Origin: Dacryopinax spathularia
Taxonomy: Eukaryota; Basidiomycota; Dacrymycetes; Dacrymycetales; Dacrymycetaceae
DNA: 64,000 bases
Assembly (NCBI GenBank): GCA_037974965.1
Contig: JBBPFI010000011.1
Coordinates: 310,001-374,000, forward strand
Direction: 5' to 3'
The notes under the pieces: generated by a model
What the model saw: the letters and a program-made list of their open reading frames with translations, nothing else
What the model was told of the DNA's origin: nothing
Database searches by the model: none
Translations under genes and position numbers: made by a program
Shown: positions 1 to 64,000 of the stretch, in pieces
How positions within the stretch are numbered: the first letter of the stretch is position 1
Layout of the letters: the number at the start of each line of letters is the position of its first letter

Positions 1-904
1 CGTCGTGTTGTGGGCATCCGAGCTCCTGTGGGCATCCGAGCACATTCCGCGCGAAACGTGGGCATCGGAGTCGTTCGCTCCCCAACGTTGCGGTCGGCAG
101 AACGGCTCCGCCACCGACGGGGGCATGACGTTCTCTTGGCGCGTCCCTGCCCTGAGCTAGGCGCCACATCGTTCTTCCCCAATCAGCGACGAGCGATGGG
201 AGGACCCTTGAACCCCAACCCGGGCTGCGAGCGCGGAGGCAGAATTTGGGCAGGGAAACGGTTGGGGAGGGCGAGGCGGGCTCTTGCGGGTTAACGTGAG
301 AGGATTTGCGCAAGCACAGACGTGGCTGAGCGGTGTCCTGTGCCCGGTAGACAAAGACCGAGGATCAAGAAGACGCTGAGGGGCAGAGAAACGTAGATGG
401 GGCTGCGGGATGCGGTGGGAGATGGCGCGCAGGGGCAACATTTTTCAGGTTGGGGACGCGGCCAGTCAGAATGCGAATCGTAAGCTCGTGATCAGTCTTC
501 AGATTGTTTATTGGTTCACTTCAGATGGTAGGTAAGTCATCGATAGCGAATAGAGAACAGAACGCAGACTGCAGGTCGAGCTAAGATTATTATCGAGACT
601 TTAGTTGACGTGAGCTAGAATCGAAGTGCGGGGAAAAGGAATGAGCGCGCGTCGGGAGGGGAAGACGAAAGACGCGCCCCAACGGGTTTTGATGCGGTAC
701 AGACGTTCAAAGCTTGGGCCACCGTCTCCACCCCTACGGCGGCTGTCTGCCCGGCTCAGCCGTGGACTTTCTAATTCCGGCAAAAGCGCGCTCCTTCAGT
801 AACCGCTGATCTTGCATCGGCCCCACCCGAATTCGCTAACACAATCGTCGCGCTGCGGGATGCGTGATGCCGTTGGCCACTTTTGCCCCATCCCCAGCAG
901 ATTC
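1..904. other. Intergenic, no gene seen
   Basis: No convincing coding region. The first 75 bases hold three near copies of the string gtgggcatccgag / gtgggcatcggag. The open frames here are short, occur on both strands and show no recognisable motif. Confidence 0.5.
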
Positions 905-1039
905 CCTGCCCGTTATATACCCAACCCGCTGCACTCCTTCCTCCCTCGTCTCGGACCACTCCCATCACCTCCCCCCTCTCTCTTCGTCCCTCCCGTCCTC
1001 CTATCTTTTTTCCTCTCTGTCCCGTGCTAGATAGCGGTC
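905..1039 (+). promoter_or_regulatory. Core promoter of the desaturase gene
   Basis: A TATATA string at about 914-919 lies roughly 120 bases upstream of the desaturase ATG at 1040. It is followed by a strongly pyrimidine-rich tract (about 930-1025). Such CT-rich stretches before the start codon are common at highly expressed fungal genes; the transcription start itself is not visible. Confidence 0.5.
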
Positions 1040-2730
1040 ATGTCCACCACGTCCGCGTCCGCCCGCCAAGAGATGGGGCAGCAAAAGCCCAGGCAGCGCA
1101 CCCCACCCCCTTCGCAGCTCTCGCCGCCGCTCACCCCAAAGCAGTCGCCGCGGAGTGATCCTCCTAGCCTGCCGACGCGTGAGGTGCCTGCGATCCCTTC
1201 GCTGCCCACCCCGCCCATCGACACCATCCCGTCGGATATCAACATCCCGGACAACTATGTCGAGCACACCCTGGCAACCACCAAGGCGCTGCCTCCCATC
1301 GGCTGGCACAACTGGTGGAAGGAGATCAACTATATCTCCACCACCATCCTGACGGTCACCCCGGCGCTCGCTATCTACGGCATGTTCACCACCCCTCTGC
1401 GGTGGCAGACTGCATTGTTTGCCGTCTTCTGGTACTACGTTACTGGTTTGGGTATCACGGCTGGTGAGTACTCTTGACCAAAATATATGCTCATATATCT
1501 GACTGAAATGCGATAAGGCTATCACCGTCTTTGGGCTCATCGGGCATACAACGCCTCCCCAGTCCTGGAGTACGCGTTGGCTATCGCCGGTGCCGGTGCC
1601 GCACAAGGCTCCATCCGCTGGTGGTCCCGCGGTCATCGTGCCCACCACCGATATACCGACACCGACCTTGACCCGTACAACGCTCACAAGGGCCTGTGGT
1701 GGTCGCACATTGGCTGGATGCTGGTCAAGCCCCGCCGCAAGCCCGGTGTCGCCGACGTCAGCGATCTCAGCAGGAACAAGATCGTCAGGTTCCAGCACAA
1801 GTACTACCTGTACCTGTTCATCCTCATGGCCTTCGTTGTCCCTTCGGTCATTCCGGGCATGATGTGGGGTGACTACAGGGGCGGCCTGTTCTACGCCGGT
1901 GCTATGCGGTTGACCTTTGTGCATCACGTGAGTCTCCTTCTCATTACTGGAAAGTATCATTTTTGCTGACCAGCAATTTCCAGTCCACCTTCTGCGTCAA
2001 CTCGCTTGCTCACTGGCTTGGTGAGACCCCCTTCGACGACAAGCACACCCCTCGTGACCACTTCTTCACCGCTTTGGTCACCATCGGTGAGGGCTACCAC
2101 AACTTCCACCACCAGTTCCCGATGGACTTCCGTAACGCCATCAAGTGGTACCAGTATGACCCGACCAAGTGGTTCATCTCGGTGTGCTACTTCCTTGGTC
2201 TGGCTACACACCTGAAGACCTTCCCCGATGGCGAAATCAAGAAGGGCCAGCTTACGATGGAGCTGAAGAAGCTGGAGCGCAAGTCGCAGAGCATCACCTG
2301 GCCGAAGAGCTCGAACGATCTCCCCGTCATCTCTTGGGAATCGTTCCAGGAGCAGTCGCTTACCCGGCCGCTTGTGCTCGTTTCCGGCTTCATCCACGAT
2401 GTTTCCTCATTCCTCGATGAGCATCCTGGTGGTCGTCACCTGATTGCCAAGATGATCGGCAAGGACGCTACAACGGCATTCTTCGGCGGTGTTTACGATC
2501 ACTCGAACGCCGCCCACAACCTGCTCGCCATGATGCGCGTCGGTGTTCTGCAGCACGGTCTCGAGCTGGAGTCTGAGAAGGCCATCCCGCCATCTCAGCG
2601 TCTCCAGATTGTCCGCGCTGTTCAGATTGCCGATCTCGTCAAGTCTGCGGAGCACGACGGTGCCGAGCACGTGTCGTACCCGAACCCAGCCGGTAACCTT
2701 TACGGTACTGAGGGCATCACCACCCAGTGA
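1040..2730 (+). CDS. OLE1: Delta-9 stearoyl-CoA desaturase with cytochrome b5 domain
   Basis: Acyl-CoA delta-9 desaturase of the endoplasmic reticulum, which introduces the first double bond into palmitoyl- and stearoyl-CoA. Three exons (1040-1463, 1518-1927, 1984-2730) give 526 residues, the usual length for fungal Ole1. The three histidine boxes of the di-iron site are visible: HRLWAH at about 144-149, HRAHH at about 181-185 and HNFHH at about 317-321. Hydrophobic membrane segments surround them. The C-terminal third is a cytochrome b5 domain with the haem motif HPGG at about 425-428, so the enzyme carries its own electron donor. The N-terminal 60 residues are Pro/Ser-rich and poorly conserved in the family. 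Introns follow GT-AG with GTGAGT donors. The first ATG after the pyrimidine tract was taken as start. Confidence 0.97.
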
Positions 2731-5700
2731 GCGCTGAGCGCTGGCGCTCGCCGCGCTCACAGCACACTGGACGACACGACGGCATATAAGGCACGCTCTG
2801 CTACGGACTGAAATAGACCTTTCCATTGGGTTTCGGCTTCCTAGATGCGACCGACTGCGTTACCTTTCGTCTAATGGTTTGCTCGTGTTGTTGGCTTGGT
2901 GTTGCGGAAGATTAGGAGAATCAGGCGGGAAGACCCGCAAGTCACCCATGCTGCGGGGAGAGGATGTGTCTTGCTGCCTGGCAGGAGGTGAGGCTCCCAG
3001 GCGATGAAGGATGTTGTTAGAGGCGTGAAGTACCACTCCCTCTACCTGTACTATTCTATGCGAGTCACTCAATGAAATGACATTCACGCCTCCGAATCCA
3101 TTTTGTGGATGGTTCCAACGGGTAGGACGTACAGACAATTCCAGTTGATAAGAGACGCTGCTGCTTAGATGCCGTCTTGACGTTACTGCCTCCACCTCTG
3201 CATTCGTGGGCGCTTGTCGCAACTTCTGCTATCCATATCTGGTCGAGAAGTCACACTGCTGCCGCCTCCCACGTAAGCTCTAGACTTCAGCACTACCCAC
3301 TATCAGAAGCGTCTGCTTCGCTGGCAAGACGATGCTGCGCAAGGACGACAAAAGGGTCGTGGACAAGAAAGGGTTACGGAGAAAGGGTTGTTAACAAGTT
3401 AGGGGTTCAGAAATGGGGTTGGTACAAATCCGGTAGGAAAGGGCGGGGCGTTGCAACAGGTGACAGATGAATACTTAGTGTCGTCTGATAGGCATCTGCA
3501 AATGCAGAACAATAGGTCCAGCGAGAAGGAGAACGAACATCTGCGCAGTTGGCTAGCATGGAATGGTAAGCCTGCTGCTCGACGGCACTAGTGTTGCTCC
3601 GATTCGGAACCCGGTCGCTGCACGAAAGGACTGCGGTCGTCCCCTGTTGTAGAGGCAGGGATGCAACAGGTGTAGGAGGAAGAATGTGGAGTCTTTGGGT
3701 AAGAGGGTCGTAGCTACAGTAGGGGTTCGGTAGTAGGGCGAGAGTGCACTAGGTCAGTCTGCAAGCTGCGCAGCTGGTTGGTCATAATGGTAATCAAACT
3801 GCGCTGTCAAAGTGGCAGGGAGTCAGCCTGATGTGTACTGGACCAGCGCGGCTTCATGATGCGGCGTGGCGGATCTCATAATCCAGACGGCCCCGGACAC
3901 CGTACGATGAATTGATGACGCTCTCCACTCTGCTGGGTAGAGTCATTCTAGCGGCGCGAACCGCTCCGCAGGCTGTCAGCGCCATTACGCGTCGCAGTGG
4001 CGGGCACTCGCGACGCTGTCGTCGGGCGATAGCAGCCATGGGAATCGGAAATGCAAGGAGGACGACGGTGGTCATTCATGATCCGCCACGGGTGGAAGGT
4101 TAGGAAGCCGAATATGGCATCCCTCTGCCGACCTGGCATCGTTGACATTTTTGCATAAGTCGATACGGTCACGCAGGGCGGCCTGACGATCGGGACTGCT
4201 GCAAAACTGGTGGGGAGGGCCAGCTTCCCAGGCGAAGAGACGGCACGATATTGCCACTTTCGTCAGACGGATCAGCCCCGGCCTGGATTGCAATACATCC
4301 GGAGGTAGTAGAGTAGGAGGGAAGCCAGCCTGATCGATGATCAATTTGCTAGGTGGCCAGAAGCTATGGATGCGAAACGTCGTTTTTCGCCTAACGAGTG
4401 GAAGCCCTGCTTCTGTGCTTCTGCGTCTTCTGGAGACCGGCCATCGATGGCGATATACATCAGAGGGCGGGGTATGCAGCATCAGGGTCAAAGTTCAAGA
4501 CGCCGAATTGTGGCGCTTCGTCGTCTCACGGCCCAACGGTCAGCAGTGACGACGACGACAAACGTGTTCCCATCCCGGCAGGCCGAGACAGCGACGCCCG
4601 TTTCTATGGTTGACGGGAAACGTAAGGCAGCGCGTGGTGCGTCAAAGAAACCGCAGCGGAGGCGCAGTAGAGGCGCGTCTTGTAGCCAACCGCGCTTGTG
4701 ACGGCACCCTCTGTTGTCGTGTGGCGCTCGTTCGGGCTTCTTTGATAGTAGCCACGCGAATATTGAGGTTTCCATACACCAGGTGCTGTTGCGTTATCCT
4801 GCGACCACTCTCAGGCGCCGGATACCTGTTGTTCCGTAACTGCTACAGAAGTCCCTGTCGGAATACGAGCTTGTCCAGATCGTGCTTGGCCGCCCCAACC
4901 TGCCCAGAGAATGGGCAGCGACAGGCATCGGTCCCTGAAAGTGGAGCTTCCCCCATGTTGGTATCATGCTCTAGGAAGCCCTGCGCACCAGGCCAGTTGT
5001 TGACCGCCCAGACCGAGACCGCAGACGAATGGCAGGGTTCGCGCATGCTCTTTTGACAGTCGTGCCGAAGAACGGGAGAAGACCGGACTGTATAGGCGCT
5101 CGCGGAGTAGAATCTCCGGTCTTAGTGCAATTCAGGCAAGGTTAGGCGCTCAGAGCAGTATCGGGCCCATGGTGTCCTCGGTATCATCCGGCATGTTTCC
5201 AACCTTCAGATATATTCGGAGAAAAGCTGGAACCGGAAAAGAGCTGTTGCTTCTTTTACGGATGATTGTATGGTTTCCAGTAACGATCGCAACTGATTGT
5301 ATGTGAAGGACGGGCAGGGTTGAGACATATTCGATAGGGTTGCCGACAAGGAAGATCTGGCCCATGTCTAACTGGGGGAGGCGCATAGCTAAGTAACTGG
5401 TGGAGAAGAGACGAAAAGGGAATGAAATGAAAGGGAAGAGAGGGAAGAAGACCCAAATCCGGCGGCCGATCTCCGCAATCTTCGGGAAGAACCCTGAGTA
5501 CGCGCGAGAGGGAAGCGCTTCGCCGCCCCACCACTTTGGCGAAGACGCATCCGTTTTTGGCCCGCAGGCGAGCAAGCGACGCGGAGGTTAAGGTTCTGCA
5601 AAAAGCAGCCAACCGCGGGGAAGTGTATTGTCTGTTGTTGCTTCTTCCATCACCTGCCATGTTTGTCAGCTATCCCGCGATAGGCGGAACAACTTCAGAA

Positions 5701-6845
5701 GCGGGATGGCCTCCTCTCACCTCTCTTACACCATCACCCCATCTACCGGCGGCACGCGCTCAACGGCTTGCCATGACCGAGGGCACTCGCCAGAACGTTA
5801 TGTCACAACGGATCTGCCCGGCATGACGACTTGTTGCAGCATTCTTTCGGCCTGAATGGGTGGGCGCGCGCTGGTTCGACCGCCAAGCGGAGAAGACCGC
5901 ACCTCCGGACTTCAGAGACAACCATGTCACAAGTCGCCATGACGACCATATTTGTCAGTCCGTTTATTTATGCGTTCGGCATGGTAATCGCCTTCTTTGG
6001 TAGTCATTGATACGGTTGCAGTAGACAGTTGAAGGGGTTGGCCACTGGAGGCTTGGACAAGGCACTCTCCGCCCTGAGTCACGAGTAGAATATCGGACAG
6101 CCCCTCTGATGGAGTCGCAATGCTTCTGTCTTGCTCCCTGAACGGAACCAGTCTACCCGATGAGCAGAAGCAGCTCAGCCAAATGGGGTCTCGCCCCAAA
6201 TTGGATTCTTGTTCAGCGGTACCTGAGATCTACGGGGACGATATGTCAAACTGGGCCGCATGGCAGAAATTATGGCGACCAGCAGCTCTCGGCAAAAATG
6301 CATTGTAGGCATTTAAGCGTAACTTTGGGTCCGCTTACTACCCTTGAACGGACTCGGGCACCGCCATCCATCATTGACCACCACACACCTGCTTTTCTGT
6401 ACATAGGCCGTTCCTCTGACTGGTGCACGCGCGGCCCTGGGCAAGTCGAGATCTTGGAACCACCGCCGTTACCATCCGCAACGTACAATTTAGGACTCTC
6501 AACTATCAGGTGATACGAAGACAAGGCACCACGCAACCGGTGCAAGGAAGGAAGACTCCCTCCCCTGGCACATGCCACGCAACTGCCTCTCTGACCCCGT
6601 GTTGAAGCCTCCTGTATCTGACTCTTCGCGGGTCTGCGCAGTTATGCGGCTCTGCGTCACGCAGCCTACAAAGGTGAGCAAATCCTTCTCCCGTCAAAAG
6701 TTTCCCTCCCCCAAGAACCCCTCGATAACATAGTACCCCTCCCTTAGTATCTTTACGACATACCATCCCGACACACTCCCTACTTCCGGCTGTACTCTTC
6801 AACTTCTTGTATCACTATCAAACTGTCTCCCTCCCCCCGACGTTC
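2731..6845. other. Intergenic stretch without recognised gene
   Basis: About 4.1 kb between the desaturase and the first WOPR gene. Open frames up to 148 codons occur on both strands but none has a recognisable domain, a coherent splice pattern or hydrophobic/low-complexity structure suggesting a real protein. The first part is the desaturase 3' UTR. A gene of unfamiliar type cannot be excluded. Confidence 0.4.
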
Positions 6846-7924
6846 ATGTACACTACGCGGAGGTGGCTCCGTGACGTCGAAGCCAACGAAGTCTTCGCAC
6901 AAGACGTCGTCCCCACCCATCCCAACATTTATCTTACGACGGAATACGATATCCTGGTTATCTTCGAAGCCGTCAGACAGGGCCGGCTGCCACTCATCCA
7001 TCGGCATCTGAATGAGCGGGAAAGCCTCAGCCTAGTTCGACCCAACGCGGCATTCGTCTTCGAGGAACAGGGTCACATCAAACGATGGACCGATGGGCGC
7101 GCATGGTCCGGAACCCATCGATTTGGCAGAGTGTTCATGTACTTCGAGCTGGACGGAGTTACGATGTATGAGTCGAGAAAGAATGGGGGACCACGGGCCA
7201 GAGGGTAAGATGCCGTGATTCCGCGTCACGCTTCCCGAAGACTGACGGCAATCTGCTTAGCCAAGCCGACGAGAAGGTCGGTCGCAGCCGTAATCGCGGG
7301 CTTCCTCCTAAAGTCGGTGGTCTTCACAAGTTCTCGTACTCAGCACTCGCCTTCGATCCCGAGCATCCTAATTACCCACGCAGACGGTACCATATCACCT
7401 GGTATAAATCGCCAACAGATGGCCCAGGAAACGCCTTCACCGTCCGGACCGATCCATTGCTGCGAACCATCAACTTGCCGCCGAACGTATGGGTCGGAAC
7501 GGACGAGACACCGTTACCATCGGCTCAAAGCATGGTTCCCTTCGGTGATCGTACCCCGCACGCATCCATCGCTGGGCCCAGTCGTCCGCATCGTCACCCC
7601 GCGGCCACTCTCGCTGCTCGTGGACCAACAGCGCCATCGGCCTTCCGTCAACCCCCTCCCTCGACACGCGTCTCACCTATTTACGCCTCAACGACGCATC
7701 CCACGCTCCCTTCACCTTCCAACAGTCCTACCACTACGCTACCGCCATCTATCGCATTTCCGACCGACTCGGTCTTTCCTTCTGCCTCCCCTCTCAAGGG
7801 GCCCACAGCACTCCCCTCATTTGAAGAAGTTCTCGGTCGAACTGGAGCTCCAAGCACATCAACGACGCGTCCAAACACGGGGCAAAGTCGTCCCAGTTCG
7901 GGTCATAGCCAGCAAACACGCTGA
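6846..7924 (+). CDS. WOPR-domain (Gti1/Pac2 family) regulator, copy A
   Basis: Predicted DNA-binding transcription regulator of the fungus-specific Gti1/Pac2/Wor1 family. Two exons (6846-7204 and 7261-7924) encode 340 residues. The first WOPR half shows the hallmark run FVFEEQ then IKRWTDGRAW at about residues 70-85, and the second half follows the intron (KFSYSA, then YHITWY). The C-terminal half is Pro/Ser/Thr-rich and ends with a short motif LPSFEEVLGRT that also occurs, as LPSFPEFLART, in the neighbouring copy B. The ATG at 6846 was chosen because upstream in-frame codons lack an ATG. Family members control morphological switching and conidiation in ascomycetes and Candida; the role here is inferred only at the level of transcription control. 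Confidence 0.86.
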
Positions 7925-9390
7925 AGAAAACCAAGCTCACGCAACTCGTCAACGAACCCGTATGACAAACACGAAACGAAGCAGGGCCGCTGTTGTCGCG
8001 CCCTCCATTCTCTATCAGCACCAGTATCAGTAATCTCGATGTTTGCATTCCATATTCGCGTCGCGGCCTTGTCGTAGGTCTCTATATCCTCGCACAGATG
8101 CCCGTTCGACAGATAATATCCCATTCATGCACAAACGCTTGCTATCCCATAGCGTACGAATATCTAATCCTGTAAGCCCGACTTGCGTATGTTACTCGAT
8201 TAATCATAATTGCCCTTCTCCCCCTCAGGCTCCGGTGTCTGATCTGGCTTTCATTCACGCACAAAAATATGTTCGGCAAGAGGAGAGAGGCAGTACGAAG
8301 GAACATGGGCGCGACAGTAGGATGCAAGCGGTGTACAAGTGAGCACACGCAAATCTTTCTCAACGACCAGCACGATTGACCTAGTTCATTCTGAGACTGG
8401 ATGCGGAAGACCTTGACTGCTTTGGACGCCTTTCTCCCATCACTGGCCTGGAACGAGGGGCAGTGACACGCAAAGCAAACTGCGAGCAGGGAGCTCCTGA
8501 GGTCGTTGAGTTAGCTGTAACTCGGACGGAGCGGGGCTGCCGCCACCAAAAGTGGGACTCGCCTCACGGCCCCAGTAGCGATCGTGCTGCGAGGCTAACG
8601 CTGGCTTCACCTATCGACAGAATCCCTCTACGCCCTCCCATCCTTACGACCTACCGCCATAGACGAGTCAACAGGTTTTGAGATCTGTTTGGCTGCCATT
8701 GCACGGAGGCCCGGAGTGATGACAGAGCGCCAACGTTTCCCAGGCGGCCTGCAAAGGCAAGGATGAGCAATTAGGAGCTCTTGGCCACCAGCGAGCACTG
8801 GCACTGCTGGGGCGCAGCTTCGATGCCCCCCCCCGCACTTGGCGAAGGAGCGGGCCCGGGGCGAGGAGCTGCACGGCAGGACCCATTTCTCATCTGACGC
8901 GGCCAGCAGCCGGTCCTGAGTAGTCAATGGGGTCGAAACACTGGTACCTTGCGGGATCCACAATGATGCCCAAAATCCTCGTGCACGCCATGCTAACCGC
9001 GGCGATAGGGGGAGGCGAAGTAGAGATACCTCCGGCAACGAGGTGGGATGACGATTCGACTCAGGGACCAGCGTTGGACTAACATTAGATCTTGCATTTG
9101 TCATCTACAATACGTACAACGAAGTAAGACAATTAGGTTCAAGCAGATTATTGAGGATATTGACAAGAAAAGGTATTAATCGAGGGTTATCGAGGGTTGC
9201 GAGAGTCATGTGAACGATACAGTCGGATAGCATGATAGAATGCCGGTCTTGTTTAGGGCATTACGGTACGGGTGATGATTATATCGAAGGTTTCTGTAAC
9301 AGTGTGAGCTCCACATTCATGGACAAAACATGGGTTGCGTACGCATAGCGGCCCAAGAAGGAAGGCCAAGATTAGCAAGGGTTTAGATGA
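7925..9390. other. Intergenic region between convergent WOPR genes
   Basis: No gene supported. A 158-codon open frame on the minus strand (8628-9104) has no recognisable motif and looks spurious. The region must hold the 3' ends of both convergent WOPR genes. Confidence 0.4.
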
Positions 9391-10338
9391 TTATTCGTCA
9401 AGCTCCCGCGTGCGGGCGAGAAATTCAGGAAACGACGGTAAGCGTGCATGATCGTAGACAATCCGACGGCCTGGGCTAGCCAAAGCGCTGAAGGGAGGTA
9501 GTTGGACGCGCGCCCGGGGCGAAGGAGTCATATCATCGCTCGAGTCCGACTGTGATAACGACGGACGGTGTCCGCCGAACGCTCGAGGCGGAACTGACAT
9601 TGGACGGTTGATAGAAGGGCCAACTGCCTGGAAGGGCGGAGCTTGCGAGCGCAGGAGGCCAGACTCGGGAATACGGACGATGTTGCTGGTCTGGCGCGGG
9701 AGTGGCAGCGCGCCTTCCCAGAAGTAGAGATGGTGAGGGACATTGATCTTCCGAAGGAAGTCATGTCGAGAGACAGGCATCAGGTTGTGTCCCCTCGGCG
9801 TGAAGAGCTCCGGCTGGAGATACCACACCATCTCCCAAACGACCCGCTCCTGGGGCTTGCGAGGGTCGGGGACCACCTGGACGGTGTAAGTCCATTTTTG
9901 CAAGCCGCCTTCCTTGCGTTCAAGGTCCGGTCGAATATAGCCGCGCTCTCCCCTGACGAAGATCAGCGAATGTTGACCGCGCCACCCGGAATAGAAGTAC
10001 CTGTTTAAGCCCGCGCGATAGTTGTTCTCTGGAATTTGTCGTCGACATGCCTCCTCGTAGCAAAGGAATGGACCGGTTTGTTGGTTAGGCATCCAGCGCT
10101 TACCATCAGTCCACCTAGCGAAATCCTGTCGCCGCTGGAAGATAAAGACGGATCCGTGGACGAACAGCTGCAGTCGGACTTTCCAGTCCTCGATACGAGT
10201 CGTGACCATTGGAAAATGATTCGGGTAGAGTCGAGCCGCCTCGAACAAACGCAATGCGTCCATTTCCGTGGAAATCAGAAGGCCCGTAGCCGTCGGAACC
10301 GAGACGGGGACCGGCCTGTTCGCAGTAGGCATCGACAT
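9391..10338 (-). CDS. WOPR-domain (Gti1/Pac2 family) regulator, copy B
   Basis: Intronless gene of 315 residues on the minus strand, convergent with copy A. The WOPR signature appears as FIFQRRQDFARWTDGKRW in the N-terminal third, preceded by the helix ALRLFEAARL typical of the family start. The second WOPR half contains KWTYTV and then a W-rich strand. The C-terminus is Ser/Pro-rich and ends with LPSFPEFLARTRELDE, matching the tail of copy A. The two are diverged duplicates: the domain core is preserved but most linker positions differ, and copy B lacks the intron of copy A. The likely role is sequence-specific transcription control in the nucleus, inferred from the family. Confidence 0.86.
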   Translation of the reverse strand: MSMPTANRPVPVSVPTATGLLISTEMDALRLFEAARLYPNHFPMVTTRIEDWKVRLQLFVHGSVFIFQRRQDFARWTDGKRWMPNQQTGPFLCYEEACRRQIPENNYRAGLNRYFYSGWRGQHSLIFVRGERGYIRPDLERKEGGLQKWTYTVQVVPDPRKPQERVVWEMVWYLQPELFTPRGHNLMPVSRHDFLRKINVPHHLYFWEGALPLPRQTSNIVRIPESGLLRSQAPPFQAVGPSINRPMSVPPRAFGGHRPSLSQSDSSDDMTPSPRARVQLPPFSALASPGRRIVYDHARLPSFPEFLARTRELDE

Positions 10339-12712
10339 GTTGAAAGGTCGTCAAGTATGCAAGTGAGCAAGTACAGCAAGATAAAGTAGAGAAGAGCAAG
10401 GCGACGTCGACAGAGACTTAAAAAGGGCAGATGAAGAGAAGAAAAAAGTGGGGAGAGCCTGCCCCACCCGTTGTGGTCGATGGTCAAATGCGGAAAGGCC
10501 ACGATGGCAAAGTCATCGGCCGCACACAAACTCACGCTTCGCACTCCCAGGACCCCGCATGCGCAGATCGGGAGAGCGTGAATAAGGCGACGCGGGCTGC
10601 ATCAGACGAGGCCGGTAGCCAGATCCTGAGAAGAAGAACCACGGTAGCCCAGTCCGTCCCCAGATTTTAGAAGATTTCGGAGCCCGTGAACCTGGGTCCA
10701 CAAAATGTGCGGGACCGAGTAGCCCCGTGTGCGGGCCGGCACGTACAGGCTCGATCTTGATGAAGGCGACCATCCCTTTTAAGGCCGTGAATGTCGAAAG
10801 CCTCGTTGCTCGAGAAGTCCAGGCTCGATCTCCAATATTCCCGCAAGCGAACAAGAGTTATATTGCCAAAGTCAATATGCTGAGAGGCGTGGACATCTGT
10901 CAAAATAGCTCAGGTAGGCCCGATGAGGCTGAAACGCAAACTGCAGATCCGGCCAATCAAGGGGTAGATCGAAAACTATCGGCACGTGCCGTAGTGAGAG
11001 CAAGCTTACGGGACTAATTCTGGTCAAAAGCTTGACTGTTTGTGTATGCCTCTTAGGGACTTCGGCACCGGCAGGAGAGCCGAACCTGCTTTGGAAGCCC
11101 ATTTTTTGCGGGTTTCGAGCCCTGATGATGAGCTCACTGCGGTAAATTGCATCGACGATGAACTCGCCATGTCACACGCAGTGCTTCTCCCGTTGCCTAG
11201 TGACGAATTGGCTTCGTGCCTTCTAGCCTTCTGACCTTCTGTCACATACTCCAACGGCCGCGCGTCATCAGCGTCACCTCTGCAACCATTCATTTCCGCT
11301 AGTCAGCAGCTCGAGGCAGATAATTCGTATGATAATTTTCGTCGCCAAGTTGCGAGCTAGTCAAATCGGAGCGAGATAGCGAGTAAGGAGGTCTCTTGGC
11401 CGCACGAAATGCCTACAGCTTTAGACGGTGTGAAGGGCGGGGTGACGTAAGGCTTTGGTGGTCAACTTTGGATTGCACCCGCATTTCACAGCATACACCG
11501 CCACGGCGTTTCCGGAAGCGCCGGAAGTCAAGAACGCAGACTGCCCCTTATCCTGGTATCCCCGTCAATGACTATCGTTGTTCTTGCATCAGATCTAATC
11601 CATTGAAGGAGCAAGTCTTTCACATCGAAGACGTCGTCGAAGAAACATTTCAAGAAAAACATTTCAAGACAAGACAGCCTATCTCTTCCTTGGCATTTAT
11701 TCTTATCTCGCGAGGATTCAAATGCGCTAGTTGATGCCCCTTCTCTCTCAGTTGATGCGGCTAGCTCACCCTTCTCTAACGCATCTTGTTCGTCGAACAC
11801 ATTCTTCCGTATTCCTACAAAGAACACCTCAATGGCCGATCCTCCCTTCCGCCAGGGCTAGGCCTATGAGATCGGCGGTAAGAAGGGTATTATCGCTGGA
11901 AACCCATCCTGTTCCTGTAGCTGTGCACAACCCGAGCAGCTGGTACGCTAGGGCCCAGTCTCCCTCGGCACGGTCGTACCCACCTAAAACGATGTCCATC
12001 TCTTGAGGTTTGTGAGGCTCCTCGATTGATGAAACCAAAAGAAGTAAAATAACTTTGCGAGCTATGCTCCGGCCATATCTGCGAGGTGCTTTGGATCGAG
12101 TTGCGAGGCAGTAGCTGGCTCATTACGTCCTTTCCGGCGAAGTGCACTCCAGCTCGATCAACGTTGTCGGCAGAGAGCGAAGTACAGGCCAATGTATCGG
12201 TAAAGCGTTGTTGAGTCAGCATCCGCAGTCGCACGCAAGGGGAGATGTCCAATTCCGGATGCTATGGGCATAGCTTCTCGCATCCTGATCATTGAGAGCA
12301 GTCTTTCGCCGATTGCAAGTCTTGACGTCCAGTGATAGGTTTGACGTTTCACTCGGGATAGGCAAGCGCGAGAAGGAAGAAGTCGGAGAAGGTGTGTCCG
12401 AGCCGCGAATGAATAGGGAATCATGGTTATAATAACCAGAATAACGTTTCTTGAGTATATACTAAGCGAAGCCGCTGAGAGCCGTCAACTCAATCGATCA
12501 ATGCTGATAGGTGCTGAAGCTGGTCATATATGTCACTCGGAAAATAGACCGTTACCATACCAAACAACTGGTCATGGTGGGAGTCAAGCCACAGCGGTGG
12601 TTTGTCCAAGGCTGGACGCGAGGACCCTGTTTATTGTTGGCATCATCACCACCCTACCCCATTCGGCCGACTGCACACCGTCAGCATACCTCACTGCAGT
12701 CTCGAGCCCCGC
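10339..12712. other. Intergenic stretch without recognised gene
   Basis: About 2.4 kb between copy B of the WOPR pair and the ribosome recycling factor. Open frames of 90-130 codons overlap on both strands, none with recognisable motifs. It contains the upstream region of the minus-strand WOPR gene (from 10339) and of the plus-strand recycling factor. Confidence 0.4.
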
Positions 12713-13693
12713 ATGTTGCCTCCTTTACGATTATATGGGGCAGCCTGCGTACGACAGTCACTTTTAAGAAGCTCACCAGCCGTATCTCCTGCACTCCGCC
12801 TTGTTGTTTTCCATTCTGCTTCTCTCGCCCCCATCCAGCCACCATGTCGACAATATGCCTCCAAAGCGAAGGGGGCAAAGCACAAAGCGTCCAAACACGC
12901 ATCTGAATCACCTGACGAAGAGGAGAGCTCTGATCGGCGCCCGGGTCCAGCCAGCGAAGACCCATTGGCTGATGAGCTCACTAAAGCGGAGGCCAAGATG
13001 AGAAGCGCTGTGGACTGGTATAAGCGAGAAGTGGGGAATATGGAGACGAGGGGGAGCGGGAGAGTCACCCCGGCTATGCTGGACGGTATAAGGGTTGCCT
13101 TACCTGATCGGGGAGGGGGCGTCAAGCTGGACGAGGTTGCGACTGTTGGCGTAAGGGAGGGGAATATACTGGTGGTAACCTTGTTTGATGAGAGTGTGCG
13201 TGCTACTTTTCTATGCAAGGCCCGAGGTTTTGGCTTACATATGCGTCTGCAGCAAATGAAGCCCGTCAAGACCGCCCTACAGTCCGACCGATATGGATTC
13301 GTACCGCAAGTCGTGGATCAGCGGACGATCCGCATACCTATACCACGGTTTGTCTCCTCAAATTTCACCGATGCGCCGCTCAATGTCCGCTAGACCCACG
13401 GCAGAAGACCGAGAAAAGCTGGTAAAGTCTGCCGGCCGACTAGCCGAAGATGCGCGCGTCAAAGTGCGCCATGTACGAGAAGCTTGCATCAAGACGTTCA
13501 GGGCGGAGGGGTTAAAGGACAAGAAGGATCGCCATTATACGAAGGTGTGTCGCGTTGCTATTTCGCTTCACTTTTCTTCGAACTTTTCAAGTAAGGGACG
13601 GTAGCTGATGCTATATAGATCCAAAAACTGACCGACACACACGTGGAGGAGATAAATGAGATCTTGAAGGGCCTTAAGCAGACGCTAGCTTAG
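12713..13693 (+). CDS. RRF1: Mitochondrial ribosome recycling factor
   Basis: Ribosome recycling factor, which splits post-termination ribosomes together with EF-G2 in the mitochondrial matrix. Four exons (12713-13195, 13253-13347, 13394-13544, 13619-13693) give 267 residues. The N-terminus is Arg/Ser/Ala-rich without acidic residues, as expected for a mitochondrial presequence, followed by a charged linker. The RRF core starts near AVDWYKREVGNM and shows the hallmark helix end QKLTDTHVEEINEILK at the C-terminus. The GKATP-like segment of bacterial RRF is replaced by RVTPAMLDGIRV, as in mitochondrial forms. The first intron (57 nt) has no stop and is a multiple of three, so retention would leave the frame open. 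The gene is followed 273 bases downstream by the mitochondrial isoleucyl-tRNA synthetase. Confidence 0.92.
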
Positions 13694-13966
13694 AGGGGGT
13701 GTGCACTGTGAATCAGGAATGCATATTTGCTGAAGTAAAATGTGCATTTGCGATACCACCATAGTAGCCTCGAGCTCGAGCTCCTCTATGTAGTGCAGAC
13801 GCGCGCTACAGGGCGCGTCCTTGCAGGAATGTCAGGGTCCTGAAATTTCGCGTACGACCGCATTCTTGGACCCATTCGTCGGTGTCCACAAGAACAATAT
13901 GGCAACTACTCTCCGATAGATTTGCTTTCTTTGATACGTCTTGCAACCCCATCCCGGAGCAGAGCC

Positions 13967-16900
13967 ATGCAGCGTGCGGCCTGTGCTTGTCGCACGTACA
14001 CGAGGCGTGCGACCTGCGCTCGCTCAGGTTTCCGCATCCAGGTACGGCTCGCCTCGACTAACGCTCAGGAGAAGACGGCCGGTCCCAGCGAGCGGGACTA
14101 CCAACACACTATCCTGCTGCCCAAGGCACCTATTCCACCCTATCCGGAGCCCCAAACTCTAGCGGATAAATTTGGCCCAATCACAACGGCCAGCTTATAC
14201 CGTTACCAAGTGCGCCTCTTTGCTCGCGTGACTCGGTTCTCCTGATTGATGTTTTGATAGTCGGAGCAGAGGAAAGGGGAGGAGCTCTTCGTGCTGCATG
14301 ATGGGCCTCCATATGCCAACGGGAATCTGCATATTGGTGAGTGCAGCAGCCCGCTGCGCACGTCGTTGCATTTGTTGACCGCTGCGTCCAGGTCATGCGG
14401 TGAACAAGATCCTGAAGGATATCATCAACCGGTACCAGGCTCTGCAGGGAAAGCGCGTCTAGTCAGTATATGCTCACCTTCCATTGGTTACGCCTCATTC
14501 TGATTCAACTTCCAGCTATATTCCCGGCTGGGATTGTCACGGCCTTCCGATCGAGAACAAAGCCTTGAAACAACTCGGAACCTCTGCCGATGAGCTTTCT
14601 CCAAGCGAGATAAGAAAGACCTCCCATGCCTTAGCTGCGACCTCGGTTGGGATCCAACGGAAGGAGTTCGAGCAGATGCAGCTCATGGCTGATTTCAGCG
14701 AGGCGTCCTCCTACAGGACGTACGATCACCGGTATGAGATGAAGCAGCTGGTGATCTTCCAACAAATGGTGGGAAAAGGTGCGGTTCTCCCTCTCCTTTG
14801 TCTCTGGCTTCGCTGATGCGCTCTCCTAGGTGTGATCGTGCGGCGAAATAGGCCCATATGGTGGTCGCCAGCGTCAAGAACAGCTCTAGCAGAAGGCGAG
14901 CTGGAATACGAACCGGCACACAAATCTAAGTCTGTCTACGTGAAGTTTCCGGTGCCGCGGCAGGAGATGTCGCAGGGCCTAGGCGAGCTGTATGATCGTC
15001 TCCAACTCGAGCAGCTGTCTTTCCTCGTGTGGACGACAACGCCCTGGACACTCCCCGCGAACATGGTGGGCACAGTCTGATCCCTATCCACCTAGTGCTG
15101 AGTATATCTCATTCCAGGGGGTCGCATACAACTCAGAAATCAACTACGTAGTTGCGCGATCAGAGAAGGGCGAAGTCCTTGTTCTGGCCGCAGATACGAT
15201 ACAGCTGCTGCCCGAACGCATACGCAGACTTGAAATACTTGAAACCTTCCCTGGTAAGGCCAGCCGCTTCATGCCGTGTTCGTGGCTAATCCAAGTATTA
15301 TAGGGCGTCTGCTCGAAGGCACCAAATACCGACATTTCTTCCAATCTCCGGAAGCACCGCCAAACCCAGTATTCCCCGCGGAATATGTGAAGCCTGACTC
15401 CGGCACTGGACTCGTGCATTCTGCTCCTGGGCACGGAGCCGAAGATTACCAAGCCATGACTGCCCTTGGTCTCTTGAAGGACAGGGAAATTCTCTCACCG
15501 GTAGACGGAGATGGACAATACACTGCGGACATTCTGAAGTTGGTTCCGGATAAGGCCACTGGCGACTTACTGCTGGGCAAGGACGTTCAAACAGAAGGCA
15601 CCGACGAAGTTCTGCGGCTTCTTCTTCAGGCGGATGCGAGTATTGCCCTCAAGCAGATCAAGCACAGATATCCATACGACTGGAAGACCAAGACGCCGGT
15701 CATCACAAGGATGACGAGTCAGTGGTTCGCCGACATTGCCAATGTGAAGGAGAAGGCTCTCAAAGCGCTGCAGGAGGTGAAGTTTCACCCTGTTACTGGT
15801 ATGATTGTTCAGTGTTAGTCTGCGCTGTGTGCTCACCTTAGCTGAAGGACGAGCTCGCTTAGAGGCGTTCATTCGTGGTCGGACGGAATGGTGCATTTCT
15901 CGGCAAAGGAGCTGGGGCGTCCCGATCCCTGCATTAAACGACGTTGAAACGGGCGAAGCGCATCTCACTGTCGAATCGATGCAGCATATCTTGGGCGTCC
16001 TGCGAGAGCGTGGCACGGACTACTGGTGGAGCGGCCCGGTGGAGGACTTCATTCCGCCATATCTCCAGGGGAGAAATTTGCGCAAGGGCGCCGACACCAT
16101 GGACGTCTGGTTCGACAGCGGGACGAGCTGGTCTGTCCTGAGCAAGCGCTCCAACGCGGCGGCTAACAATGGCCCCATCATGGCAGACGTTTGTCTGGAA
16201 GGCAGCGATCAACATCGTGGGTGGTTCCAGAGTTTGCTCCTCACGAGGATCATTTCAGCATCGGAGGGGGAGGAGAAAGCTCCATACAAAGCTGTCATCA
16301 CGCACGGTTTTGTCATGGACGAGAACGGGAAGAAAATGAGCAAGAGTGACGGAAACGTTACAAGTCCCATGCTCGTAATCAACGGTGGTGGGGAGGTGCG
16401 TCAACTCGAGTCTCCGCGACCAGATGGATAGGGCGCCGCTAACATGTCAACAGGAGGCTAAATACCCTCGATACGGCGCTGATGTCCTTCGATTGTGGAC
16501 TGCTTCATCCGACTATACCAGTGACATGTCTGTTGGTCCCAAAATCATCAAGCAGGCGCAGCAAGCCTATCGGAAACTCCGAAACAGTGCACGGTACATG
16601 TTGGGTGTTCTGGCCACCAGCAAAGAGTTACCCGGCGATCCTTTAGCTTCTCTAGATCCAGAAAGCCTAGGTCTGGTGAGCAGCGATGCCGCCGAGTATT
16701 GGGGAAGGTTGCTCACACGATTTAGGTTGAGAGATGGATATTGGACCGAGTATACCTTCTTGCGTCGGAGTGCAACGATGCATACGCTTCATGGCAGTTC
16801 CACCGCGTAGTGCATGCGTTAACGGACTTCTCGACGAGGGATTTGTCAGCTCTTTACTTCGACATCAACAAAGATACAGTCTATTGTGATCCTGAAGACA

Positions 16901-17609
16901 ACGTTCAACGCACTGCTGTCGTTAGCACCATGGCGGCCATCTTCAAAATATACAAAATGCTGTTAGCACCGATAACACCGCTCGCAGCAGAAGAGCTACA
17001 TGCCGCCGAAATGGCTGTGCGCGGGGAAGGTGGCGAAACTGACATAGAGAGGCAACAAAGGATCCTGCTTGGCGACGACTGGGAATTTGAGCCAGATGCA
17101 AGCACATCCGTCTTCATGAATCTGTGGCCAGCAGTTGTGAGCAGTCTTGAGACAGTGATTTTGGACAATGCTGACCGTCGAAACAGCCGTCGAGTTGGGA
17201 GGATCCTGTTGCACGCGCACAGATGAATACATTGCTCGAGATCCGATCCACCGTTCTGCGCCTTTTGGAAAAGGCCAGAAACGACAAACACATAGGTAGC
17301 CCGCAAGAGGCGGTTGTGCACCTTACACCCCGCGAAGCCGAACATCCGGTCGTGGAGTTGCTCCGAGAATCGGAGAAACTCCTCCCGAGCCTGTTCACGA
17401 CTTCATACGCTTACCTGCATTCCCACGAACTGTCAAGTGGCCCTGCCAGAAGTGAAGAGTGGAGTTATTCTGAGGATGTTGTCGTGGACGGACGACCGTT
17501 GTCTGTCTCGGTCGGGCCGTCCCCGGACAGCAAGTGCCCGAGATGCTGGATGTGGACGAGAGAAGAGAACGCCGAGTTGTGCAAGCGTTGCGCGGACGTT
17601 GTGGCCTGA
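13967..17609 (+). CDS. ISM1: Isoleucyl-tRNA synthetase, mitochondrial
   Basis: Class I aminoacyl-tRNA synthetase charging mitochondrial tRNA-Ile. Eleven exons (13967-14209, 14261-14336, 14392-14461, 14516-14778, 14830-15065, 15118-15253, 15304-15798, 15842-16395, 16454-16675, 16726-17136, 17187-17609) give 1042 residues, normal for the family. The HIGH motif (GNLHIGH, near residue 105) is split across the second intron. The KMSKS motif is intact at about 671-675. The editing-domain motif [11 protein letters not shown] and the substrate motif [11 protein letters not shown] are present. The C-terminus has the four-cysteine zinc ribbon [19 protein letters not shown] seen in bacterial-type IleRS. 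An Arg-rich, acid-poor N-terminus (about 40 residues) fits mitochondrial import. All introns are GT-AG; one donor is GTCAGT. Confidence 0.95.
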
Positions 17610-18113
17610 ACCGCATCATTACCGTAGATCTAATTCTGACTCCCACTGTACCAATAATCAATCTCTTTTATTCGCCGCTCTAATCGAAGCCAGAAGCTGT
17701 ATGCGTGAGCCCGAAGGTCCCTTATCGCCGAAGGCTCCGGTTCGACATTTTCTTCCATTCCGTTGTCGAGGTCGTCGGACACGCCTTGCGAGCGCCTAAA
17801 GAGCTCATCGTATGCGCATTGTTGCCTGCTCTCAAGCAAGACCACTTGCAAAAGCCTTATCGTACTGTCCTGTGTACACACGCACCCGCTTGTCGTCAAG
17901 TGTTGCCTGCCTGACTCGATCGACGCGCGCCACCGAACTTTCTCGCGTCGCGCTCTTTCACAGCTCCGTACAGCTAAAACAACGTAACATCGAGTCAAAA
18001 GGTATGAGATCTCTACTTCTAAACATCAAGCAGCACTGACATGCACTTGAATAGTACTTTCTCTACCCTGCAGCTGTAGACAATACTCCACCGCCCCTTC
18101 CTCATCCGCAACA
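17610..18113. other. Intergenic with possible 5' UTR intron
   Basis: Spacer between the two synthetase genes. A GTATGA...AATAG stretch at about 18001-18053 upstream of the ATG could be an intron in the 5' UTR of the prolyl-tRNA synthetase. No other feature is evident. Confidence 0.35.
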
Positions 18114-20520
18114 ATGTCGCAAGCAATCCTGTCTCGCGCAATCGCACATCCTCCATCGACCTCGCCGGCAACATGGCGAGAAGCACTCGAATCCATCAAG
18201 GGCACCGCCGAAGTGCCTGAGTCCTTCGAACTGCTGAAGGTCCTGGTATTCAAGCCCCGAACTGCTAAGAACGTCACCCCTGTCCCGGTCGTGGTCATCG
18301 CAAGGGAAGAGACGGAGACGAGCAGTGCGGCTTTGGGCAAGAAGCTCAACTTGAAGGATCTGCGGTTGGCGACGGAGGATCTGATCGTCGAGTTCTTCGG
18401 TGTGAATAAGGATGCCAGTATGTCCAAACTTAGGCGCATATAAGTGTCGCGCTAACGACCTGCCAACTCTGCAGTTTCGCCACTATCGCTGAATGCCGAG
18501 AACTTTTCGAAGGTTCTCACCGTACTCGATGGGTCCCTTGCCTCTGCTTCGGGACCGATCGCCGTACATGCCAACTCTGACAAGGCAACGGTATTCTTAC
18601 ACGGCCAGGAGATTGTCTCCTATCTGCAGTCACTCGAGAATGGCGAGACCAAGATCACGGAGGTGGACTTCGCTGCTCTGAAGGCTGACGCCGCTGCAAA
18701 TCTTCCGCTGAAGGATGCCATGTATGTCGATGTTGCGTGAGGGCTAGTTCAGGGCTGACTACTCTCCCAGGCCTCCGCAAGCGAAAGCTGCAACCGCGAG
18801 CAAGAAGGAAGATGCCAAGATTGAGGGTGCTATTCAGATTGCTGTCGGTATCCAGAAGGAGCTCGATTTCCCGGGATGGTATACGAACGTACGCATTGCT
18901 GTCACTTGCATCGACGAACGAGTGCTCACACAGGTAATCTAGGTCCTTATCAAGTCCGACATGCTGGACTACTACTCCGTCAGTGGATGCTACATCCTGA
19001 AGCCGTGGTCATACTCCGTGTGGGAAGCCATTCAGTCCTGGTTCGACGCACAGATCAAGGAGATGGGCGTCGAGAACGCCTACTTCCCGCTGTTCGTTTC
19101 TGCCAAGGTGCTCGAAAAGGAGAAGGACCACGTCGAGGGTTTCGCTCCGGAAGTCGCATGGGTGACTCGTGCGGGTAACACCGACCTTGAGGAGCCGATC
19201 GCCATTCGCCCGACCTCGGAGACTGTCATGTACCCGTACTACGCCAAGTGGATCCAGTCCCACCGTGATCTCCCACTCCGCCTCAACCAGTGGAACTCGG
19301 TCGTGCGTTGGGAATTTAAGAATCCGCAGCCGTTCCTCCGTACCCGAGAGTTCTTGTGGCAGGAGGGTCACACAGCCCACTTGACGAAGGAGGGTGCTGG
19401 CGAAGAAGTGCTGCAGATCCTCGACCTGTATCGTCGCGTCTACGAGGAACTGCTCGCCGTCCCAGTCATTCCTGGTATCAAGTCCGAGAAGGAGAAGTTC
19501 GCCGGTGGCTTGTACACCACCACCCTCGAAGGGTTCATCCCGACAACAGGCCGTGGTATCCAGGCCGCCACTTCGCACTGTCTCGGCCAGAACTTCTCGA
19601 AGATGTTCAACATCACCGTGGAGGACCCGAATGCCGGCACGGGCGAGAACGCCCAGAAGATCTTCGTCTGGCAGAACTCGTGGGGTCTGTCAACTCGTAC
19701 GATCGGTGTGATGGTCATGGTTCACGGCGATAACAAGGGTCTCGTGCTTCCTCCGCGTGTTGCCAGTGTTCAGGTCGTCATCATCCCGGTGGGCGTGACC
19801 TCCAAGCTCACTCCTGAGATGCGAAAACGTATTCCGGACGAGTGCGAGGCTCTCGCCAAGAAGCTGAAGAAGGCAGGCATCAAGGCAAAGGCTGATCTGC
19901 GGGACGGTTATACTCCGGGTTGGAAGTTCAATGACTGGGAGCTGAAGGTGCGGTGTCTCCTTGCATTTCTTGGCCTTTTCTGAGTGTTCAACAGGGTGTT
20001 CCCATCCGCCTTGAAATTGGTCCTGCAGATATCGAGAAGGATCAGACAATCTCGGCCCGTCGTGACACCGGCGTGAAGGCTCCGATCAAGATGGCAACGG
20101 TCGTCGAGGATGTCGGCAAGCTCCTCGAGACCATTCAGAACGACATGTTCCAGAAGGCCAAGCAGACATTCGACTCTCGTGTGAAGATCGTGACCGACTG
20201 GAAGGATTTCGTCCCCACCCTTGACAGCAAGTGTGTGGTTGTTATGCCCTGGTGCGAGGTGGAAGCTTGCGAGGATGACATCAAGGAGCGTAGCGGCAGA
20301 GCGTACGTAGCCGAGTTTTCCAATAAGTTACACCCAGCTGACGTGTCTTTTTAGTGCAACGGGCGAGCAGGTGGATGAGCGTGCTCCGTCGGCAGGCGCC
20401 AAGTCTCTTGCCTTCCCCTTCGCCCAGGAGAAATACCCGAAGATCGAGCCAGGCAAGACAAAGTGCCCCGCCTGCGGACGGGACGCCAAGCGCTGGATGC
20501 TATTCGGCAGATCTTATTAG
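18114..20520 (+). CDS. Prolyl-tRNA synthetase, cytosolic type with N-terminal editing-like domain
   Basis: Class II synthetase that attaches proline to tRNA-Pro. Six exons (18114-18417, 18475-18721, 18771-18888, 18943-19947, 19995-20302, 20355-20520) give 715 residues. Residues 1-190 resemble the YbaK/ProX-like deacylase domain that fungal ProRS carries in place of a glutamyl-tRNA synthetase fusion. The catalytic core begins at [11 protein letters not shown]; it shows the TXE-type substrate loop RPTSETVMY and motif 2 with [11 protein letters not shown]. The C-terminal zinc-binding domain of eukaryotic-type ProRS is present (CVVVMPWCE, then KCPACGR), and the protein ends in tyrosine, as is typical. 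There is no presequence-like N-terminus, so a cytosolic role is most likely. Confidence 0.95.
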
Positions 20521-20690
20521 ATAAAGTATGCTAGTCTGTTTCGTGATCTGATTTGCATCGCGCTTTTCTCCTCATGGGTGTTGAGAGGTGGTTAATGAGA
20601 ATGTCTGTCGAACGCACTGCGAGGGATCTTGCATCTATCCGCGGGGTGTCAGCACGTGCAAGCTCAATCAGTTGCCTGATAAGCTCATCA

Positions 20691-22449
20691 TTACTGTAGC
20701 CAGGACAACGTGTTAGCGCTAATATAGGAGCATCGAGCCTGCTCCTGTATATCGACCGTCTCCATCGCGGTTGCATTCGTCTGTATCATCAAGCGATCCT
20801 GCCCACTCGTCACCCACTCCTGCCAGACGGGACTGCCTGCCGCTCGATATGTATTTGGGCTATAGCTCCGGATAAAACTGCTCCAGTAGCCCTGCATAAC
20901 AGGGATGATGTCGGCGTTCGTACCATTCGGGAAGTAAGAGCTTGGTGGTGGGGTAGGTCCAGCGACGTTCATAGGTCCCCAGATGGCCGCAGTCTCAACA
21001 GTATGGGGAACGCCCATTCCATTCGCCATCTGCGTAGGATCCTCGACGTTGTATCTAGTTTCATGTCAGCGATTTCAATGCGATCTATTCTGGAGGGACG
21101 TACCGATAGTTCCAGCTTCCTCTCGTACTATATGTCGCAAATGCCGAACTGACGTACATCGATGGGCATAGATATGCCATCTCACCATAAGCATTGGCAG
21201 CAGTGCGCCAGAACGCGCCGGTGTTTGGGAATGTCTGTGCGGGCGGATACATGTAGTTGAACGTTGCGAGCTGATCGGCCGTCATCGTTGGGTAGTTATC
21301 GAGGAGGAACTGATCCATCTGAGCATAGGAGTTCGTGCTGTTCGGTGCGAACTGGGTTCCGCCGTTCGTGTCATCCCTGATATCCGTCAAACAGGACGAC
21401 CCTTTTGAAATCGACAGGCATACCCATAGATTACCGGTACCTTGACGAATTTGCCTTGAGCAAACTGCCTCTGGGAGAAATCTTGTACCATATCCCCGTC
21501 GATCACCACATCCCACATGAACAACGGAGCGCTCGCATTGGCGCCCAATCCGGGGAAGGGGATTCCGATATTCTGTGCCTGCAACTCGTCTGCACTGAGC
21601 CCTCGCAAACAGGCGAGGGTATCGGCCGTTGTGTTGCAGCCTGTTCGGGCCACGAGGGCGTCGTACTGATATTGAGACTGTTCGACGGTGAGCATTGTGA
21701 ATACGCTTGCGGACTCGGCAGCTGCAGCGTGGAAGAGGCCGTCGTCTCGTCCGCCATACGCGGTAAGGTGGAAGGTGACAGATGCGCCGCCTGCGCTGCA
21801 GCCTCCGATGGTGACGTGGCCTGGGTCGCCACCGAACTACGACATCGTCAGCATCAAGATGGCAAGCCTGCAGAATAGGACATACTTGAGCAATATGCTT
21901 CTGCACCCACTCCAGCGCAAACCTCTGGTCCAGCATGCCGACGTTCACATTTCCATTCTGGACAACCTCCTTACTAGCCAAAAACCCATACAAGCTGACC
22001 CGATAGTTTATCGTAACGATCACCATGTTCCCCCCGCTAGCCCGGATGAGCCCATCTCCTCGATAATTGCCATTCGACAGCCGGTTAAACCCTCCGCCTT
22101 GGATCCAGAAGAACACGGGGAGCTTCGACTCCGCAGTCGCGTTTGAGGGGGCGAACACGTCCAGGAAAAGACAGTCCTCCGAGATGGGGGCGTAGAGGGT
22201 GGCGCCTTGTGTGGGTAGACAGAGAGGGCCGAAGTTGTTCGCCGGCTGGACGGTGCTATTGTATAGTGGTGCTTGAGGGGCTCGGAAACGCAGGTCGCCT
22301 AGTGGAGGAGCGGCAAACCGTACGCCTAGCCAGGAGGTGATACCGTTAGACTGAGCCGTGCCTTCATACTTGGAGTAGCCTAGGTCAACCAGCGGGTCAA
22401 CAGCCCATGCCAGACGAGCGAGCACGCCCAGCAACCAGAGAAGGAGCAT
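20691..22449 (-). CDS. Secreted type-B carboxylesterase
   Basis: Alpha/beta-hydrolase of the carboxylesterase/lipase type B family, likely secreted and acting on ester substrates. Four exons (22449-21886, 21836-21424, 21376-21104, 21054-20691) give 537 residues. A hydrophobic signal peptide (LLLWLLGVLARLAWA) precedes the mature start near VDPLVDLGYSKY. The oxyanion-hole region reads WIQGGGF. The nucleophile elbow is GCSAG; the usual GESAG has Cys in place of Glu, but the serine is kept. The acidic residue region (YGDDTNGG) and the catalytic histidine (GVPHTVE) follow in the expected order. Introns are 47-49 nt. A paralogue with the same mature N-terminus starts at 63907 on the opposite strand. 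The substrate cannot be read from sequence. Confidence 0.93.
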
Positions 22450-22754
22450 CGTCCCGAGCAGATCTGAAGAGCGACATCCAGCCAGCGATCTCCGGGGGAG
22501 AGATATATGCGGCAAGGGAGAGGGATAACATTCGTGCGAGAGATGGAGGAGACAGGGCCAGGAAGGTAGAATGCGGATACGGGGATGGCGGAAGCTTGCG
22601 AGGTTGAAAGAAATGGAGAAGACGAGAAGCGCGGGGAAAGAAGCTTTGTCGGCCCGGGGCCGCGAGCACGTGAGCCATTGAACTTGGTTGCATTCATTTT
22701 TCTTACCTTCGAAGCGCGTATTGTACATTACATTTTGAGATTGGATGGTACAGT

Positions 22755-23599
22755 TTACCAGGGGAGTTCGTATCCCTCGCGATGCCAGAACTTGCCTGTG
22801 TCCTCGAGACCTTTGCTCTGGATGAGACCATAGAGCTTTTCGGCCGCATACGCCGGCTCCACCGCATCGGGTGGGAGGGGAAGGCCGGCCGTCATGTTGC
22901 TCTTAACGATGCCTGAACGGGTGTTAATCCGGAGATACGAGAAATCAGCAAGAAGGCTCACCCGGGTGCAAAATCAGGACTGTGACACCTTTCTCCTTTA
23001 GCTCGATACTCATGTTGACGCTGATGCTGTTCAGAGCCGCCTTGCTCGCACGGTAGGCGTAGTTTCCGCCACTCTTATTGTCGGCGATAGATCCCACACG
23101 AGACGACACATTGGCGATCTTTGAACCGGGCGTACGTAGGAGCGCAGGGAGGAGTGCTTGAGCGAGGAACAGCGGACCGTACGTATTAACACCGAAGGTG
23201 GACTCAAGCACGGAGGTGTCCACGGTCTCGAGCTTGTCCTTGTCTGGATGGGCCATCACTCCTGTAATCATGCATTCAACCAAAGTGCTCATTCCCGGAT
23301 AGCAACTCTGGGCGCACCTGCGACATTGAGCAACAGATCCAGCTGTCTTTCGCCGAAGACCTTTGCGAAAGCCTTGACCGACACCTCGGACGAGACATCC
23401 ACCTCGAGCACTTTCTCGACCTTCAACGATTGCAGGTCACTCCCAACGGTCTTGTCCAATGCAAACACCGTCCATCCCTGATCCTGGTTAGCTCTCACTC
23501 GTGGATCTCCTAATGGCACACGCGTACCTCAGCGAAGAACTTCTTGACGAAGGCGTGTCCCACGCCGGAGTTCGCACCAGTAATGACTGCAGTCGGCAT
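22755..23599 (-). CDS. Short-chain dehydrogenase/reductase
   Basis: NAD(P)-dependent oxidoreductase with a Rossmann fold. Four exons (23599-23528, 23477-23318, 23261-22962, 22912-22755) give 229 residues, a typical classical-SDR length. The cofactor motif TGANSGVG is at residues 7-14, NVAG follows strand 4, the catalytic Ser lies in NVSS, and the active-site pair is YAYRASK (YxxxK). The HPG motif after strand 6 is split by the last intron. Its closest general type is the small cytosolic carbonyl-reductase-like SDR group. It lies 306 bases upstream of the carboxylesterase and reads in the same direction. Confidence 0.91.
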
Positions 23600-23838
23600 T
23601 GTTCAATGGGTTCGATGCTGTGGAGGTTCGAGTTCAAGCAACAACAGTGCCCATGAACCACTGCGCGATGTATTTATCACATTGAGTTGTGATTTTTTAG
23701 CTTGCATGGACATGGGACCTGATGATGTCGATGTCAAAAGTCGAGTACGTTCAGGTAGCGTGACTACGCCGGCGGGCGGGTGGGCGGATGGGTGGACGGA
23801 ACTATCGCCAACGCGGAACCAAAGGAGAGCGCCCCGAA

Positions 23839-23848
23839 CGGACGTCCG
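23839..23848. promoter_or_regulatory. CGGA-NN-TCCG palindrome upstream of the CxC gene
   Basis: A perfect 10-base palindrome (centre CG, extended by A and T on the flanks) ends 65 bases before the ATG at 23913. It belongs to a motif strongly over-represented from here to the right end of the window. CGG triplets in inverted orientation resemble half-sites of Gal4-type zinc-cluster proteins; the function here is inference. Confidence 0.4.
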
Positions 23849-23912
23849 TACGTTGGCACTACTACTGTCACACGTCGCTTCCAAATTCTGCTAGGCGTCT
23901 CTCCTACGTACT

Positions 23913-26139
23913 ATGCTTCTCGTTGACGTTCTGCATAAGCTTGCTCAGCATAGCCCAAACATTCAAGATGTGACTTTTGCTCAGTTGCTTCATTTCTTGT
24001 CCCTTTGCCGGAGGTTGCAAAGTCGCATCAGTTGGCAGGAAGTTGTAGACGCTAACACCGTCCACATTCCGCCGCCCTGTCTGCCAAATACTATCCTAGC
24101 TTTTCTGAGCCTCTCCGTCGGGATCTCCTCGGACCAAGCTGTAATCCTTTGGTCTGCTCTTCACATGGTCATCTGGAATCCAGACCACCCCTCTCCGTCT
24201 CCTTCAGTCCGGCTCTCCGATGACACCACAGCCTTTAGGCAGCATGCCTTAAATTTTGGGCTAGGTTGTTCTTCTGTGCTATCACAAATGCTATTCTCAT
24301 ATTACTGTAGCTGCGGAAGAATTCTACCCTCCTACAAGATTCTGTCTGAGGGACAACTGCCCTATATATGTCCACTTCCATCGCAGACAGCAATTGCACG
24401 ATCCGAGACGTTACTATGCGACACTCTACACTGTAGATCGTGGGGCCTTCCCCGTCATATTAGTATCCCTGCGATGCCGATCCTGCAAGTCAACTTATCA
24501 CCTGAACTACTATCGGCACTTGGACGAACAAGCAACTGGCGACGTCACTGTACTCCAACACCCCGACATCGGAGACCTTGATTGTTTGCAACGCTCGGTC
24601 AAGCGCACGTACTACAAAGGTCTGCCCTCAGTTGTACAAAGTGAGAAGCATATGCTCTTCGATGAAAGAGTGTGTCGCTTGTTCCGCGGCCAGACAGTTC
24701 ACTCACAGTATGTTGCCATTTGCTCACTCTTCCTTCCTCTTATTCCCCCTTAGTGCTTCAGCTGCTGCAATCGCCAAGATCTACAATCGCTTTCTTTCGA
24801 CAAGCGAAACACCGCAAGGCATTGAGCACATCCCGTCCCCGCTGCGTGGCCGCGTGATCTCTGACCTGTTTGATTTATTTGCATTACTTCTACATCACAG
24901 CGAACGGGGCACTCAGCTGTGCCTTCCTGAACAAGCTTCCGACCAAGCTGCGCGACTATACCTGGCCATGGAGGAACGCAATGCCTTTATGTCAGAAGTA
25001 GGCCAGCCCGAGCTCTCGCATGCTTGCGATTTATGTCTGAAGGTCTGCGACCGAGATGGCGATCCATGTGAGCGGGTACTTGATTGCAAGCCTTAGGAGC
25101 TCTTACCGGATCTTCCAGATATGATTAGCTGTGCTGTAACGGACGGTGTTGCTGTCGGAAGAGTGTGTTGCTCGGTCCACAACTGCACAGATCCTCTTCC
25201 TTCTAGCAGGTCGAGATTCTGCACGGCCCATGCCTCTCTTGCTGGCAAGTGCGCTGTAGTTGGCTGCGATGAGATAGCTATCTCAGGCCGGCAGACCTGC
25301 CACATTCCAGAACACACCGGCCTCGAGGACGCTTACAAGTCCACAGGGCAATCATTTGCGCTTCTGGATAGGAGGCTCCGGCGCGCCTACGGGCACCCTG
25401 ATCAAGCAGAAAGCGAGATCCAGCCCGCAGCATCATTGGCAGAGACTGCTACCCCTTCCGGCCTGCCTTTTCCCCCGGGCCAGCGGAAGCTGAAAGCACG
25501 ATTCGCAAGAAACATCACACACAATGAGCAGCTCATTGTCCGTCCTTGTGGGATCATCCTTGCTCGCAGGACCTTTTTCGGTGCCGAAGCTCTCTCGCTT
25601 GTGGCTGTAAGTCCTTTCAGGTCACCATTATTTTTGCTTATCGGTCTTTTCAGGAATTCGTCGTGGACACGTTTCCTACAATTGCATCCATGCCCGATGT
25701 TCTCTTTTTTGACAACAACTGCCAATTTCACCGGTATATCCATGCACGCCCTGAATACGCGCCGCATTTCGTGCACACTGCCCTCGTTGTTGATGTGTTC
25801 CACTTCCGAAGCAAGCACTCAACCAACGATATATATTGCAGTAAACACTGTAACCCAATGGCATTCGTGGAGCTTTACGACAAGGAGAAGAAAGCATGGA
25901 CATTCAATTCATCGGCCTGCGAGCAAGTCAACTCCTGGATCACTAAATATGCTTCTCAGCTGCGCGAAATGTCTCCTGCTCGATACGACTTTTTCCTAGA
26001 TGAGGTGATCAAAGAGAGGAATGCTGCCTTAGCACAGGATTTGAGCCGACAGGGTCATAGGCCTCATCATATCCCCCCAGAAGCATTAGAAGATGTTGTA
26101 CAGCCAGATACTTCGAGTTCTGAGATACACTCCGCGTAG
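23913..26139 (+). CDS. KDZ-transposase-associated CxC5/CxC6 cysteine-cluster protein
   Basis: Five exons (23913-24264, 24311-24707, 24754-25067, 25119-25606, 25654-26139) splice to an uninterrupted 678-residue protein. Exon 2 carries a CxC5-like cluster (YPPTRFCLRDNC, then LRCRSCKSTYH followed by NYY). Exon 4 carries a CxC6-like cluster (VCCSVHNC, RFCTAHASL, CAVVGCDE, CHIPEH). Both clusters are known as fusions with or neighbours of KDZ-superfamily transposases in basidiomycetes. The last exon has a segment resembling the distal part of a KDZ/MULE-like RNase H core: FFDNNCQ, then VVDVFHFRSKHS, then EQVNSW. An upstream first catalytic acidic residue is not obvious, so transposase activity is uncertain. 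The gene may be a domesticated or stand-alone derivative. I saw no terminal inverted repeats or target-site duplication flanking it. Confidence 0.84.
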
Positions 26140-26186
26140 CGGTGCTATTGGTCGGAAATGCTAATCAGCTTGATGGGTTTCCCCTT

Positions 26187-26996
26187 CGGATGTCCGTTCA
26201 AGCTGCTGACCGCGAGTAGCTGAGGACGGACCTCCGCAAACCCGCTTCCGCCCGTCAGGGTCCTCCGATGGGTTGGCGAACGGATCTCCGTTCCATTCTG
26301 CTTTCGCCTAGCGGCTCATGACCGGACCTCCGTCAACGATAATCAGCTTAATGGGGGTCCCGATCGGATGTCCGTTCAACGCTGCTGGTGGATGGATCTC
26401 CGTAGCCCGCTTCCGCCCGTCCGGGTCCTCCACCCTGTTGCCAGACGGAGCTCCGGCCGGTCTTCTTCCCACCAAACTTGCAGCCTCAACCGCTGACCTA
26501 TTTTACGTTGCTTTTGCATGGCGCTAATCCGGAAGAGACCATCCGAAGACGAACCATAGTCCGAACTGTACGACTCTGATAACCACATAGTATATGGGCC
26601 GTGTGATAATTTCATTGACATTTGTTTCGCAGGGGATGCCCGGGTAATCTCACAGATGGATAGTTCAGTATCGTGGAGTATCTAAGTGTCGTGGGATATC
26701 TCAGGATAGTGGGATATACAACTGTTGTGGGATGTTCCAGTATTGTGGGATATACAAGTATGGTGGGAGAGGACCTCCGCAATCCCGGTTCCGCCCGTCA
26801 GGCTCTCTCCGCCGCTTGACGGAGTTCCGTCGCAGTCTGCTTCCGCTGAGTGGTGCTCGTCAACGGACCTCCGTCAACGCTAATCAGCTTAATGGGGGTC
26901 CTGATCGGATGTCCGGTCAACGCTGCTGGTGGATGGATCTCCGTAGCCCGCTTCCGCCCGTCCGGGTCCTCCACCCTGTTGCCAGACGGAGCTCCG
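26187..26996. promoter_or_regulatory. Cluster of ten CGGA-NN-TCCG palindromes
   Basis: Exact copies start at 26187, 26227, 26281, 26323, 26365, 26446, 26820, 26864, 26906 and 26987, with centres TG, CC, TC, GC and GT. Some pairs are equivalent positions in the two copies of the duplication at 26324/26865, but four lie outside it. The cluster ends about 760 bases before the F-box-like gene. Confidence 0.5.
26324..26680. repeat. Direct duplication, left copy (about 355 bp)
   Basis: Nearly identical to 26865-27222, offset 541 bases. Both copies run from ggacctccgtcaacg through the string gcatggcgctaatccgg to the string ccgggtaatctcacaga. An 81-codon open frame on the reverse strand is preserved without amino-acid change in both copies, which reflects the high nucleotide identity rather than proven coding. 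Confidence 0.85.
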
Positions 26997-27222
26997 GCCG
27001 ATCTTCTTCCCACCAAACTTGCAGCCTCAACCGCTGACCTATTTTACGTTGCTTTTGCATGGCGCTAATCCGGAAGAGACCATCCGAAGACGAACCATAG
27101 TCCGAACTGTACGACTCTGATAACCACATAGTATATGGGCCATGTGATAATTTCATTGACATTTGTTTCGCAGGTTCTGCCCGGGTAATCTCACAGAGTT
27201 GGATAGTTCAGTATCATGGGAT
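26865..27222. repeat. Direct duplication, right copy (about 355 bp)
   Basis: Second copy of the unit at 26324. Differences are a few substitutions and a short change near ttctgcccgg versus ggatgcccgg. Between the copies lies about 185 bases containing tandem tatNgtggga-type units, so the duplication and the minisatellite are interleaved. Confidence 0.85.
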
Positions 27223-27420
27223 ATACGAGTATCGTGGGAGATCTCTGTAGTGTGGGATATACAAGTATTGTGGGATGTTTCAGTATTGTGGGAAAAACAA
27301 GTATTGTGGGAGATCCCGGTATGGTGGGAGATCCCAGTATGATGGGATATCTGACTTTCGCGGGAATCTCCGTGCATGGTGGGATGCCTCAGTATCACCA
27401 AAAATGTACGTATCATGGAA
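27200..27420. repeat. Degenerate minisatellite with tatNNtggga core
   Basis: Runs of about 18-20-base units such as agtattgtgggaaaaacaa and agtatgatgggatatc; a shorter run of the same units lies at 26660-26770. The cagtat(g)gtggg core reappears in the 35-36-bp array near 62.6 kb and, on the other strand, in the 173-bp array near 42.3 kb. Confidence 0.7.
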
Positions 27421-27757
27421 TGCAACCGTGTGATCGGAGGCTGGGTTATCATGTACGGTTGAGGTATGGTGAGACTGCCAAGATGCCGCGACTCCCCCTC
27501 AACGTTCCGAGCTATCTACTGAGAATCTCCTTCGATCTCACACACGTTTTAGTCCCCATCTACGTACTGCTTAGCGCCTTACGACCGTATGTACCCTCAC
27601 ATAGTTCGCGCTGCGCTTTTTGGAGCGGCCTATCATCCCACCTTCATGATATTGCCGCGCGCCGGCGCATTCCCGCGTCTTCCGACCGTCAGCGCGGTAA
27701 TTGTTGGGAAACGCGTCGAGCGACCGACTCATCGTCTCCTTACCCTTTGCAGTTCCC

Positions 27758-29338
27758 ATGATCATGTCCGTCACTGTCGATCCTCTGGCACATAGGGCAC
27801 TGCTCATCCCCGAAGTGCTCGACTCTATATGCGACAATCTCTCCCCTCGAGAGCGCGTTCGCTTTGGCCTCGCTTGTCGCGGGTTATTGTCAGCTGCCTG
27901 GCGTGCCTGGGAGAAGGCCAGAGCAGATTGGCATGTCCGTAGCATCGTGAATTCTATGAAGGCACATCCTGCCTCTGAAGTGGGTGTGCATCGATTCAAG
28001 AAGTCTCGGGCTGATCATGGAAGGTAGATCAAAGACCGCATCGATATCTATCGTGCAAGCATCCGGGTTCTCATCCTCAAATCACCGAGCCTGGAGACGG
28101 CGAAGGAGCTGGAAGATCAGTTTCTCGCTCTTCGTTATCAGGCAGAACAACGCCCACTTTTCCCCAACTTGCGCAAGTTGACGGCGTCGACGCCGGTTCC
28201 CAAGGGTGTCAGTCTTGTATCTGCGTGTTTGACGAGGAGTCTGCGTTGCCTAGAGATCGAGATCGAGGCAAGTGGAGATCGGAACGCGATCATCTGGGCA
28301 ACCGTTATGGGCCCAATTCTTGATCGGCTCCCTGTAGCCTGCCCGTACCTGGAAGAACTGCGTATTGAGCAAGACCACCCCGCGTCTACCACTCTACTGC
28401 CTACCCTACTATTCATCCCCCGACTTCCTTGTCTCAAAAAAGTGTCCCTCGCGTTCGCTGTTGTATCGGCTCTCCTCCTGCATGAACTCAGCCAGACAAA
28501 GGTTTCGCATCTGAGCTTAACCGGCGGGCAAAAAGTACGCACTCTGCAATTGCCGATGGAGCCGCACAACCCCTCTTCTCGCTGGAGAACCTTGCAAGAA
28601 CTAGTACTGAAAAGCTCAACTCGAAACATCAATACGATCCTCACTGTCGTAAACGCCGAACTAGCGACCCTCAAATTAGATCTCGCCTACGGTGATCCAA
28701 CCCTCCCACTCTGTCAGCTTCCGCTCACGATCGGGCGTGGTTTTCGGCAGTTGCAAAAGATAGAATTCGTGGTCAGCCCGCCCCTGATTGGCACGCCAGA
28801 CGGGGATTTAGACCTAGAAACATTCTTTGCGCTGAGAGACTGTCAGCAGATACAAGAATTTTCCGTCGAGTATCGCGCGCTGAAGCCCATCACGACCCGA
28901 AATAACTCGCTAATGCTTCTCACCGCTCGTTGGTCAATGCTTCAGTTCTTCCGCGCGATATGGACGGGAGATCAATCCTCTGATGACGAGGAGCAAGCTG
29001 GACCTACATTTTCCATTACAGACATCGCTGAAGTCACCCACACGTGTCCACAGCTGAGCACTATGGAGCTCACTCTTGCGACGTTTGAAGAAGACCTGGG
29101 GTGGCCCGAACCAATTAGCTCCGATCACCACCTCATACTACAGCTGGAGGAGATCGTCGCCGATGAATCATATCTGGTCCACGCAGTGGATCGTATTTGG
29201 CCGAAGCTCGAGCTGAAATTTACCCATCAGACGCCGTACGTGGTAACTGCAGCAAGAGATTATTCGCGTCGCATTCTCGAGACGCTCGCCCGCATTCAAG
29301 CCCGGCGCCTGGCTCGACAGCAGATCACTGGTTGTTAG
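27758..29338 (+). CDS. F-box-like protein with LRR-type repeats
   Basis: Two exons (27758-27979, 28028-29338; 48-nt intron) give 510 residues. The N-terminus ALLIPEVLDSICDNLSPRE followed by FGLACRGL is a recognisable F-box-like motif (positions about 12-45), which in the family binds Skp1 and recruits substrates to SCF ubiquitin ligases. The rest is a long series of leucine-spaced segments (LPCLKKVSLAF, LRELVLK-like, LATLKLDL) consistent with a leucine-rich-repeat superhelix ending in a helical tail. Such proteins form large, fast-evolving families in agaricomycetes. The start could also be the ATG at 27764. Confidence 0.75.
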
Positions 29339-29564
29339 GGTGCTAAGACACGCGTATCATGACCATCCGGGTGTATGATATTCTAATTATATCATTGTAA
29401 CGTTAAGGAATCCTAGAAAGTGCTATGTACATGCGTAGAGAAGTGGTCCATCTTGTACTCTGAGCTGCGGGCCGTGGAACGCATGCAAATAATGTTCACA
29501 GAAATCATTTATGCCGTCTACTTGTACAGACCAAGGGTCGAAAGAGGAAGATATAATCCCGCGC

Positions 29565-30974
29565 TTATGGATTTGTGGTGATGAACCAATCAAAGATCTG
29601 GTTCAGCACGGCCTGCCTTCGTAGTAGCTTATCCTGCTGATTGACCAGCTCAATCAGTTGTTCGTTGACGCAACACATTTCGGCCATGCAGAGTTGGGTC
29701 ACAGCTAATGTATGGAGTCAGCTCCAGCCGCGCGTAGTATCCATCTAGTACTCACTATGTGCATTAGCATCCTCGGGCAGATCTACGTCCACGCTGCGAA
29801 GTGCTCGGATATAGTCCTCAGGGAAGCTACGCAGGTTGATCGTCCAGACTGGGACCGGTTCGGCCGCCAGAGCCCTCGGGGAGGTCGTTGTTTCAATCCC
29901 TTCTACGGCGGCAGGAGCAGGTGACGTTGACGAGTTGTGGCTCCGGGCGTCGTCTCCTTCCTGGTCAACGTCGCCTCCGCTGTCTTCCGGCAAGGACCAT
30001 GGAGCGGGCAAGTTTTTGGTTTTGCCAAATCCTACGATTTTACCCCGAATTGCAAACGACTGTATGCAGAGAACGGACTCACGAGTAAAGAATGAACAGC
30101 TGTTCCTCGGTTTGCAATGGCTGCATGCCCAGTAATCTGCATATTTCCCTCCCAGTCGCCGTGGCCCGTCACAGAGAGATGCCGTGTTCTCTTTGTCGGA
30201 AGAGGAGCGTAGTCGACAAGAGTCACACTACTTACTCGTGAGATGGCCCTGCATAGCAGTGGGATAGGCTCACTGACGATCAGACCTTTCCCATGTTGAC
30301 CTTGCACGTCTCCTGCGTCCGTAACCGTAACCTCCTTCCTTCTCGCTGCCGGGGCCACTAACACTCTTCCCTTCCACTTTCGCTTGTGCAACTCAGAGTC
30401 GTCTGAAGATGTTGTTTGTATCTGCCGTCCTACCACGTCGTTCTGAACGCCAAATTAGCCTGAGATGAAATCATATTCGTCCCAAGGAACGGCGGCTCCC
30501 GCTGGGACCTCTGGACCCGCACTCACCTCTACATGTTCAAAGCGGGCACGCTTACCCAAGCCTGTGTTGAGAGATGATGCTGCCTCACTGGGTAGCAAGC
30601 CAGGTCTCGAAGTAGGCGCACCACCTGCCGGTTTTGCCAGGCCGGCGTCATCTTGCGGAGCAGTCTCTGGCGTTGCAGTCCCCATCTTCGCCGGTTGTTG
30701 TAAAGCCTCGACGACCAACGCCCTCAGCTCATCATCAAGAGCATCGGTTATGGCCGGCGGCATTGAAGAAAGCTTCGCCGGATCATTGTTCAGAACTTGG
30801 AGAATAAGCTCCTAAACGAAGTTCAGTGATGCTAACTAGCTGAACTGGAGACTAACGCACCCGAAGCTGGGCCGCATTAGACTTATAAGCGACCTTCCAC
30901 TGCTCTGTTGTTGTACTCCCTGCGGCAAGCTGACAAACGACTTCCCACTTTCGAGTGACTGCTGGTGTGAGCAT
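29565..30974 (-). CDS. Six-cysteine cluster protein, family 1 member a
   Basis: Unrecognised in known families. Six exons (30974-30861, 30811-30527, 30442-30278, 30227-30083, 30031-29756, 29704-29565) splice cleanly to 374 residues. Layout: N-terminal helical module (about 1-80, starting TRKWEVVCQL), Pro/Ala-rich linker with a basic KRARF motif, then a cluster C189-x2-C192-x14-C207-x15-C223-x2-C226-x5-C232 followed by SF. The C-terminus is a Leu/Gln-rich predicted coiled coil (LIELVNQQDKLLRRQ). Introns are 49-51 nt, except 84 nt before exon 3. A phase-0 intron ends exactly before C189 and a phase-1 intron follows SFFT. Both positions recur in the gene at 40058-41578. Six cysteines with C-x2-C pairs suggest a zinc-binding, perhaps DNA-binding, module; this is inference. 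Confidence 0.74.
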
Positions 30975-31046
30975 GTTGGTAGTCGTAGCGAGCACGTACA
31001 GAAGGACGAGTGAGCCTCATTGCTGTTCAGGCTCACTCAGGGTCGA

Positions 31047-31056
31047 CGGAGCTCCG
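31047..31056. promoter_or_regulatory. CGGA-NN-TCCG palindrome upstream of family 1 member a
   Basis: Copy with centre GC, about 73 bases upstream of the minus-strand ATG at 30974. Position and form match the copy upstream of the CxC gene at 23913. Confidence 0.4.
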
Positions 31057-31592
31057 ATTCCGTGGAACCTGGACGCGCCGACTATTACACCGATGGATTC
31101 CACGCTGTTCCGCCAAGTCAGATCATCGAAGGATCGAGCTTCGCGCTGAACTGCGGCTCGAAGTCTTTCCCTTCTAGGTACTCCGTCGGGCTAACCTTCC
31201 CTTGTACTTCTGCTCTCCCCCCCTTTTGATACATGCAGCACCATTGAGGGAATGAAGGTGTCGGATCCACGTCGTCCGGAATGGGTTGGCCGCCATCTCC
31301 ACTAGTCACAGTCCTAGCCGCAAGGCGACTTTGCGAAGAGTGCCTCCCTTACCTAAACGCGCGTTTGTCCTCAAAGATGAAGGGGATGGTAGTGATTGAG
31401 AGAGCATGTGCGCCTTGCTCACTCCATTCGACGGTTGGCTAGCGATTCACGCACATTAACGTGGCTGGAAGTCGAGAGAACGTGTCAAAACTTCGTTATC
31501 GAATGGGATCAAAGACAAGAGAGATAATCTAAGAGCTAATGCTGCCAATGTTCCTGGCACTGTCTGTCACACGATGAAGGGATGACAAGTTC

Positions 31593-32700
31593 TCAGACAC
31601 CAATTTTCTCCACCCATTGCTCATAAACATAGCTCCCGAAGACATCCCACTGCGTGACAAACCCTTGCAGGAGTGACTCGTGGAATTCCGCGTAATTGAA
31701 ACCATCGACGTCCGAGAGAAGTTCTTGAGGTTGAATACGTGCCTCAGCCGAGCGAGTCTGGGCTAGCAAGAAATGAAGCTGGGTAGGAAGATGAGCTGGG
31801 CACCTGGACTGTGAACGATGTACCCACTCGCATAGCGACGTAGCAAAGTGATGTCAGCAGGTACCTCGAAATATCCTCACCCGCCTGACACCGAACCAGG
31901 CAAAGGGCCGACGGGGATAGGCGGTGTCGTTTGAAAAGGTGTCGATACGCCTAGACAGTCTCAGATCCGCACGAGCACAAGCTCGCCGTCGCGCGTACCA
32001 GAAACAATGCAGGCGCCCCATAGATGCCCCCTCCCACCATGCCAGCCTGGCGGCGACCCTGTGGGAACAGGAAGGCGGGAAGATAAAAGGGTGGGCTGCA
32101 GTCGGTCAAACCGTCCACGTCGGACAAGAGCATCGGTACACTAGGGCCCCCTGCGGCTGGGGGGCCGTATGAGAGCAGAATCTCGAGAGAAATTTGGCGC
32201 AATGCTAGATCGTCTCGATCTAGCACCCAGGCTCGGCCAGTCGTTAACTGAAGAACCATGTGAACATATGGAACAAGGAGGGACGCGCGATTAGGCGTAC
32301 CTCCTGGCATAGAGTTGGGATGCCTCCTGCTACATGCAGCTGCTGTTGGATTGACGGCGCGATACGAGCAAGCAAGTCGAATTGCGAACGAATCTCACCA
32401 AGTGTCCTAGGAATGTCACGGTGTGAGCAGCGACGATGTCATCGTGCAAAATTCGCCTTACTGAGCAAGTGAAGCGCTATTGAAGCGACGCTCGCTATTC
32501 AGAGGTGCCAGGAGGCGCAGCAGGTAGTCAGAAGCTCTGATCGGATTCAGCGGAATTCAGACCTCGGAAGATGACTGTGCCCACTGCTCTCCGTGCATCC
32601 ATACGCCGTCCGAGGTAGTAGCTGCCAGCGCAACCTGTAGAATAACCTCAAAGGGGGCCGCTAAGAAACCCATCTGCGTGAAAACAGCTCCAGCAAGCTG
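31593..32700 (-). CDS. Probable multi-exon gene, product unknown
   Basis: Exon-like segments on the minus strand can be joined by introns of about 50 nt: one with SLNS-type Leu-rich sequence (LLRLLAPLNSERRF), one reading LGEIRSQFDLLARIAPSIQQQLHVAG, one with WVLDRDDLALRQISLEILLS, and a last one ending YVYEQWVEKIGV (stop at 31593-31595). The pattern is of an alpha-helical repeat protein. The string LLSDVDG occurs twice, which suggests an internal duplication. One in-frame stop remains between the first two segments under the simplest splicing, so this is either a missed intron or a decaying gene. Start and full exon set are unresolved. Confidence 0.4.
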
Positions 32701-33269
32701 AACCTCAGACCTGGAGTGGACATCAGAAGGGGGCGGTGCACGTTCCTACGGAATTATACTCACAATGCTCGCTTCCCTCGAACCGCTCGTTCTATCGGAA
32801 TGTTACAATAAAGACGGTGCCACAGCCAAGCCTGGCAACTATGTCAGTGCTTTTAACAGTCCGCCGCTGATACGAGGCTCACCTGAGCTTGGTGTCGCTG
32901 GGAGCAGTACCATTGACCATGACAAGCAGAGCAGCGAAAGACAACACCTAGCTTCCCACAAACAGCGCAACAAGGTCCTGCCATTATTGACCGGCTGAGG
33001 AGCGTAAGAGCAACTGGGGAAAATGCACAGAGGAGGGGGGCGGAGGGCAGCTTTTACGACAGACCTCCGCTGTGCACTCTCATTTAAGAGCGCTCGAGTA
33101 GGGGGGGCTTCTTGGCGAGGCCCGATCCTCACGTCTGCAACCAAAATTTGAAACCTTTCCTCCATCAGCTGCGGAGAGGCAGAAGCCTAGGTCACTTCTG
33201 GGAACGCTGCCCAATCAGAACGGCTGAGCCTCCCCTGCTGTGATGACTCCCCGAGCCACCCTCGCGCCA
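32701..33269. other. Region of unclear content
   Basis: May contain first exons of the minus-strand gene to the left (an ATG-initiated 108-codon frame runs 33165-32839), but no splice chain could be fixed. Nothing else is recognisable. Confidence 0.3.
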
Positions 33270-34330
33270 GAGTATGAGACGTCTAGGAAGGCGCGCGGAA
33301 GGTGGTTCTTGTCGAACTATCAAATCGAATGATCGGTGGAAGCCAAGAGCAAGGACAGTCAGCACGGAGCCCCGTCGCCAGGATATGAGGCGTGCAGAAG
33401 GTGGTTCCTGTCAGATACGGAAGTGAATGATCGGTGGAAGCCAAGAGCAAGGACAGTCAGCACGGAGCCCCGTCGCCAGGATATGAGGCGTGCAGAAGGT
33501 GGTTCTTGTCAAATACGGAAGTGATTGATGAGTAGAAGCCCAGAGCAAGAGGAGTCGGCACGGAGCCCCGTCGCCAGGAGAAGTGGGACGTCTGGAAAGG
33601 CTTGCGGAAGGTGGTTCTTGTCAAAATACGGAATTGAACGGTGCAAGCCCAGAGCAAGGAGAGTCGGCACGGAGCCCCGTCGCCAGAAGAAGTGGGACGT
33701 CTGGAAAGGCTTGCGGAAGATGGTTCTTGTCAAAATACGGAATTGATCGGTGCCAGCCCAGAGCAAGGACTGTCGGCACGGAGCCCCGTCGCCAGAAGAA
33801 GTGGGACGTCTGGAAAGGCTTGCGAAAGGTGGTTCTTGTCAAAACACGGAATTGATCGGTGAAAGCCCAGAGCAAGGAGAGTCGGCACGGAGCCCCGTCG
33901 CCAGAAGAAGTGGGACGTCTGGAAAGGCTTGCGAAAGGTGGTTCTTGTCAAAACACGGAATTGATCGGTGAAAGCCCAGAGCAAGGACTGTCAGCACGGA
34001 GCCCCGTCGCCAGAAAATGGGACGTCTGGAAAGGCTTGCGGAAGATGGTTCTTGTCGAAATACGGAATTGATCGGTGAAAGCCCAGAGCAAGGAGAGTCG
34101 GCACGGAGCCCCGTCGCCAGAAGAAGTGGGACGTCTGGAAAGGCTTGCGGAAGATGGTTCTTGTCGAAATACGGAATTGATCGGTGAAAGCCCAGAGCAA
34201 GGAGAGTCGGCACGGAGCCCCGTCGCCAGAAGAAGTGGGACGTCTGGAAAGGCTTGCGGAAGATGGTTCTTGTCGAAATACGGAATTGATCGGCGGAAGC
34301 CCAGAGCAAGGAGAGTCAGCACGGAAGCCA
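33270..34330. repeat. 109-bp tandem repeat, about ten copies
   Basis: Unit reads approximately gatcggtgaaagcccagagc then caaggagagtcggcacggag, ccccgtcgccagaagaag and tgggacgtctggaaaggc to ttcttgtc. Copies begin every 109 bases (for example 33641, 33750, 33859 and 34075, 34184). The left copies are more diverged (cgtgcagaaggtgg variants) and one copy is three bases shorter. 109 is not a multiple of three, so the long open frames through it on both strands cycle through frames and are artefacts of stop-poor repeat sequence. Confidence 0.95.
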
Positions 34331-35914
34331 GTGTTTGGCAAAGATAGGACAACACATACGCCCAACAAGATGGTAAGTAGTACTAGTCTCATCGCATGTG
34401 TTACCAAAGGCGATGTCGGCTATCCGCTGATTGAAACCCGCTTGGCATCAACGGCATCTTCCTGAAGGATATTTTCTCGTTAGCAACCGAACAAAAGATA
34501 AAACCAGCTGTGTGGGAACAAACCGACACTGTAGATCGCCGATTGATCCGGAGTTCGGTCTCCGTGCGTTGGGGACCCGGTTCCTGGGAACGGAGCTCCG
34601 TTTTCGTCTTGCCCTCGGTCGGCTCTCGCTTCCGACCTCTGTGTTCCGTATGATTCGGAGGTCCGCGGCTGTTCGTTGACAGGGCCTGTAATCACATGGC
34701 GGAACTCCGTTTTCTCGCCCAATGGACCTTCCGGTATGGGGTTCTCCTCCGGATTGTATATTACACGATCACACAGTCACATCAGCAGCGGAAGGGATGA
34801 GTAAACGAACAGTGCGTCCGTAGACCAAAATAACCGCTGTGAACGGAGATCCGTTCCACCGGGTCTCTCAATTTCCTCGCCCAAAATAGGTACATAGTCA
34901 CAGAGTTCCGACAGAGGTTTTTACTGCGCGGAAGCCACCTTAGTGCACGCTGCTATCCTCCGTGAGAGCTAGGAAACTCACTCAACGTCTGCATTCTCAA
35001 TCTCCGAATAGAACGATGCACACCCACATCGTATAGACGCTCTCTCTAAGCGGAAGATCGTCTTGTGGCTGATTATTTTCGACAACCCTGTTCGGTAGCG
35101 GTTGGTCCTCGCTTGGCAACAGCTGCATCTGCATGAACGGGCCTCCCTCGCCAGCCACCCAGCTACTGACGAAGAGCATGATCTCATCGGACCCAACTTT
35201 CGGATGCCCGGCAGACACAGAACTCCGTGCCTGTTCTGTGGTGGTGACAGGACGGAGCTCCGTTCTGCTCACATGCGGCCCCACCGGTCCCAACGGCCCG
35301 GCATCACACAACCCTCAAATCTTCCAGCCAGAGATGATCCCTTCACCGTCCGATCCGGAGACGGCTGTCAATCTATTTTGTTTGCGTCGTCAGGATAGTA
35401 AAAGGCCGCAATCGAGATTGATGGAGTGCAACTAACTTCGAGTCTCCTGACCGCCGGCCGAGACTGTTTCAGAATCCTTCTTGGGACCGATTCATCAGTA
35501 TGACCTCCTTGGATTTTCAGAGTTTCATAAGATCTCCATTGCCGTCAATACAATTTCAGAAGTCTGAGAACGGAGGTCCGTGACGACAGAGTCCCCAACG
35601 CGCCCTCCTATGACTATCATACGAGGATAATTGTGAGGCCATTGGTCCTGTGCTCAGGAGTGTTACCAGTCTTGAGGGGCGTTCTTCTGTTTTTGCACCA
35701 GGCGCGAAGACAGGTCAACATTGGCTCAGAGCCAGTGAACGTGATTCCACCTTCGGTTGGGTGGATTTTCGCATTGCTCGACGGCCATTGCTCTCTGCCC
35801 ATACATGTATAAAATACGTGTATCTACTCAGTGGTTCCGCCATTGCCCTACATCTACCAGGCACCCTTTCACCTATCTCCCTCCACGGCCGCGCCTCTTC
35901 TGTGGAGTGCCTGC
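34331..35914. other. Intergenic, rich in CGGA-NN-TCCG palindromes
   Basis: No gene recognised. Palindromes start at 34591 (GC), 34656 (GG), 34700 (AC), 34844 (GA), 35253 (GC) and 35571 (GG); further near-matches lie between. The last one is about 335 bases upstream of the ATG of the zinc-finger gene at 35915. Confidence 0.5.
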
Positions 35915-37672
35915 ATGTCTTCTCCACGAAGGCTCTCCCCTGACAGGGTGGCCCTGGAAAAAGTTGCAGAGCTCCTCAATATTCCCGTTCCGGCTTCCCC
36001 GCAACCCTGCAGCATATGTCCTCGTCAATGTAAGGTCCGTGTCGCTCTTGGGAGATCGAAGGATAGCGACCCTAGAAACTATGGCAGAATATATGCGGTG
36101 GTGAGTGTGCTAGTACCGCTTGTATCTATCCCCAGACGCGTGTGACCAATGTTTTTCATAGTGCTGGAGATGTCGCAGCCTGTCTCTGGGAGGCTGGCAG
36201 TTCTTCAACGATCCATGGCCCGAAGATCTTCGGGAAGACTTGCGACAAGCACTCCGCGGTCTCTCTCACGACTGGTCCCCTTCACCAACAAATTCTCCTC
36301 CCGCCGCAACACAAGTACTCACGGCCATTCGCGGAACTGCGAAAAGGAACATGAAATGTGCTATCTGCGAAAAGCGATCTGCTCTCGCCTGCGACAAATC
36401 GATGTGCAAAGCGTGCTGTCTTGACGACGAGGTGGCACGCCGACTAAAGCAAGCCCGTGGTTGCGAGTTCCACCGCATTGGGAGTCTGCCAGCCTCTAGC
36501 GCTTCCCGGCGCGAGTCGCACGGATCGCGAGCAAACGCGGCGCCCGTGGACTTGCAGACAAATGTCCAGCCCACGATGGTCACGAATACCAGCGACCTTC
36601 CTGCTTCTGAGGGGTCCCGGCTGACAGGACCGCTTACAGTACGGGTGGGACGACCTCTGCGTTTCAAGCCCTATTCACAAATTCGAGCTCGGTTGTTTGA
36701 AGCGGAGGAGGCCAAGAAAGAAGCGGCGTACTTGGCATCATCCCGGGATGACGAATTGAGTCGATGTTTTCGTCTGCTACTTTTCTTGCCGGTACGTTCC
36801 GTCTTTCCTCGGAGTGGACAGCTCCTAAGCAAATACAGATCGGCCAGAAATTGACATTCTCCGGCCTCGTGGCCAACAAGAGCGCAAGTGGACTCACGAC
36901 GAGAGCGTCCGAGTGGCCGCCCCACGTTCAGCGCGTCATTAGGGAGCACATGGGAGACATGGGAGAGTGCTTGGCCATATACGAAGTTGCCAAGGGCGTC
37001 TGGTCCTTGTATGGATGGGAGACACTCCTTAAAGTGACAGCGGGTGAACTTCTCCTCTGCCGAACCTCAAGTGTGCCAGAGGATGCGAGAGAGGTGCTGG
37101 AGGCGGTCTCTTTATGTCGATCCCAGCCGGTCCGAGACGCACGGCGTACGAGGCTTCAAAACCATATGCAAACTCCTGCCAGCCCCGCGTCTCCGGCAAG
37201 ACTCACCGTTTCGCCGACCACGCCCCGGAGAGCCAACAATGCTCAAGTCGTTGTGGATCTCACCGGCGAGTCTGACCAATTCGGTACACCGCTCGACTTC
37301 TCCGGATTACCGCCATCATCGCCCACTTCATCGCCGAGTACCCCGGGCTCCAGTTCAGTAAGCCCTTGCAAGCGCCGGGCGATGAGTTTATGGCCAGGTA
37401 CCCGAACGTACGGCGAGATCCTCCGTGATTATCGTATCATCTGCGAGAAGGCCGGTACACATTCATCTACCCAGATGAGCGCTTTCAAGGCACACTATGG
37501 ATTCACACTGTCGTACAATACCTGGAAAGAGAACGTACGAGGCCTCCGTGCTACAGACCCGGCTGCTGTCGCTTTGCGCAAGCAATATGAGCGCGCGCCT
37601 GAAACACCATACACTGTGTTCCGCCGCGCCTTCACGGCTTTGCGGCAGGGAAGGTCACCATCTCCAGTGTAA
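35915..37672 (+). CDS. GRF-type zinc-finger protein with second cysteine cluster
   Basis: Three exons (35915-36100, 36162-36791, 36839-37672) give 549 residues. The N-terminus has a GRF-like finger interrupted by the first intron: CSICPRQCK ... YGRIYAV, then CWRCRSLSLGGWQFFNDPW. The C-x2/3-C pairs and the aromatic FF-x-D end fit GRF fingers of nucleic-acid enzymes. A second cluster follows at about 130-170: CAICEKRSALACDKSMCKACC and then GCEFH. The middle is Ser/Pro-rich. The C-terminal 100 residues form a helical module (TYGEILRDYRIICEKAG, YNTWKENVRGL). No catalytic domain was seen. GRF fingers bind single-stranded nucleic acid in TOP3A, NEIL3 and APE2; a nucleic-acid role here is plausible but unproven. 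Confidence 0.74.
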
Positions 37673-37888
37673 AAGCGCGTCGATAGGGATGGAATGTAAA
37701 GTGCAGTTATGAATTCTGGTTTACTGCATGCCACGTCTTCCCCTGTGACTCTTACTCGCACCGTAGCGGGACACAGCTTGCACACTGTAAGACCCTTAGA
37801 TAATCCGGAAAAGGAAAGCCTTCCCATTGGTTCGGCTCCTGGTCCTTGACCACGATCATTGTCCAGTAATCGTTGACCATACGGCCTC

Positions 37889-39293
37889 ATGAAGCTCGCT
37901 CCACCAAGCCAAGTCGTGATAGATGAATTTATGGAGATTGTGCGTGCCGCGTCTACAGAGTGTTTCTCTGCGCCGCATTGGTCCTCCCGCTACCACAGCA
38001 GGCCTGCATACTATGAAGTGCATATATGCATGTGGGATTCTGTCGTATCTGACGGGGCCCCGCAGGAGATGATCGATATGGTGGTCCAATCTGCGCCTGA
38101 GTGTTGCGCTGGGATTCCTCCGCCTTTCTTGTGGCCTCTTCCTACGCCGTATCGCCTGAAGTTGGGAACCGCGGCAGCTCGGGGGAAGATAATCTTGGAG
38201 ACGCGAGAGAGGAACACAGGAAGGGGTTCGAGAGTCGGCATAGCACGAGTGCGGGATCCGCTCCACGAACACTATAGCACTTACGATCGTACTCCCTCGG
38301 ATTTGGAGACTGCAAGAAGCGATAAAGGCTCGTCGAAGGATCAAGACTTCCGAGTCCCACTGCTGCACCAAGGAATCGCCGACAACACCGCCACAGCTGC
38401 ACCCTCAGGGCTTGAATCGGAAGACGCAACTCAGCTTCCACAAAAACGAGCGGCAAGGTCTCTCCCATTAAAGTCTTGTTTGAATGAAAGCGGGCTTGGC
38501 ATGGCTGAAGGAGAGGACCGTCCTCTACAGGACGACGCACGGGTCGATCCTTCGACGGCCCTCCGTCAAGGTGTCCAGCTGACCTGCAACGACTCTGAGC
38601 CGGAGAAGTGCTCAGAACCGCATCTTTCGATAACCGGAGTTCCGGAGACTGCGAAGCGTATCAATGAGGTATGTCAACCTGCGATCTGCATTGTGCTGCT
38701 GTTTTATCCGTACTGCAGGAGAATTCGCTAGGACCAGCCGTAACGCCGTCCAGTGCCATGGATGCTCAAGTAAGGCTCCCTGCAGCGTACCGTCCTCCGT
38801 CCACCTCCAACTGGCTCACTCCTTAGACATGCTCCACTCCTGAGCCGCAAAGATCGGACGAGGCAGAAGAAGGAAGACAGGGGGCAAGGATTGAAGGCAG
38901 CGTAGAGAGTGCGGTGATACAAGGGGATCGGCCGCAGGCATCCGTGAGCAGTGTGGTCTAGCACGGGTGATGCGGTTTGCCTAATTGTGATGCAGGGATG
39001 GACAACCGCATCCACGAAGCGGCCATGTCAAGATGTTTCCGTTGAGCTGTGTAAACCACAAAAGCGTGCCAGAACTGGCGCCGCGCCCGGAAGTAAGGAC
39101 GTCACGCAGCTCGTTATGAAGGACTTGGCTGGTAGGGTTCTGCTTGATTTCAGCTGAGCCCTTCGTTAATACTTTCATAGAGACCCGGTCGTGTATTGCC
39201 CGGGTCGCTGCGGATGCGGCTGCAGCAAAGGAATGCGTGATCGCCGGTTGGCTGCAGCTTTCGAAGCTTCGCACGGTTGTGCAGCGTTTATGA
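37889..39293 (+). CDS. Family 1 member b, without cysteine cluster
   Basis: Five exons (37889-38668, 38719-38769, 38827-38955, 38996-39131, 39181-39293) give 402 residues. The N-terminal module (residues about 20-105) parallels that of the gene at 40058: a Pro/Tyr stretch, then a helix, SAPECCAGIPPPFL and TPYRLKL aligning with YAPEYCIDLPSSFL and APDYRLRL. The rest is a low-complexity acidic/Ser-rich linker with a basic KRART motif and an Ala-rich, probably coiled-coil end (VAADAAAAKECV). The six-cysteine cluster of its paralogues is absent. If the last donor is not used, the protein would stop at 39157 instead. One intron (40 nt, donor GTCTAG) is unusually short and weak, so the model is less certain than its neighbours. 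Confidence 0.58.
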
Positions 39294-40057
39294 TTCCAAT
39301 CCACCTCTATCAGAGCCGCCTCCATGATGCAGACCTTCCCCTGATGTGCTTCTCCCGGCTTCGCATTGATCCACTGATGTAGTTGCGTCGTTCTATGACA
39401 TGCACACTCTATAATGAGCATTCAGTTCTACAGCAGCGGAAAACCATTCCGGAAAGATCAATATGTGAAGGGTGCGCGCGGCATTAGTAGCCCAGTAAGC
39501 GGCGAAACGACTGTGTCCGCGGGTGATGAGCTGAAGGAATGGATGAATACGTCTGATTGCAGAACAATGACATTACTCCCAGGCGATCAATGCCAATGGC
39601 CTGTTGAGGAAGCAACACCAGTCAGCTGATCCAAATGGCCTCCCACGATCTACCCAGTTGGTCCAGGAGTGCGCGCACCAGGGCTCCAAAAGGTGCCTGA
39701 GTCCTCCCGTCTGACGGACGTCCGAACGAAGAATCGCCGGAGTCCCTGGCGGAGCTCCGGCCCAGTATGGTTGCGCGGAAGTCCGCGCCTCCACGCTGCC
39801 TGCTCGTCGGAGGCGCCCGCCCGGACATCCGCTCCTCGAACCCTTCTGCAGACCCATAGCCCGGACGTGCTCGTATCTCGCGTAGCTTCATCATCGACTA
39901 GACCTTCGTTGCCCGCACACCCAGGCCGATAGATACGAGCATATTTGACGCCCTACAAGCTGCGGCTGTGTCATTGGCTGGCTGTGTCGCGCAGGCGAAA
40001 GCGCAGTTGGTTACGGCCAAGCGCACCCCTTCGACTGCAACATCCAATCAACCGGCC
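39294..40057. promoter_or_regulatory. Upstream region with four CGGA-NN-TCCG palindromes
   Basis: Palindromes start at 39715 (CG), 39750 (GC), 39776 (AG) and 39822 (CA), 226-343 bases upstream of the ATG at 40058. A 71-codon frame at 39414-39629 has no recognisable features and is not called a gene. Confidence 0.45.
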
Positions 40058-41578
40058 ATGCAGGACATCAATCTGCGCACGCTCCTGTATTCGCCCCTGG
40101 AGTCATCTCCAAAGAAGAGCCGGTTGAAAACGAAAATAAGCGAGTGGACCAAGTTGGTGGACCTAGCCGCTACTCAAGTCACGCTGAGGAATGACTGGCA
40201 AACCGTGTACGATACGGAGCCCCGTGCATACGAAGTGCGCAGGCCACCCCATTTCAAGTCCGCGCTGGCTGACGAATGTACAATACAGGAACTAGCGAAG
40301 GACATAATCGAATACGCGCCGGAATATTGCATTGATCTCCCTTCATCGTTCTTGGAGCCTTGGGCCCCCGACTATCGTCTCCGCCTCCTCCAAGCCGGTT
40401 TATTGGCCTCCAAGCCCGATGTGGGAGCGATCGATGGTCCCAGTGGCGGACGGGTGCAAGACGAAGTGACGGAGGAATTTTCGTCAAGTGTAAGCACACC
40501 ACTGTCGCCTGATTGACTGCCTGCTAAACCTTGCGGGTGGTCGCCTGCCTGCACCTATCCTCTGGACAGGTAAGACTGCTACCGGACCACATCTCTATAC
40601 TCTCACCGACCTCTCTCAGCACATGTTCAGAGCGCCCACCGAGAGCGAGTGCGATGATGCCCAGCCCGCATCAACGCTGTCTCCCGAAGACCGTCGTCAA
40701 GCGGAATCCATTCCGCACTCGACACCTACCGAGAGACAAACATTTGCAATCGTTCTAGAGCCCGAAAATAGTCACGCGGATGCGATAATGGTCTCCAACA
40801 CGCTGTCGACGGAGGTACGCCAGCAGAAGTACTCCAAGGCTCGTCGAGCTCGCTCCTTATGATGCAGGTGGATCTCGGCGCAAGGACACGTATTGGGACC
40901 GAGGAAGAGCCGACGGAAACACCAGCGACCGCTGACGTACGTGGTGATTTCGGACGCTTTTCGTCGCTTCTCACATCTCAATAAGCAGGGCGCTTCTGCA
41001 GAGCAGCTGGTCACGCCTATCCCGATCAGCACCTTAACTCGCGAAGCCTTGGACGAGCATGCACGGTGGAAAGCTGCCAAACTGCAACTCCTGACACTGC
41101 TGGAAGAGAAGCTACGTGACGGTAAAGATACTGCCTTTCTCGAGAGATGTGGCGAGGTCCAAGTCGTGCGTATGTTCCATCTCGTGCAGGCATGTGCTTA
41201 GCTCGCTGCAGTGCGACGGTTGCCTCTACAATGCATCCTTGGAGGGAGACGTGCCCAGTTGGGAATGCACGCGGTCGTCGGCGGACCACCAGTCTTGCGA
41301 TGTCTGCGAGCGCAGAGGGGAAGTCTGTTCGTTCGCAGGTTAGCCATAACCGTGTTGTGTGATACTCTGCACGCGTCTGACTAGTTACAGCGCTGAAGCA
41401 AAACGATGCCGGAGCGGCCAGTCTGCCGCTGACCACGCAGCGCGTCTTCCGCTTGCGCTCTTTGTTGGACGGAGAATTGGCGCCGCGCCGCGCGCTTCTT
41501 GATGATTGCATTGTGGAAATACGGCGCAACATCGATGTTGTCATAACCGGTCAGTGCTGGCTCTCCCACGGGCGTTGA
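40058..41578 (+). CDS. Six-cysteine cluster protein, family 1 member c
   Basis: Six exons (40058-40489, 40620-40814, 40868-40936, 40989-41165, 41212-41338, 41391-41578) splice to 395 residues. Modules in order: N-terminal helical module with WQTVYDTEPRAYEV and APEYCIDLPSSFL; Ser/Thr/Pro linker; a helix with LLTLLEEKLRDGKDTAFLERC, nearly the same as LIEQKLDEGKDEAFLQKC in the gene at 54250-56343; the cluster C292-x2-C295-x14-C310-x9-C320-x2-C323-x6-C330 then SF; and a C-terminal coiled coil (RSLLDGELAPRRALLDD). A phase-0 intron ends exactly before C292 and a phase-1 intron follows the SF motif. The first intron contains an internal acceptor-donor junction (CAG/GTAAGA at 40569/40570). Biochemical role unknown; zinc binding likely from the cysteine pattern. 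Confidence 0.75.
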
Positions 41579-42074
41579 GAAAGACTTCATGTGCATGTAT
41601 CAGACGCGATGTATGACTTCGAACTAGCGCAGAGGTATTTACACCGCGCCCACGGGTATCTCCTGTCGGGGTGGCGGCGGCTCGATATGGCGGAGGAATT
41701 CTTTACATCCTGTAGCTAAGCCTTGTTGCATAAGTAGTAGTCTCGCTGTGTATGATCCGCGTCATGTCAGGGATGATCTTTCCAAATTTGACCTAAAACT
41801 ACTCATCTAACATCTCAACCATTGCCGTCGCGCAGCCAGTACTCACACTCCCTAGCGCTTTCGCCGTTTTGGCCCGCACCCTTTCCAAGGCCATTCCTTA
41901 AGAGAGAGGCGGCCGTGTTCTAGGACGGTTCGGCCTCGTACTTCGGGACTCTGATCAACTGGTCTCCTGCGTACGACTGAACGCTCCGATCTGGCGTAGC
42001 CTTCACACCCGTTCACACGGCTCACCTATCCTGCTTGAGTATCCGGCACTACTTACGTGTCCCATCATATGGCT
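41579..42074. other. Intergenic, nothing recognised
   Basis: No open frame of interest and no repeat clearly seen; leads into the 173-bp tandem array. Confidence 0.4.
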
Positions 42075-42595
42075 ACTGCCGAGTCTTCTACCATACTCAA
42101 TATCCCGTCATACGAAAACCTCCCATTTGATTCAAGCATCTCGTGATACTCCTACATCCCGTCATACCCAAATATCCCATAATACTTGGACTCCTATGAT
42201 ACTCCATCCTCCCGCCCTATGGTCGAGTCCAATGATGCCATCACGCGACTGCCGAGTCTCTTACCACACCCAATATCTCATGATACGAAAACATCCCATT
42301 TTCCTCAAGCATCTCGTGATACTCCTGCATCCCGCCATACCCAAATATCCCATAATACTTGGACTCCTATGATACTCCATCCTCCCGCCCTATGTTCGAG
42401 TCCAATGATGCCATCACGCGACTGCCGAGTCTCTTACCACACTCAATATCTCATGATACGAAAACATCCCATTTTACTCAAGCATCTCGTGATACTCCTG
42501 CATCCCGCCATACCCAAACATCCCATGATACATGGACTCCTATGATACTTGAACTTCCCGCCTTATGTTGGAATCCTATCGTGCCATCATGCTAC
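42075..42595. repeat. 173-bp tandem repeat, about three copies
   Basis: Period fixed by equivalent positions 42186 and 42359. The unit contains cccgccctatgNtcgagtcc, aatgatgccatcacgcgac and several atcccNNgatact motifs, which are the reverse complement of the tatNNtggga core seen near 27.3 and 62.6 kb. The higher-order unit therefore seems built from the same short core. Confidence 0.85.
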
Positions 42596-42774
42596 TGTCT
42601 TCCTATGGGTGTACCTCACTTACATTGCAAACTGTGCGCTCCCAGTGGAAAGGCCCGGCGATCTATCCAAAGTACAGCCTATAGCTTACGGAGCTCCGCC
42701 CTCAAAGCAGTTCTGCCATAAAGCTTAAATCGACAGTCCCGCTCACTTCGCGCATGGTAGCTGTTGGTAGGGAA

Positions 42775-42951
42775 CGGAGGTCCGAAAAGGAAATGTTCAA
42801 ACGGAGGTCCGTAAAGGAACTGTAAAACGGAGGTCCGTGGGCCCTTGACTCGCCAAGGCATGCAACGGGTGGACCTCCGTCCCGGAAGGAAAACATCGGC
42901 CGGAGGTCCGGTCAAAACCGACATTGTGAGAAGTGGTTCGTCGGAGGTCCG
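42775..42951. promoter_or_regulatory. Array of five CGGA-GG-TCCG palindromes
   Basis: Copies start at 42775, 42802, 42828, 42901 and 42942; all have centre GG, unlike the mixed centres elsewhere, so the array is locally homogenised. Spacers are AT-rich (for example aaaaggaaatgttcaa) and differ from one another, so this is not a simple tandem repeat. Confidence 0.5.
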
Positions 42952-43371
42952 TTTTGCTCCAGCCCATTCCTCAGGCGATTACATTTGGCGCCTTCCCCAA
43001 ACTCTCAAGCGGCGTGTGCTCACAACATCTATCATTGTACCTGTGTAAAGCTCATCTGTCGAGCTCGCCCGTCGGAGCCACAGGAAACCGGAAGACACAT
43101 TTATTATAAAAACAAGGGCGCCAGAACATGGTCTCTGAGGCAATACTTGGGGGGTCGCGGCGCAATCACGTACATCCGACGAGCACAATACCCATCCCAA
43201 CATTGAGCCCTGGTTTGAGCCGGCTTTCTTGCTGAACATATCTACTTTGGCCCCGAAGCTAAGCTCCACGAAAACGACGAACAACAACGACAAAACCATT
43301 CGTTCCGATCATGAGGGACGCCTTTCTTCCTTGGTAACTCTGACAGTCGTAATGTCGTGGTGCGAGTCTCC

Positions 43372-44415
43372 CTATGTGCGATTGGCCGTGGGCAGACCGC
43401 AGAAGCGCTCGTAAGCTTGCAAAGAGGCATTCGCCATGCCTAATGCCAGATCCGCCGCCATCAAAGCCGAGTCCTTCGCCGCCAGTTCAGTCTTCGCCGC
43501 ATCGATGATAGAATTCGCTTTGCGAAGAGTAATGACTTCGGAGCATCAGCGCCGCTCAAGCATGACGGTATTCTCTTACCCAGGAACGCAATGGCCCCTA
43601 TCATTGCCAGCCAAAAGAAAGACATTAAGGCGAGCCAGTTTAGGCCCTCGACGCCAGTCACAGTGAGCTGAATCTCACGAAGGAGCCAGTAGAAGGTGTC
43701 GGCCAGGCTCTGCAATAGGAATGTAGGAAGATGAACGAGAACCCAGGCCAGACCACCGGCGAGCTGACGAATATGAAGAGGATCCGAGCGGACACGGTTG
43801 TTGTCTCGGGTATCGACTTCCGGCATCTCGGCGTTAGCGATAGGAGGGTTGTCAGTCGAAACCAGGGCCTATGGGATAAGCGGTTGAGAATCAACATAAA
43901 CAGGGACAGAATAGGCTAGCGTACCTCCTCTGGCATTTTGCCCCTTCCTTGCTGGGCGATGTACTCGGGTGTCCAGAGATTGTGATAAAGCGATGGACTG
44001 GACAGCGACGGAGCGGGCAAGGGTCCAATCAAGTGTGGGGCGAGTAAGGATCTGACGGCGTCCGGAAGCTTTTCCTGCGCACCTTTCGGATTCAAAGTAC
44101 CCTGCTCCCCCACTCTGTTCGTCGAACCTCAGGGGCACGAGTTCATCTGCACCAGACGTTGGACAGGGCGGCCCCTGCATGGAATTTGTTCACCATTTCG
44201 ATTTATCGTGGTTGATTGCGGAGAGGCATACCTGTGATCGGGGAAAAGGTATACAGAAAACCAGCGTAGAAGGATGGTTCTCCTGGAGCGGGGACAAGCT
44301 GGTGTCTGCTTGCGCTCCGTAAGGAGGAGGCCCGGGCTCCTCCACAGAATATGCATTGGAACTGCCTATTTCTCGATCGGGACTGCGCAATGAGACTCGC
44401 TGCCACAGCAGATTC
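43372..44415 (-). CDS. Possible membrane protein with Ala-rich coiled-coil tail
   Basis: On the minus strand the last two exons (about 43875-43580 and 43535-43372, 44-nt intron) encode hydrophobic segments (LVHLPTFLLQSL and LNWLALMSFFWLAMIGAIAFL) followed by an Ala-rich helix (IIDAAKTELAAKDSALMAADLA) and a stop. Upstream exon-like segments contain LPDAVRSLLAPHLIGPLP and CIFCGG, but their junctions are ambiguous: two frames stay open in parallel. The Ala-rich tail resembles the C-terminal helix of the gene at 54250-56343 (EAKTEFQHAQTAFDSA), so this may be the 3' part of the long gene immediately upstream rather than a separate gene. Confidence 0.42.
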
Positions 44416-44962
44416 CTAAACACTGTGCATATACCACACTGTTAGTGAGGGCTGAGTGTATGGAGCGGGTGGGGCGCACATTGACTCGGTCTTCCCGCAG
44501 ACATCGAGACCTGCCAGCGTCCCCCGAAATCGTAGCAAGAAGTTCTTGGATTCGGTGCCAGGCACAGAAAGTGATAGCGCTGGTCAAAGCGAGAGGGTAA
44601 AGTACACGGAGGTAGGCGGCATGGGAAGAGCCTTTGCCTACGATGACGATGATGGAGGACTGGAAAGGGGAAAGGTAATGCCTCCGTTCCGTGAGGATGT
44701 GTTGGCAGTTCAGCCAGTCTGTTTCCGCAGCCGCACACTCCACACAGCGGGTTCCGATCGCGACGCTTTCCAAATCTCTCCCCAAGCGCTCGATTGGCCG
44801 CAACTGGTTTTCGTCATTAATCTATAGGTCGGAGCAACAGTACAACAATTCAGTGCAACAAGCACCCAGTCAAAATCTAGAGATACATCCAAGTCTCCTA
44901 ATACAGCTGCCACGCAGGGGCCGTCTACTGTCTCACAGGAAACCCAAGTTGTCAAGCATTTA

Positions 44963-47900
44963 TCAATCCGTGCCACCACTTCCTTTCAGAGACTTCTTGA
45001 TCTTCTGCTTTTCATTCTTCGTCAACGGCCGGAGCTTTGTCCATCCCAACATGCTTCGAAGCCTCTCCCACACAGTCTGTTGCTTGGGGCGCTTGCCTTT
45101 CACCCATACACAACCAGGCTTCAGGTAAACGTCCCCAGGAACTTGCCAACATTGTAAGCGGGTACATAGGCAATCAGACCGAATAGACGTACTGTCCTTG
45201 ACATCCCCCATGCACCACAAACATGACCTGCCCCTGGCTGCGCAGCCGTAGCAGCTCTTCTTCGGGACAGTCACACAAATTTCCGTGATTCGATACCAAG
45301 GGACCTCAGAGGTAGTATCATCCTCCGTTGGTTCCCCTCTTATGCGGAAGTTTTCATCGTCGGCCCCACGACGTTCATCGTCGTCCTCGTCACTGCTGCA
45401 GCTCGAGGCATCATCTTCGTCATCGTCATCGACTTTGTCTAGCGGGTGCATGGTGGATTGACACGTTTGGCAACGATAAGGACCGTGAGCGAACTGTACA
45501 GCAATCAGTGCACGGAGCAAATCATACACAGCAAGGCCTTACAATCAAGCTACATTCTCCTGGCCAATTAGTAACCACCCATCCCCATCGACGAACCAGC
45601 GCTGCGGTCACTTCTTCCGGGCGCAAGGAGACCGCTTCGAATTGATGACAACTTTCCGAACGCATTGCTGGCACGTATCGTACGACATGTTGCTTCAGGT
45701 GTGCCAGTCTGAGGCTGATCCACATCGGTGAACTGAACCGATCTGGCCGGCCGCCATAATACCACTCTAACAGATGGCGTTGGGGATCGTCCAGCAGATT
45801 TTTACGCTGCAGCGCAGTCGCATTTGGGCGAGCCTTGCTTCTCCCTGGCCTGCGGATGACTTTCCTTGTAGAGCCACCATTGTGTTCAGTGCCTTCGTTG
45901 TTGGAGTTGGACTCAAAGGCAGCAGTTTGAGGCCTACTTTCAGCGGACCCTCTAGTAGGGCTAGCAATCGGGCTGCCCGAAGCCGACGGCCGTCCAACGT
46001 GTTGACGCTTCGGACTCTCCATGTCGCCGTCCCTTGACGTTACGCTCTCCGTACGGCGACGCTTCTGTGTCGGACTCATGGCGTCATTGCCGTTACGCTC
46101 CTGGTGCTTGGTTCGCTCTAATTCGGACGCCTTGGAAGATGACTGCTGGGACACGTCTTCCTGAGCGCCCCTGTCTTGGGCGCATGGAGTTTCCGCGGTC
46201 TCCCCCATTGGTGCGTCCGGGACATTGTTGCAGTCTGAATCGCCTAACGGTTTGGACCAATCCACGGGATCTGCGGACCAGTCGTCCAGGGTGGCTGGAG
46301 GAGCCATGGTCTCGATCGTGCTCCCGTCATCCGTATCGGTTCGTCTAGGGTCCAGCTGAATTTCTGGACATCCCTTATGGCCGACGGGAGGGGAAGGCCG
46401 GTCCGCCGTCTGGCCAAACTCTTCAGCAGCCGCGCTCAAATCTTCAGCCGACCCTTGCGGGGCAAATCGAGCTCGCTTGGGAGCGTGGCCAGCACTTGCA
46501 AGATCGGAGGACTTCCCATGTAAATCCGGTGCGTCGAGCTCCTTCCTGGCTTGTAGGTCATCTACAGCATGTGAGGCTGGTGCAGCTATGGCTTTTTCTC
46601 GGGCTACGACGGCTTGCGCATGCATGCGCCACACGTAGCGGCGTATATCCCATTCCAGTTTCTCAGCCGTGTAGTCGTACACGTGCAAGCATTGCATCCT
46701 GATGCCTGTTGGGATAACGCGGACATCAGGGAGCCAAGGGTGAATGTCCTCGAATATGGCGCGGGAAGTGTGCAAGACGTGCAAAACCTTCTGGAGCTCT
46801 TCATGCAGGCCATTAGGCAACTCCTCGTAGTCAAGCTCATCATAAGTCGAATAGAAGGTTCCCTACCATGTTGAATATCCCACCCTCAGGTTGATAAAGA
46901 CACTCACAATAATGGCGCATGCGTTATGCGCCCATACTCGCAGCGCAGCCTCATTCCGCCGATCGTCCTGAGAACGGAGTGGAACACGCAACGTCGAGTT
47001 GATCTTACGACTCCACACGTCCACTGGGATCGCGCATCGTGCTCGTCGGTCCAGGCCTGAGACCATCAAGCAGCGCTCCGCGTACATCGTAGGAAACTCT
47101 TCGAAGGTGAGGAGACTAGCTGGAATGGGAATACCGATGTCCTCGTGTCCCTCCAACAAAGTACTCAACCTTTTGACAAGGTCAATAATGTGAGTGGTCA
47201 TTGGCGAGCGGGGGGGAATCCTGGCCATGAGGCACTGCACGAGGTAACAAGTCTGCGCTGCCGTGAGTGACTCAGACACGAAATAGTGGTAGACGCCGCA
47301 CCGCAGTGTCTGTCGCATAATGAAGATATAGCTCCACAGAGGTGAGAGCATCGGGCGTATGGTCCCAAGAAGGAGTTGGCCATGTCTCTTGAAGCAATTT
47401 CGTTCCGTAATGAGAATCCAGAAGTGCTCAACAATGTTGCGTCGTCCGATCCATCGATCCGTCAATGTCGGTCTTCCACCACTCCTTCCGGCTGAATGTC
47501 GGGCGAAGGGTGACGGGCAGCTGAAGCATGAGGGGTGGAATACGTCCTAAAGCAAAGGCTCGAAACGGAGCGGGCGTCCACTCGGAGTTCAAGAGTGTAT
47601 TGTGTCCTCGAATGCCATGAAGAACGCATGCCAGTTTCGTATACTGGATGTGCTGTATGAAGGTACACTGCAGCATGCCCGGCCATATGCCGATCTTCAG
47701 CGCCCTACCCGTCACCACGCTTTGCTTCTGTCCCGGTTTCAGTGCGGCACAAAGACGATAGTAGGGGAACACACCCAAAGTGCCGTAGCTGTTTTTATCC
47801 ACGCATCTACCGCTGCTTTCGCTTCTTTGCTCTCTGGCGAAGGCGGATCACCAAGTTCTTCGAACAAAGCTTGTACGAGCTGAGAGTATAACAGGCGAAG

Positions 47901-48558
47901 AACTTCAGACCAGAGCAAAGTGGGACGTTCGGTATCACCGTACACGCTGGCCCACAGAAAGAGCGTTCCATCCTCCTCAACGAAAGAGGGCGGTCGCGGA
48001 TCCACTGGAGGACGCAGAGCCGAATACTGCGATCCCAGGAACGTCCAATACGTAGCGGGAAGTAGAGTCATATCGAGTGGCACTTCCGCTATGTCCGGTG
48101 TATGCGAACGACCCGCATACAAATCCCGGTATACTGCCAATATCTTCCGGATCCGTTGCTCGAGGATCGAAGGATGTCGACCAGACATCGAAAGCCAGTA
48201 GAAGAACCGAATGTATATGTTCTATGGTTCTGTCAGGAAGCATCTCGAACGTATGTTGGTGCATACATACTGCAATTCTGCCCTCCTCTTGCAGGAGCGA
48301 CTGGTCTCTGAAGTTGCGCTTCTTCACAACAAGATGTCCATCCAGGGCGGCGAGCGTATGCTCCACAAACTCTCCCATATGCGTATAGACAACACGTTGG
48401 ATGTTGTCCCGGCTTCGACCGATAGCGGGATCCTCACTCATCCGCACAAACGGATCAGGCGAAACGACGCCCGGCTGAGCATCACGATTGACAATATTGT
48501 TCCCTGCTTTCACGCCTGGGGACACAACGTCATCTTGCGCCATAATGGCCATTGTCAT
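44963..48558 (-). CDS. Large protein: family 2 N-terminus joined to family 1 C-terminus
   Basis: Start ATG at 48558. Clear exons are 48558-48271, 48221-47775 and 47727 onward, then a long segment ending 46908, then 46862 to about 45553, then the terminal exons to 44963. Introns are 45-54 nt; one junction near 47.5-47.6 kb is unresolved. The first 300 residues match the family 2 proteins at 51654 and 57081 (helical block before an intron, then VYGDTERPTLLW against VFGPSTYRAW). From about 46.9 kb the family 1 plan begins: helical module, long acidic/Ser-rich linker with KRARF, then C-x2-C, a large Asp/Glu-rich insertion, and C-x7-C-x2-C-x6-C then LW, preceded by a phase-0 intron. It is either one fused gene or two adjacent genes read in the same direction. 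Confidence 0.55.
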
Positions 48559-48833
48559 GCAAGTGTTCTCATGCGACTATCAGAAAAAGGCGGGCGAGGA
48601 GCATAGGTGCTGGCGAGAAGTCAAGTCTGTGGGTAGTAGGCTGTCGTGACTCAATAGCACATGAGCGCTTATCCCGTCAGGGATCGGCGCTCGGAAACAT
48701 CTCGGTCCAAGCAGCGACTCAATCGTCTCCAGACAGGTTCAGGTTAGACTCGCGCTGGATATTCTCCAACCAACCCTCACCTTAACGTTATCACCGCGAT
48801 TCTGCGTATGTCAGCACCGCTGCGGATCAAAAC
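48559..48833. promoter_or_regulatory. Divergent intergenic region
   Basis: 275 bases separate the start codons of the minus-strand large gene (48558) and the plus-strand helicase (48834). The spacing implies a shared or overlapping promoter. No TATA box or CGGA-NN-TCCG palindrome was seen inside. Confidence 0.4.
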
Positions 48834-51325
48834 ATGGGTAGAGCTTGCTCGACCTCTCTCTCCCGTTCTCTATCTAAGAATGCGCGACGGATGGCCAAGA
48901 TTGCTTGCAAAGCCGGATCGCTCCGCATGCCATTAGATCTTGGCGGAGGACGACGCCCTGCCGAGCATTCGACTTCGCCGCCGACGCATGATTCTGCCCG
49001 CAGTGAAGTGGGGCCGACCTTTTGGGAGGACGACGAAGTGGCAATCCTTGGTGTTGGCGTGGTGAGCATGTGTTGGCGTAACGAGATGCTCTTATCACTG
49101 ACTGCTCCTACGCATGCACCCTGCCCTCGTCATTCTGCTACCCTTCAGTCTACTTCACCTCACCATGGTCTCTCCGCCGTCTCTCCGCCTCTAAACACTG
49201 AGCGTGTAGAATCATCGGATTCACGAACCCAAGGAAATCGGGGCACTGCTGCCGCCGTCTCTATCGAGAGCCCAAGACAAGCCCAGTCCTCGTCCCTCCC
49301 CGTTCGGCCCGCTCCATTGGAGCCTGGGACCACTCTCGAGACAGCCCCTGTGCCAAAACCCGTACCGAGTGCATCAGGGCCAGCCATGGCAAGGCTCAAC
49401 CAAGTCCGCGTTTGGCTGCCTGAGCGGCCGCCCTCTCCTATCCCAGACTCATTGGCCATCTTAGATGAAGAGCAGGAGGCCGCCATGAAATTATTGCAAG
49501 ATGGCAAGAGCTTTCTCATCACCGGCGCGGCAGGTGATCTAAATGGTTTATGGCTCTTTGCGACGACGCTGAGAGCTTCGCCAGGAACTGGCAAGTCGGC
49601 TCTTCTCCGTCACATCATCTCCAAAAGTCGCAGCGATCTGCGTTTTAGTGAAGAGAGCATTGCTGTCACAGCTACTACGAATTTGGCGGCGGCTTTGATC
49701 GGTGGGGAAACCATACACCACTGGGCAGGCATCGGCACCGGCGAGGAAGGCATCGAGGTCTTAGACCCATACATTCGTCGGCATCCTGAGATCTTGGCGA
49801 GATGGAGGACAGTAAAACGGCTGATACTCGATGAAGGTGTGCTGCGTGTCATTCTGTCTAGCACCTGCTGAGACGTCACCCTAGTCTCCATGCTCAATGC
49901 TGATACCTTCGAACTGCTGGAGCTGTTGGCGCGCCTTTTGCGTGGCAGCCGGCTACCGTTCGGTGGCATTCAGGTCCGTAACCCAATGAAACCGCGCTTA
50001 ATTCCGCTGACCATCGGAATAGGTTGTCTTCTGCGGAGACTTTCATCAACTACCGCCCGTCGATGAGGACGAGAAGCGTTGTGGACGCTATGCCTTTCAA
50101 TCCGAAAGATGGTTTGCTTGCTTCGGTGAAGTGGTGGAGCTTGTTAGAGTACATCGCCAGAAAGACCAAGGTATGCACCTCTATATCAATGAAAATTGAG
50201 CGATTTCTTGCTCACCAGTGACTTCTAGACCTGATCAACCTGCTCACGGACGTCCGTCAGGGATCGCTGAGCGACACGTCACGCGAAACACTGGACCGAT
50301 TGAATCAGCAGAAGGATTACCCGCCGGGACTCTTTGCAGTGAACATGTGCGTGTTAGCGCTGCCTGATACTCCCAAGCATTCACGCCGAAAATACATTCA
50401 GATTTTGTCACAATGCTCCGGCTTACGCAGTCAATGCGCAATATGTGGATGCCATGCCGGGCTTTGGAATTACTTACTTGGCTCAAGATGAGATGGACGA
50501 ATGGTATCGAAGCGATCGGTCCAAGAGGCGGAAGGTCGAAGCCCTGTTCAACAAGGAGAGGGCACTGCCAAAACTCCAATTGAAAGTGAACGCGCGCGTT
50601 CTTCTGCTTCGTCCTGTACCAGGATATCCAGCCTTGGTGAAGGGTCGCTTTGGTGTTGTCCGCGGTTTCGCTCCGCGAGGCGACTGGTTGGAGGGCGACC
50701 GTGATCTCGCCAACTTTTCTCCAGAAGCAGTGCAATGTCATCGCCACACCATTTACAAAGACCTGTGGGCGGACGAGACACGGTATCCGATCGTGGAATT
50801 TGACGCTATTGCAAGCCTGGGCGCGCAGATAGCAATGGTTCTCCCTCAGGGTTTCGATGTGCGAAAGAGATGGGGGCCGTATCCGAGACCGTCCGTGGGA
50901 ATTCGTACCCAGGTAAGGAGTCACGATTACCGCACACAGCCAGACTGACGGACTATGATTAGATACCGCTCAAGTTGGGCTATGCTCTCAATGCGCATGA
51001 AAGCCAAGGCCAGCGATTCGAGCGAGTACGGGCTGAGGTTGGCGGGGCGTGGGAACCAGGCAGGCGAAAAGTCTATCTGGTCGCAAAGTGGCAGCGCTCA
51101 CCACGCACAGGACATGTCTACACGATACTGTCCCGTGCCACCTCACTGGAAGGTTTAGAAGTTCGTCCATTCTCTAAAAAGGCGGTAAGAAGTTTCGCTG
51201 GCTTGATCCGATCTCAGTGTTCACGAACTGCCCCTCTCCTGCAGATCAAAGTGGATGACGCGGTTGTTCGGTGGTCCAAGTGGGTGAACCAGAATAAATG
51301 GCGACGTTCAGAGGGGAATGGGTAG
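48834..51325 (+). CDS. Pif1-like DNA helicase
   Basis: Superfamily 1B 5'-3' helicase. Nine exons (48834-49061, 49149-49533, 49585-49836, 49885-49973, 50023-50170, 50229-50346, 50402-50912, 50963-51184, 51245-51325) give 677 residues. Motifs in order: Walker A GAAGTGKS (about 202-209, split by an intron), TATTNLAAALIGGETIH, Walker B LILDEVSM (about 284-291), GDFHQLPPV (about 323-331), and the Pif1 signature region YALNAHESQGQ (about 584-594) and ILSRATSLEGL. The N-terminal 180 residues are a Pro/Ser-rich extension. No Rep/HUH nuclease precedes it and no OTU or Cys-rich Helitron domain follows, so it is not a standard Helitron protein. All motifs are intact. The 87-nt and 51-nt first introns are stop-free multiples of three, so splice choice there is least certain. 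Confidence 0.85.
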
Positions 51326-51653
51326 TCTACAGTTCTCTGGTGGCATTGTCGTTCCTTCCGCCCTGATATCGATAGTTACTTGACCCAACATATCGGAGCT
51401 CGGAGCCCTCCATTCTCGAGCTGAGAGTTGAGATCATATTACCCGATATGGAAATCAGATGGGAAAGGTCTGATCCCGCGGTCACGGGTCTAATAAACAA
51501 CGCGAACCCAAACACGTCACCGCCTACACGTTCAAGTTGCCGTTCCCTGCCACCTTCCTGTTCAGCGACATCACCCTTGGCCAAGGTGAAGACTTTGTGG
51601 CCAAGCAAGAACATACTGCCCTTGTACTGGAGCTCCGCAAGCAAGCCGACACC

Positions 51654-53950
51654 ATGGCCAACGTGCGCTATCTCACGGTGGACGGAAAACGGCTTCCACT
51701 CGGTTACGGTATCCTACTACTAAGCAGGCTACTTATGCTGCTGGATGAATCCCAGGGCCCAGCAAAGAGCACGTCGAGCAGGGTCTTCGAATCTCGGAGC
51801 GCTGTGTGCTTCAGCAACGGCAAGCGCTCGGCTCTGGACGCCACGGCCTTGGATCTGACCAGGCAACTACTGCAAACATTTCCGGAGGAAGGGTTGGTGG
51901 CTGGCACCGCCCGACTCGAAGTACATCGCCCCATTGTGTGTATTGGAGCTGCTACCAAATCGGTGACGGCTCCTCCTGATCAGCCTATGGACTGCAAACT
52001 CAGAACTTCTTGTATGAGCGTGCCTTGGGTTGCATTGCCAGTGGACGCTGACCGATCGGTTGTCAGGGGAAGTGGCTTTCAACGATAGTGCATATCTCCA
52101 GTCGCCGCTGGTTATGTGGAGCGTAGCCCAAATCTCGAATACTCCGGACAGAGACGAACCGCTGGAAAAGCGCATGGATAAGCAGTAAGTTGCCTGCCAC
52201 ACGCCCGACTGAAATCATGCATTCACTCTGTGTAGATTGGAAAGCTGTATACGGGACAGTCGCGAAGCATACATTGACGATATAATGAAATTGCTTCAAG
52301 GCTGCCCCGCATCCCCGGGAACACGATTAGACGGAAGTGCATGCCAGCAGTGGATGTGGTATGTGCCGCAATTTGGCCGTGTTGTCTTCCTCACATGTCA
52401 AAATCAGGCGAATCATCACTTTCATTCTTGTTCACCGTATCCCCCATTTGGAGGCCCAGTATGAAGTAGTGGACAAGATGTTCTCTGCACCGGTGTCAGA
52501 TTTGCTCCGACTGTGGCCCGGATGCAGAACAGAGCCACAATCCGCATACGAATACAGCCTTGTCGGGCTGCCCGAGCCCCTTCAGCTGTTCATTCGGTCC
52601 CTCATCCATGTGAAGACGGCCTCGCACAATGACGCGCAACGCAACGTCTGGCTATCCCTGGTTGAAGAGTCAGGGTGCGCCTCGCAGGGAGGGGATACCA
52701 AACGGTTGAAGACGGGCGCATCAAAGTTTATCCGCGTAGTGCCTCTCGAAGCCAACGGACGGAATTCAAATGGAGAAACGCAGCTGGTGGGCGTCTTTGG
52801 TCCATCCACCTATCGGGCCTGGGCACAGCTTCTCGCTCACCTCCTTGAACGCATACATGCGCCACTTCGTTGGATATGTCGGGTTCACGCCCTCTCAGCC
52901 AGCACGTCGGTCCCGAAGAATGATAGCCGAGACCAATGCTTGCCTGGGCTTGCAAAGAAACCGCCCGTCGTGGGAAAGTCGCACTTTCGCAGGGCAGTGG
53001 ACCAGATCCGAGCGCACTTGGAAGTGCTATGGTCGGTAGTCTACTGGTCGAGAGGCGACTTGCCCCAACCAGTGAAGTACTTCGGTATATTCGACGAATT
53101 GCTGACAAGGGACGATATCGGGCTGAGTCGCTTTCTTCGGCAACATCTAAGTAAGTGACCACGATGAGGCCTCTCGCCATAGGCTGACGTGATTTTACAG
53201 GAGAGGGAACGGAAGAATCCTCTGTTTCTCTATGGGTTCATGAATATCTGAGGGTGTTGTGCTTCGCCGTGGAAGCGGGTCGGGAACTGGCGACGTTCTA
53301 TGGACAACTGGATCCGGACTTTCGACAGTCGCCTCTTCAGTGCTTACTTATAAACGGATCCTGCCACAACCCGCTTAATTCCCTTCCTCTCGACACCTTC
53401 TCTGCGTTCATGGGTCATCTTTGTGAAGGAGCTGGGTTGATTGTCCAGAACGACTTTGTTCAGGCACTGTGGAAACACATGGCCATGCAAAATCATCAGC
53501 CCGTCATCCATCCGAGCAATCTCTTGGCTGCGATATCGAACCATACCGTAGAGAGACTATGCCCGTGCGAATGTAACCACCTGGACGGCCGGTGTGAGCT
53601 CTATCGGGCTCTGCGCTCCGGCGAAGTAGAGGAACCTATGTATACCATCCATGTATGTCATGTTCCTGTTTCACTGTGCCTTCAGTGCTTCCCTGACATC
53701 CTCATAGCGCGCCTATCGGCAGTCCACGGAATATGTGCGCTGCGCAGTATGTCGCTGGCTGCTTCGTCCCGCAGAGTCCCGGCCCGACACTTGCGACGAA
53801 GACGGTGATATGCTTTGCTGCCTTCCATTTGGCTTGCAAGACCACGAGGAGATGGAGGTCCTCAACATGTTGCAGCGCACTTTGGCACGGAGGCTGAAGA
53901 AGCATGGCTCCCTGCTTGATCGCCTGCGTGTTAGCGAGCATGGGACGTGA
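51654..53950 (+). CDS. Family 2 helical protein with cysteine-rich C-terminus, member a
   Basis: Unrecognised family. Six exons (51654-52011, 52067-52184, 52236-52358, 52408-53150, 53201-53652, 53708-53950) splice cleanly to 678 residues. Largely alpha-helical. Aligns by eye with the gene at 57081-60100: LVGVFGPSTYRAW against YEGVYGPANAHAW; RDDIGLSRFLRQHL against DDDLGLALHL; and CPCECNHLDGRCELYRALRS against CPPLSCKHADKRCHLFHEVRS. After the last intron a second cysteine group appears (YVRCAVCRW ... CCLPF) and then a basic helical tail. A phase-2 intron after TG at 52358 corresponds to a phase-2 intron in the paralogue. Starts 328 bases after the helicase on the same strand and is convergent with the next gene (299-base gap). 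Function unknown; metal binding inferred from cysteines. Confidence 0.72.
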
Positions 53951-54249
53951 TCGATAGTCGCTCAATGCAGTCCAAGTGACTGAGCATGATATTCTTTTGT
54001 GTATTATATCCCTGCGCCGTTCAAACCAACATGTGATCCCCGACCAGGAAATGTTACCCTCATCCCCAACAGATGGTCCCGCTGTCTACATTGTCGCTGC
54101 ACTGTATGGCGCCATAGCCGCCGTACTCTTCGGATAGCCCGCTCTCACCCTCACCTCACCTGTGTATTGTCCCAACGGGACGTTAATGGCTTACCCCATC
54201 AGGAGTGCTTCAACGGAGATCTTCGGGATGATGGGCGGCCTTCAGGTGT

Positions 54250-56343
54250 CTATTCGCCTTCCATCAAATCTGCTAGTTCGCACTGTACGGCTGGTTCAGA
54301 CGGCTGGACTAAATTAGCCGAGGGTTTACCTTAGGAGGAATGTGCTTACCGGCTCTGGCTTCCTGATATTCTTCCAGTAATGAGATATTGCGCTCCATCT
54401 CCTCTATTCTGAGCCAGGCACTTTTCAGAGAGGAATTTGCGGAGTCGAACGCCGTTTGTGCATGTTGAAATTCTGTTTTGGCCTCTGCAGCGGGGATGAA
54501 TTCCGTCTTCGGGCTTGCAAACTGCGATATTTACCGGCTATCAAGCGCATTGGGCTGGCATCTTCTGCGGTCGGTACAGGCTCGTCCTCTGTCCCATCTT
54601 TAACTACGGATTTCTTCTTTCGAGCCGCTTCTTCCTGGAACATCTTGCGAAGACGCTCCAAGCGAGCTCTAGTCAACCCCGTTGGCCGCGGGATGGGGAG
54701 ATGCTTGTTGAACTCTGCTTGTCGTGAGCTCGCAATAGCAGCGACGCGATTAAGACAACCGGCCTTTGAAGGAGCACGAGCGCTTCCTAGTGTAACGACA
54801 CTCGCCGCATGCCCATTCTGCTTTCTGACTCCGTGCTGCTTTGTAACTGTCGTCAACTTTCTGGTCTTTGTTCTCTCCCTTTTCTCTATTCTCCCCCGGA
54901 GCTTGCGGTGGTTTTGCTTTCGTCTGCCCAGGTATGCACTCAAATATTAGGTCGTCCCCTCTGACGGTGGCGAGATAAAGGCACAAGTCGCACTGTTCGA
55001 AGTCAGTGTCAGGAAGAGCTGCGACAACGATGTCGAATTCTCACCACCAGCTCTGGAGAGCATTTCTGCAGAAACGCCTCATCTTTGCCTTCATCAAGCT
55101 TCTGCTCAATCAACGACATGACATCCTGCCTCCGCTGCTCCCATGATACCTCCTCTCGCTTTTTCTTGACGGGACGTGTCGTAGAAGAGGGATCCGATTC
55201 ATTCACCTTGCGCTTACGAGCAACGTGCGGCTCCTACTCCTCGATATTGAAGATTGAGGAAATGCTCAACGACGGAATGAGACCGCGCACCGCAGGATTA
55301 ACCGCTGCACTGGCGACGGATGCGTCCATCGCCGTACCCGCGAGCTTTTCTCGCTCCGCAGCCTTCCTTCGGCTTGGCTCGGGTTCAGCTCTCGTTGAAG
55401 ACATAGCTTTCTCTTGACGTATGGGATGATCGGACGATGAGGACCTCTTGCTTGCACCGCCCCTCCAGATTGAACGGCCGGTGTACTTGGGGGCAGTTTT
55501 GACTGTCTGCACATATGCCGTTGAGTGACGTGCACGTTATGAACCTGTCACCTTACCCTGCGTTCCATCGGTCCCACGGACGCATCGTCCTCGTCACCAC
55601 CTCCATTCAAGGCCATTTGTAGCATCATCGCCAATTGTTCACCACCACCCAGATCACCATCAAGGGCTGTGTTTCGCGTGTCTACTCGTATTATATTGGT
55701 GGACTCTTCATTCGCCGGAGGAGGGTCGAGACCATTGGGAGCGGAGGATAGAGACGCTGACGGTCGCTGATGATCGTGCTCCTCGCCAACATCTGGGCGG
55801 ATGGACGCCCCGGCGTGCAACGGAGAACCGCGGGTGAGTGTATCATGACGTTCATGCTCTGGTACCTCGGATGCGTCCCGATGTTCGTCGGATCCGGTTG
55901 CGGCCGACTCGGACGCGTGATCACCATTATGGGGCGCCTTCATCACCTGATCAGTCTGCGTCTGTTCCATGACGGCTACTGTAATCTTACTTTTCGTGGA
56001 TCCGGTCCAGTCTGCGTGCCACCAGAAGTCGGCAGATTGGCGGCGGTAATCTGCAGCTGTTCACGCACTTTTTCAGGAAACGGTCGGAGAAACTCGTCTG
56101 GCAGATTCGCACAGAGCTCAGGTAGGCATCGATTGATCCTACCTGCAAGCTTCTGTACAACAACAAGGTAAGCCACGGGTGGTAGGACAATATAAGACTT
56201 ACGATGTATTGGTCTCGCTCCTTCCCGAATAGCTGTTCCCATGAAACTTGCCTCCGCGTCATATTCTTCTTGATTGATAGAGCGATAGCAGCTTCCCAGC
56301 GTTCTCTTTCCTCAGGAGTGATGGGCTTGCTTGATTTCGGCAT
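54250..56343 (-). CDS. Six-cysteine cluster protein, family 1 member d
   Basis: Exons 56343-56203, 56152-55991, 55946-55557, 55506-55291, 55233-55045 and 54992 onward are clear; the remaining junctions near 54.5-54.8 kb are less certain, and the stop is at 54250. N-terminal module (MPKSSKPITPEERERW ... LPELCANLPDEFLRPF) with a phase-0 intron after DQYI, comparable to the first intron of member a. Then a long acidic/His-rich linker, basic KRK and KKKRE motifs, LIEQKLDEGKDEAFLQKC, and the cluster C-x2-C-x14-C-x42-C-x2-C-x7-C then SF; here too a phase-0 intron ends exactly before the first cysteine. The C-terminus is a coiled coil (SAWLRIEEMERNISLLEEY). A 57-nt intron near 55.25 kb ends in an in-frame TAG, so unspliced RNA would truncate the protein before the cluster. 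Confidence 0.68.
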
Positions 56344-57080
56344 GCTGGTGGAACGAGAGGGTCAGGCGGAGCTGCAACACTGTCGACGTGACGCTTGGTT
56401 CCTCGGTGCTCAGGCTTGTCCTCGGGTTTGCTTCCGCGACATACGGATGGGCGCTCGCGGCTCTAAATTAATGGTCGTCGGCTGACAACCCCGACTGAAC
56501 TTGTATGTCTCTCGAACAACTATTCTGAGAGCCAGGAGGAAGATTCTCGTCTAGTTATATCGAAGAGGGAGATTCTCATCTAATTCCATCCCAATTCCTG
56601 AAGGGTTCAAATAAATTAAACGAATGATTGGACGGCTAGACGGAGCGCCGACCTCGGCGATATAGGGTCCTCCGGACGTGCGTCTTGCACTACTACTGAA
56701 TATATCCGTCGTGCAGCAAGCTTCCGCACGTAACTCCTTCGTGCCAGCCTCCAGACCCATTCCTTGAATTCTTCGCCTCTCGCCACAGTCACATTATAGA
56801 ACCAGAGCAGCTCAGTTTGAAGAGTCGCCAGATGCGGAAAATTGTGGCAAGGACTCCGTGGGCCCTGTGTCCACTAATCACGTTCGAGAAGCCCCCGGAT
56901 CAAATCGCGCACTGGCTTCTTTCCCACAAAGGGAATGGCTGACTCGACAGGTCCGTTGAAATTTGATATCATCGTTGACGATCTCCCCTCTACCGGCGCC
57001 TCCCTCTTACTCTCTGCCCTACCCGTCGTCCTGGCAGCTGCCTCTGTCTACCTCTAAGCTTCTAGATCATCTACGACATC
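56344..57080. promoter_or_regulatory. Divergent intergenic region, 737 bp
   Basis: Lies between the start codons of family 1 member d (minus) and family 2 member b (plus). No CGGA-NN-TCCG palindrome and no clear TATA box seen; a pyrimidine-rich stretch precedes the plus-strand ATG (about 56980-57060). Confidence 0.4.
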
Positions 57081-60000
57081 ATGAAAGACATCGACGTCGA
57101 CGACACGCCTTTCGCCCGCATCATTAAGGACGAAGATGGACCGTGGCGAGCGGCAGCTACCATCAGCTGCCTACTTGAAGCGATTCCGCTCCATCCTACT
57201 CCCATCGTCGACCCCATTTTATCCAGTCATGTCGAGCCAGCCGGCAGTACGCAACTGCTCAAGGACTTTGGCAATCTTCTGTGCTATGGTACATCCGCTG
57301 CAGAGCTGAAGAGGATACCTGCTGTCTCTATGGGCGACTCGATTCGTCCACTATCTCCTCCGTCCGGCCCTCCTCCTTCCGTCCGACCGGAGAGTATTCC
57401 GCAAGGCGACCTTCGACATCCCTCATTACGACAATTCTTTCAAGCCAATGCGCTTCCAGATTGCCTGCCTCCTTATTACGCGCGTGGCGATACCATTATG
57501 GTCTGTCGAAATCCGACATCCTCCTTGGACACAGATCATCCGCAACCCGATAATATGGGACCGCAGTGGTCTGTCCAACAGGTACAGCCAAGCACGGATC
57601 CTCAGGCGCTCCTTGACCTTTGCGAGACACTAAAGACGGAGTGAGGCTCTTCCTGGAGTTTTGAACGACTGCTGACATCCTTTTTAGTCCAGCCGCCTGC
57701 GCACGCAACACGTTCGATATATACTTTGCGGACCTTCTCGGTTTACTTACTTCCGACCTAGATATCAAGCCCAAGTAGGTGATCAGAATGGAGTTGCATC
57801 GGTATCTGATGTATCCCAGGGACATATACCGCTTCGCTCTCGCTAACTCTTACACAAAGCTGGGACAGCGACTCGAATCCGTTGATCGTCCTTTCAAAGG
57901 CGGTCTCTTGGACGGACTGTTGGCCTGGGCGAGGGAGCGTTCCCAGACGCCGTTTGAGCAGGATTCTTATCCCCCTCGGAAAGTACTGCTCGGGGAGGCT
58001 CTTTATCGGCTTATTTGGACCTTGGCACACCCCAAAAGTGGAGAACAAGGCCTCGCTACGACTGCAGACTGGCTGAGTTTAATCGTCGCCAACCATACTG
58101 ATGGTGCAAACCCAAACAATCAGCTTCACCAGTACGAAGGTGTCTATGGCCCCGCTAACGCCCATGCCTGGATTCTTCTGCTCTGTCACGTTCTGGCGCA
58201 AGCCAATGAAGCTGCACTCGATCTGAAAGCGCACGTCCTACGTCAATCTTCCAATATGACAAGCTTGGCCAAGGAGAAGAAGGTCGACCCAGTCGTCAAG
58301 CACCGATCTGTTGTATCCAGGGTCGCGGGACCGTCAGTCCCCTCCGCTGCCAGGGTGAGCGCCTCTTCACCAGAGGCACGGAGAATACCGAAGGACAACC
58401 CCACAGTCTCTGTGACTGCTGAGGAGTCGATGGGGGCGGATCATGGGAAGCGGTCTCAGGGCACAACACGCAAGAAGAGGCACGGCTCTGTGACCGATAT
58501 GGAGACCACGAAGAAGAGACACACGGAAGAAACTCGCATGGACGTGGACTCGGCTCCAAAAAAGCCTCAGAAAGAGAAGCACAGGAGAAAGGAAGAGGGG
58601 AGACGAAAAGCGGCGGCGCTGGCCTCCATGATGGACGTCGATCCATTGCCCGACGCGGCCGTCTCTTCTGAGAAGATCAAATCGAAGAAGAAACCGAAGG
58701 TGGAGTCACATATACCCACAAACGACGTGAATACGGCACTCGACGCGCTCGGCGTTCATGTCGAAGTACTGTCGAACTTCTTCTATCGAAATGATACGAG
58801 TGAGGATACTGACTGGACGCCTTACAATGTTCTTCATCATCTCCTGAGCGATGATGATCTGGGGCTGGCGTTGCATCTCAGTGCGTGAAATCGTTTCAGA
58901 CCAAAAACATCCACTCACATCTGCTAGATGGCCGCCTACACTCTGGTTATCGTCCCCCGGTAGCCCTGGCGAATCGGGATAGTGGACAAGGACCCCCTTC
59001 AACGCCAACACGTACCACAAAGGGTCAGAGAGACGTGGCGATCGGTTCCGAAGAACGCTCAACGCACTCGGTTCTAGAATCCGCCATGTCCACTGCAACA
59101 GTGGAAGGAAATGAAGACGAGGTTGCCGCCCTCGGTCCCGAATTCCCCGATCTTTCACCTGAAGACGACGCGGCCTTGGAGGAGGAGCACACTTTGCGAG
59201 CGGAGGCCATGGCAACAGAGAACGACTTGGCCTGGACGTATGTTGGAAGAACCATCAAGACTGCGTTGAACAATGTGTGCGGCGTCTTCTTCGCTGCGCA
59301 TGACGTTCTGGCTGCCTTTCAAGGCGAGAATGACCAGCGACGTTCGATTTGGTCGCCTACCGTGTATACGATCAGCGGCACCAATATGCCGAGCCTCTTG
59401 CTTTCGGTCGCTGACGTGGAAGCCATACAAAGGTGGCTGGCAACGAGCGCGTTCACCGATAGAGAGGTCAATACAGGAAAACTGAAGCACTTTTACGAAG
59501 TCGCCGCCACAAAAGGGCTCGATTGCCGCTTCCATTGTGAAAGCATTCTGATGGGCATTGGACGCGCAGCTAGGGATCCATCGACAGTGGTGTGCCCACC
59601 GCTGTCCTGTAAACACGCTGACAAACGCTGCCACCTCTTTCATGAAGTCAGAAGCCAGATCGGCTTATGGGAGGCGTTCAAGGTACGCTTCGGATCTGCC
59701 CAGAGACGCGGTGCTGAGAATACTGCAGAACGCGCTTCCCATAGCTGTTTGTCCAAAGAAGGCCTGTGCGCATTGCTCATTCACGGCCCTCTTCGGCCAC
59801 GCTACGGCTACGCCTATCGACACAGATGGCTGTCATGGACTCGGGTTCAAAACGTTCTTTTTCGGCGTTGAGGACCCGGTTCTTCAGTTATTCATACGTC
59901 TGGCAGTTCGTAGTCTCCTGCGCTCGGAAGCAGCGTACCAAACGCATCAAAGTAGTCCCAGCCGCTCGGTACATACTCGAGCGCCACCAGCAGCCACGGA

Positions 60001-60100
60001 AGAATTGAAGGCCTACTTTCAAATGTGGACCGCCCCGGACGCCTTCTTGGACGATGACATGCGTTATTTAGATGATGAAAACTTTTTTGCCCGACCTTAG
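57081..60100 (+). CDS. Family 2 helical protein with cysteine-rich C-terminus, member b
   Basis: Five exons (57081-57640, 57688-57774, 57820-58880, 58928-59682, 59729-60100) splice to 944 residues with 45-47-nt introns. The N-terminal third is helical with a Pro-rich insert. The next block (FDIYFADLLGLLTSD, then RFALANSYTKLGQRL) and GVYGPANAHAW match member a. A Lys/Arg-rich, nuclear-localisation-like insert of about 130 residues (KKRHTEE, KKPQKEKHRRKEE, KSKKKPK) is specific to this copy. The C-terminal part has C-x4-C-x6-C (CPPLSCKHADKRC), an intron, then C-x4-C-x2-C (CPKKACAHC) followed by SF and a helical tail rich in Asp. No enzymatic motif seen. A nuclear role is suggested by the basic insert only. 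Confidence 0.74.
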
Positions 60101-60374
60101 ACTTTGATTGTTAGGTTTTGCGTGTTAATAGCAATGAAATGATATCTGTCGCAACGGGCTCCAAGCTTCTAATGGCAAGCGGAATGTTGCACAATATCCA
60201 GCTTTTGTCGTTCATTCGCATCCCAATTGGCTACAAGATGTTGTTCATTGGGTCCCAAATTGGCCCCTCGTGACGGGAGCGGCATTTGCTTCGTTCACCA
60301 TCGGCTGGGCGGAGCTCTGCCAACCATCGTGGCACAGAAATCACAGAGCTCTGACGGCACCCCGCTGCTTTGGA

Positions 60375-60384
60375 CGGAGCTCCG
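60375..60384. promoter_or_regulatory. CGGA-NN-TCCG palindrome upstream of the next gene
   Basis: Copy with centre GC in an extended ggacggagctccgtcc context, ending 139 bases before the ATG at 60524. Confidence 0.4.
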
Positions 60385-60523
60385 TCCATAATCTGCTTCC
60401 GTTCACTGCACGGTACGGAGCGCCGGTTCGCTGTGACTAATCCAGTATTTCCAGGGCCCTTCTCCGAGCGTCACTTCGCTTCCCTTCCTCTCACCCCTGA
60501 CTTACTGTTATTATCATTTCAGC

Positions 60524-62253
60524 ATGCCGAAGAGGACGCGCTCCGAAGGAGAGAACTGGAAAGTTGCCGAAGCCGTGTTTCAGAAGGCCAAGAGCGAGGG
60601 AAAGCACCAAGAACGTGTTTTCATCGCAGAGCTAATCCAGAGAGCGGTTCAGAGCGGGGATTTTCCATCATCCGGCTCGATATCGCGGCGCTCCAAATAC
60701 AGTCTGCAGCAGCACGAATGGGAAGACTTCAGGAATCAGAATGAGGTACACTTGCATGGCGAGTGGAAACGTCGACGCCTGTCTTCCGTCCAGGACGCTG
60801 GTCCTTCCGATACCCCAGGTACTCCAGCTTCCTCGCGGCGACGCAGTAACGGTCAAACCCTCGCCCGTTCTCCGTACCTCACTCGCTCAAGGACGGCCGC
60901 CCTAGCCCAATCTTCCAGAAACCGAACTGTTGCCGAAGGCGAAGAACTGGACGATATTGATGAATCGGGCACGGAGGACGAAGATGCAGCTGGACAGGCG
61001 AGTGTATGCGCTCGCGGGGATTACGACGGACTTGGAGACAGAGACGTGGGCGCTGACGAACTGAATATTGAAGACTCAGATGAAGGGCTGGATGTATGCG
61101 GTCAAGAGGACGACGAGGAGACGGATGAACAAGAAGTTGTATGCGTTGGTGAAGTCGTCAACCATATTCCGCTACCTCAAGAAATCGAGGAGACAGTTGC
61201 GATTGAGGCCCTTAAGGACGAGGACCTCTTCACGGTGAGTGCGGTTCTTGCGACGCCGGACCATGTTCTCTCAACCATTACCCGTAGGACCGATGCGTGG
61301 ATCGCCTGCTATTGGGCAATTTGGATGCCAAGCCCGTCACTCTGACTGCTGTGCAACTCGACGTAGAGACTCTCTCCAACAATGTGAGTACAAGTTCGCG
61401 TACTGGTCAGTCCTAACATGGCGCAATGTAGGGAGACTACCCCCCTCAGGCGTATCCCTCTGGACCCAGTGGTTCCTCTACCAGGACGACTTCCCGCCGT
61501 ATCGGCCAGTCGTCCTTAACGAGTCAACATAGTCCTTCTCCAAGTCAGGCTCGAGTCGGCTTGCCGCCCGTTCAGTTCGTTGCCATGCTCGTCGGGCCAT
61601 GCTAACCCAAGTAATAGGTTTCTGGGACCTCAGCGTCTGAGTTGCAACGTCCACCTGATGCGCCTGATCTTCTCTCTAGTCGCCCTACGATGCAGGATGG
61701 CTTGCTCATGTGGAAGGCCCACCTTCGAAAAGACGTTGCATTCGCTGGTCGCCTCTTGCGCACTCTCTTGCAAGATAGCATGTTCTCCTCGGAGGCCGAG
61801 AGACACTTGCTCTGCGCTATCTTTGAGCTATCTAAGGCGGCGAAGTTCCAAAGTACGACGCTTCTAGAAATTCGCCGGCGAATCCAGCGACTGCGGGATT
61901 ATCTCAAAGAATTCGTAGCCTGGTTGACTACCAGTGCTTGTGATGGGCGCCATGCCCAGCGGCGGCTAGTGGAACGCGATGCTCAACCTCGAATGCTCGA
62001 TGTGGAATCTAACTTGATTCTATGGGTTGACGAGCTGCGCAAGTACCCCGTGTTCACTCGACAGCTTTGCTGTGCACTCTGGGAAGATGAAGAGTTCTCT
62101 AGCGGGCCTGAACAGCCCCTCGTCAGATCGATTCTGAAGCTCAGTGAGGCTACAAGGCAGCCGTGCACCAAGTTGCTTGAGCTGCGTGAAGGTGTCAATC
62201 GCTTCTATGAAGAACTCGAAGTCTTTATGGGTAACCAGCTGTCACTGGGGTGA
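60524..62253 (+). CDS. Protein with acidic linker and duplicated C-terminal helical domain
   Basis: Exons 60524-61234 and 61288-61383, a third beginning at 61432, and a last one ending at 62253; the donor before the last exon is uncertain. The N-terminus is basic and helical (MPKRTRSEGENWKVAEAVFQ), followed by a Ser/Arg linker and a long acidic stretch (EDDEETDEQ). The C-terminal 180 residues contain two copies of an about 85-residue helical unit. The first has WKAHLRKDVAFAGRLLRTLL, SSEAERHLLCAIFELSKA and LLEIRRRIQRL; the second has WVDELRKYPVFTRQLCCALW, SSGPEQPLVRSILKLSEA and LLELREGVNRF. The unit is unrecognised. There is no cysteine cluster. Neighbours and the MPKRTR/MPKSSK-like start suggest it belongs with the surrounding families, but homology is not shown. 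Confidence 0.6.
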
Positions 62254-62547
62254 CCGTCATGCCTTCGCTCTCGCCTGTTGTCTCGAAAACTCAGCTCGGT
62301 CCTCTGTGTCTTTTCTGCTGTCTGTATTTACGACTCCCTCTGAGCTGAGGAACTCCTGAACTGTGTTCTGTATCCACGGTCGATCGAATTTTCTGTTCCC
62401 ATTATTGTACAGAGTCAATAAGATGAGGTTTGCTCGACGAGCACGGGTGGTCACAGCAAGGAGACTTTCCCCGCTTGTACTCGCGTTGGGGAGTACTCGG
62501 TATCACAGCTTCGTTCTTAGTACGGTAGGCTTTTCGTGATATATCTG
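62254..62547. other. Intergenic, nothing recognised
   Basis: 3' flank of the preceding gene leading into the minisatellite; no frame or repeat of note. Confidence 0.35.
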
Positions 62548-62940
62548 CGATCTCGCTATGGTGCGATTTTTCAGTATGGTGGGCGTCTCGCTATGATGCG
62601 ATTTTTCAGTATGGTGGGCGTCTCGCTATGATGCGATTTTTCAGTATGGTGGGCGTCTCGCTATGATGCGATTTTTCAGTATGGTGGGCGATCTCGCTAT
62701 GGTGCGATTTTTCAGTATGGTGGGCGATCTCGCTATGGTGCGATTTTTCAGTATGGTGGGCGATCTCGCTATGGTGCGATTTTTCAGTATGGTGGGCGAT
62801 CTCGCTATGGTGCGATTTTTCAGTATGGTGGGCGTCTCGCTATGGTGCGATTTTTCAGTATGGTGGGCGATCTCGCTATGGTGCGATTTTTCAGTATGGT
62901 GGGCATCTCGCTATGGTGCGACTTTTCAGTATGGTGGGCT
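62548..62940. repeat. 35-36-bp tandem minisatellite, eleven copies
   Basis: Unit ctcgctatggtgcgatttttc + agtatggtgggcg(a)t, counted from eleven occurrences of tttttcagtatggtggg-type strings. Copies of 36 bases preserve a 12-residue reading frame (MVRFFSMVGDLA repeated four times from about 62663) while 35-base copies break it, so coding is unlikely. Each unit contains two related halves, ctatggtgcga and gtatggtgggc. Confidence 0.95.
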
Positions 62941-63102
62941 CATTCGGACGTATGAGGAGCAGGATGGGCCAAATTGATTTTCAGTTTGATACGATATAGA
63001 GATTTGAGGGAGAGGCAAGGAGCAAGGTGACTTGAATAATGATGGGTACGCCAGGATATTTCCTAACCCATCATATCAACGACCAGTGGCTGACTGCACT
63101 GC

Positions 63103-63346
63103 CGGACGTCCGATTGTCAGGGTAGTATTCGACTTTGCAGACGAACGGACGTCCGTACTTCAAGTGTATCCTCCGGACGTCCGTACTTTAAGTGTAGCCT
63201 CCGGACGTCCGGTCAAATGGTTGTATCGCTCGGACGTCCGGTCGAGGGAGGGAAGGGGGTTGCTGTCCGGAAGTCCGAACGACGGGTGCACCCTGGGATG
63301 TGTCTGCCGGACGTCCGTTTGAATGGGTGCACCCAACGGACGTCCG
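63103..63346. promoter_or_regulatory. Array of eight CGGA-NN-TCCG palindromes upstream of the esterase
   Basis: Copies start at 63103, 63146, 63174, 63202, 63231, 63268, 63308 and 63337; all have centre CG except 63268 (AG). Spacing is about 28-43 bases. The last one ends about 560 bases upstream of the esterase ATG at 63907. Confidence 0.5.
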
Positions 63347-63841
63347 TTTGCAAGGTGGGTTGTTGCACCGCATCATTAGCTTCCGTTCAGCTTCCGCCCA
63401 CCCACCCGCCTAGTCCCCAAACCGGCACGGTCTCCAAAAGTCAGCCGAGCTCACCATCCGTCATCTTTCTCGCTGACGGCGGTCACGTGTTTTCAGCCAA
63501 GTACGCGTCGACTCTTGCAGCAACCACGCCTTGACCACGTTAACACACCTTCACTCTCCTGTATTCTGCATGAATATCGAGCAAGGCGACGACCTTCTCT
63601 TTTCTGTGCATTCAGTTTCCATATTGGGCTATCCGGACCTCCACATACCGCGCTGGCCGAAAAATGCTTCTCTCGCACACCCCGCACGCTGGATAGTTGT
63701 GCCGCCTTCTCGCCTTCATTCGCTAGCTCGCTCTAATCCTCGTTTCATACATTTCATTCCCGACAATGCTCCTGGAACGTTTTGAGATGATACTTGACAG
63801 CGAGAGCGCACGTTCCGCTATGAAGCCGGCGGTTTGATCTC

Positions 63842-63848
63842 TATAAAT
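63842..63848 (+). promoter_or_regulatory. TATA box of the right-end carboxylesterase
   Basis: TATAAAT at 63842-63848, about 60 bases upstream of the ATG at 63907, a usual spacing for a fungal TATA element with a short leader. Confidence 0.5.
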
Positions 63849-63906
63849 GCTTTGGGGTCAAACTGCACGTCCAAGCAAGGCAGCCTGAGACCGCCTGGAT
63901 CTCAAG

Positions 63907-64000
63907 ATGGCCGTTCTCTCCCTGCTGGTGCTTGCCTCTGCTCTGCTGCAAACTGTCGTGGCTGTCAACCCGCTCGTCGATCTGGGATACTCGAAGTACC
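63907..64000 (+). CDS. Secreted type-B carboxylesterase, 5' end only
   Basis: Partial gene cut by the window end (31 codons visible). It begins with a signal peptide (LSLLVLASALLQTVVA) and continues as VNPLVDLGYSKY, which matches VDPLVDLGYSKY at the mature start of the esterase at 20691-22449. It is therefore a paralogue in the opposite orientation. Nothing can be said about its catalytic residues. Confidence 0.9.
   Translation, partial: MAVLSLLVLASALLQTVVAVNPLVDLGYSKY

What the first reader, a model, noticed from the sequence alone, without database searches (positions are those of the whole stretch)
29565..56343. Undescribed local family of six-cysteine cluster proteins
Seen: four genes (30, 40, 45 and 55 kb) encode a cluster with terminal C-x2-C-x5-7-C, usually followed by SF (LW in the 45 kb gene). 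Three share C-x2-C-x14-C and the fourth has an acidic insertion there. In all four a phase-0 intron lies just before the cluster, in three exactly before the first cysteine. The 40 and 55 kb genes share a helix with KL-x-D/E-GKD-x-AFL-x-KC, and a fifth gene (38 kb) shares only the N-terminal module. Conserved intron phase and position argue for common descent. Known: six cysteines with two C-x2-C pairs recall Gal4-type Zn2Cys6 clusters, but the first loop is far longer. Inference: a lineage-specific zinc protein family expanding by local duplication.
Basis: partly seen in the sequence, partly recalled or inferred. Interest (0 to 1): 0.85.

Follow-up and report, generated by a model that had tools for sequence, protein, structure and literature searches.

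The report
Six-cysteine proteins inside giant fungal transposon
Three of the four reported genes form a real new family of six-cysteine proteins, and they sit inside a 40 kb mobile DNA element that is studded with one short mirror-image DNA sequence which these proteins may recognise to control the element's own genes.

Summary
Three of the four reported genes (30, 40, 55 kb) are one protein family. The six-cysteine cluster has its own exon, with a phase-0 intron exactly before the first cysteine. In the searches run, relatives occurred only in a second region, on contig C1, with a 99.5-99.9% identical copy on C8. Synonymous sites are near or at saturation and amino-acid changes far fewer: real, selected genes. 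The 38 kb gene shares only the N-terminal module; the 45 kb gene belongs to a dispersed family.

The surroundings matter more. The genes lie in a 39,692-bp mobile element (23743-63434): 8-bp target duplication CAAAAGTC, imperfect terminal inverted repeats, a CxC5-CxC6-KDZ-like transposase gene at the left end, and a left terminus shared (one difference in 23 bases) with the C1 and C8 copies. Palindrome CGGANNTCCG occurs 39 times here (under 1 expected) and 64 times in the held part of the C1 copy, near background elsewhere. In five of eight shared genes it keeps its distance from the start although flanking DNA has diverged.

Best reading: element-encoded dimeric zinc-cluster-like proteins that bind these palindromes and regulate (or un-silence) their own element. 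Zinc and DNA binding are inferred, not shown.

The parts
23743..63434 (.). mobile element, 39,692 bp, that contains everything below except the target duplications
   Evidence: left terminus shared with the C1 and C8 copies in three different flanks; 8-bp target duplication and imperfect terminal repeats at both ends
23735..23742 (.). left target-site duplication CAAAAGTC
   Evidence: 3 occurrences on the + strand of the 64 kb window, two of them exactly at the two ends
63435..63442 (.). right target-site duplication CAAAAGTC
   Evidence: the only one of 562 candidate right ends with 8/8 (next best 5/8)
23743..23766 (+). left terminal repeat GAGTACGTTCAGGTAGCGTGACTA
63411..63434 (-). right terminal repeat (reverse complement GAGACCGTGCCGGTTTGGGGACTA), 16 of 24 matches to the left one
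   Evidence: best of 562 positions (next 13); 15 or more of 24 in 0.013% of window positions
23913..26139 (+). putative transposase gene, CxC5 - CxC6 - KDZ-like core, 170 bp inside the left end (hand-called start; exons not modelled)
   Evidence: CxC5 E 3e-22, CxC6 E 9.5e-24, KDZ E 3.8e-4, 20.7 bits against a cut-off of 26.6
29565..30974 (-). six-cysteine gene g30 (6 exons, 374 aa); cluster exon 30083-30227
   Evidence: relative in C1 with 48.9% identity over the cluster
40058..41719 (+). six-cysteine gene g40 (7 exons, 424 aa); cluster exon 41212-41338; C-terminal heptad pattern
   Evidence: relative at C1:2430045 and following
54351..56343 (-). six-cysteine gene g55; cluster exon 54764-54992; C-terminal part 54351-54763 (exon ends there not modelled)
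   Evidence: relative C1:2456392-2458657
37889..38731 (+). g38, N-module relative without a cluster (end of the open frame given; 3' part not modelled)
   Evidence: E 1.7e-8 to g40; frame
44963..48558 (-). 45 kb gene with a similar but separate cysteine cluster (member of a dispersed family; only its C-terminal exons 44963-45493 and 45543-45824 were modelled)
35915..37672 (+). g36, cysteine-rich gene of a dispersed family, also in the C1 element
60524..61345 (+). g60, gene shared with the C1 element
61690..62253 (+). g62, gene shared with the C1 element; family dispersed
48834..51325 (+). PIF1-like helicase gene (hand-called span)
   Evidence: PF05970 E 1e-22 for hand-joined exons
23839..23848 (.). 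CGGACGTCCG, first palindrome, 96 bp from the left end
26187..26996 (.). array of 10 CGGANNTCCG, not near a called start
31047..31056 (.). CGGAGCTCCG, 73 bp upstream of the g30 start (68 bp from the nearest ATG in the C1 relative)
34591..35580 (.). six CGGANNTCCG upstream of g36 (nearest at 344 bp; 362 bp in the C1 relative)
39715..39831 (.). four CGGANNTCCG upstream of g40 (nearest at 236 bp; 246 bp in the C1 relative)
42689..42951 (.). array of six CGGANNTCCG, not near a called start
60375..60384 (.). CGGAGCTCCG, 149 bp upstream of g60 (102 and 140 bp in the C1 relative)
63103..63346 (.). array of eight CGGANNTCCG ending 88 bp from the right end

Best explanation
The island is a giant cut-and-paste-type DNA element (39.7 kb here, over 100 kb on C1 and C8) with a KDZ-like transposase gene at its left end. 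The six-cysteine proteins are its own DNA-binding regulators. Each joins an N-terminal module (predicted helical), a linker region, a zinc-cluster-like six-cysteine exon and (seen in g40, g55 and their relatives; g30 ends in a different stretch) a heptad coiled coil, so it probably works as a dimer. The dimer binds the palindrome CGGANNTCCG (CGG-N4-CCG), which lies upstream of several element genes, including g30 and g40 and the C1 relatives of g30, g40 and g55, and which reaches to 96 and 88 bp from the element ends. Binding switches the element's genes on, or keeps host silencing off, and may also mark the ends for transposition. Shown: the family, the exon module, purifying selection, the element ends in the C11 copy, the palindrome enrichment and its conserved promoter positions. 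Inferred: zinc binding, dimerisation, binding to the palindrome, and the consequence of binding.
For: Family and exon module. Selection: pS 0.62-1.05 against pN 0.17-0.44 over 12 exon or gene-part pairs, lowest pN in the g55 cluster exon (0.169) and helix (0.185). Coil: the same heptad phase is best in all 6 C-terminal helices compared. Element: three different flanks with one left terminus; target duplication and terminal repeats; C8 pieces 99.5-99.9% identical to C1 over the collinear matches. Palindrome: 39 in 41 kb against 0.85 expected and 64 in 103 kb against 2.07; first of all 256 half-sites in both (next 6 and 10); 1 in the 96 kb of the seven other held stretches counted. All 39 window sites are inside the element. 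Genome total 702 against 491 for the reversed control, and 45 in the 2.43 Mb of C1 left of the element. 103 sites form 74 groups by flanks, none shared between the two elements. In 5 of 8 shared genes the nearest sites are within 50 bp of the same distance from the start; 0 of 20,000 circular shifts reach 5. Co-occurrence: g30-, g40- and g55-type queries matched only on C11, C1 and C8 apart from one weak C3 match; 0 of 42 copies of the other families on C1-C7 outside the element have CGGAGCTCCG within 20 kb. Zn2Cys6 dimers typically bind paired CGG triplets with a coiled coil downstream (PMC5559640, passages).
Against: No direct evidence that any of these proteins binds zinc or DNA. The first loop is 12-17 residues, not 6, and PF00172 does not match; profile comparison with four canonical clusters of this genome is weak (probability 12%). 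In this window alone the sites are not significantly concentrated upstream of called starts (5 of 36 within 300 bp, P 0.16; 9 of 36 within 1 kb, P 0.65): g55 and g38 have no exact site, and three arrays (24 of the 39 sites) are not near a called start. The 50-bp tolerance was chosen after I had seen the distances; the starts are hand-called, that of the C1 g30 relative was approximate (3 bp off an ATG found later) and the C1 g62 start has no ATG in frame. Two CGGACGTCCG lie 3.2 and 5.2 kb from a KDZ copy on C1 outside the element (positions 705273 and 714354; KDZ at 708434-709145), so a link to KDZ genes is not excluded. The exact CGGAGCTCCG has 105 genome matches against 79 for its reversed control. 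The heptad pattern is weak in 3 of 6 sequences (shuffle P 0.03-0.08). The g55 model needs a GC splice donor after the cluster.
Confidence: 0.52

Rival explanations
1. The palindromes are bound by the element's transposase (CxC5-CxC6-KDZ protein) or another element protein such as g36 or g60. They are subterminal and internal transposase sites, and the six-cysteine proteins do something else.
For: First and last palindromes are 96 and 88 bp from the ends and the right end has an array of eight; the transposase has its own cysteine clusters CxC5 and CxC6; a site lies 74 and 47 bp upstream of the transposase start in the two elements; two CGGACGTCCG lie 3.2 and 5.2 kb from one other KDZ copy on C1.
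Against: 0 of 15 other KDZ copies on C1-C7 have CGGAGCTCCG within 20 kb, one of them (C6:1057001) matching only the same part of the KDZ model as the copy here; sites also lie upstream of non-transposase genes at conserved distances.
Confidence: 0.27
2. The six-cysteine proteins are element cargo with a treble-clef or ribbon-like zinc module for protein or RNA binding; the shared location with the palindromes is only because both belong to the element.
For: AlphaFold gives a hairpin then a helix for the g40 exon, not two Gal4 half-motifs (mean pLDDT 68.7); the best profile hits in the PDB are ribosomal proteins L37Ae (zinc ribbons, recalled), not significant (E 0.085).
Against: Model confidence is low and Foldseek finds no fold (best E 5.1); the second half-motif C-x2-C-x5-7-C, basic in g55, and the heptad pattern fit a DNA-binding dimer.
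Confidence: 0.15
3. One reading: a lineage-specific family of zinc proteins growing by local duplication of host genes, with no mobile element.
For: Several relatives lie close together in each region.
Against: One precise left terminus in three different flanks, target duplication and terminal repeats; the 45 kb gene belongs to another family.
Confidence: 0.05

Closest known systems
Gal4-type Zn2Cys6 binuclear cluster transcription factors (PF00172)
   Same: six invariant cysteines, second half C-x2-C-x5-7-C, heptad pattern downstream, CGG inverted repeats nearby
   Different: first loop 12-17 residues instead of 6; no PF00172 match; cluster in the C-terminal half of the protein; the cluster is a separate exon; found here only in these mobile elements
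KDZ (Kyakuja-Dileera-Zisupton) DNA transposons with CxC cysteine clusters
   Same: CxC5, CxC6 and a diverged KDZ core at one end; 8-bp target duplication and terminal repeats as stated for Zisupton in PMC12730594 (abstract, introduction and section 3.2 read)
   Different: 39.7 kb and over 100 kb with many genes; a KDZ element named in passages of PMC12810828 is about 10 kb; in Pleurotus no KDZ transposon was found within the expected distance of CxC5/CxC6 genes (PMC7641404, passages)
Starship giant cargo transposons
   Same: very large, multigene, putative mobility gene at one end, precise boundaries
   Different: mobility gene here is KDZ-like, not a tyrosine recombinase (none seen in what was scanned); abstracts seen place Starships in Pezizomycotina, while passages of PMC13066641 report eight in the basidiomycete Tremella fuciformis
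VANC / VANDAL anti-silencing system of Arabidopsis
   Same: an element-encoded protein acts through short motifs repeated in the element's own non-coding DNA (PMC5735166, passages)
   Different: no VANC-type Pfam domain in the window proteins; motif here is a CGG-N4-CCG palindrome; effect on silencing not tested

Membership tests
Gal4-type Zn2Cys6 (PF00172) | C-x2-C-x6-C-x5-12-C-x2-C-x6-8-C spacing (recalled) | tested here: not met
   first loop 14 in five and 12 (or 16) and 17 in the other two of 7 sequences
Gal4-type Zn2Cys6 (PF00172) | match to the PF00172 profile | tested here: not met
   no match at E <= 10 for 7 cluster exons; 45 matches in the genome (35 over the cut-off), none in the window or in C1:2427-2530 kb
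Gal4-type Zn2Cys6 (PF00172) | coiled-coil dimerisation helix after the cluster | tested here: met
   hydrophobic a/d positions 8-10 of 10 in the same phase in 6 helices; shuffle P from 0 of 5000 to 0.08; computed only, and not seen in g30
Gal4-type Zn2Cys6 (PF00172) | binds paired CGG triplets | tested here: inconclusive
   CGG-N4-CCG strongly enriched in the same element; binding itself not testable here
Gal4-type Zn2Cys6 (PF00172) | two zinc ions held by six cysteines | not testable with these tools
   six cysteines invariant in 7 sequences; fold model low confidence
CxC1-CxC7 clusters of KDZ elements (six-cysteine proteins) | match to the Pfam CxC models | tested here: not met
   no CxC match for the g30, g38, g40, g55 and 45 kb sequences given
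KDZ DNA transposon (the element) | KDZ transposase domain | tested here: inconclusive
   20.7 bits against a cut-off of 26.6, model positions 119-217 only; same part in C1, 18.5 bits
KDZ DNA transposon (the element) | associated CxC cysteine clusters | tested here: met
   CxC6 E 9.5e-24, CxC5 E 3e-22
KDZ DNA transposon (the element) | 8-bp target-site duplication and terminal inverted repeats (Zisupton) | tested here: met
   CAAAAGTC at both ends, 16 of 24 terminal matches, C11 copy only; right ends of the C1 and C8 copies not seen
Starship | tyrosine recombinase at one end | tested here: inconclusive
   no such Pfam hit among the 9, 10 and 10 sequences; not every frame was scanned
VANC | DUF1985 / DUF287 domains (named in PMC5735166) | tested here: not met
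   no Pfam hit of that kind for the six-cysteine sequences given

The most novel reading that the evidence does not exclude
A previously undescribed class of giant, multigene DNA transposons in a basidiomycete-like fungus, moved by a KDZ-like transposase, carries its own sequence-specific control system: dimeric six-cysteine proteins with a variant zinc cluster and a matching CGGANNTCCG operator set that both promoters and ends share. It would be a fungal counterpart of the plant VANC self-recognition system built from a Gal4-like module.
Probability: 0.42. Interest if true: 0.88.

Novelty: new variant of a known kind. Interest (0 to 1): 0.76.

Why it matters
If true, large cargo-carrying transposons in fungi are not limited to tyrosine-recombinase Starships, and a mobile element has evolved its own transcription-factor-like proteins with private binding sites spread over its promoters and towards its ends. 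Two diverged elements in one genome keep the same 10-bp site at the same promoter distances after neutral sites are near saturation, which makes protein-site co-evolution directly testable. The cluster exon, with a fixed intron phase, is also a natural case of a movable zinc-type module.

Tried and rejected
Rejected: the 45 kb gene as a family member (dispersed family, different intron layout). Rejected: a C3 match as a relative (E 0.068; no cluster pattern in the fetched 18 kb). Set aside: the C1:2486569 cluster (C-x2-C-x6-C-x24-C-x2-C-x8-C), a dispersed family with 9 matches, near frames that look like a retroelement (label recalled). Structure: AlphaFold of the g40 cluster exon (mean pLDDT 68.7) and of the N-module (67.5); Foldseek found nothing useful for either (best E 5.1 and 2.8); VIA-align was not available. 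PDB profile search: 16 matches at E <= 10, none significant; best L37Ae E 0.085; AlcR, a Zn2Cys6 protein (recalled), E 0.5. A profile scan of viral contigs could not be run; metagenome and bacterial genome collections were not scanned. Palindromes as ordinary KDZ terminal repeats: not supported by 15 other KDZ copies for CGGAGCTCCG, though one copy on C1 has two CGGACGTCCG within 5.2 kb. A search for inverted repeats in 26-64 kb gave one weak pair because the range began inside the element. Paper searches on such elements, clusters and palindromes: (held open-access library only); nothing describing this element or this palindrome was seen in the listings, which is not proof that none exists.
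Full report
Observation. I rebuilt the genes by hand from the sequence. The 30, 40 and 55 kb genes each have a six-cysteine exon with the stated spacing and SF after the last cysteine; the intron before it is phase 0 and ends exactly at the first cysteine. A new point is that a phase-1 intron follows the cluster in the models of g30, g40 and the C1 relative of g30; for the 55 kb gene the frame demands an intron there but its donor would be GC. A DNA pattern with the splice acceptor and the six cysteines finds 3 places in the window and 5 in the C1 region (two of them identical inverted copies) and none in 90 shuffles (60 of the window, 30 of C1). The 38 kb gene shares the N-module only. The 45 kb gene has a cluster of similar layout but another intron position and belongs to a family with 22 matches spread over seven contigs, so it is a look-alike or a very distant relative.

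Relatives. The genome is 29.2 Mb in 24 contigs with the window at C11:310001-374000. Protein searches with the N-modules of g40 and g55, the helix-cluster-coil part of g40 and a g30-type cluster found relatives only on C11 itself and on C1 and C8; one further C3 match (E 0.068) did not hold up. g38 was not used as a query in the whole genome. C1:2427-2530 kb carries full or partial relatives of g30 (two inverted copies), g38, g40 and g55. The four C8 stretches compared match C1 collinearly at 99.5-99.9%. Between C11 and C1, 12 exon or gene-part pairs show pS 0.62-1.05 and pN 0.17-0.44: old copies under purifying selection, strictest in the g55 helix and cluster.

Protein. Seven cluster sequences keep all six cysteines plus Asp after the first. 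No Pfam family matches the g30, g38, g40, g55 or 45 kb sequences beyond chance (the 7 cluster exons); the 35 PF00172 matches over the cut-off in the genome lie elsewhere. Profile comparison with four canonical Zn2Cys6 sequences of this genome aligns the last half-motif with the first Gal4 half, weakly (probability 12%; 21% when the dispersed C1:2486569 cluster is added). The C-terminal helices of g40, g55 and four C1 relatives share one best heptad phase, clear in three and marginal in three. AlphaFold gives a hairpin and a helix for the g40 cluster at mean pLDDT 68.7 and an all-helical N-module at 67.5; neither model finds a fold relative.

The element. The C8 match to C1 stops at C1:2427069. 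The sequence inward from that point, GTGTACGTTCAGGTAGCGTGACT, is matched at C11 by GAGTACGTTCAGGTAGCGTGACT at 23743, and the three outer flanks differ. Scanning 562 possible right ends (63338-63899), position 63434 is best by both criteria at once: target duplication 8 of 8 (next best 5) and terminal repeat 16 of 24 (next best 13). This gives a 39,692-bp element with CAAAAGTC on both sides. Just inside the left end lies a gene with CxC5, CxC6 and a KDZ-like core below the curated cut-off, in the same place and orientation in C1. Zisupton elements of the KDZ group are stated to make 8-bp duplications and to have terminal repeats (PMC12730594, introduction read).

The palindrome. CGGANNTCCG occurs 39 times in window 23001-64000 (0.85 expected) and 64 times in C1:2427-2530 kb (2.07 expected). 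It leads all 256 four-base half-sites with a two-base spacer (next 6 and 10); other spacers from 0 to 8 give 0-4 in the window and 0-9 in C1; seven other held stretches, 96 kb in all, hold 1. All 39 window sites are inside the element. On C1 there are 45 in the 2.43 Mb before the element (that list stops at C1:2523887). The genome total is 702 against 491 for the reversed control. CGGAGCTCCG, counted exactly, has 105 in the genome against 79 for its control; 44 are on C1-C7, of which 26 lie in C1:2427-2540 kb. The 103 sites fall into 74 groups by flanks, none shared between the C11 and C1 elements, and lean towards GAACGGA(G/C)(C/G)TCCGTTC.

Position. In C1, 10 of 38 non-redundant sites are within 300 bp upstream of a called start (1.4 expected, P 8.8e-7); in C11 only 5 of 36 (2.9 expected, P 0.16), and 24 of its 39 sites sit in three arrays away from called starts. 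By another count, 5 of 12 C11 starts have a site within 400 bp (null mean 1.87, P 0.03) and 10 of 13 C1 starts (null mean 2.16, P 0 of 3000). The stronger test pairs homologous genes: nearest sites at 74/47 (transposase), 73/71 (g30; 73/68 with the ATG), 344/362 (g36), 236/246 (g40) and 149/102 bp (g60). g38 and g55 lack an exact site in C11, and g62 has 1315/601. Five of eight pairs agree within 50 bp; 20,000 circular shifts gave at most 3. The starts are hand-called and the tolerance was set after seeing the distances, so the P value is indicative.

Mechanism. Zn2Cys6 dimers typically read pairs of CGG triplets and carry a coiled coil after the cluster (PMC5559640, passages). The six-cysteine family has the half-motif and the heptad pattern (g40, g55 and relatives), and among the element's families tested it is the one found only where the palindromes are dense: 0 of 42 copies of the g36, g62, g45, KDZ and C1:2486569-type families on C1-C7 outside the element have CGGAGCTCCG within 20 kb (only C1-C7 are completely listed, and one of the 16 palindrome variants was used). 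Against this, two CGGACGTCCG lie 3.2 and 5.2 kb from one KDZ copy on C1. I infer that the six-cysteine proteins bind the palindromes and control the element. Arabidopsis VANC proteins are the closest functional parallel I know: element-encoded, acting through short motifs repeated in the element's own DNA, and removing silencing (PMC5735166, passages). The main rival is that the transposase binds the sites; placement near the ends (96 and 88 bp) fits that too, and both may hold.

Verdict. Zinc and DNA binding remain untested.

Noticed in passing
window 20722-22183 (-) and 64228-65728 (+, second part beyond the window): Two carboxylesterase-like genes (label recalled), about 70% identical at DNA level and inverted to each other, flank the element.
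   Followed up: partly
C3:1003437/1004973, C4:943063/937152, C8:805021/810900: Relatives of g62 and of the 45 kb gene lie about 1.5-6 kb from each other at three places; the C4 and C8 arrangements have nearly the same spacing in opposite orientation, perhaps another mobile unit.
   Followed up: no
C1:2435-2441 kb and 2448-2453 kb: Inverted duplication inside the C1 element carrying two copies of the g30 relative, with palindromes mirrored.
   Followed up: partly
C1:2486569-2486721 and 8 other places: Dispersed cluster C-x2-C-x6-C-x24-C-x2-C-x8-C; the 8 other copies are 80-98% identical to the C1 query, and in C1 a TAG stands directly before the first cysteine, as at the intron ends of the main family.
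   Followed up: partly
C1:705273 and C1:714354: Two CGGACGTCCG on either side of a KDZ copy (C1:708434-709145), 3.2 and 5.2 kb away, outside the element.
   Followed up: no
window 33289-34325: Tandem arrays of about 98- and 109-bp units inside the element; function unknown.
   Followed up: no
window 27212-27352 and 62662-62802: 36-bp-period repeats towards both ends of the element are about 69% alike in direct orientation.
   Followed up: no
C8:28670-36626: Five canonical Zn2Cys6 (PF00172) matches within 8 kb, a tandem cluster of ordinary zinc-cluster genes.
   Followed up: no
window 36357-36450: g36 carries its own cysteine-rich stretch (C-x2-C-x8-C and more) with no Pfam match.
   Followed up: no
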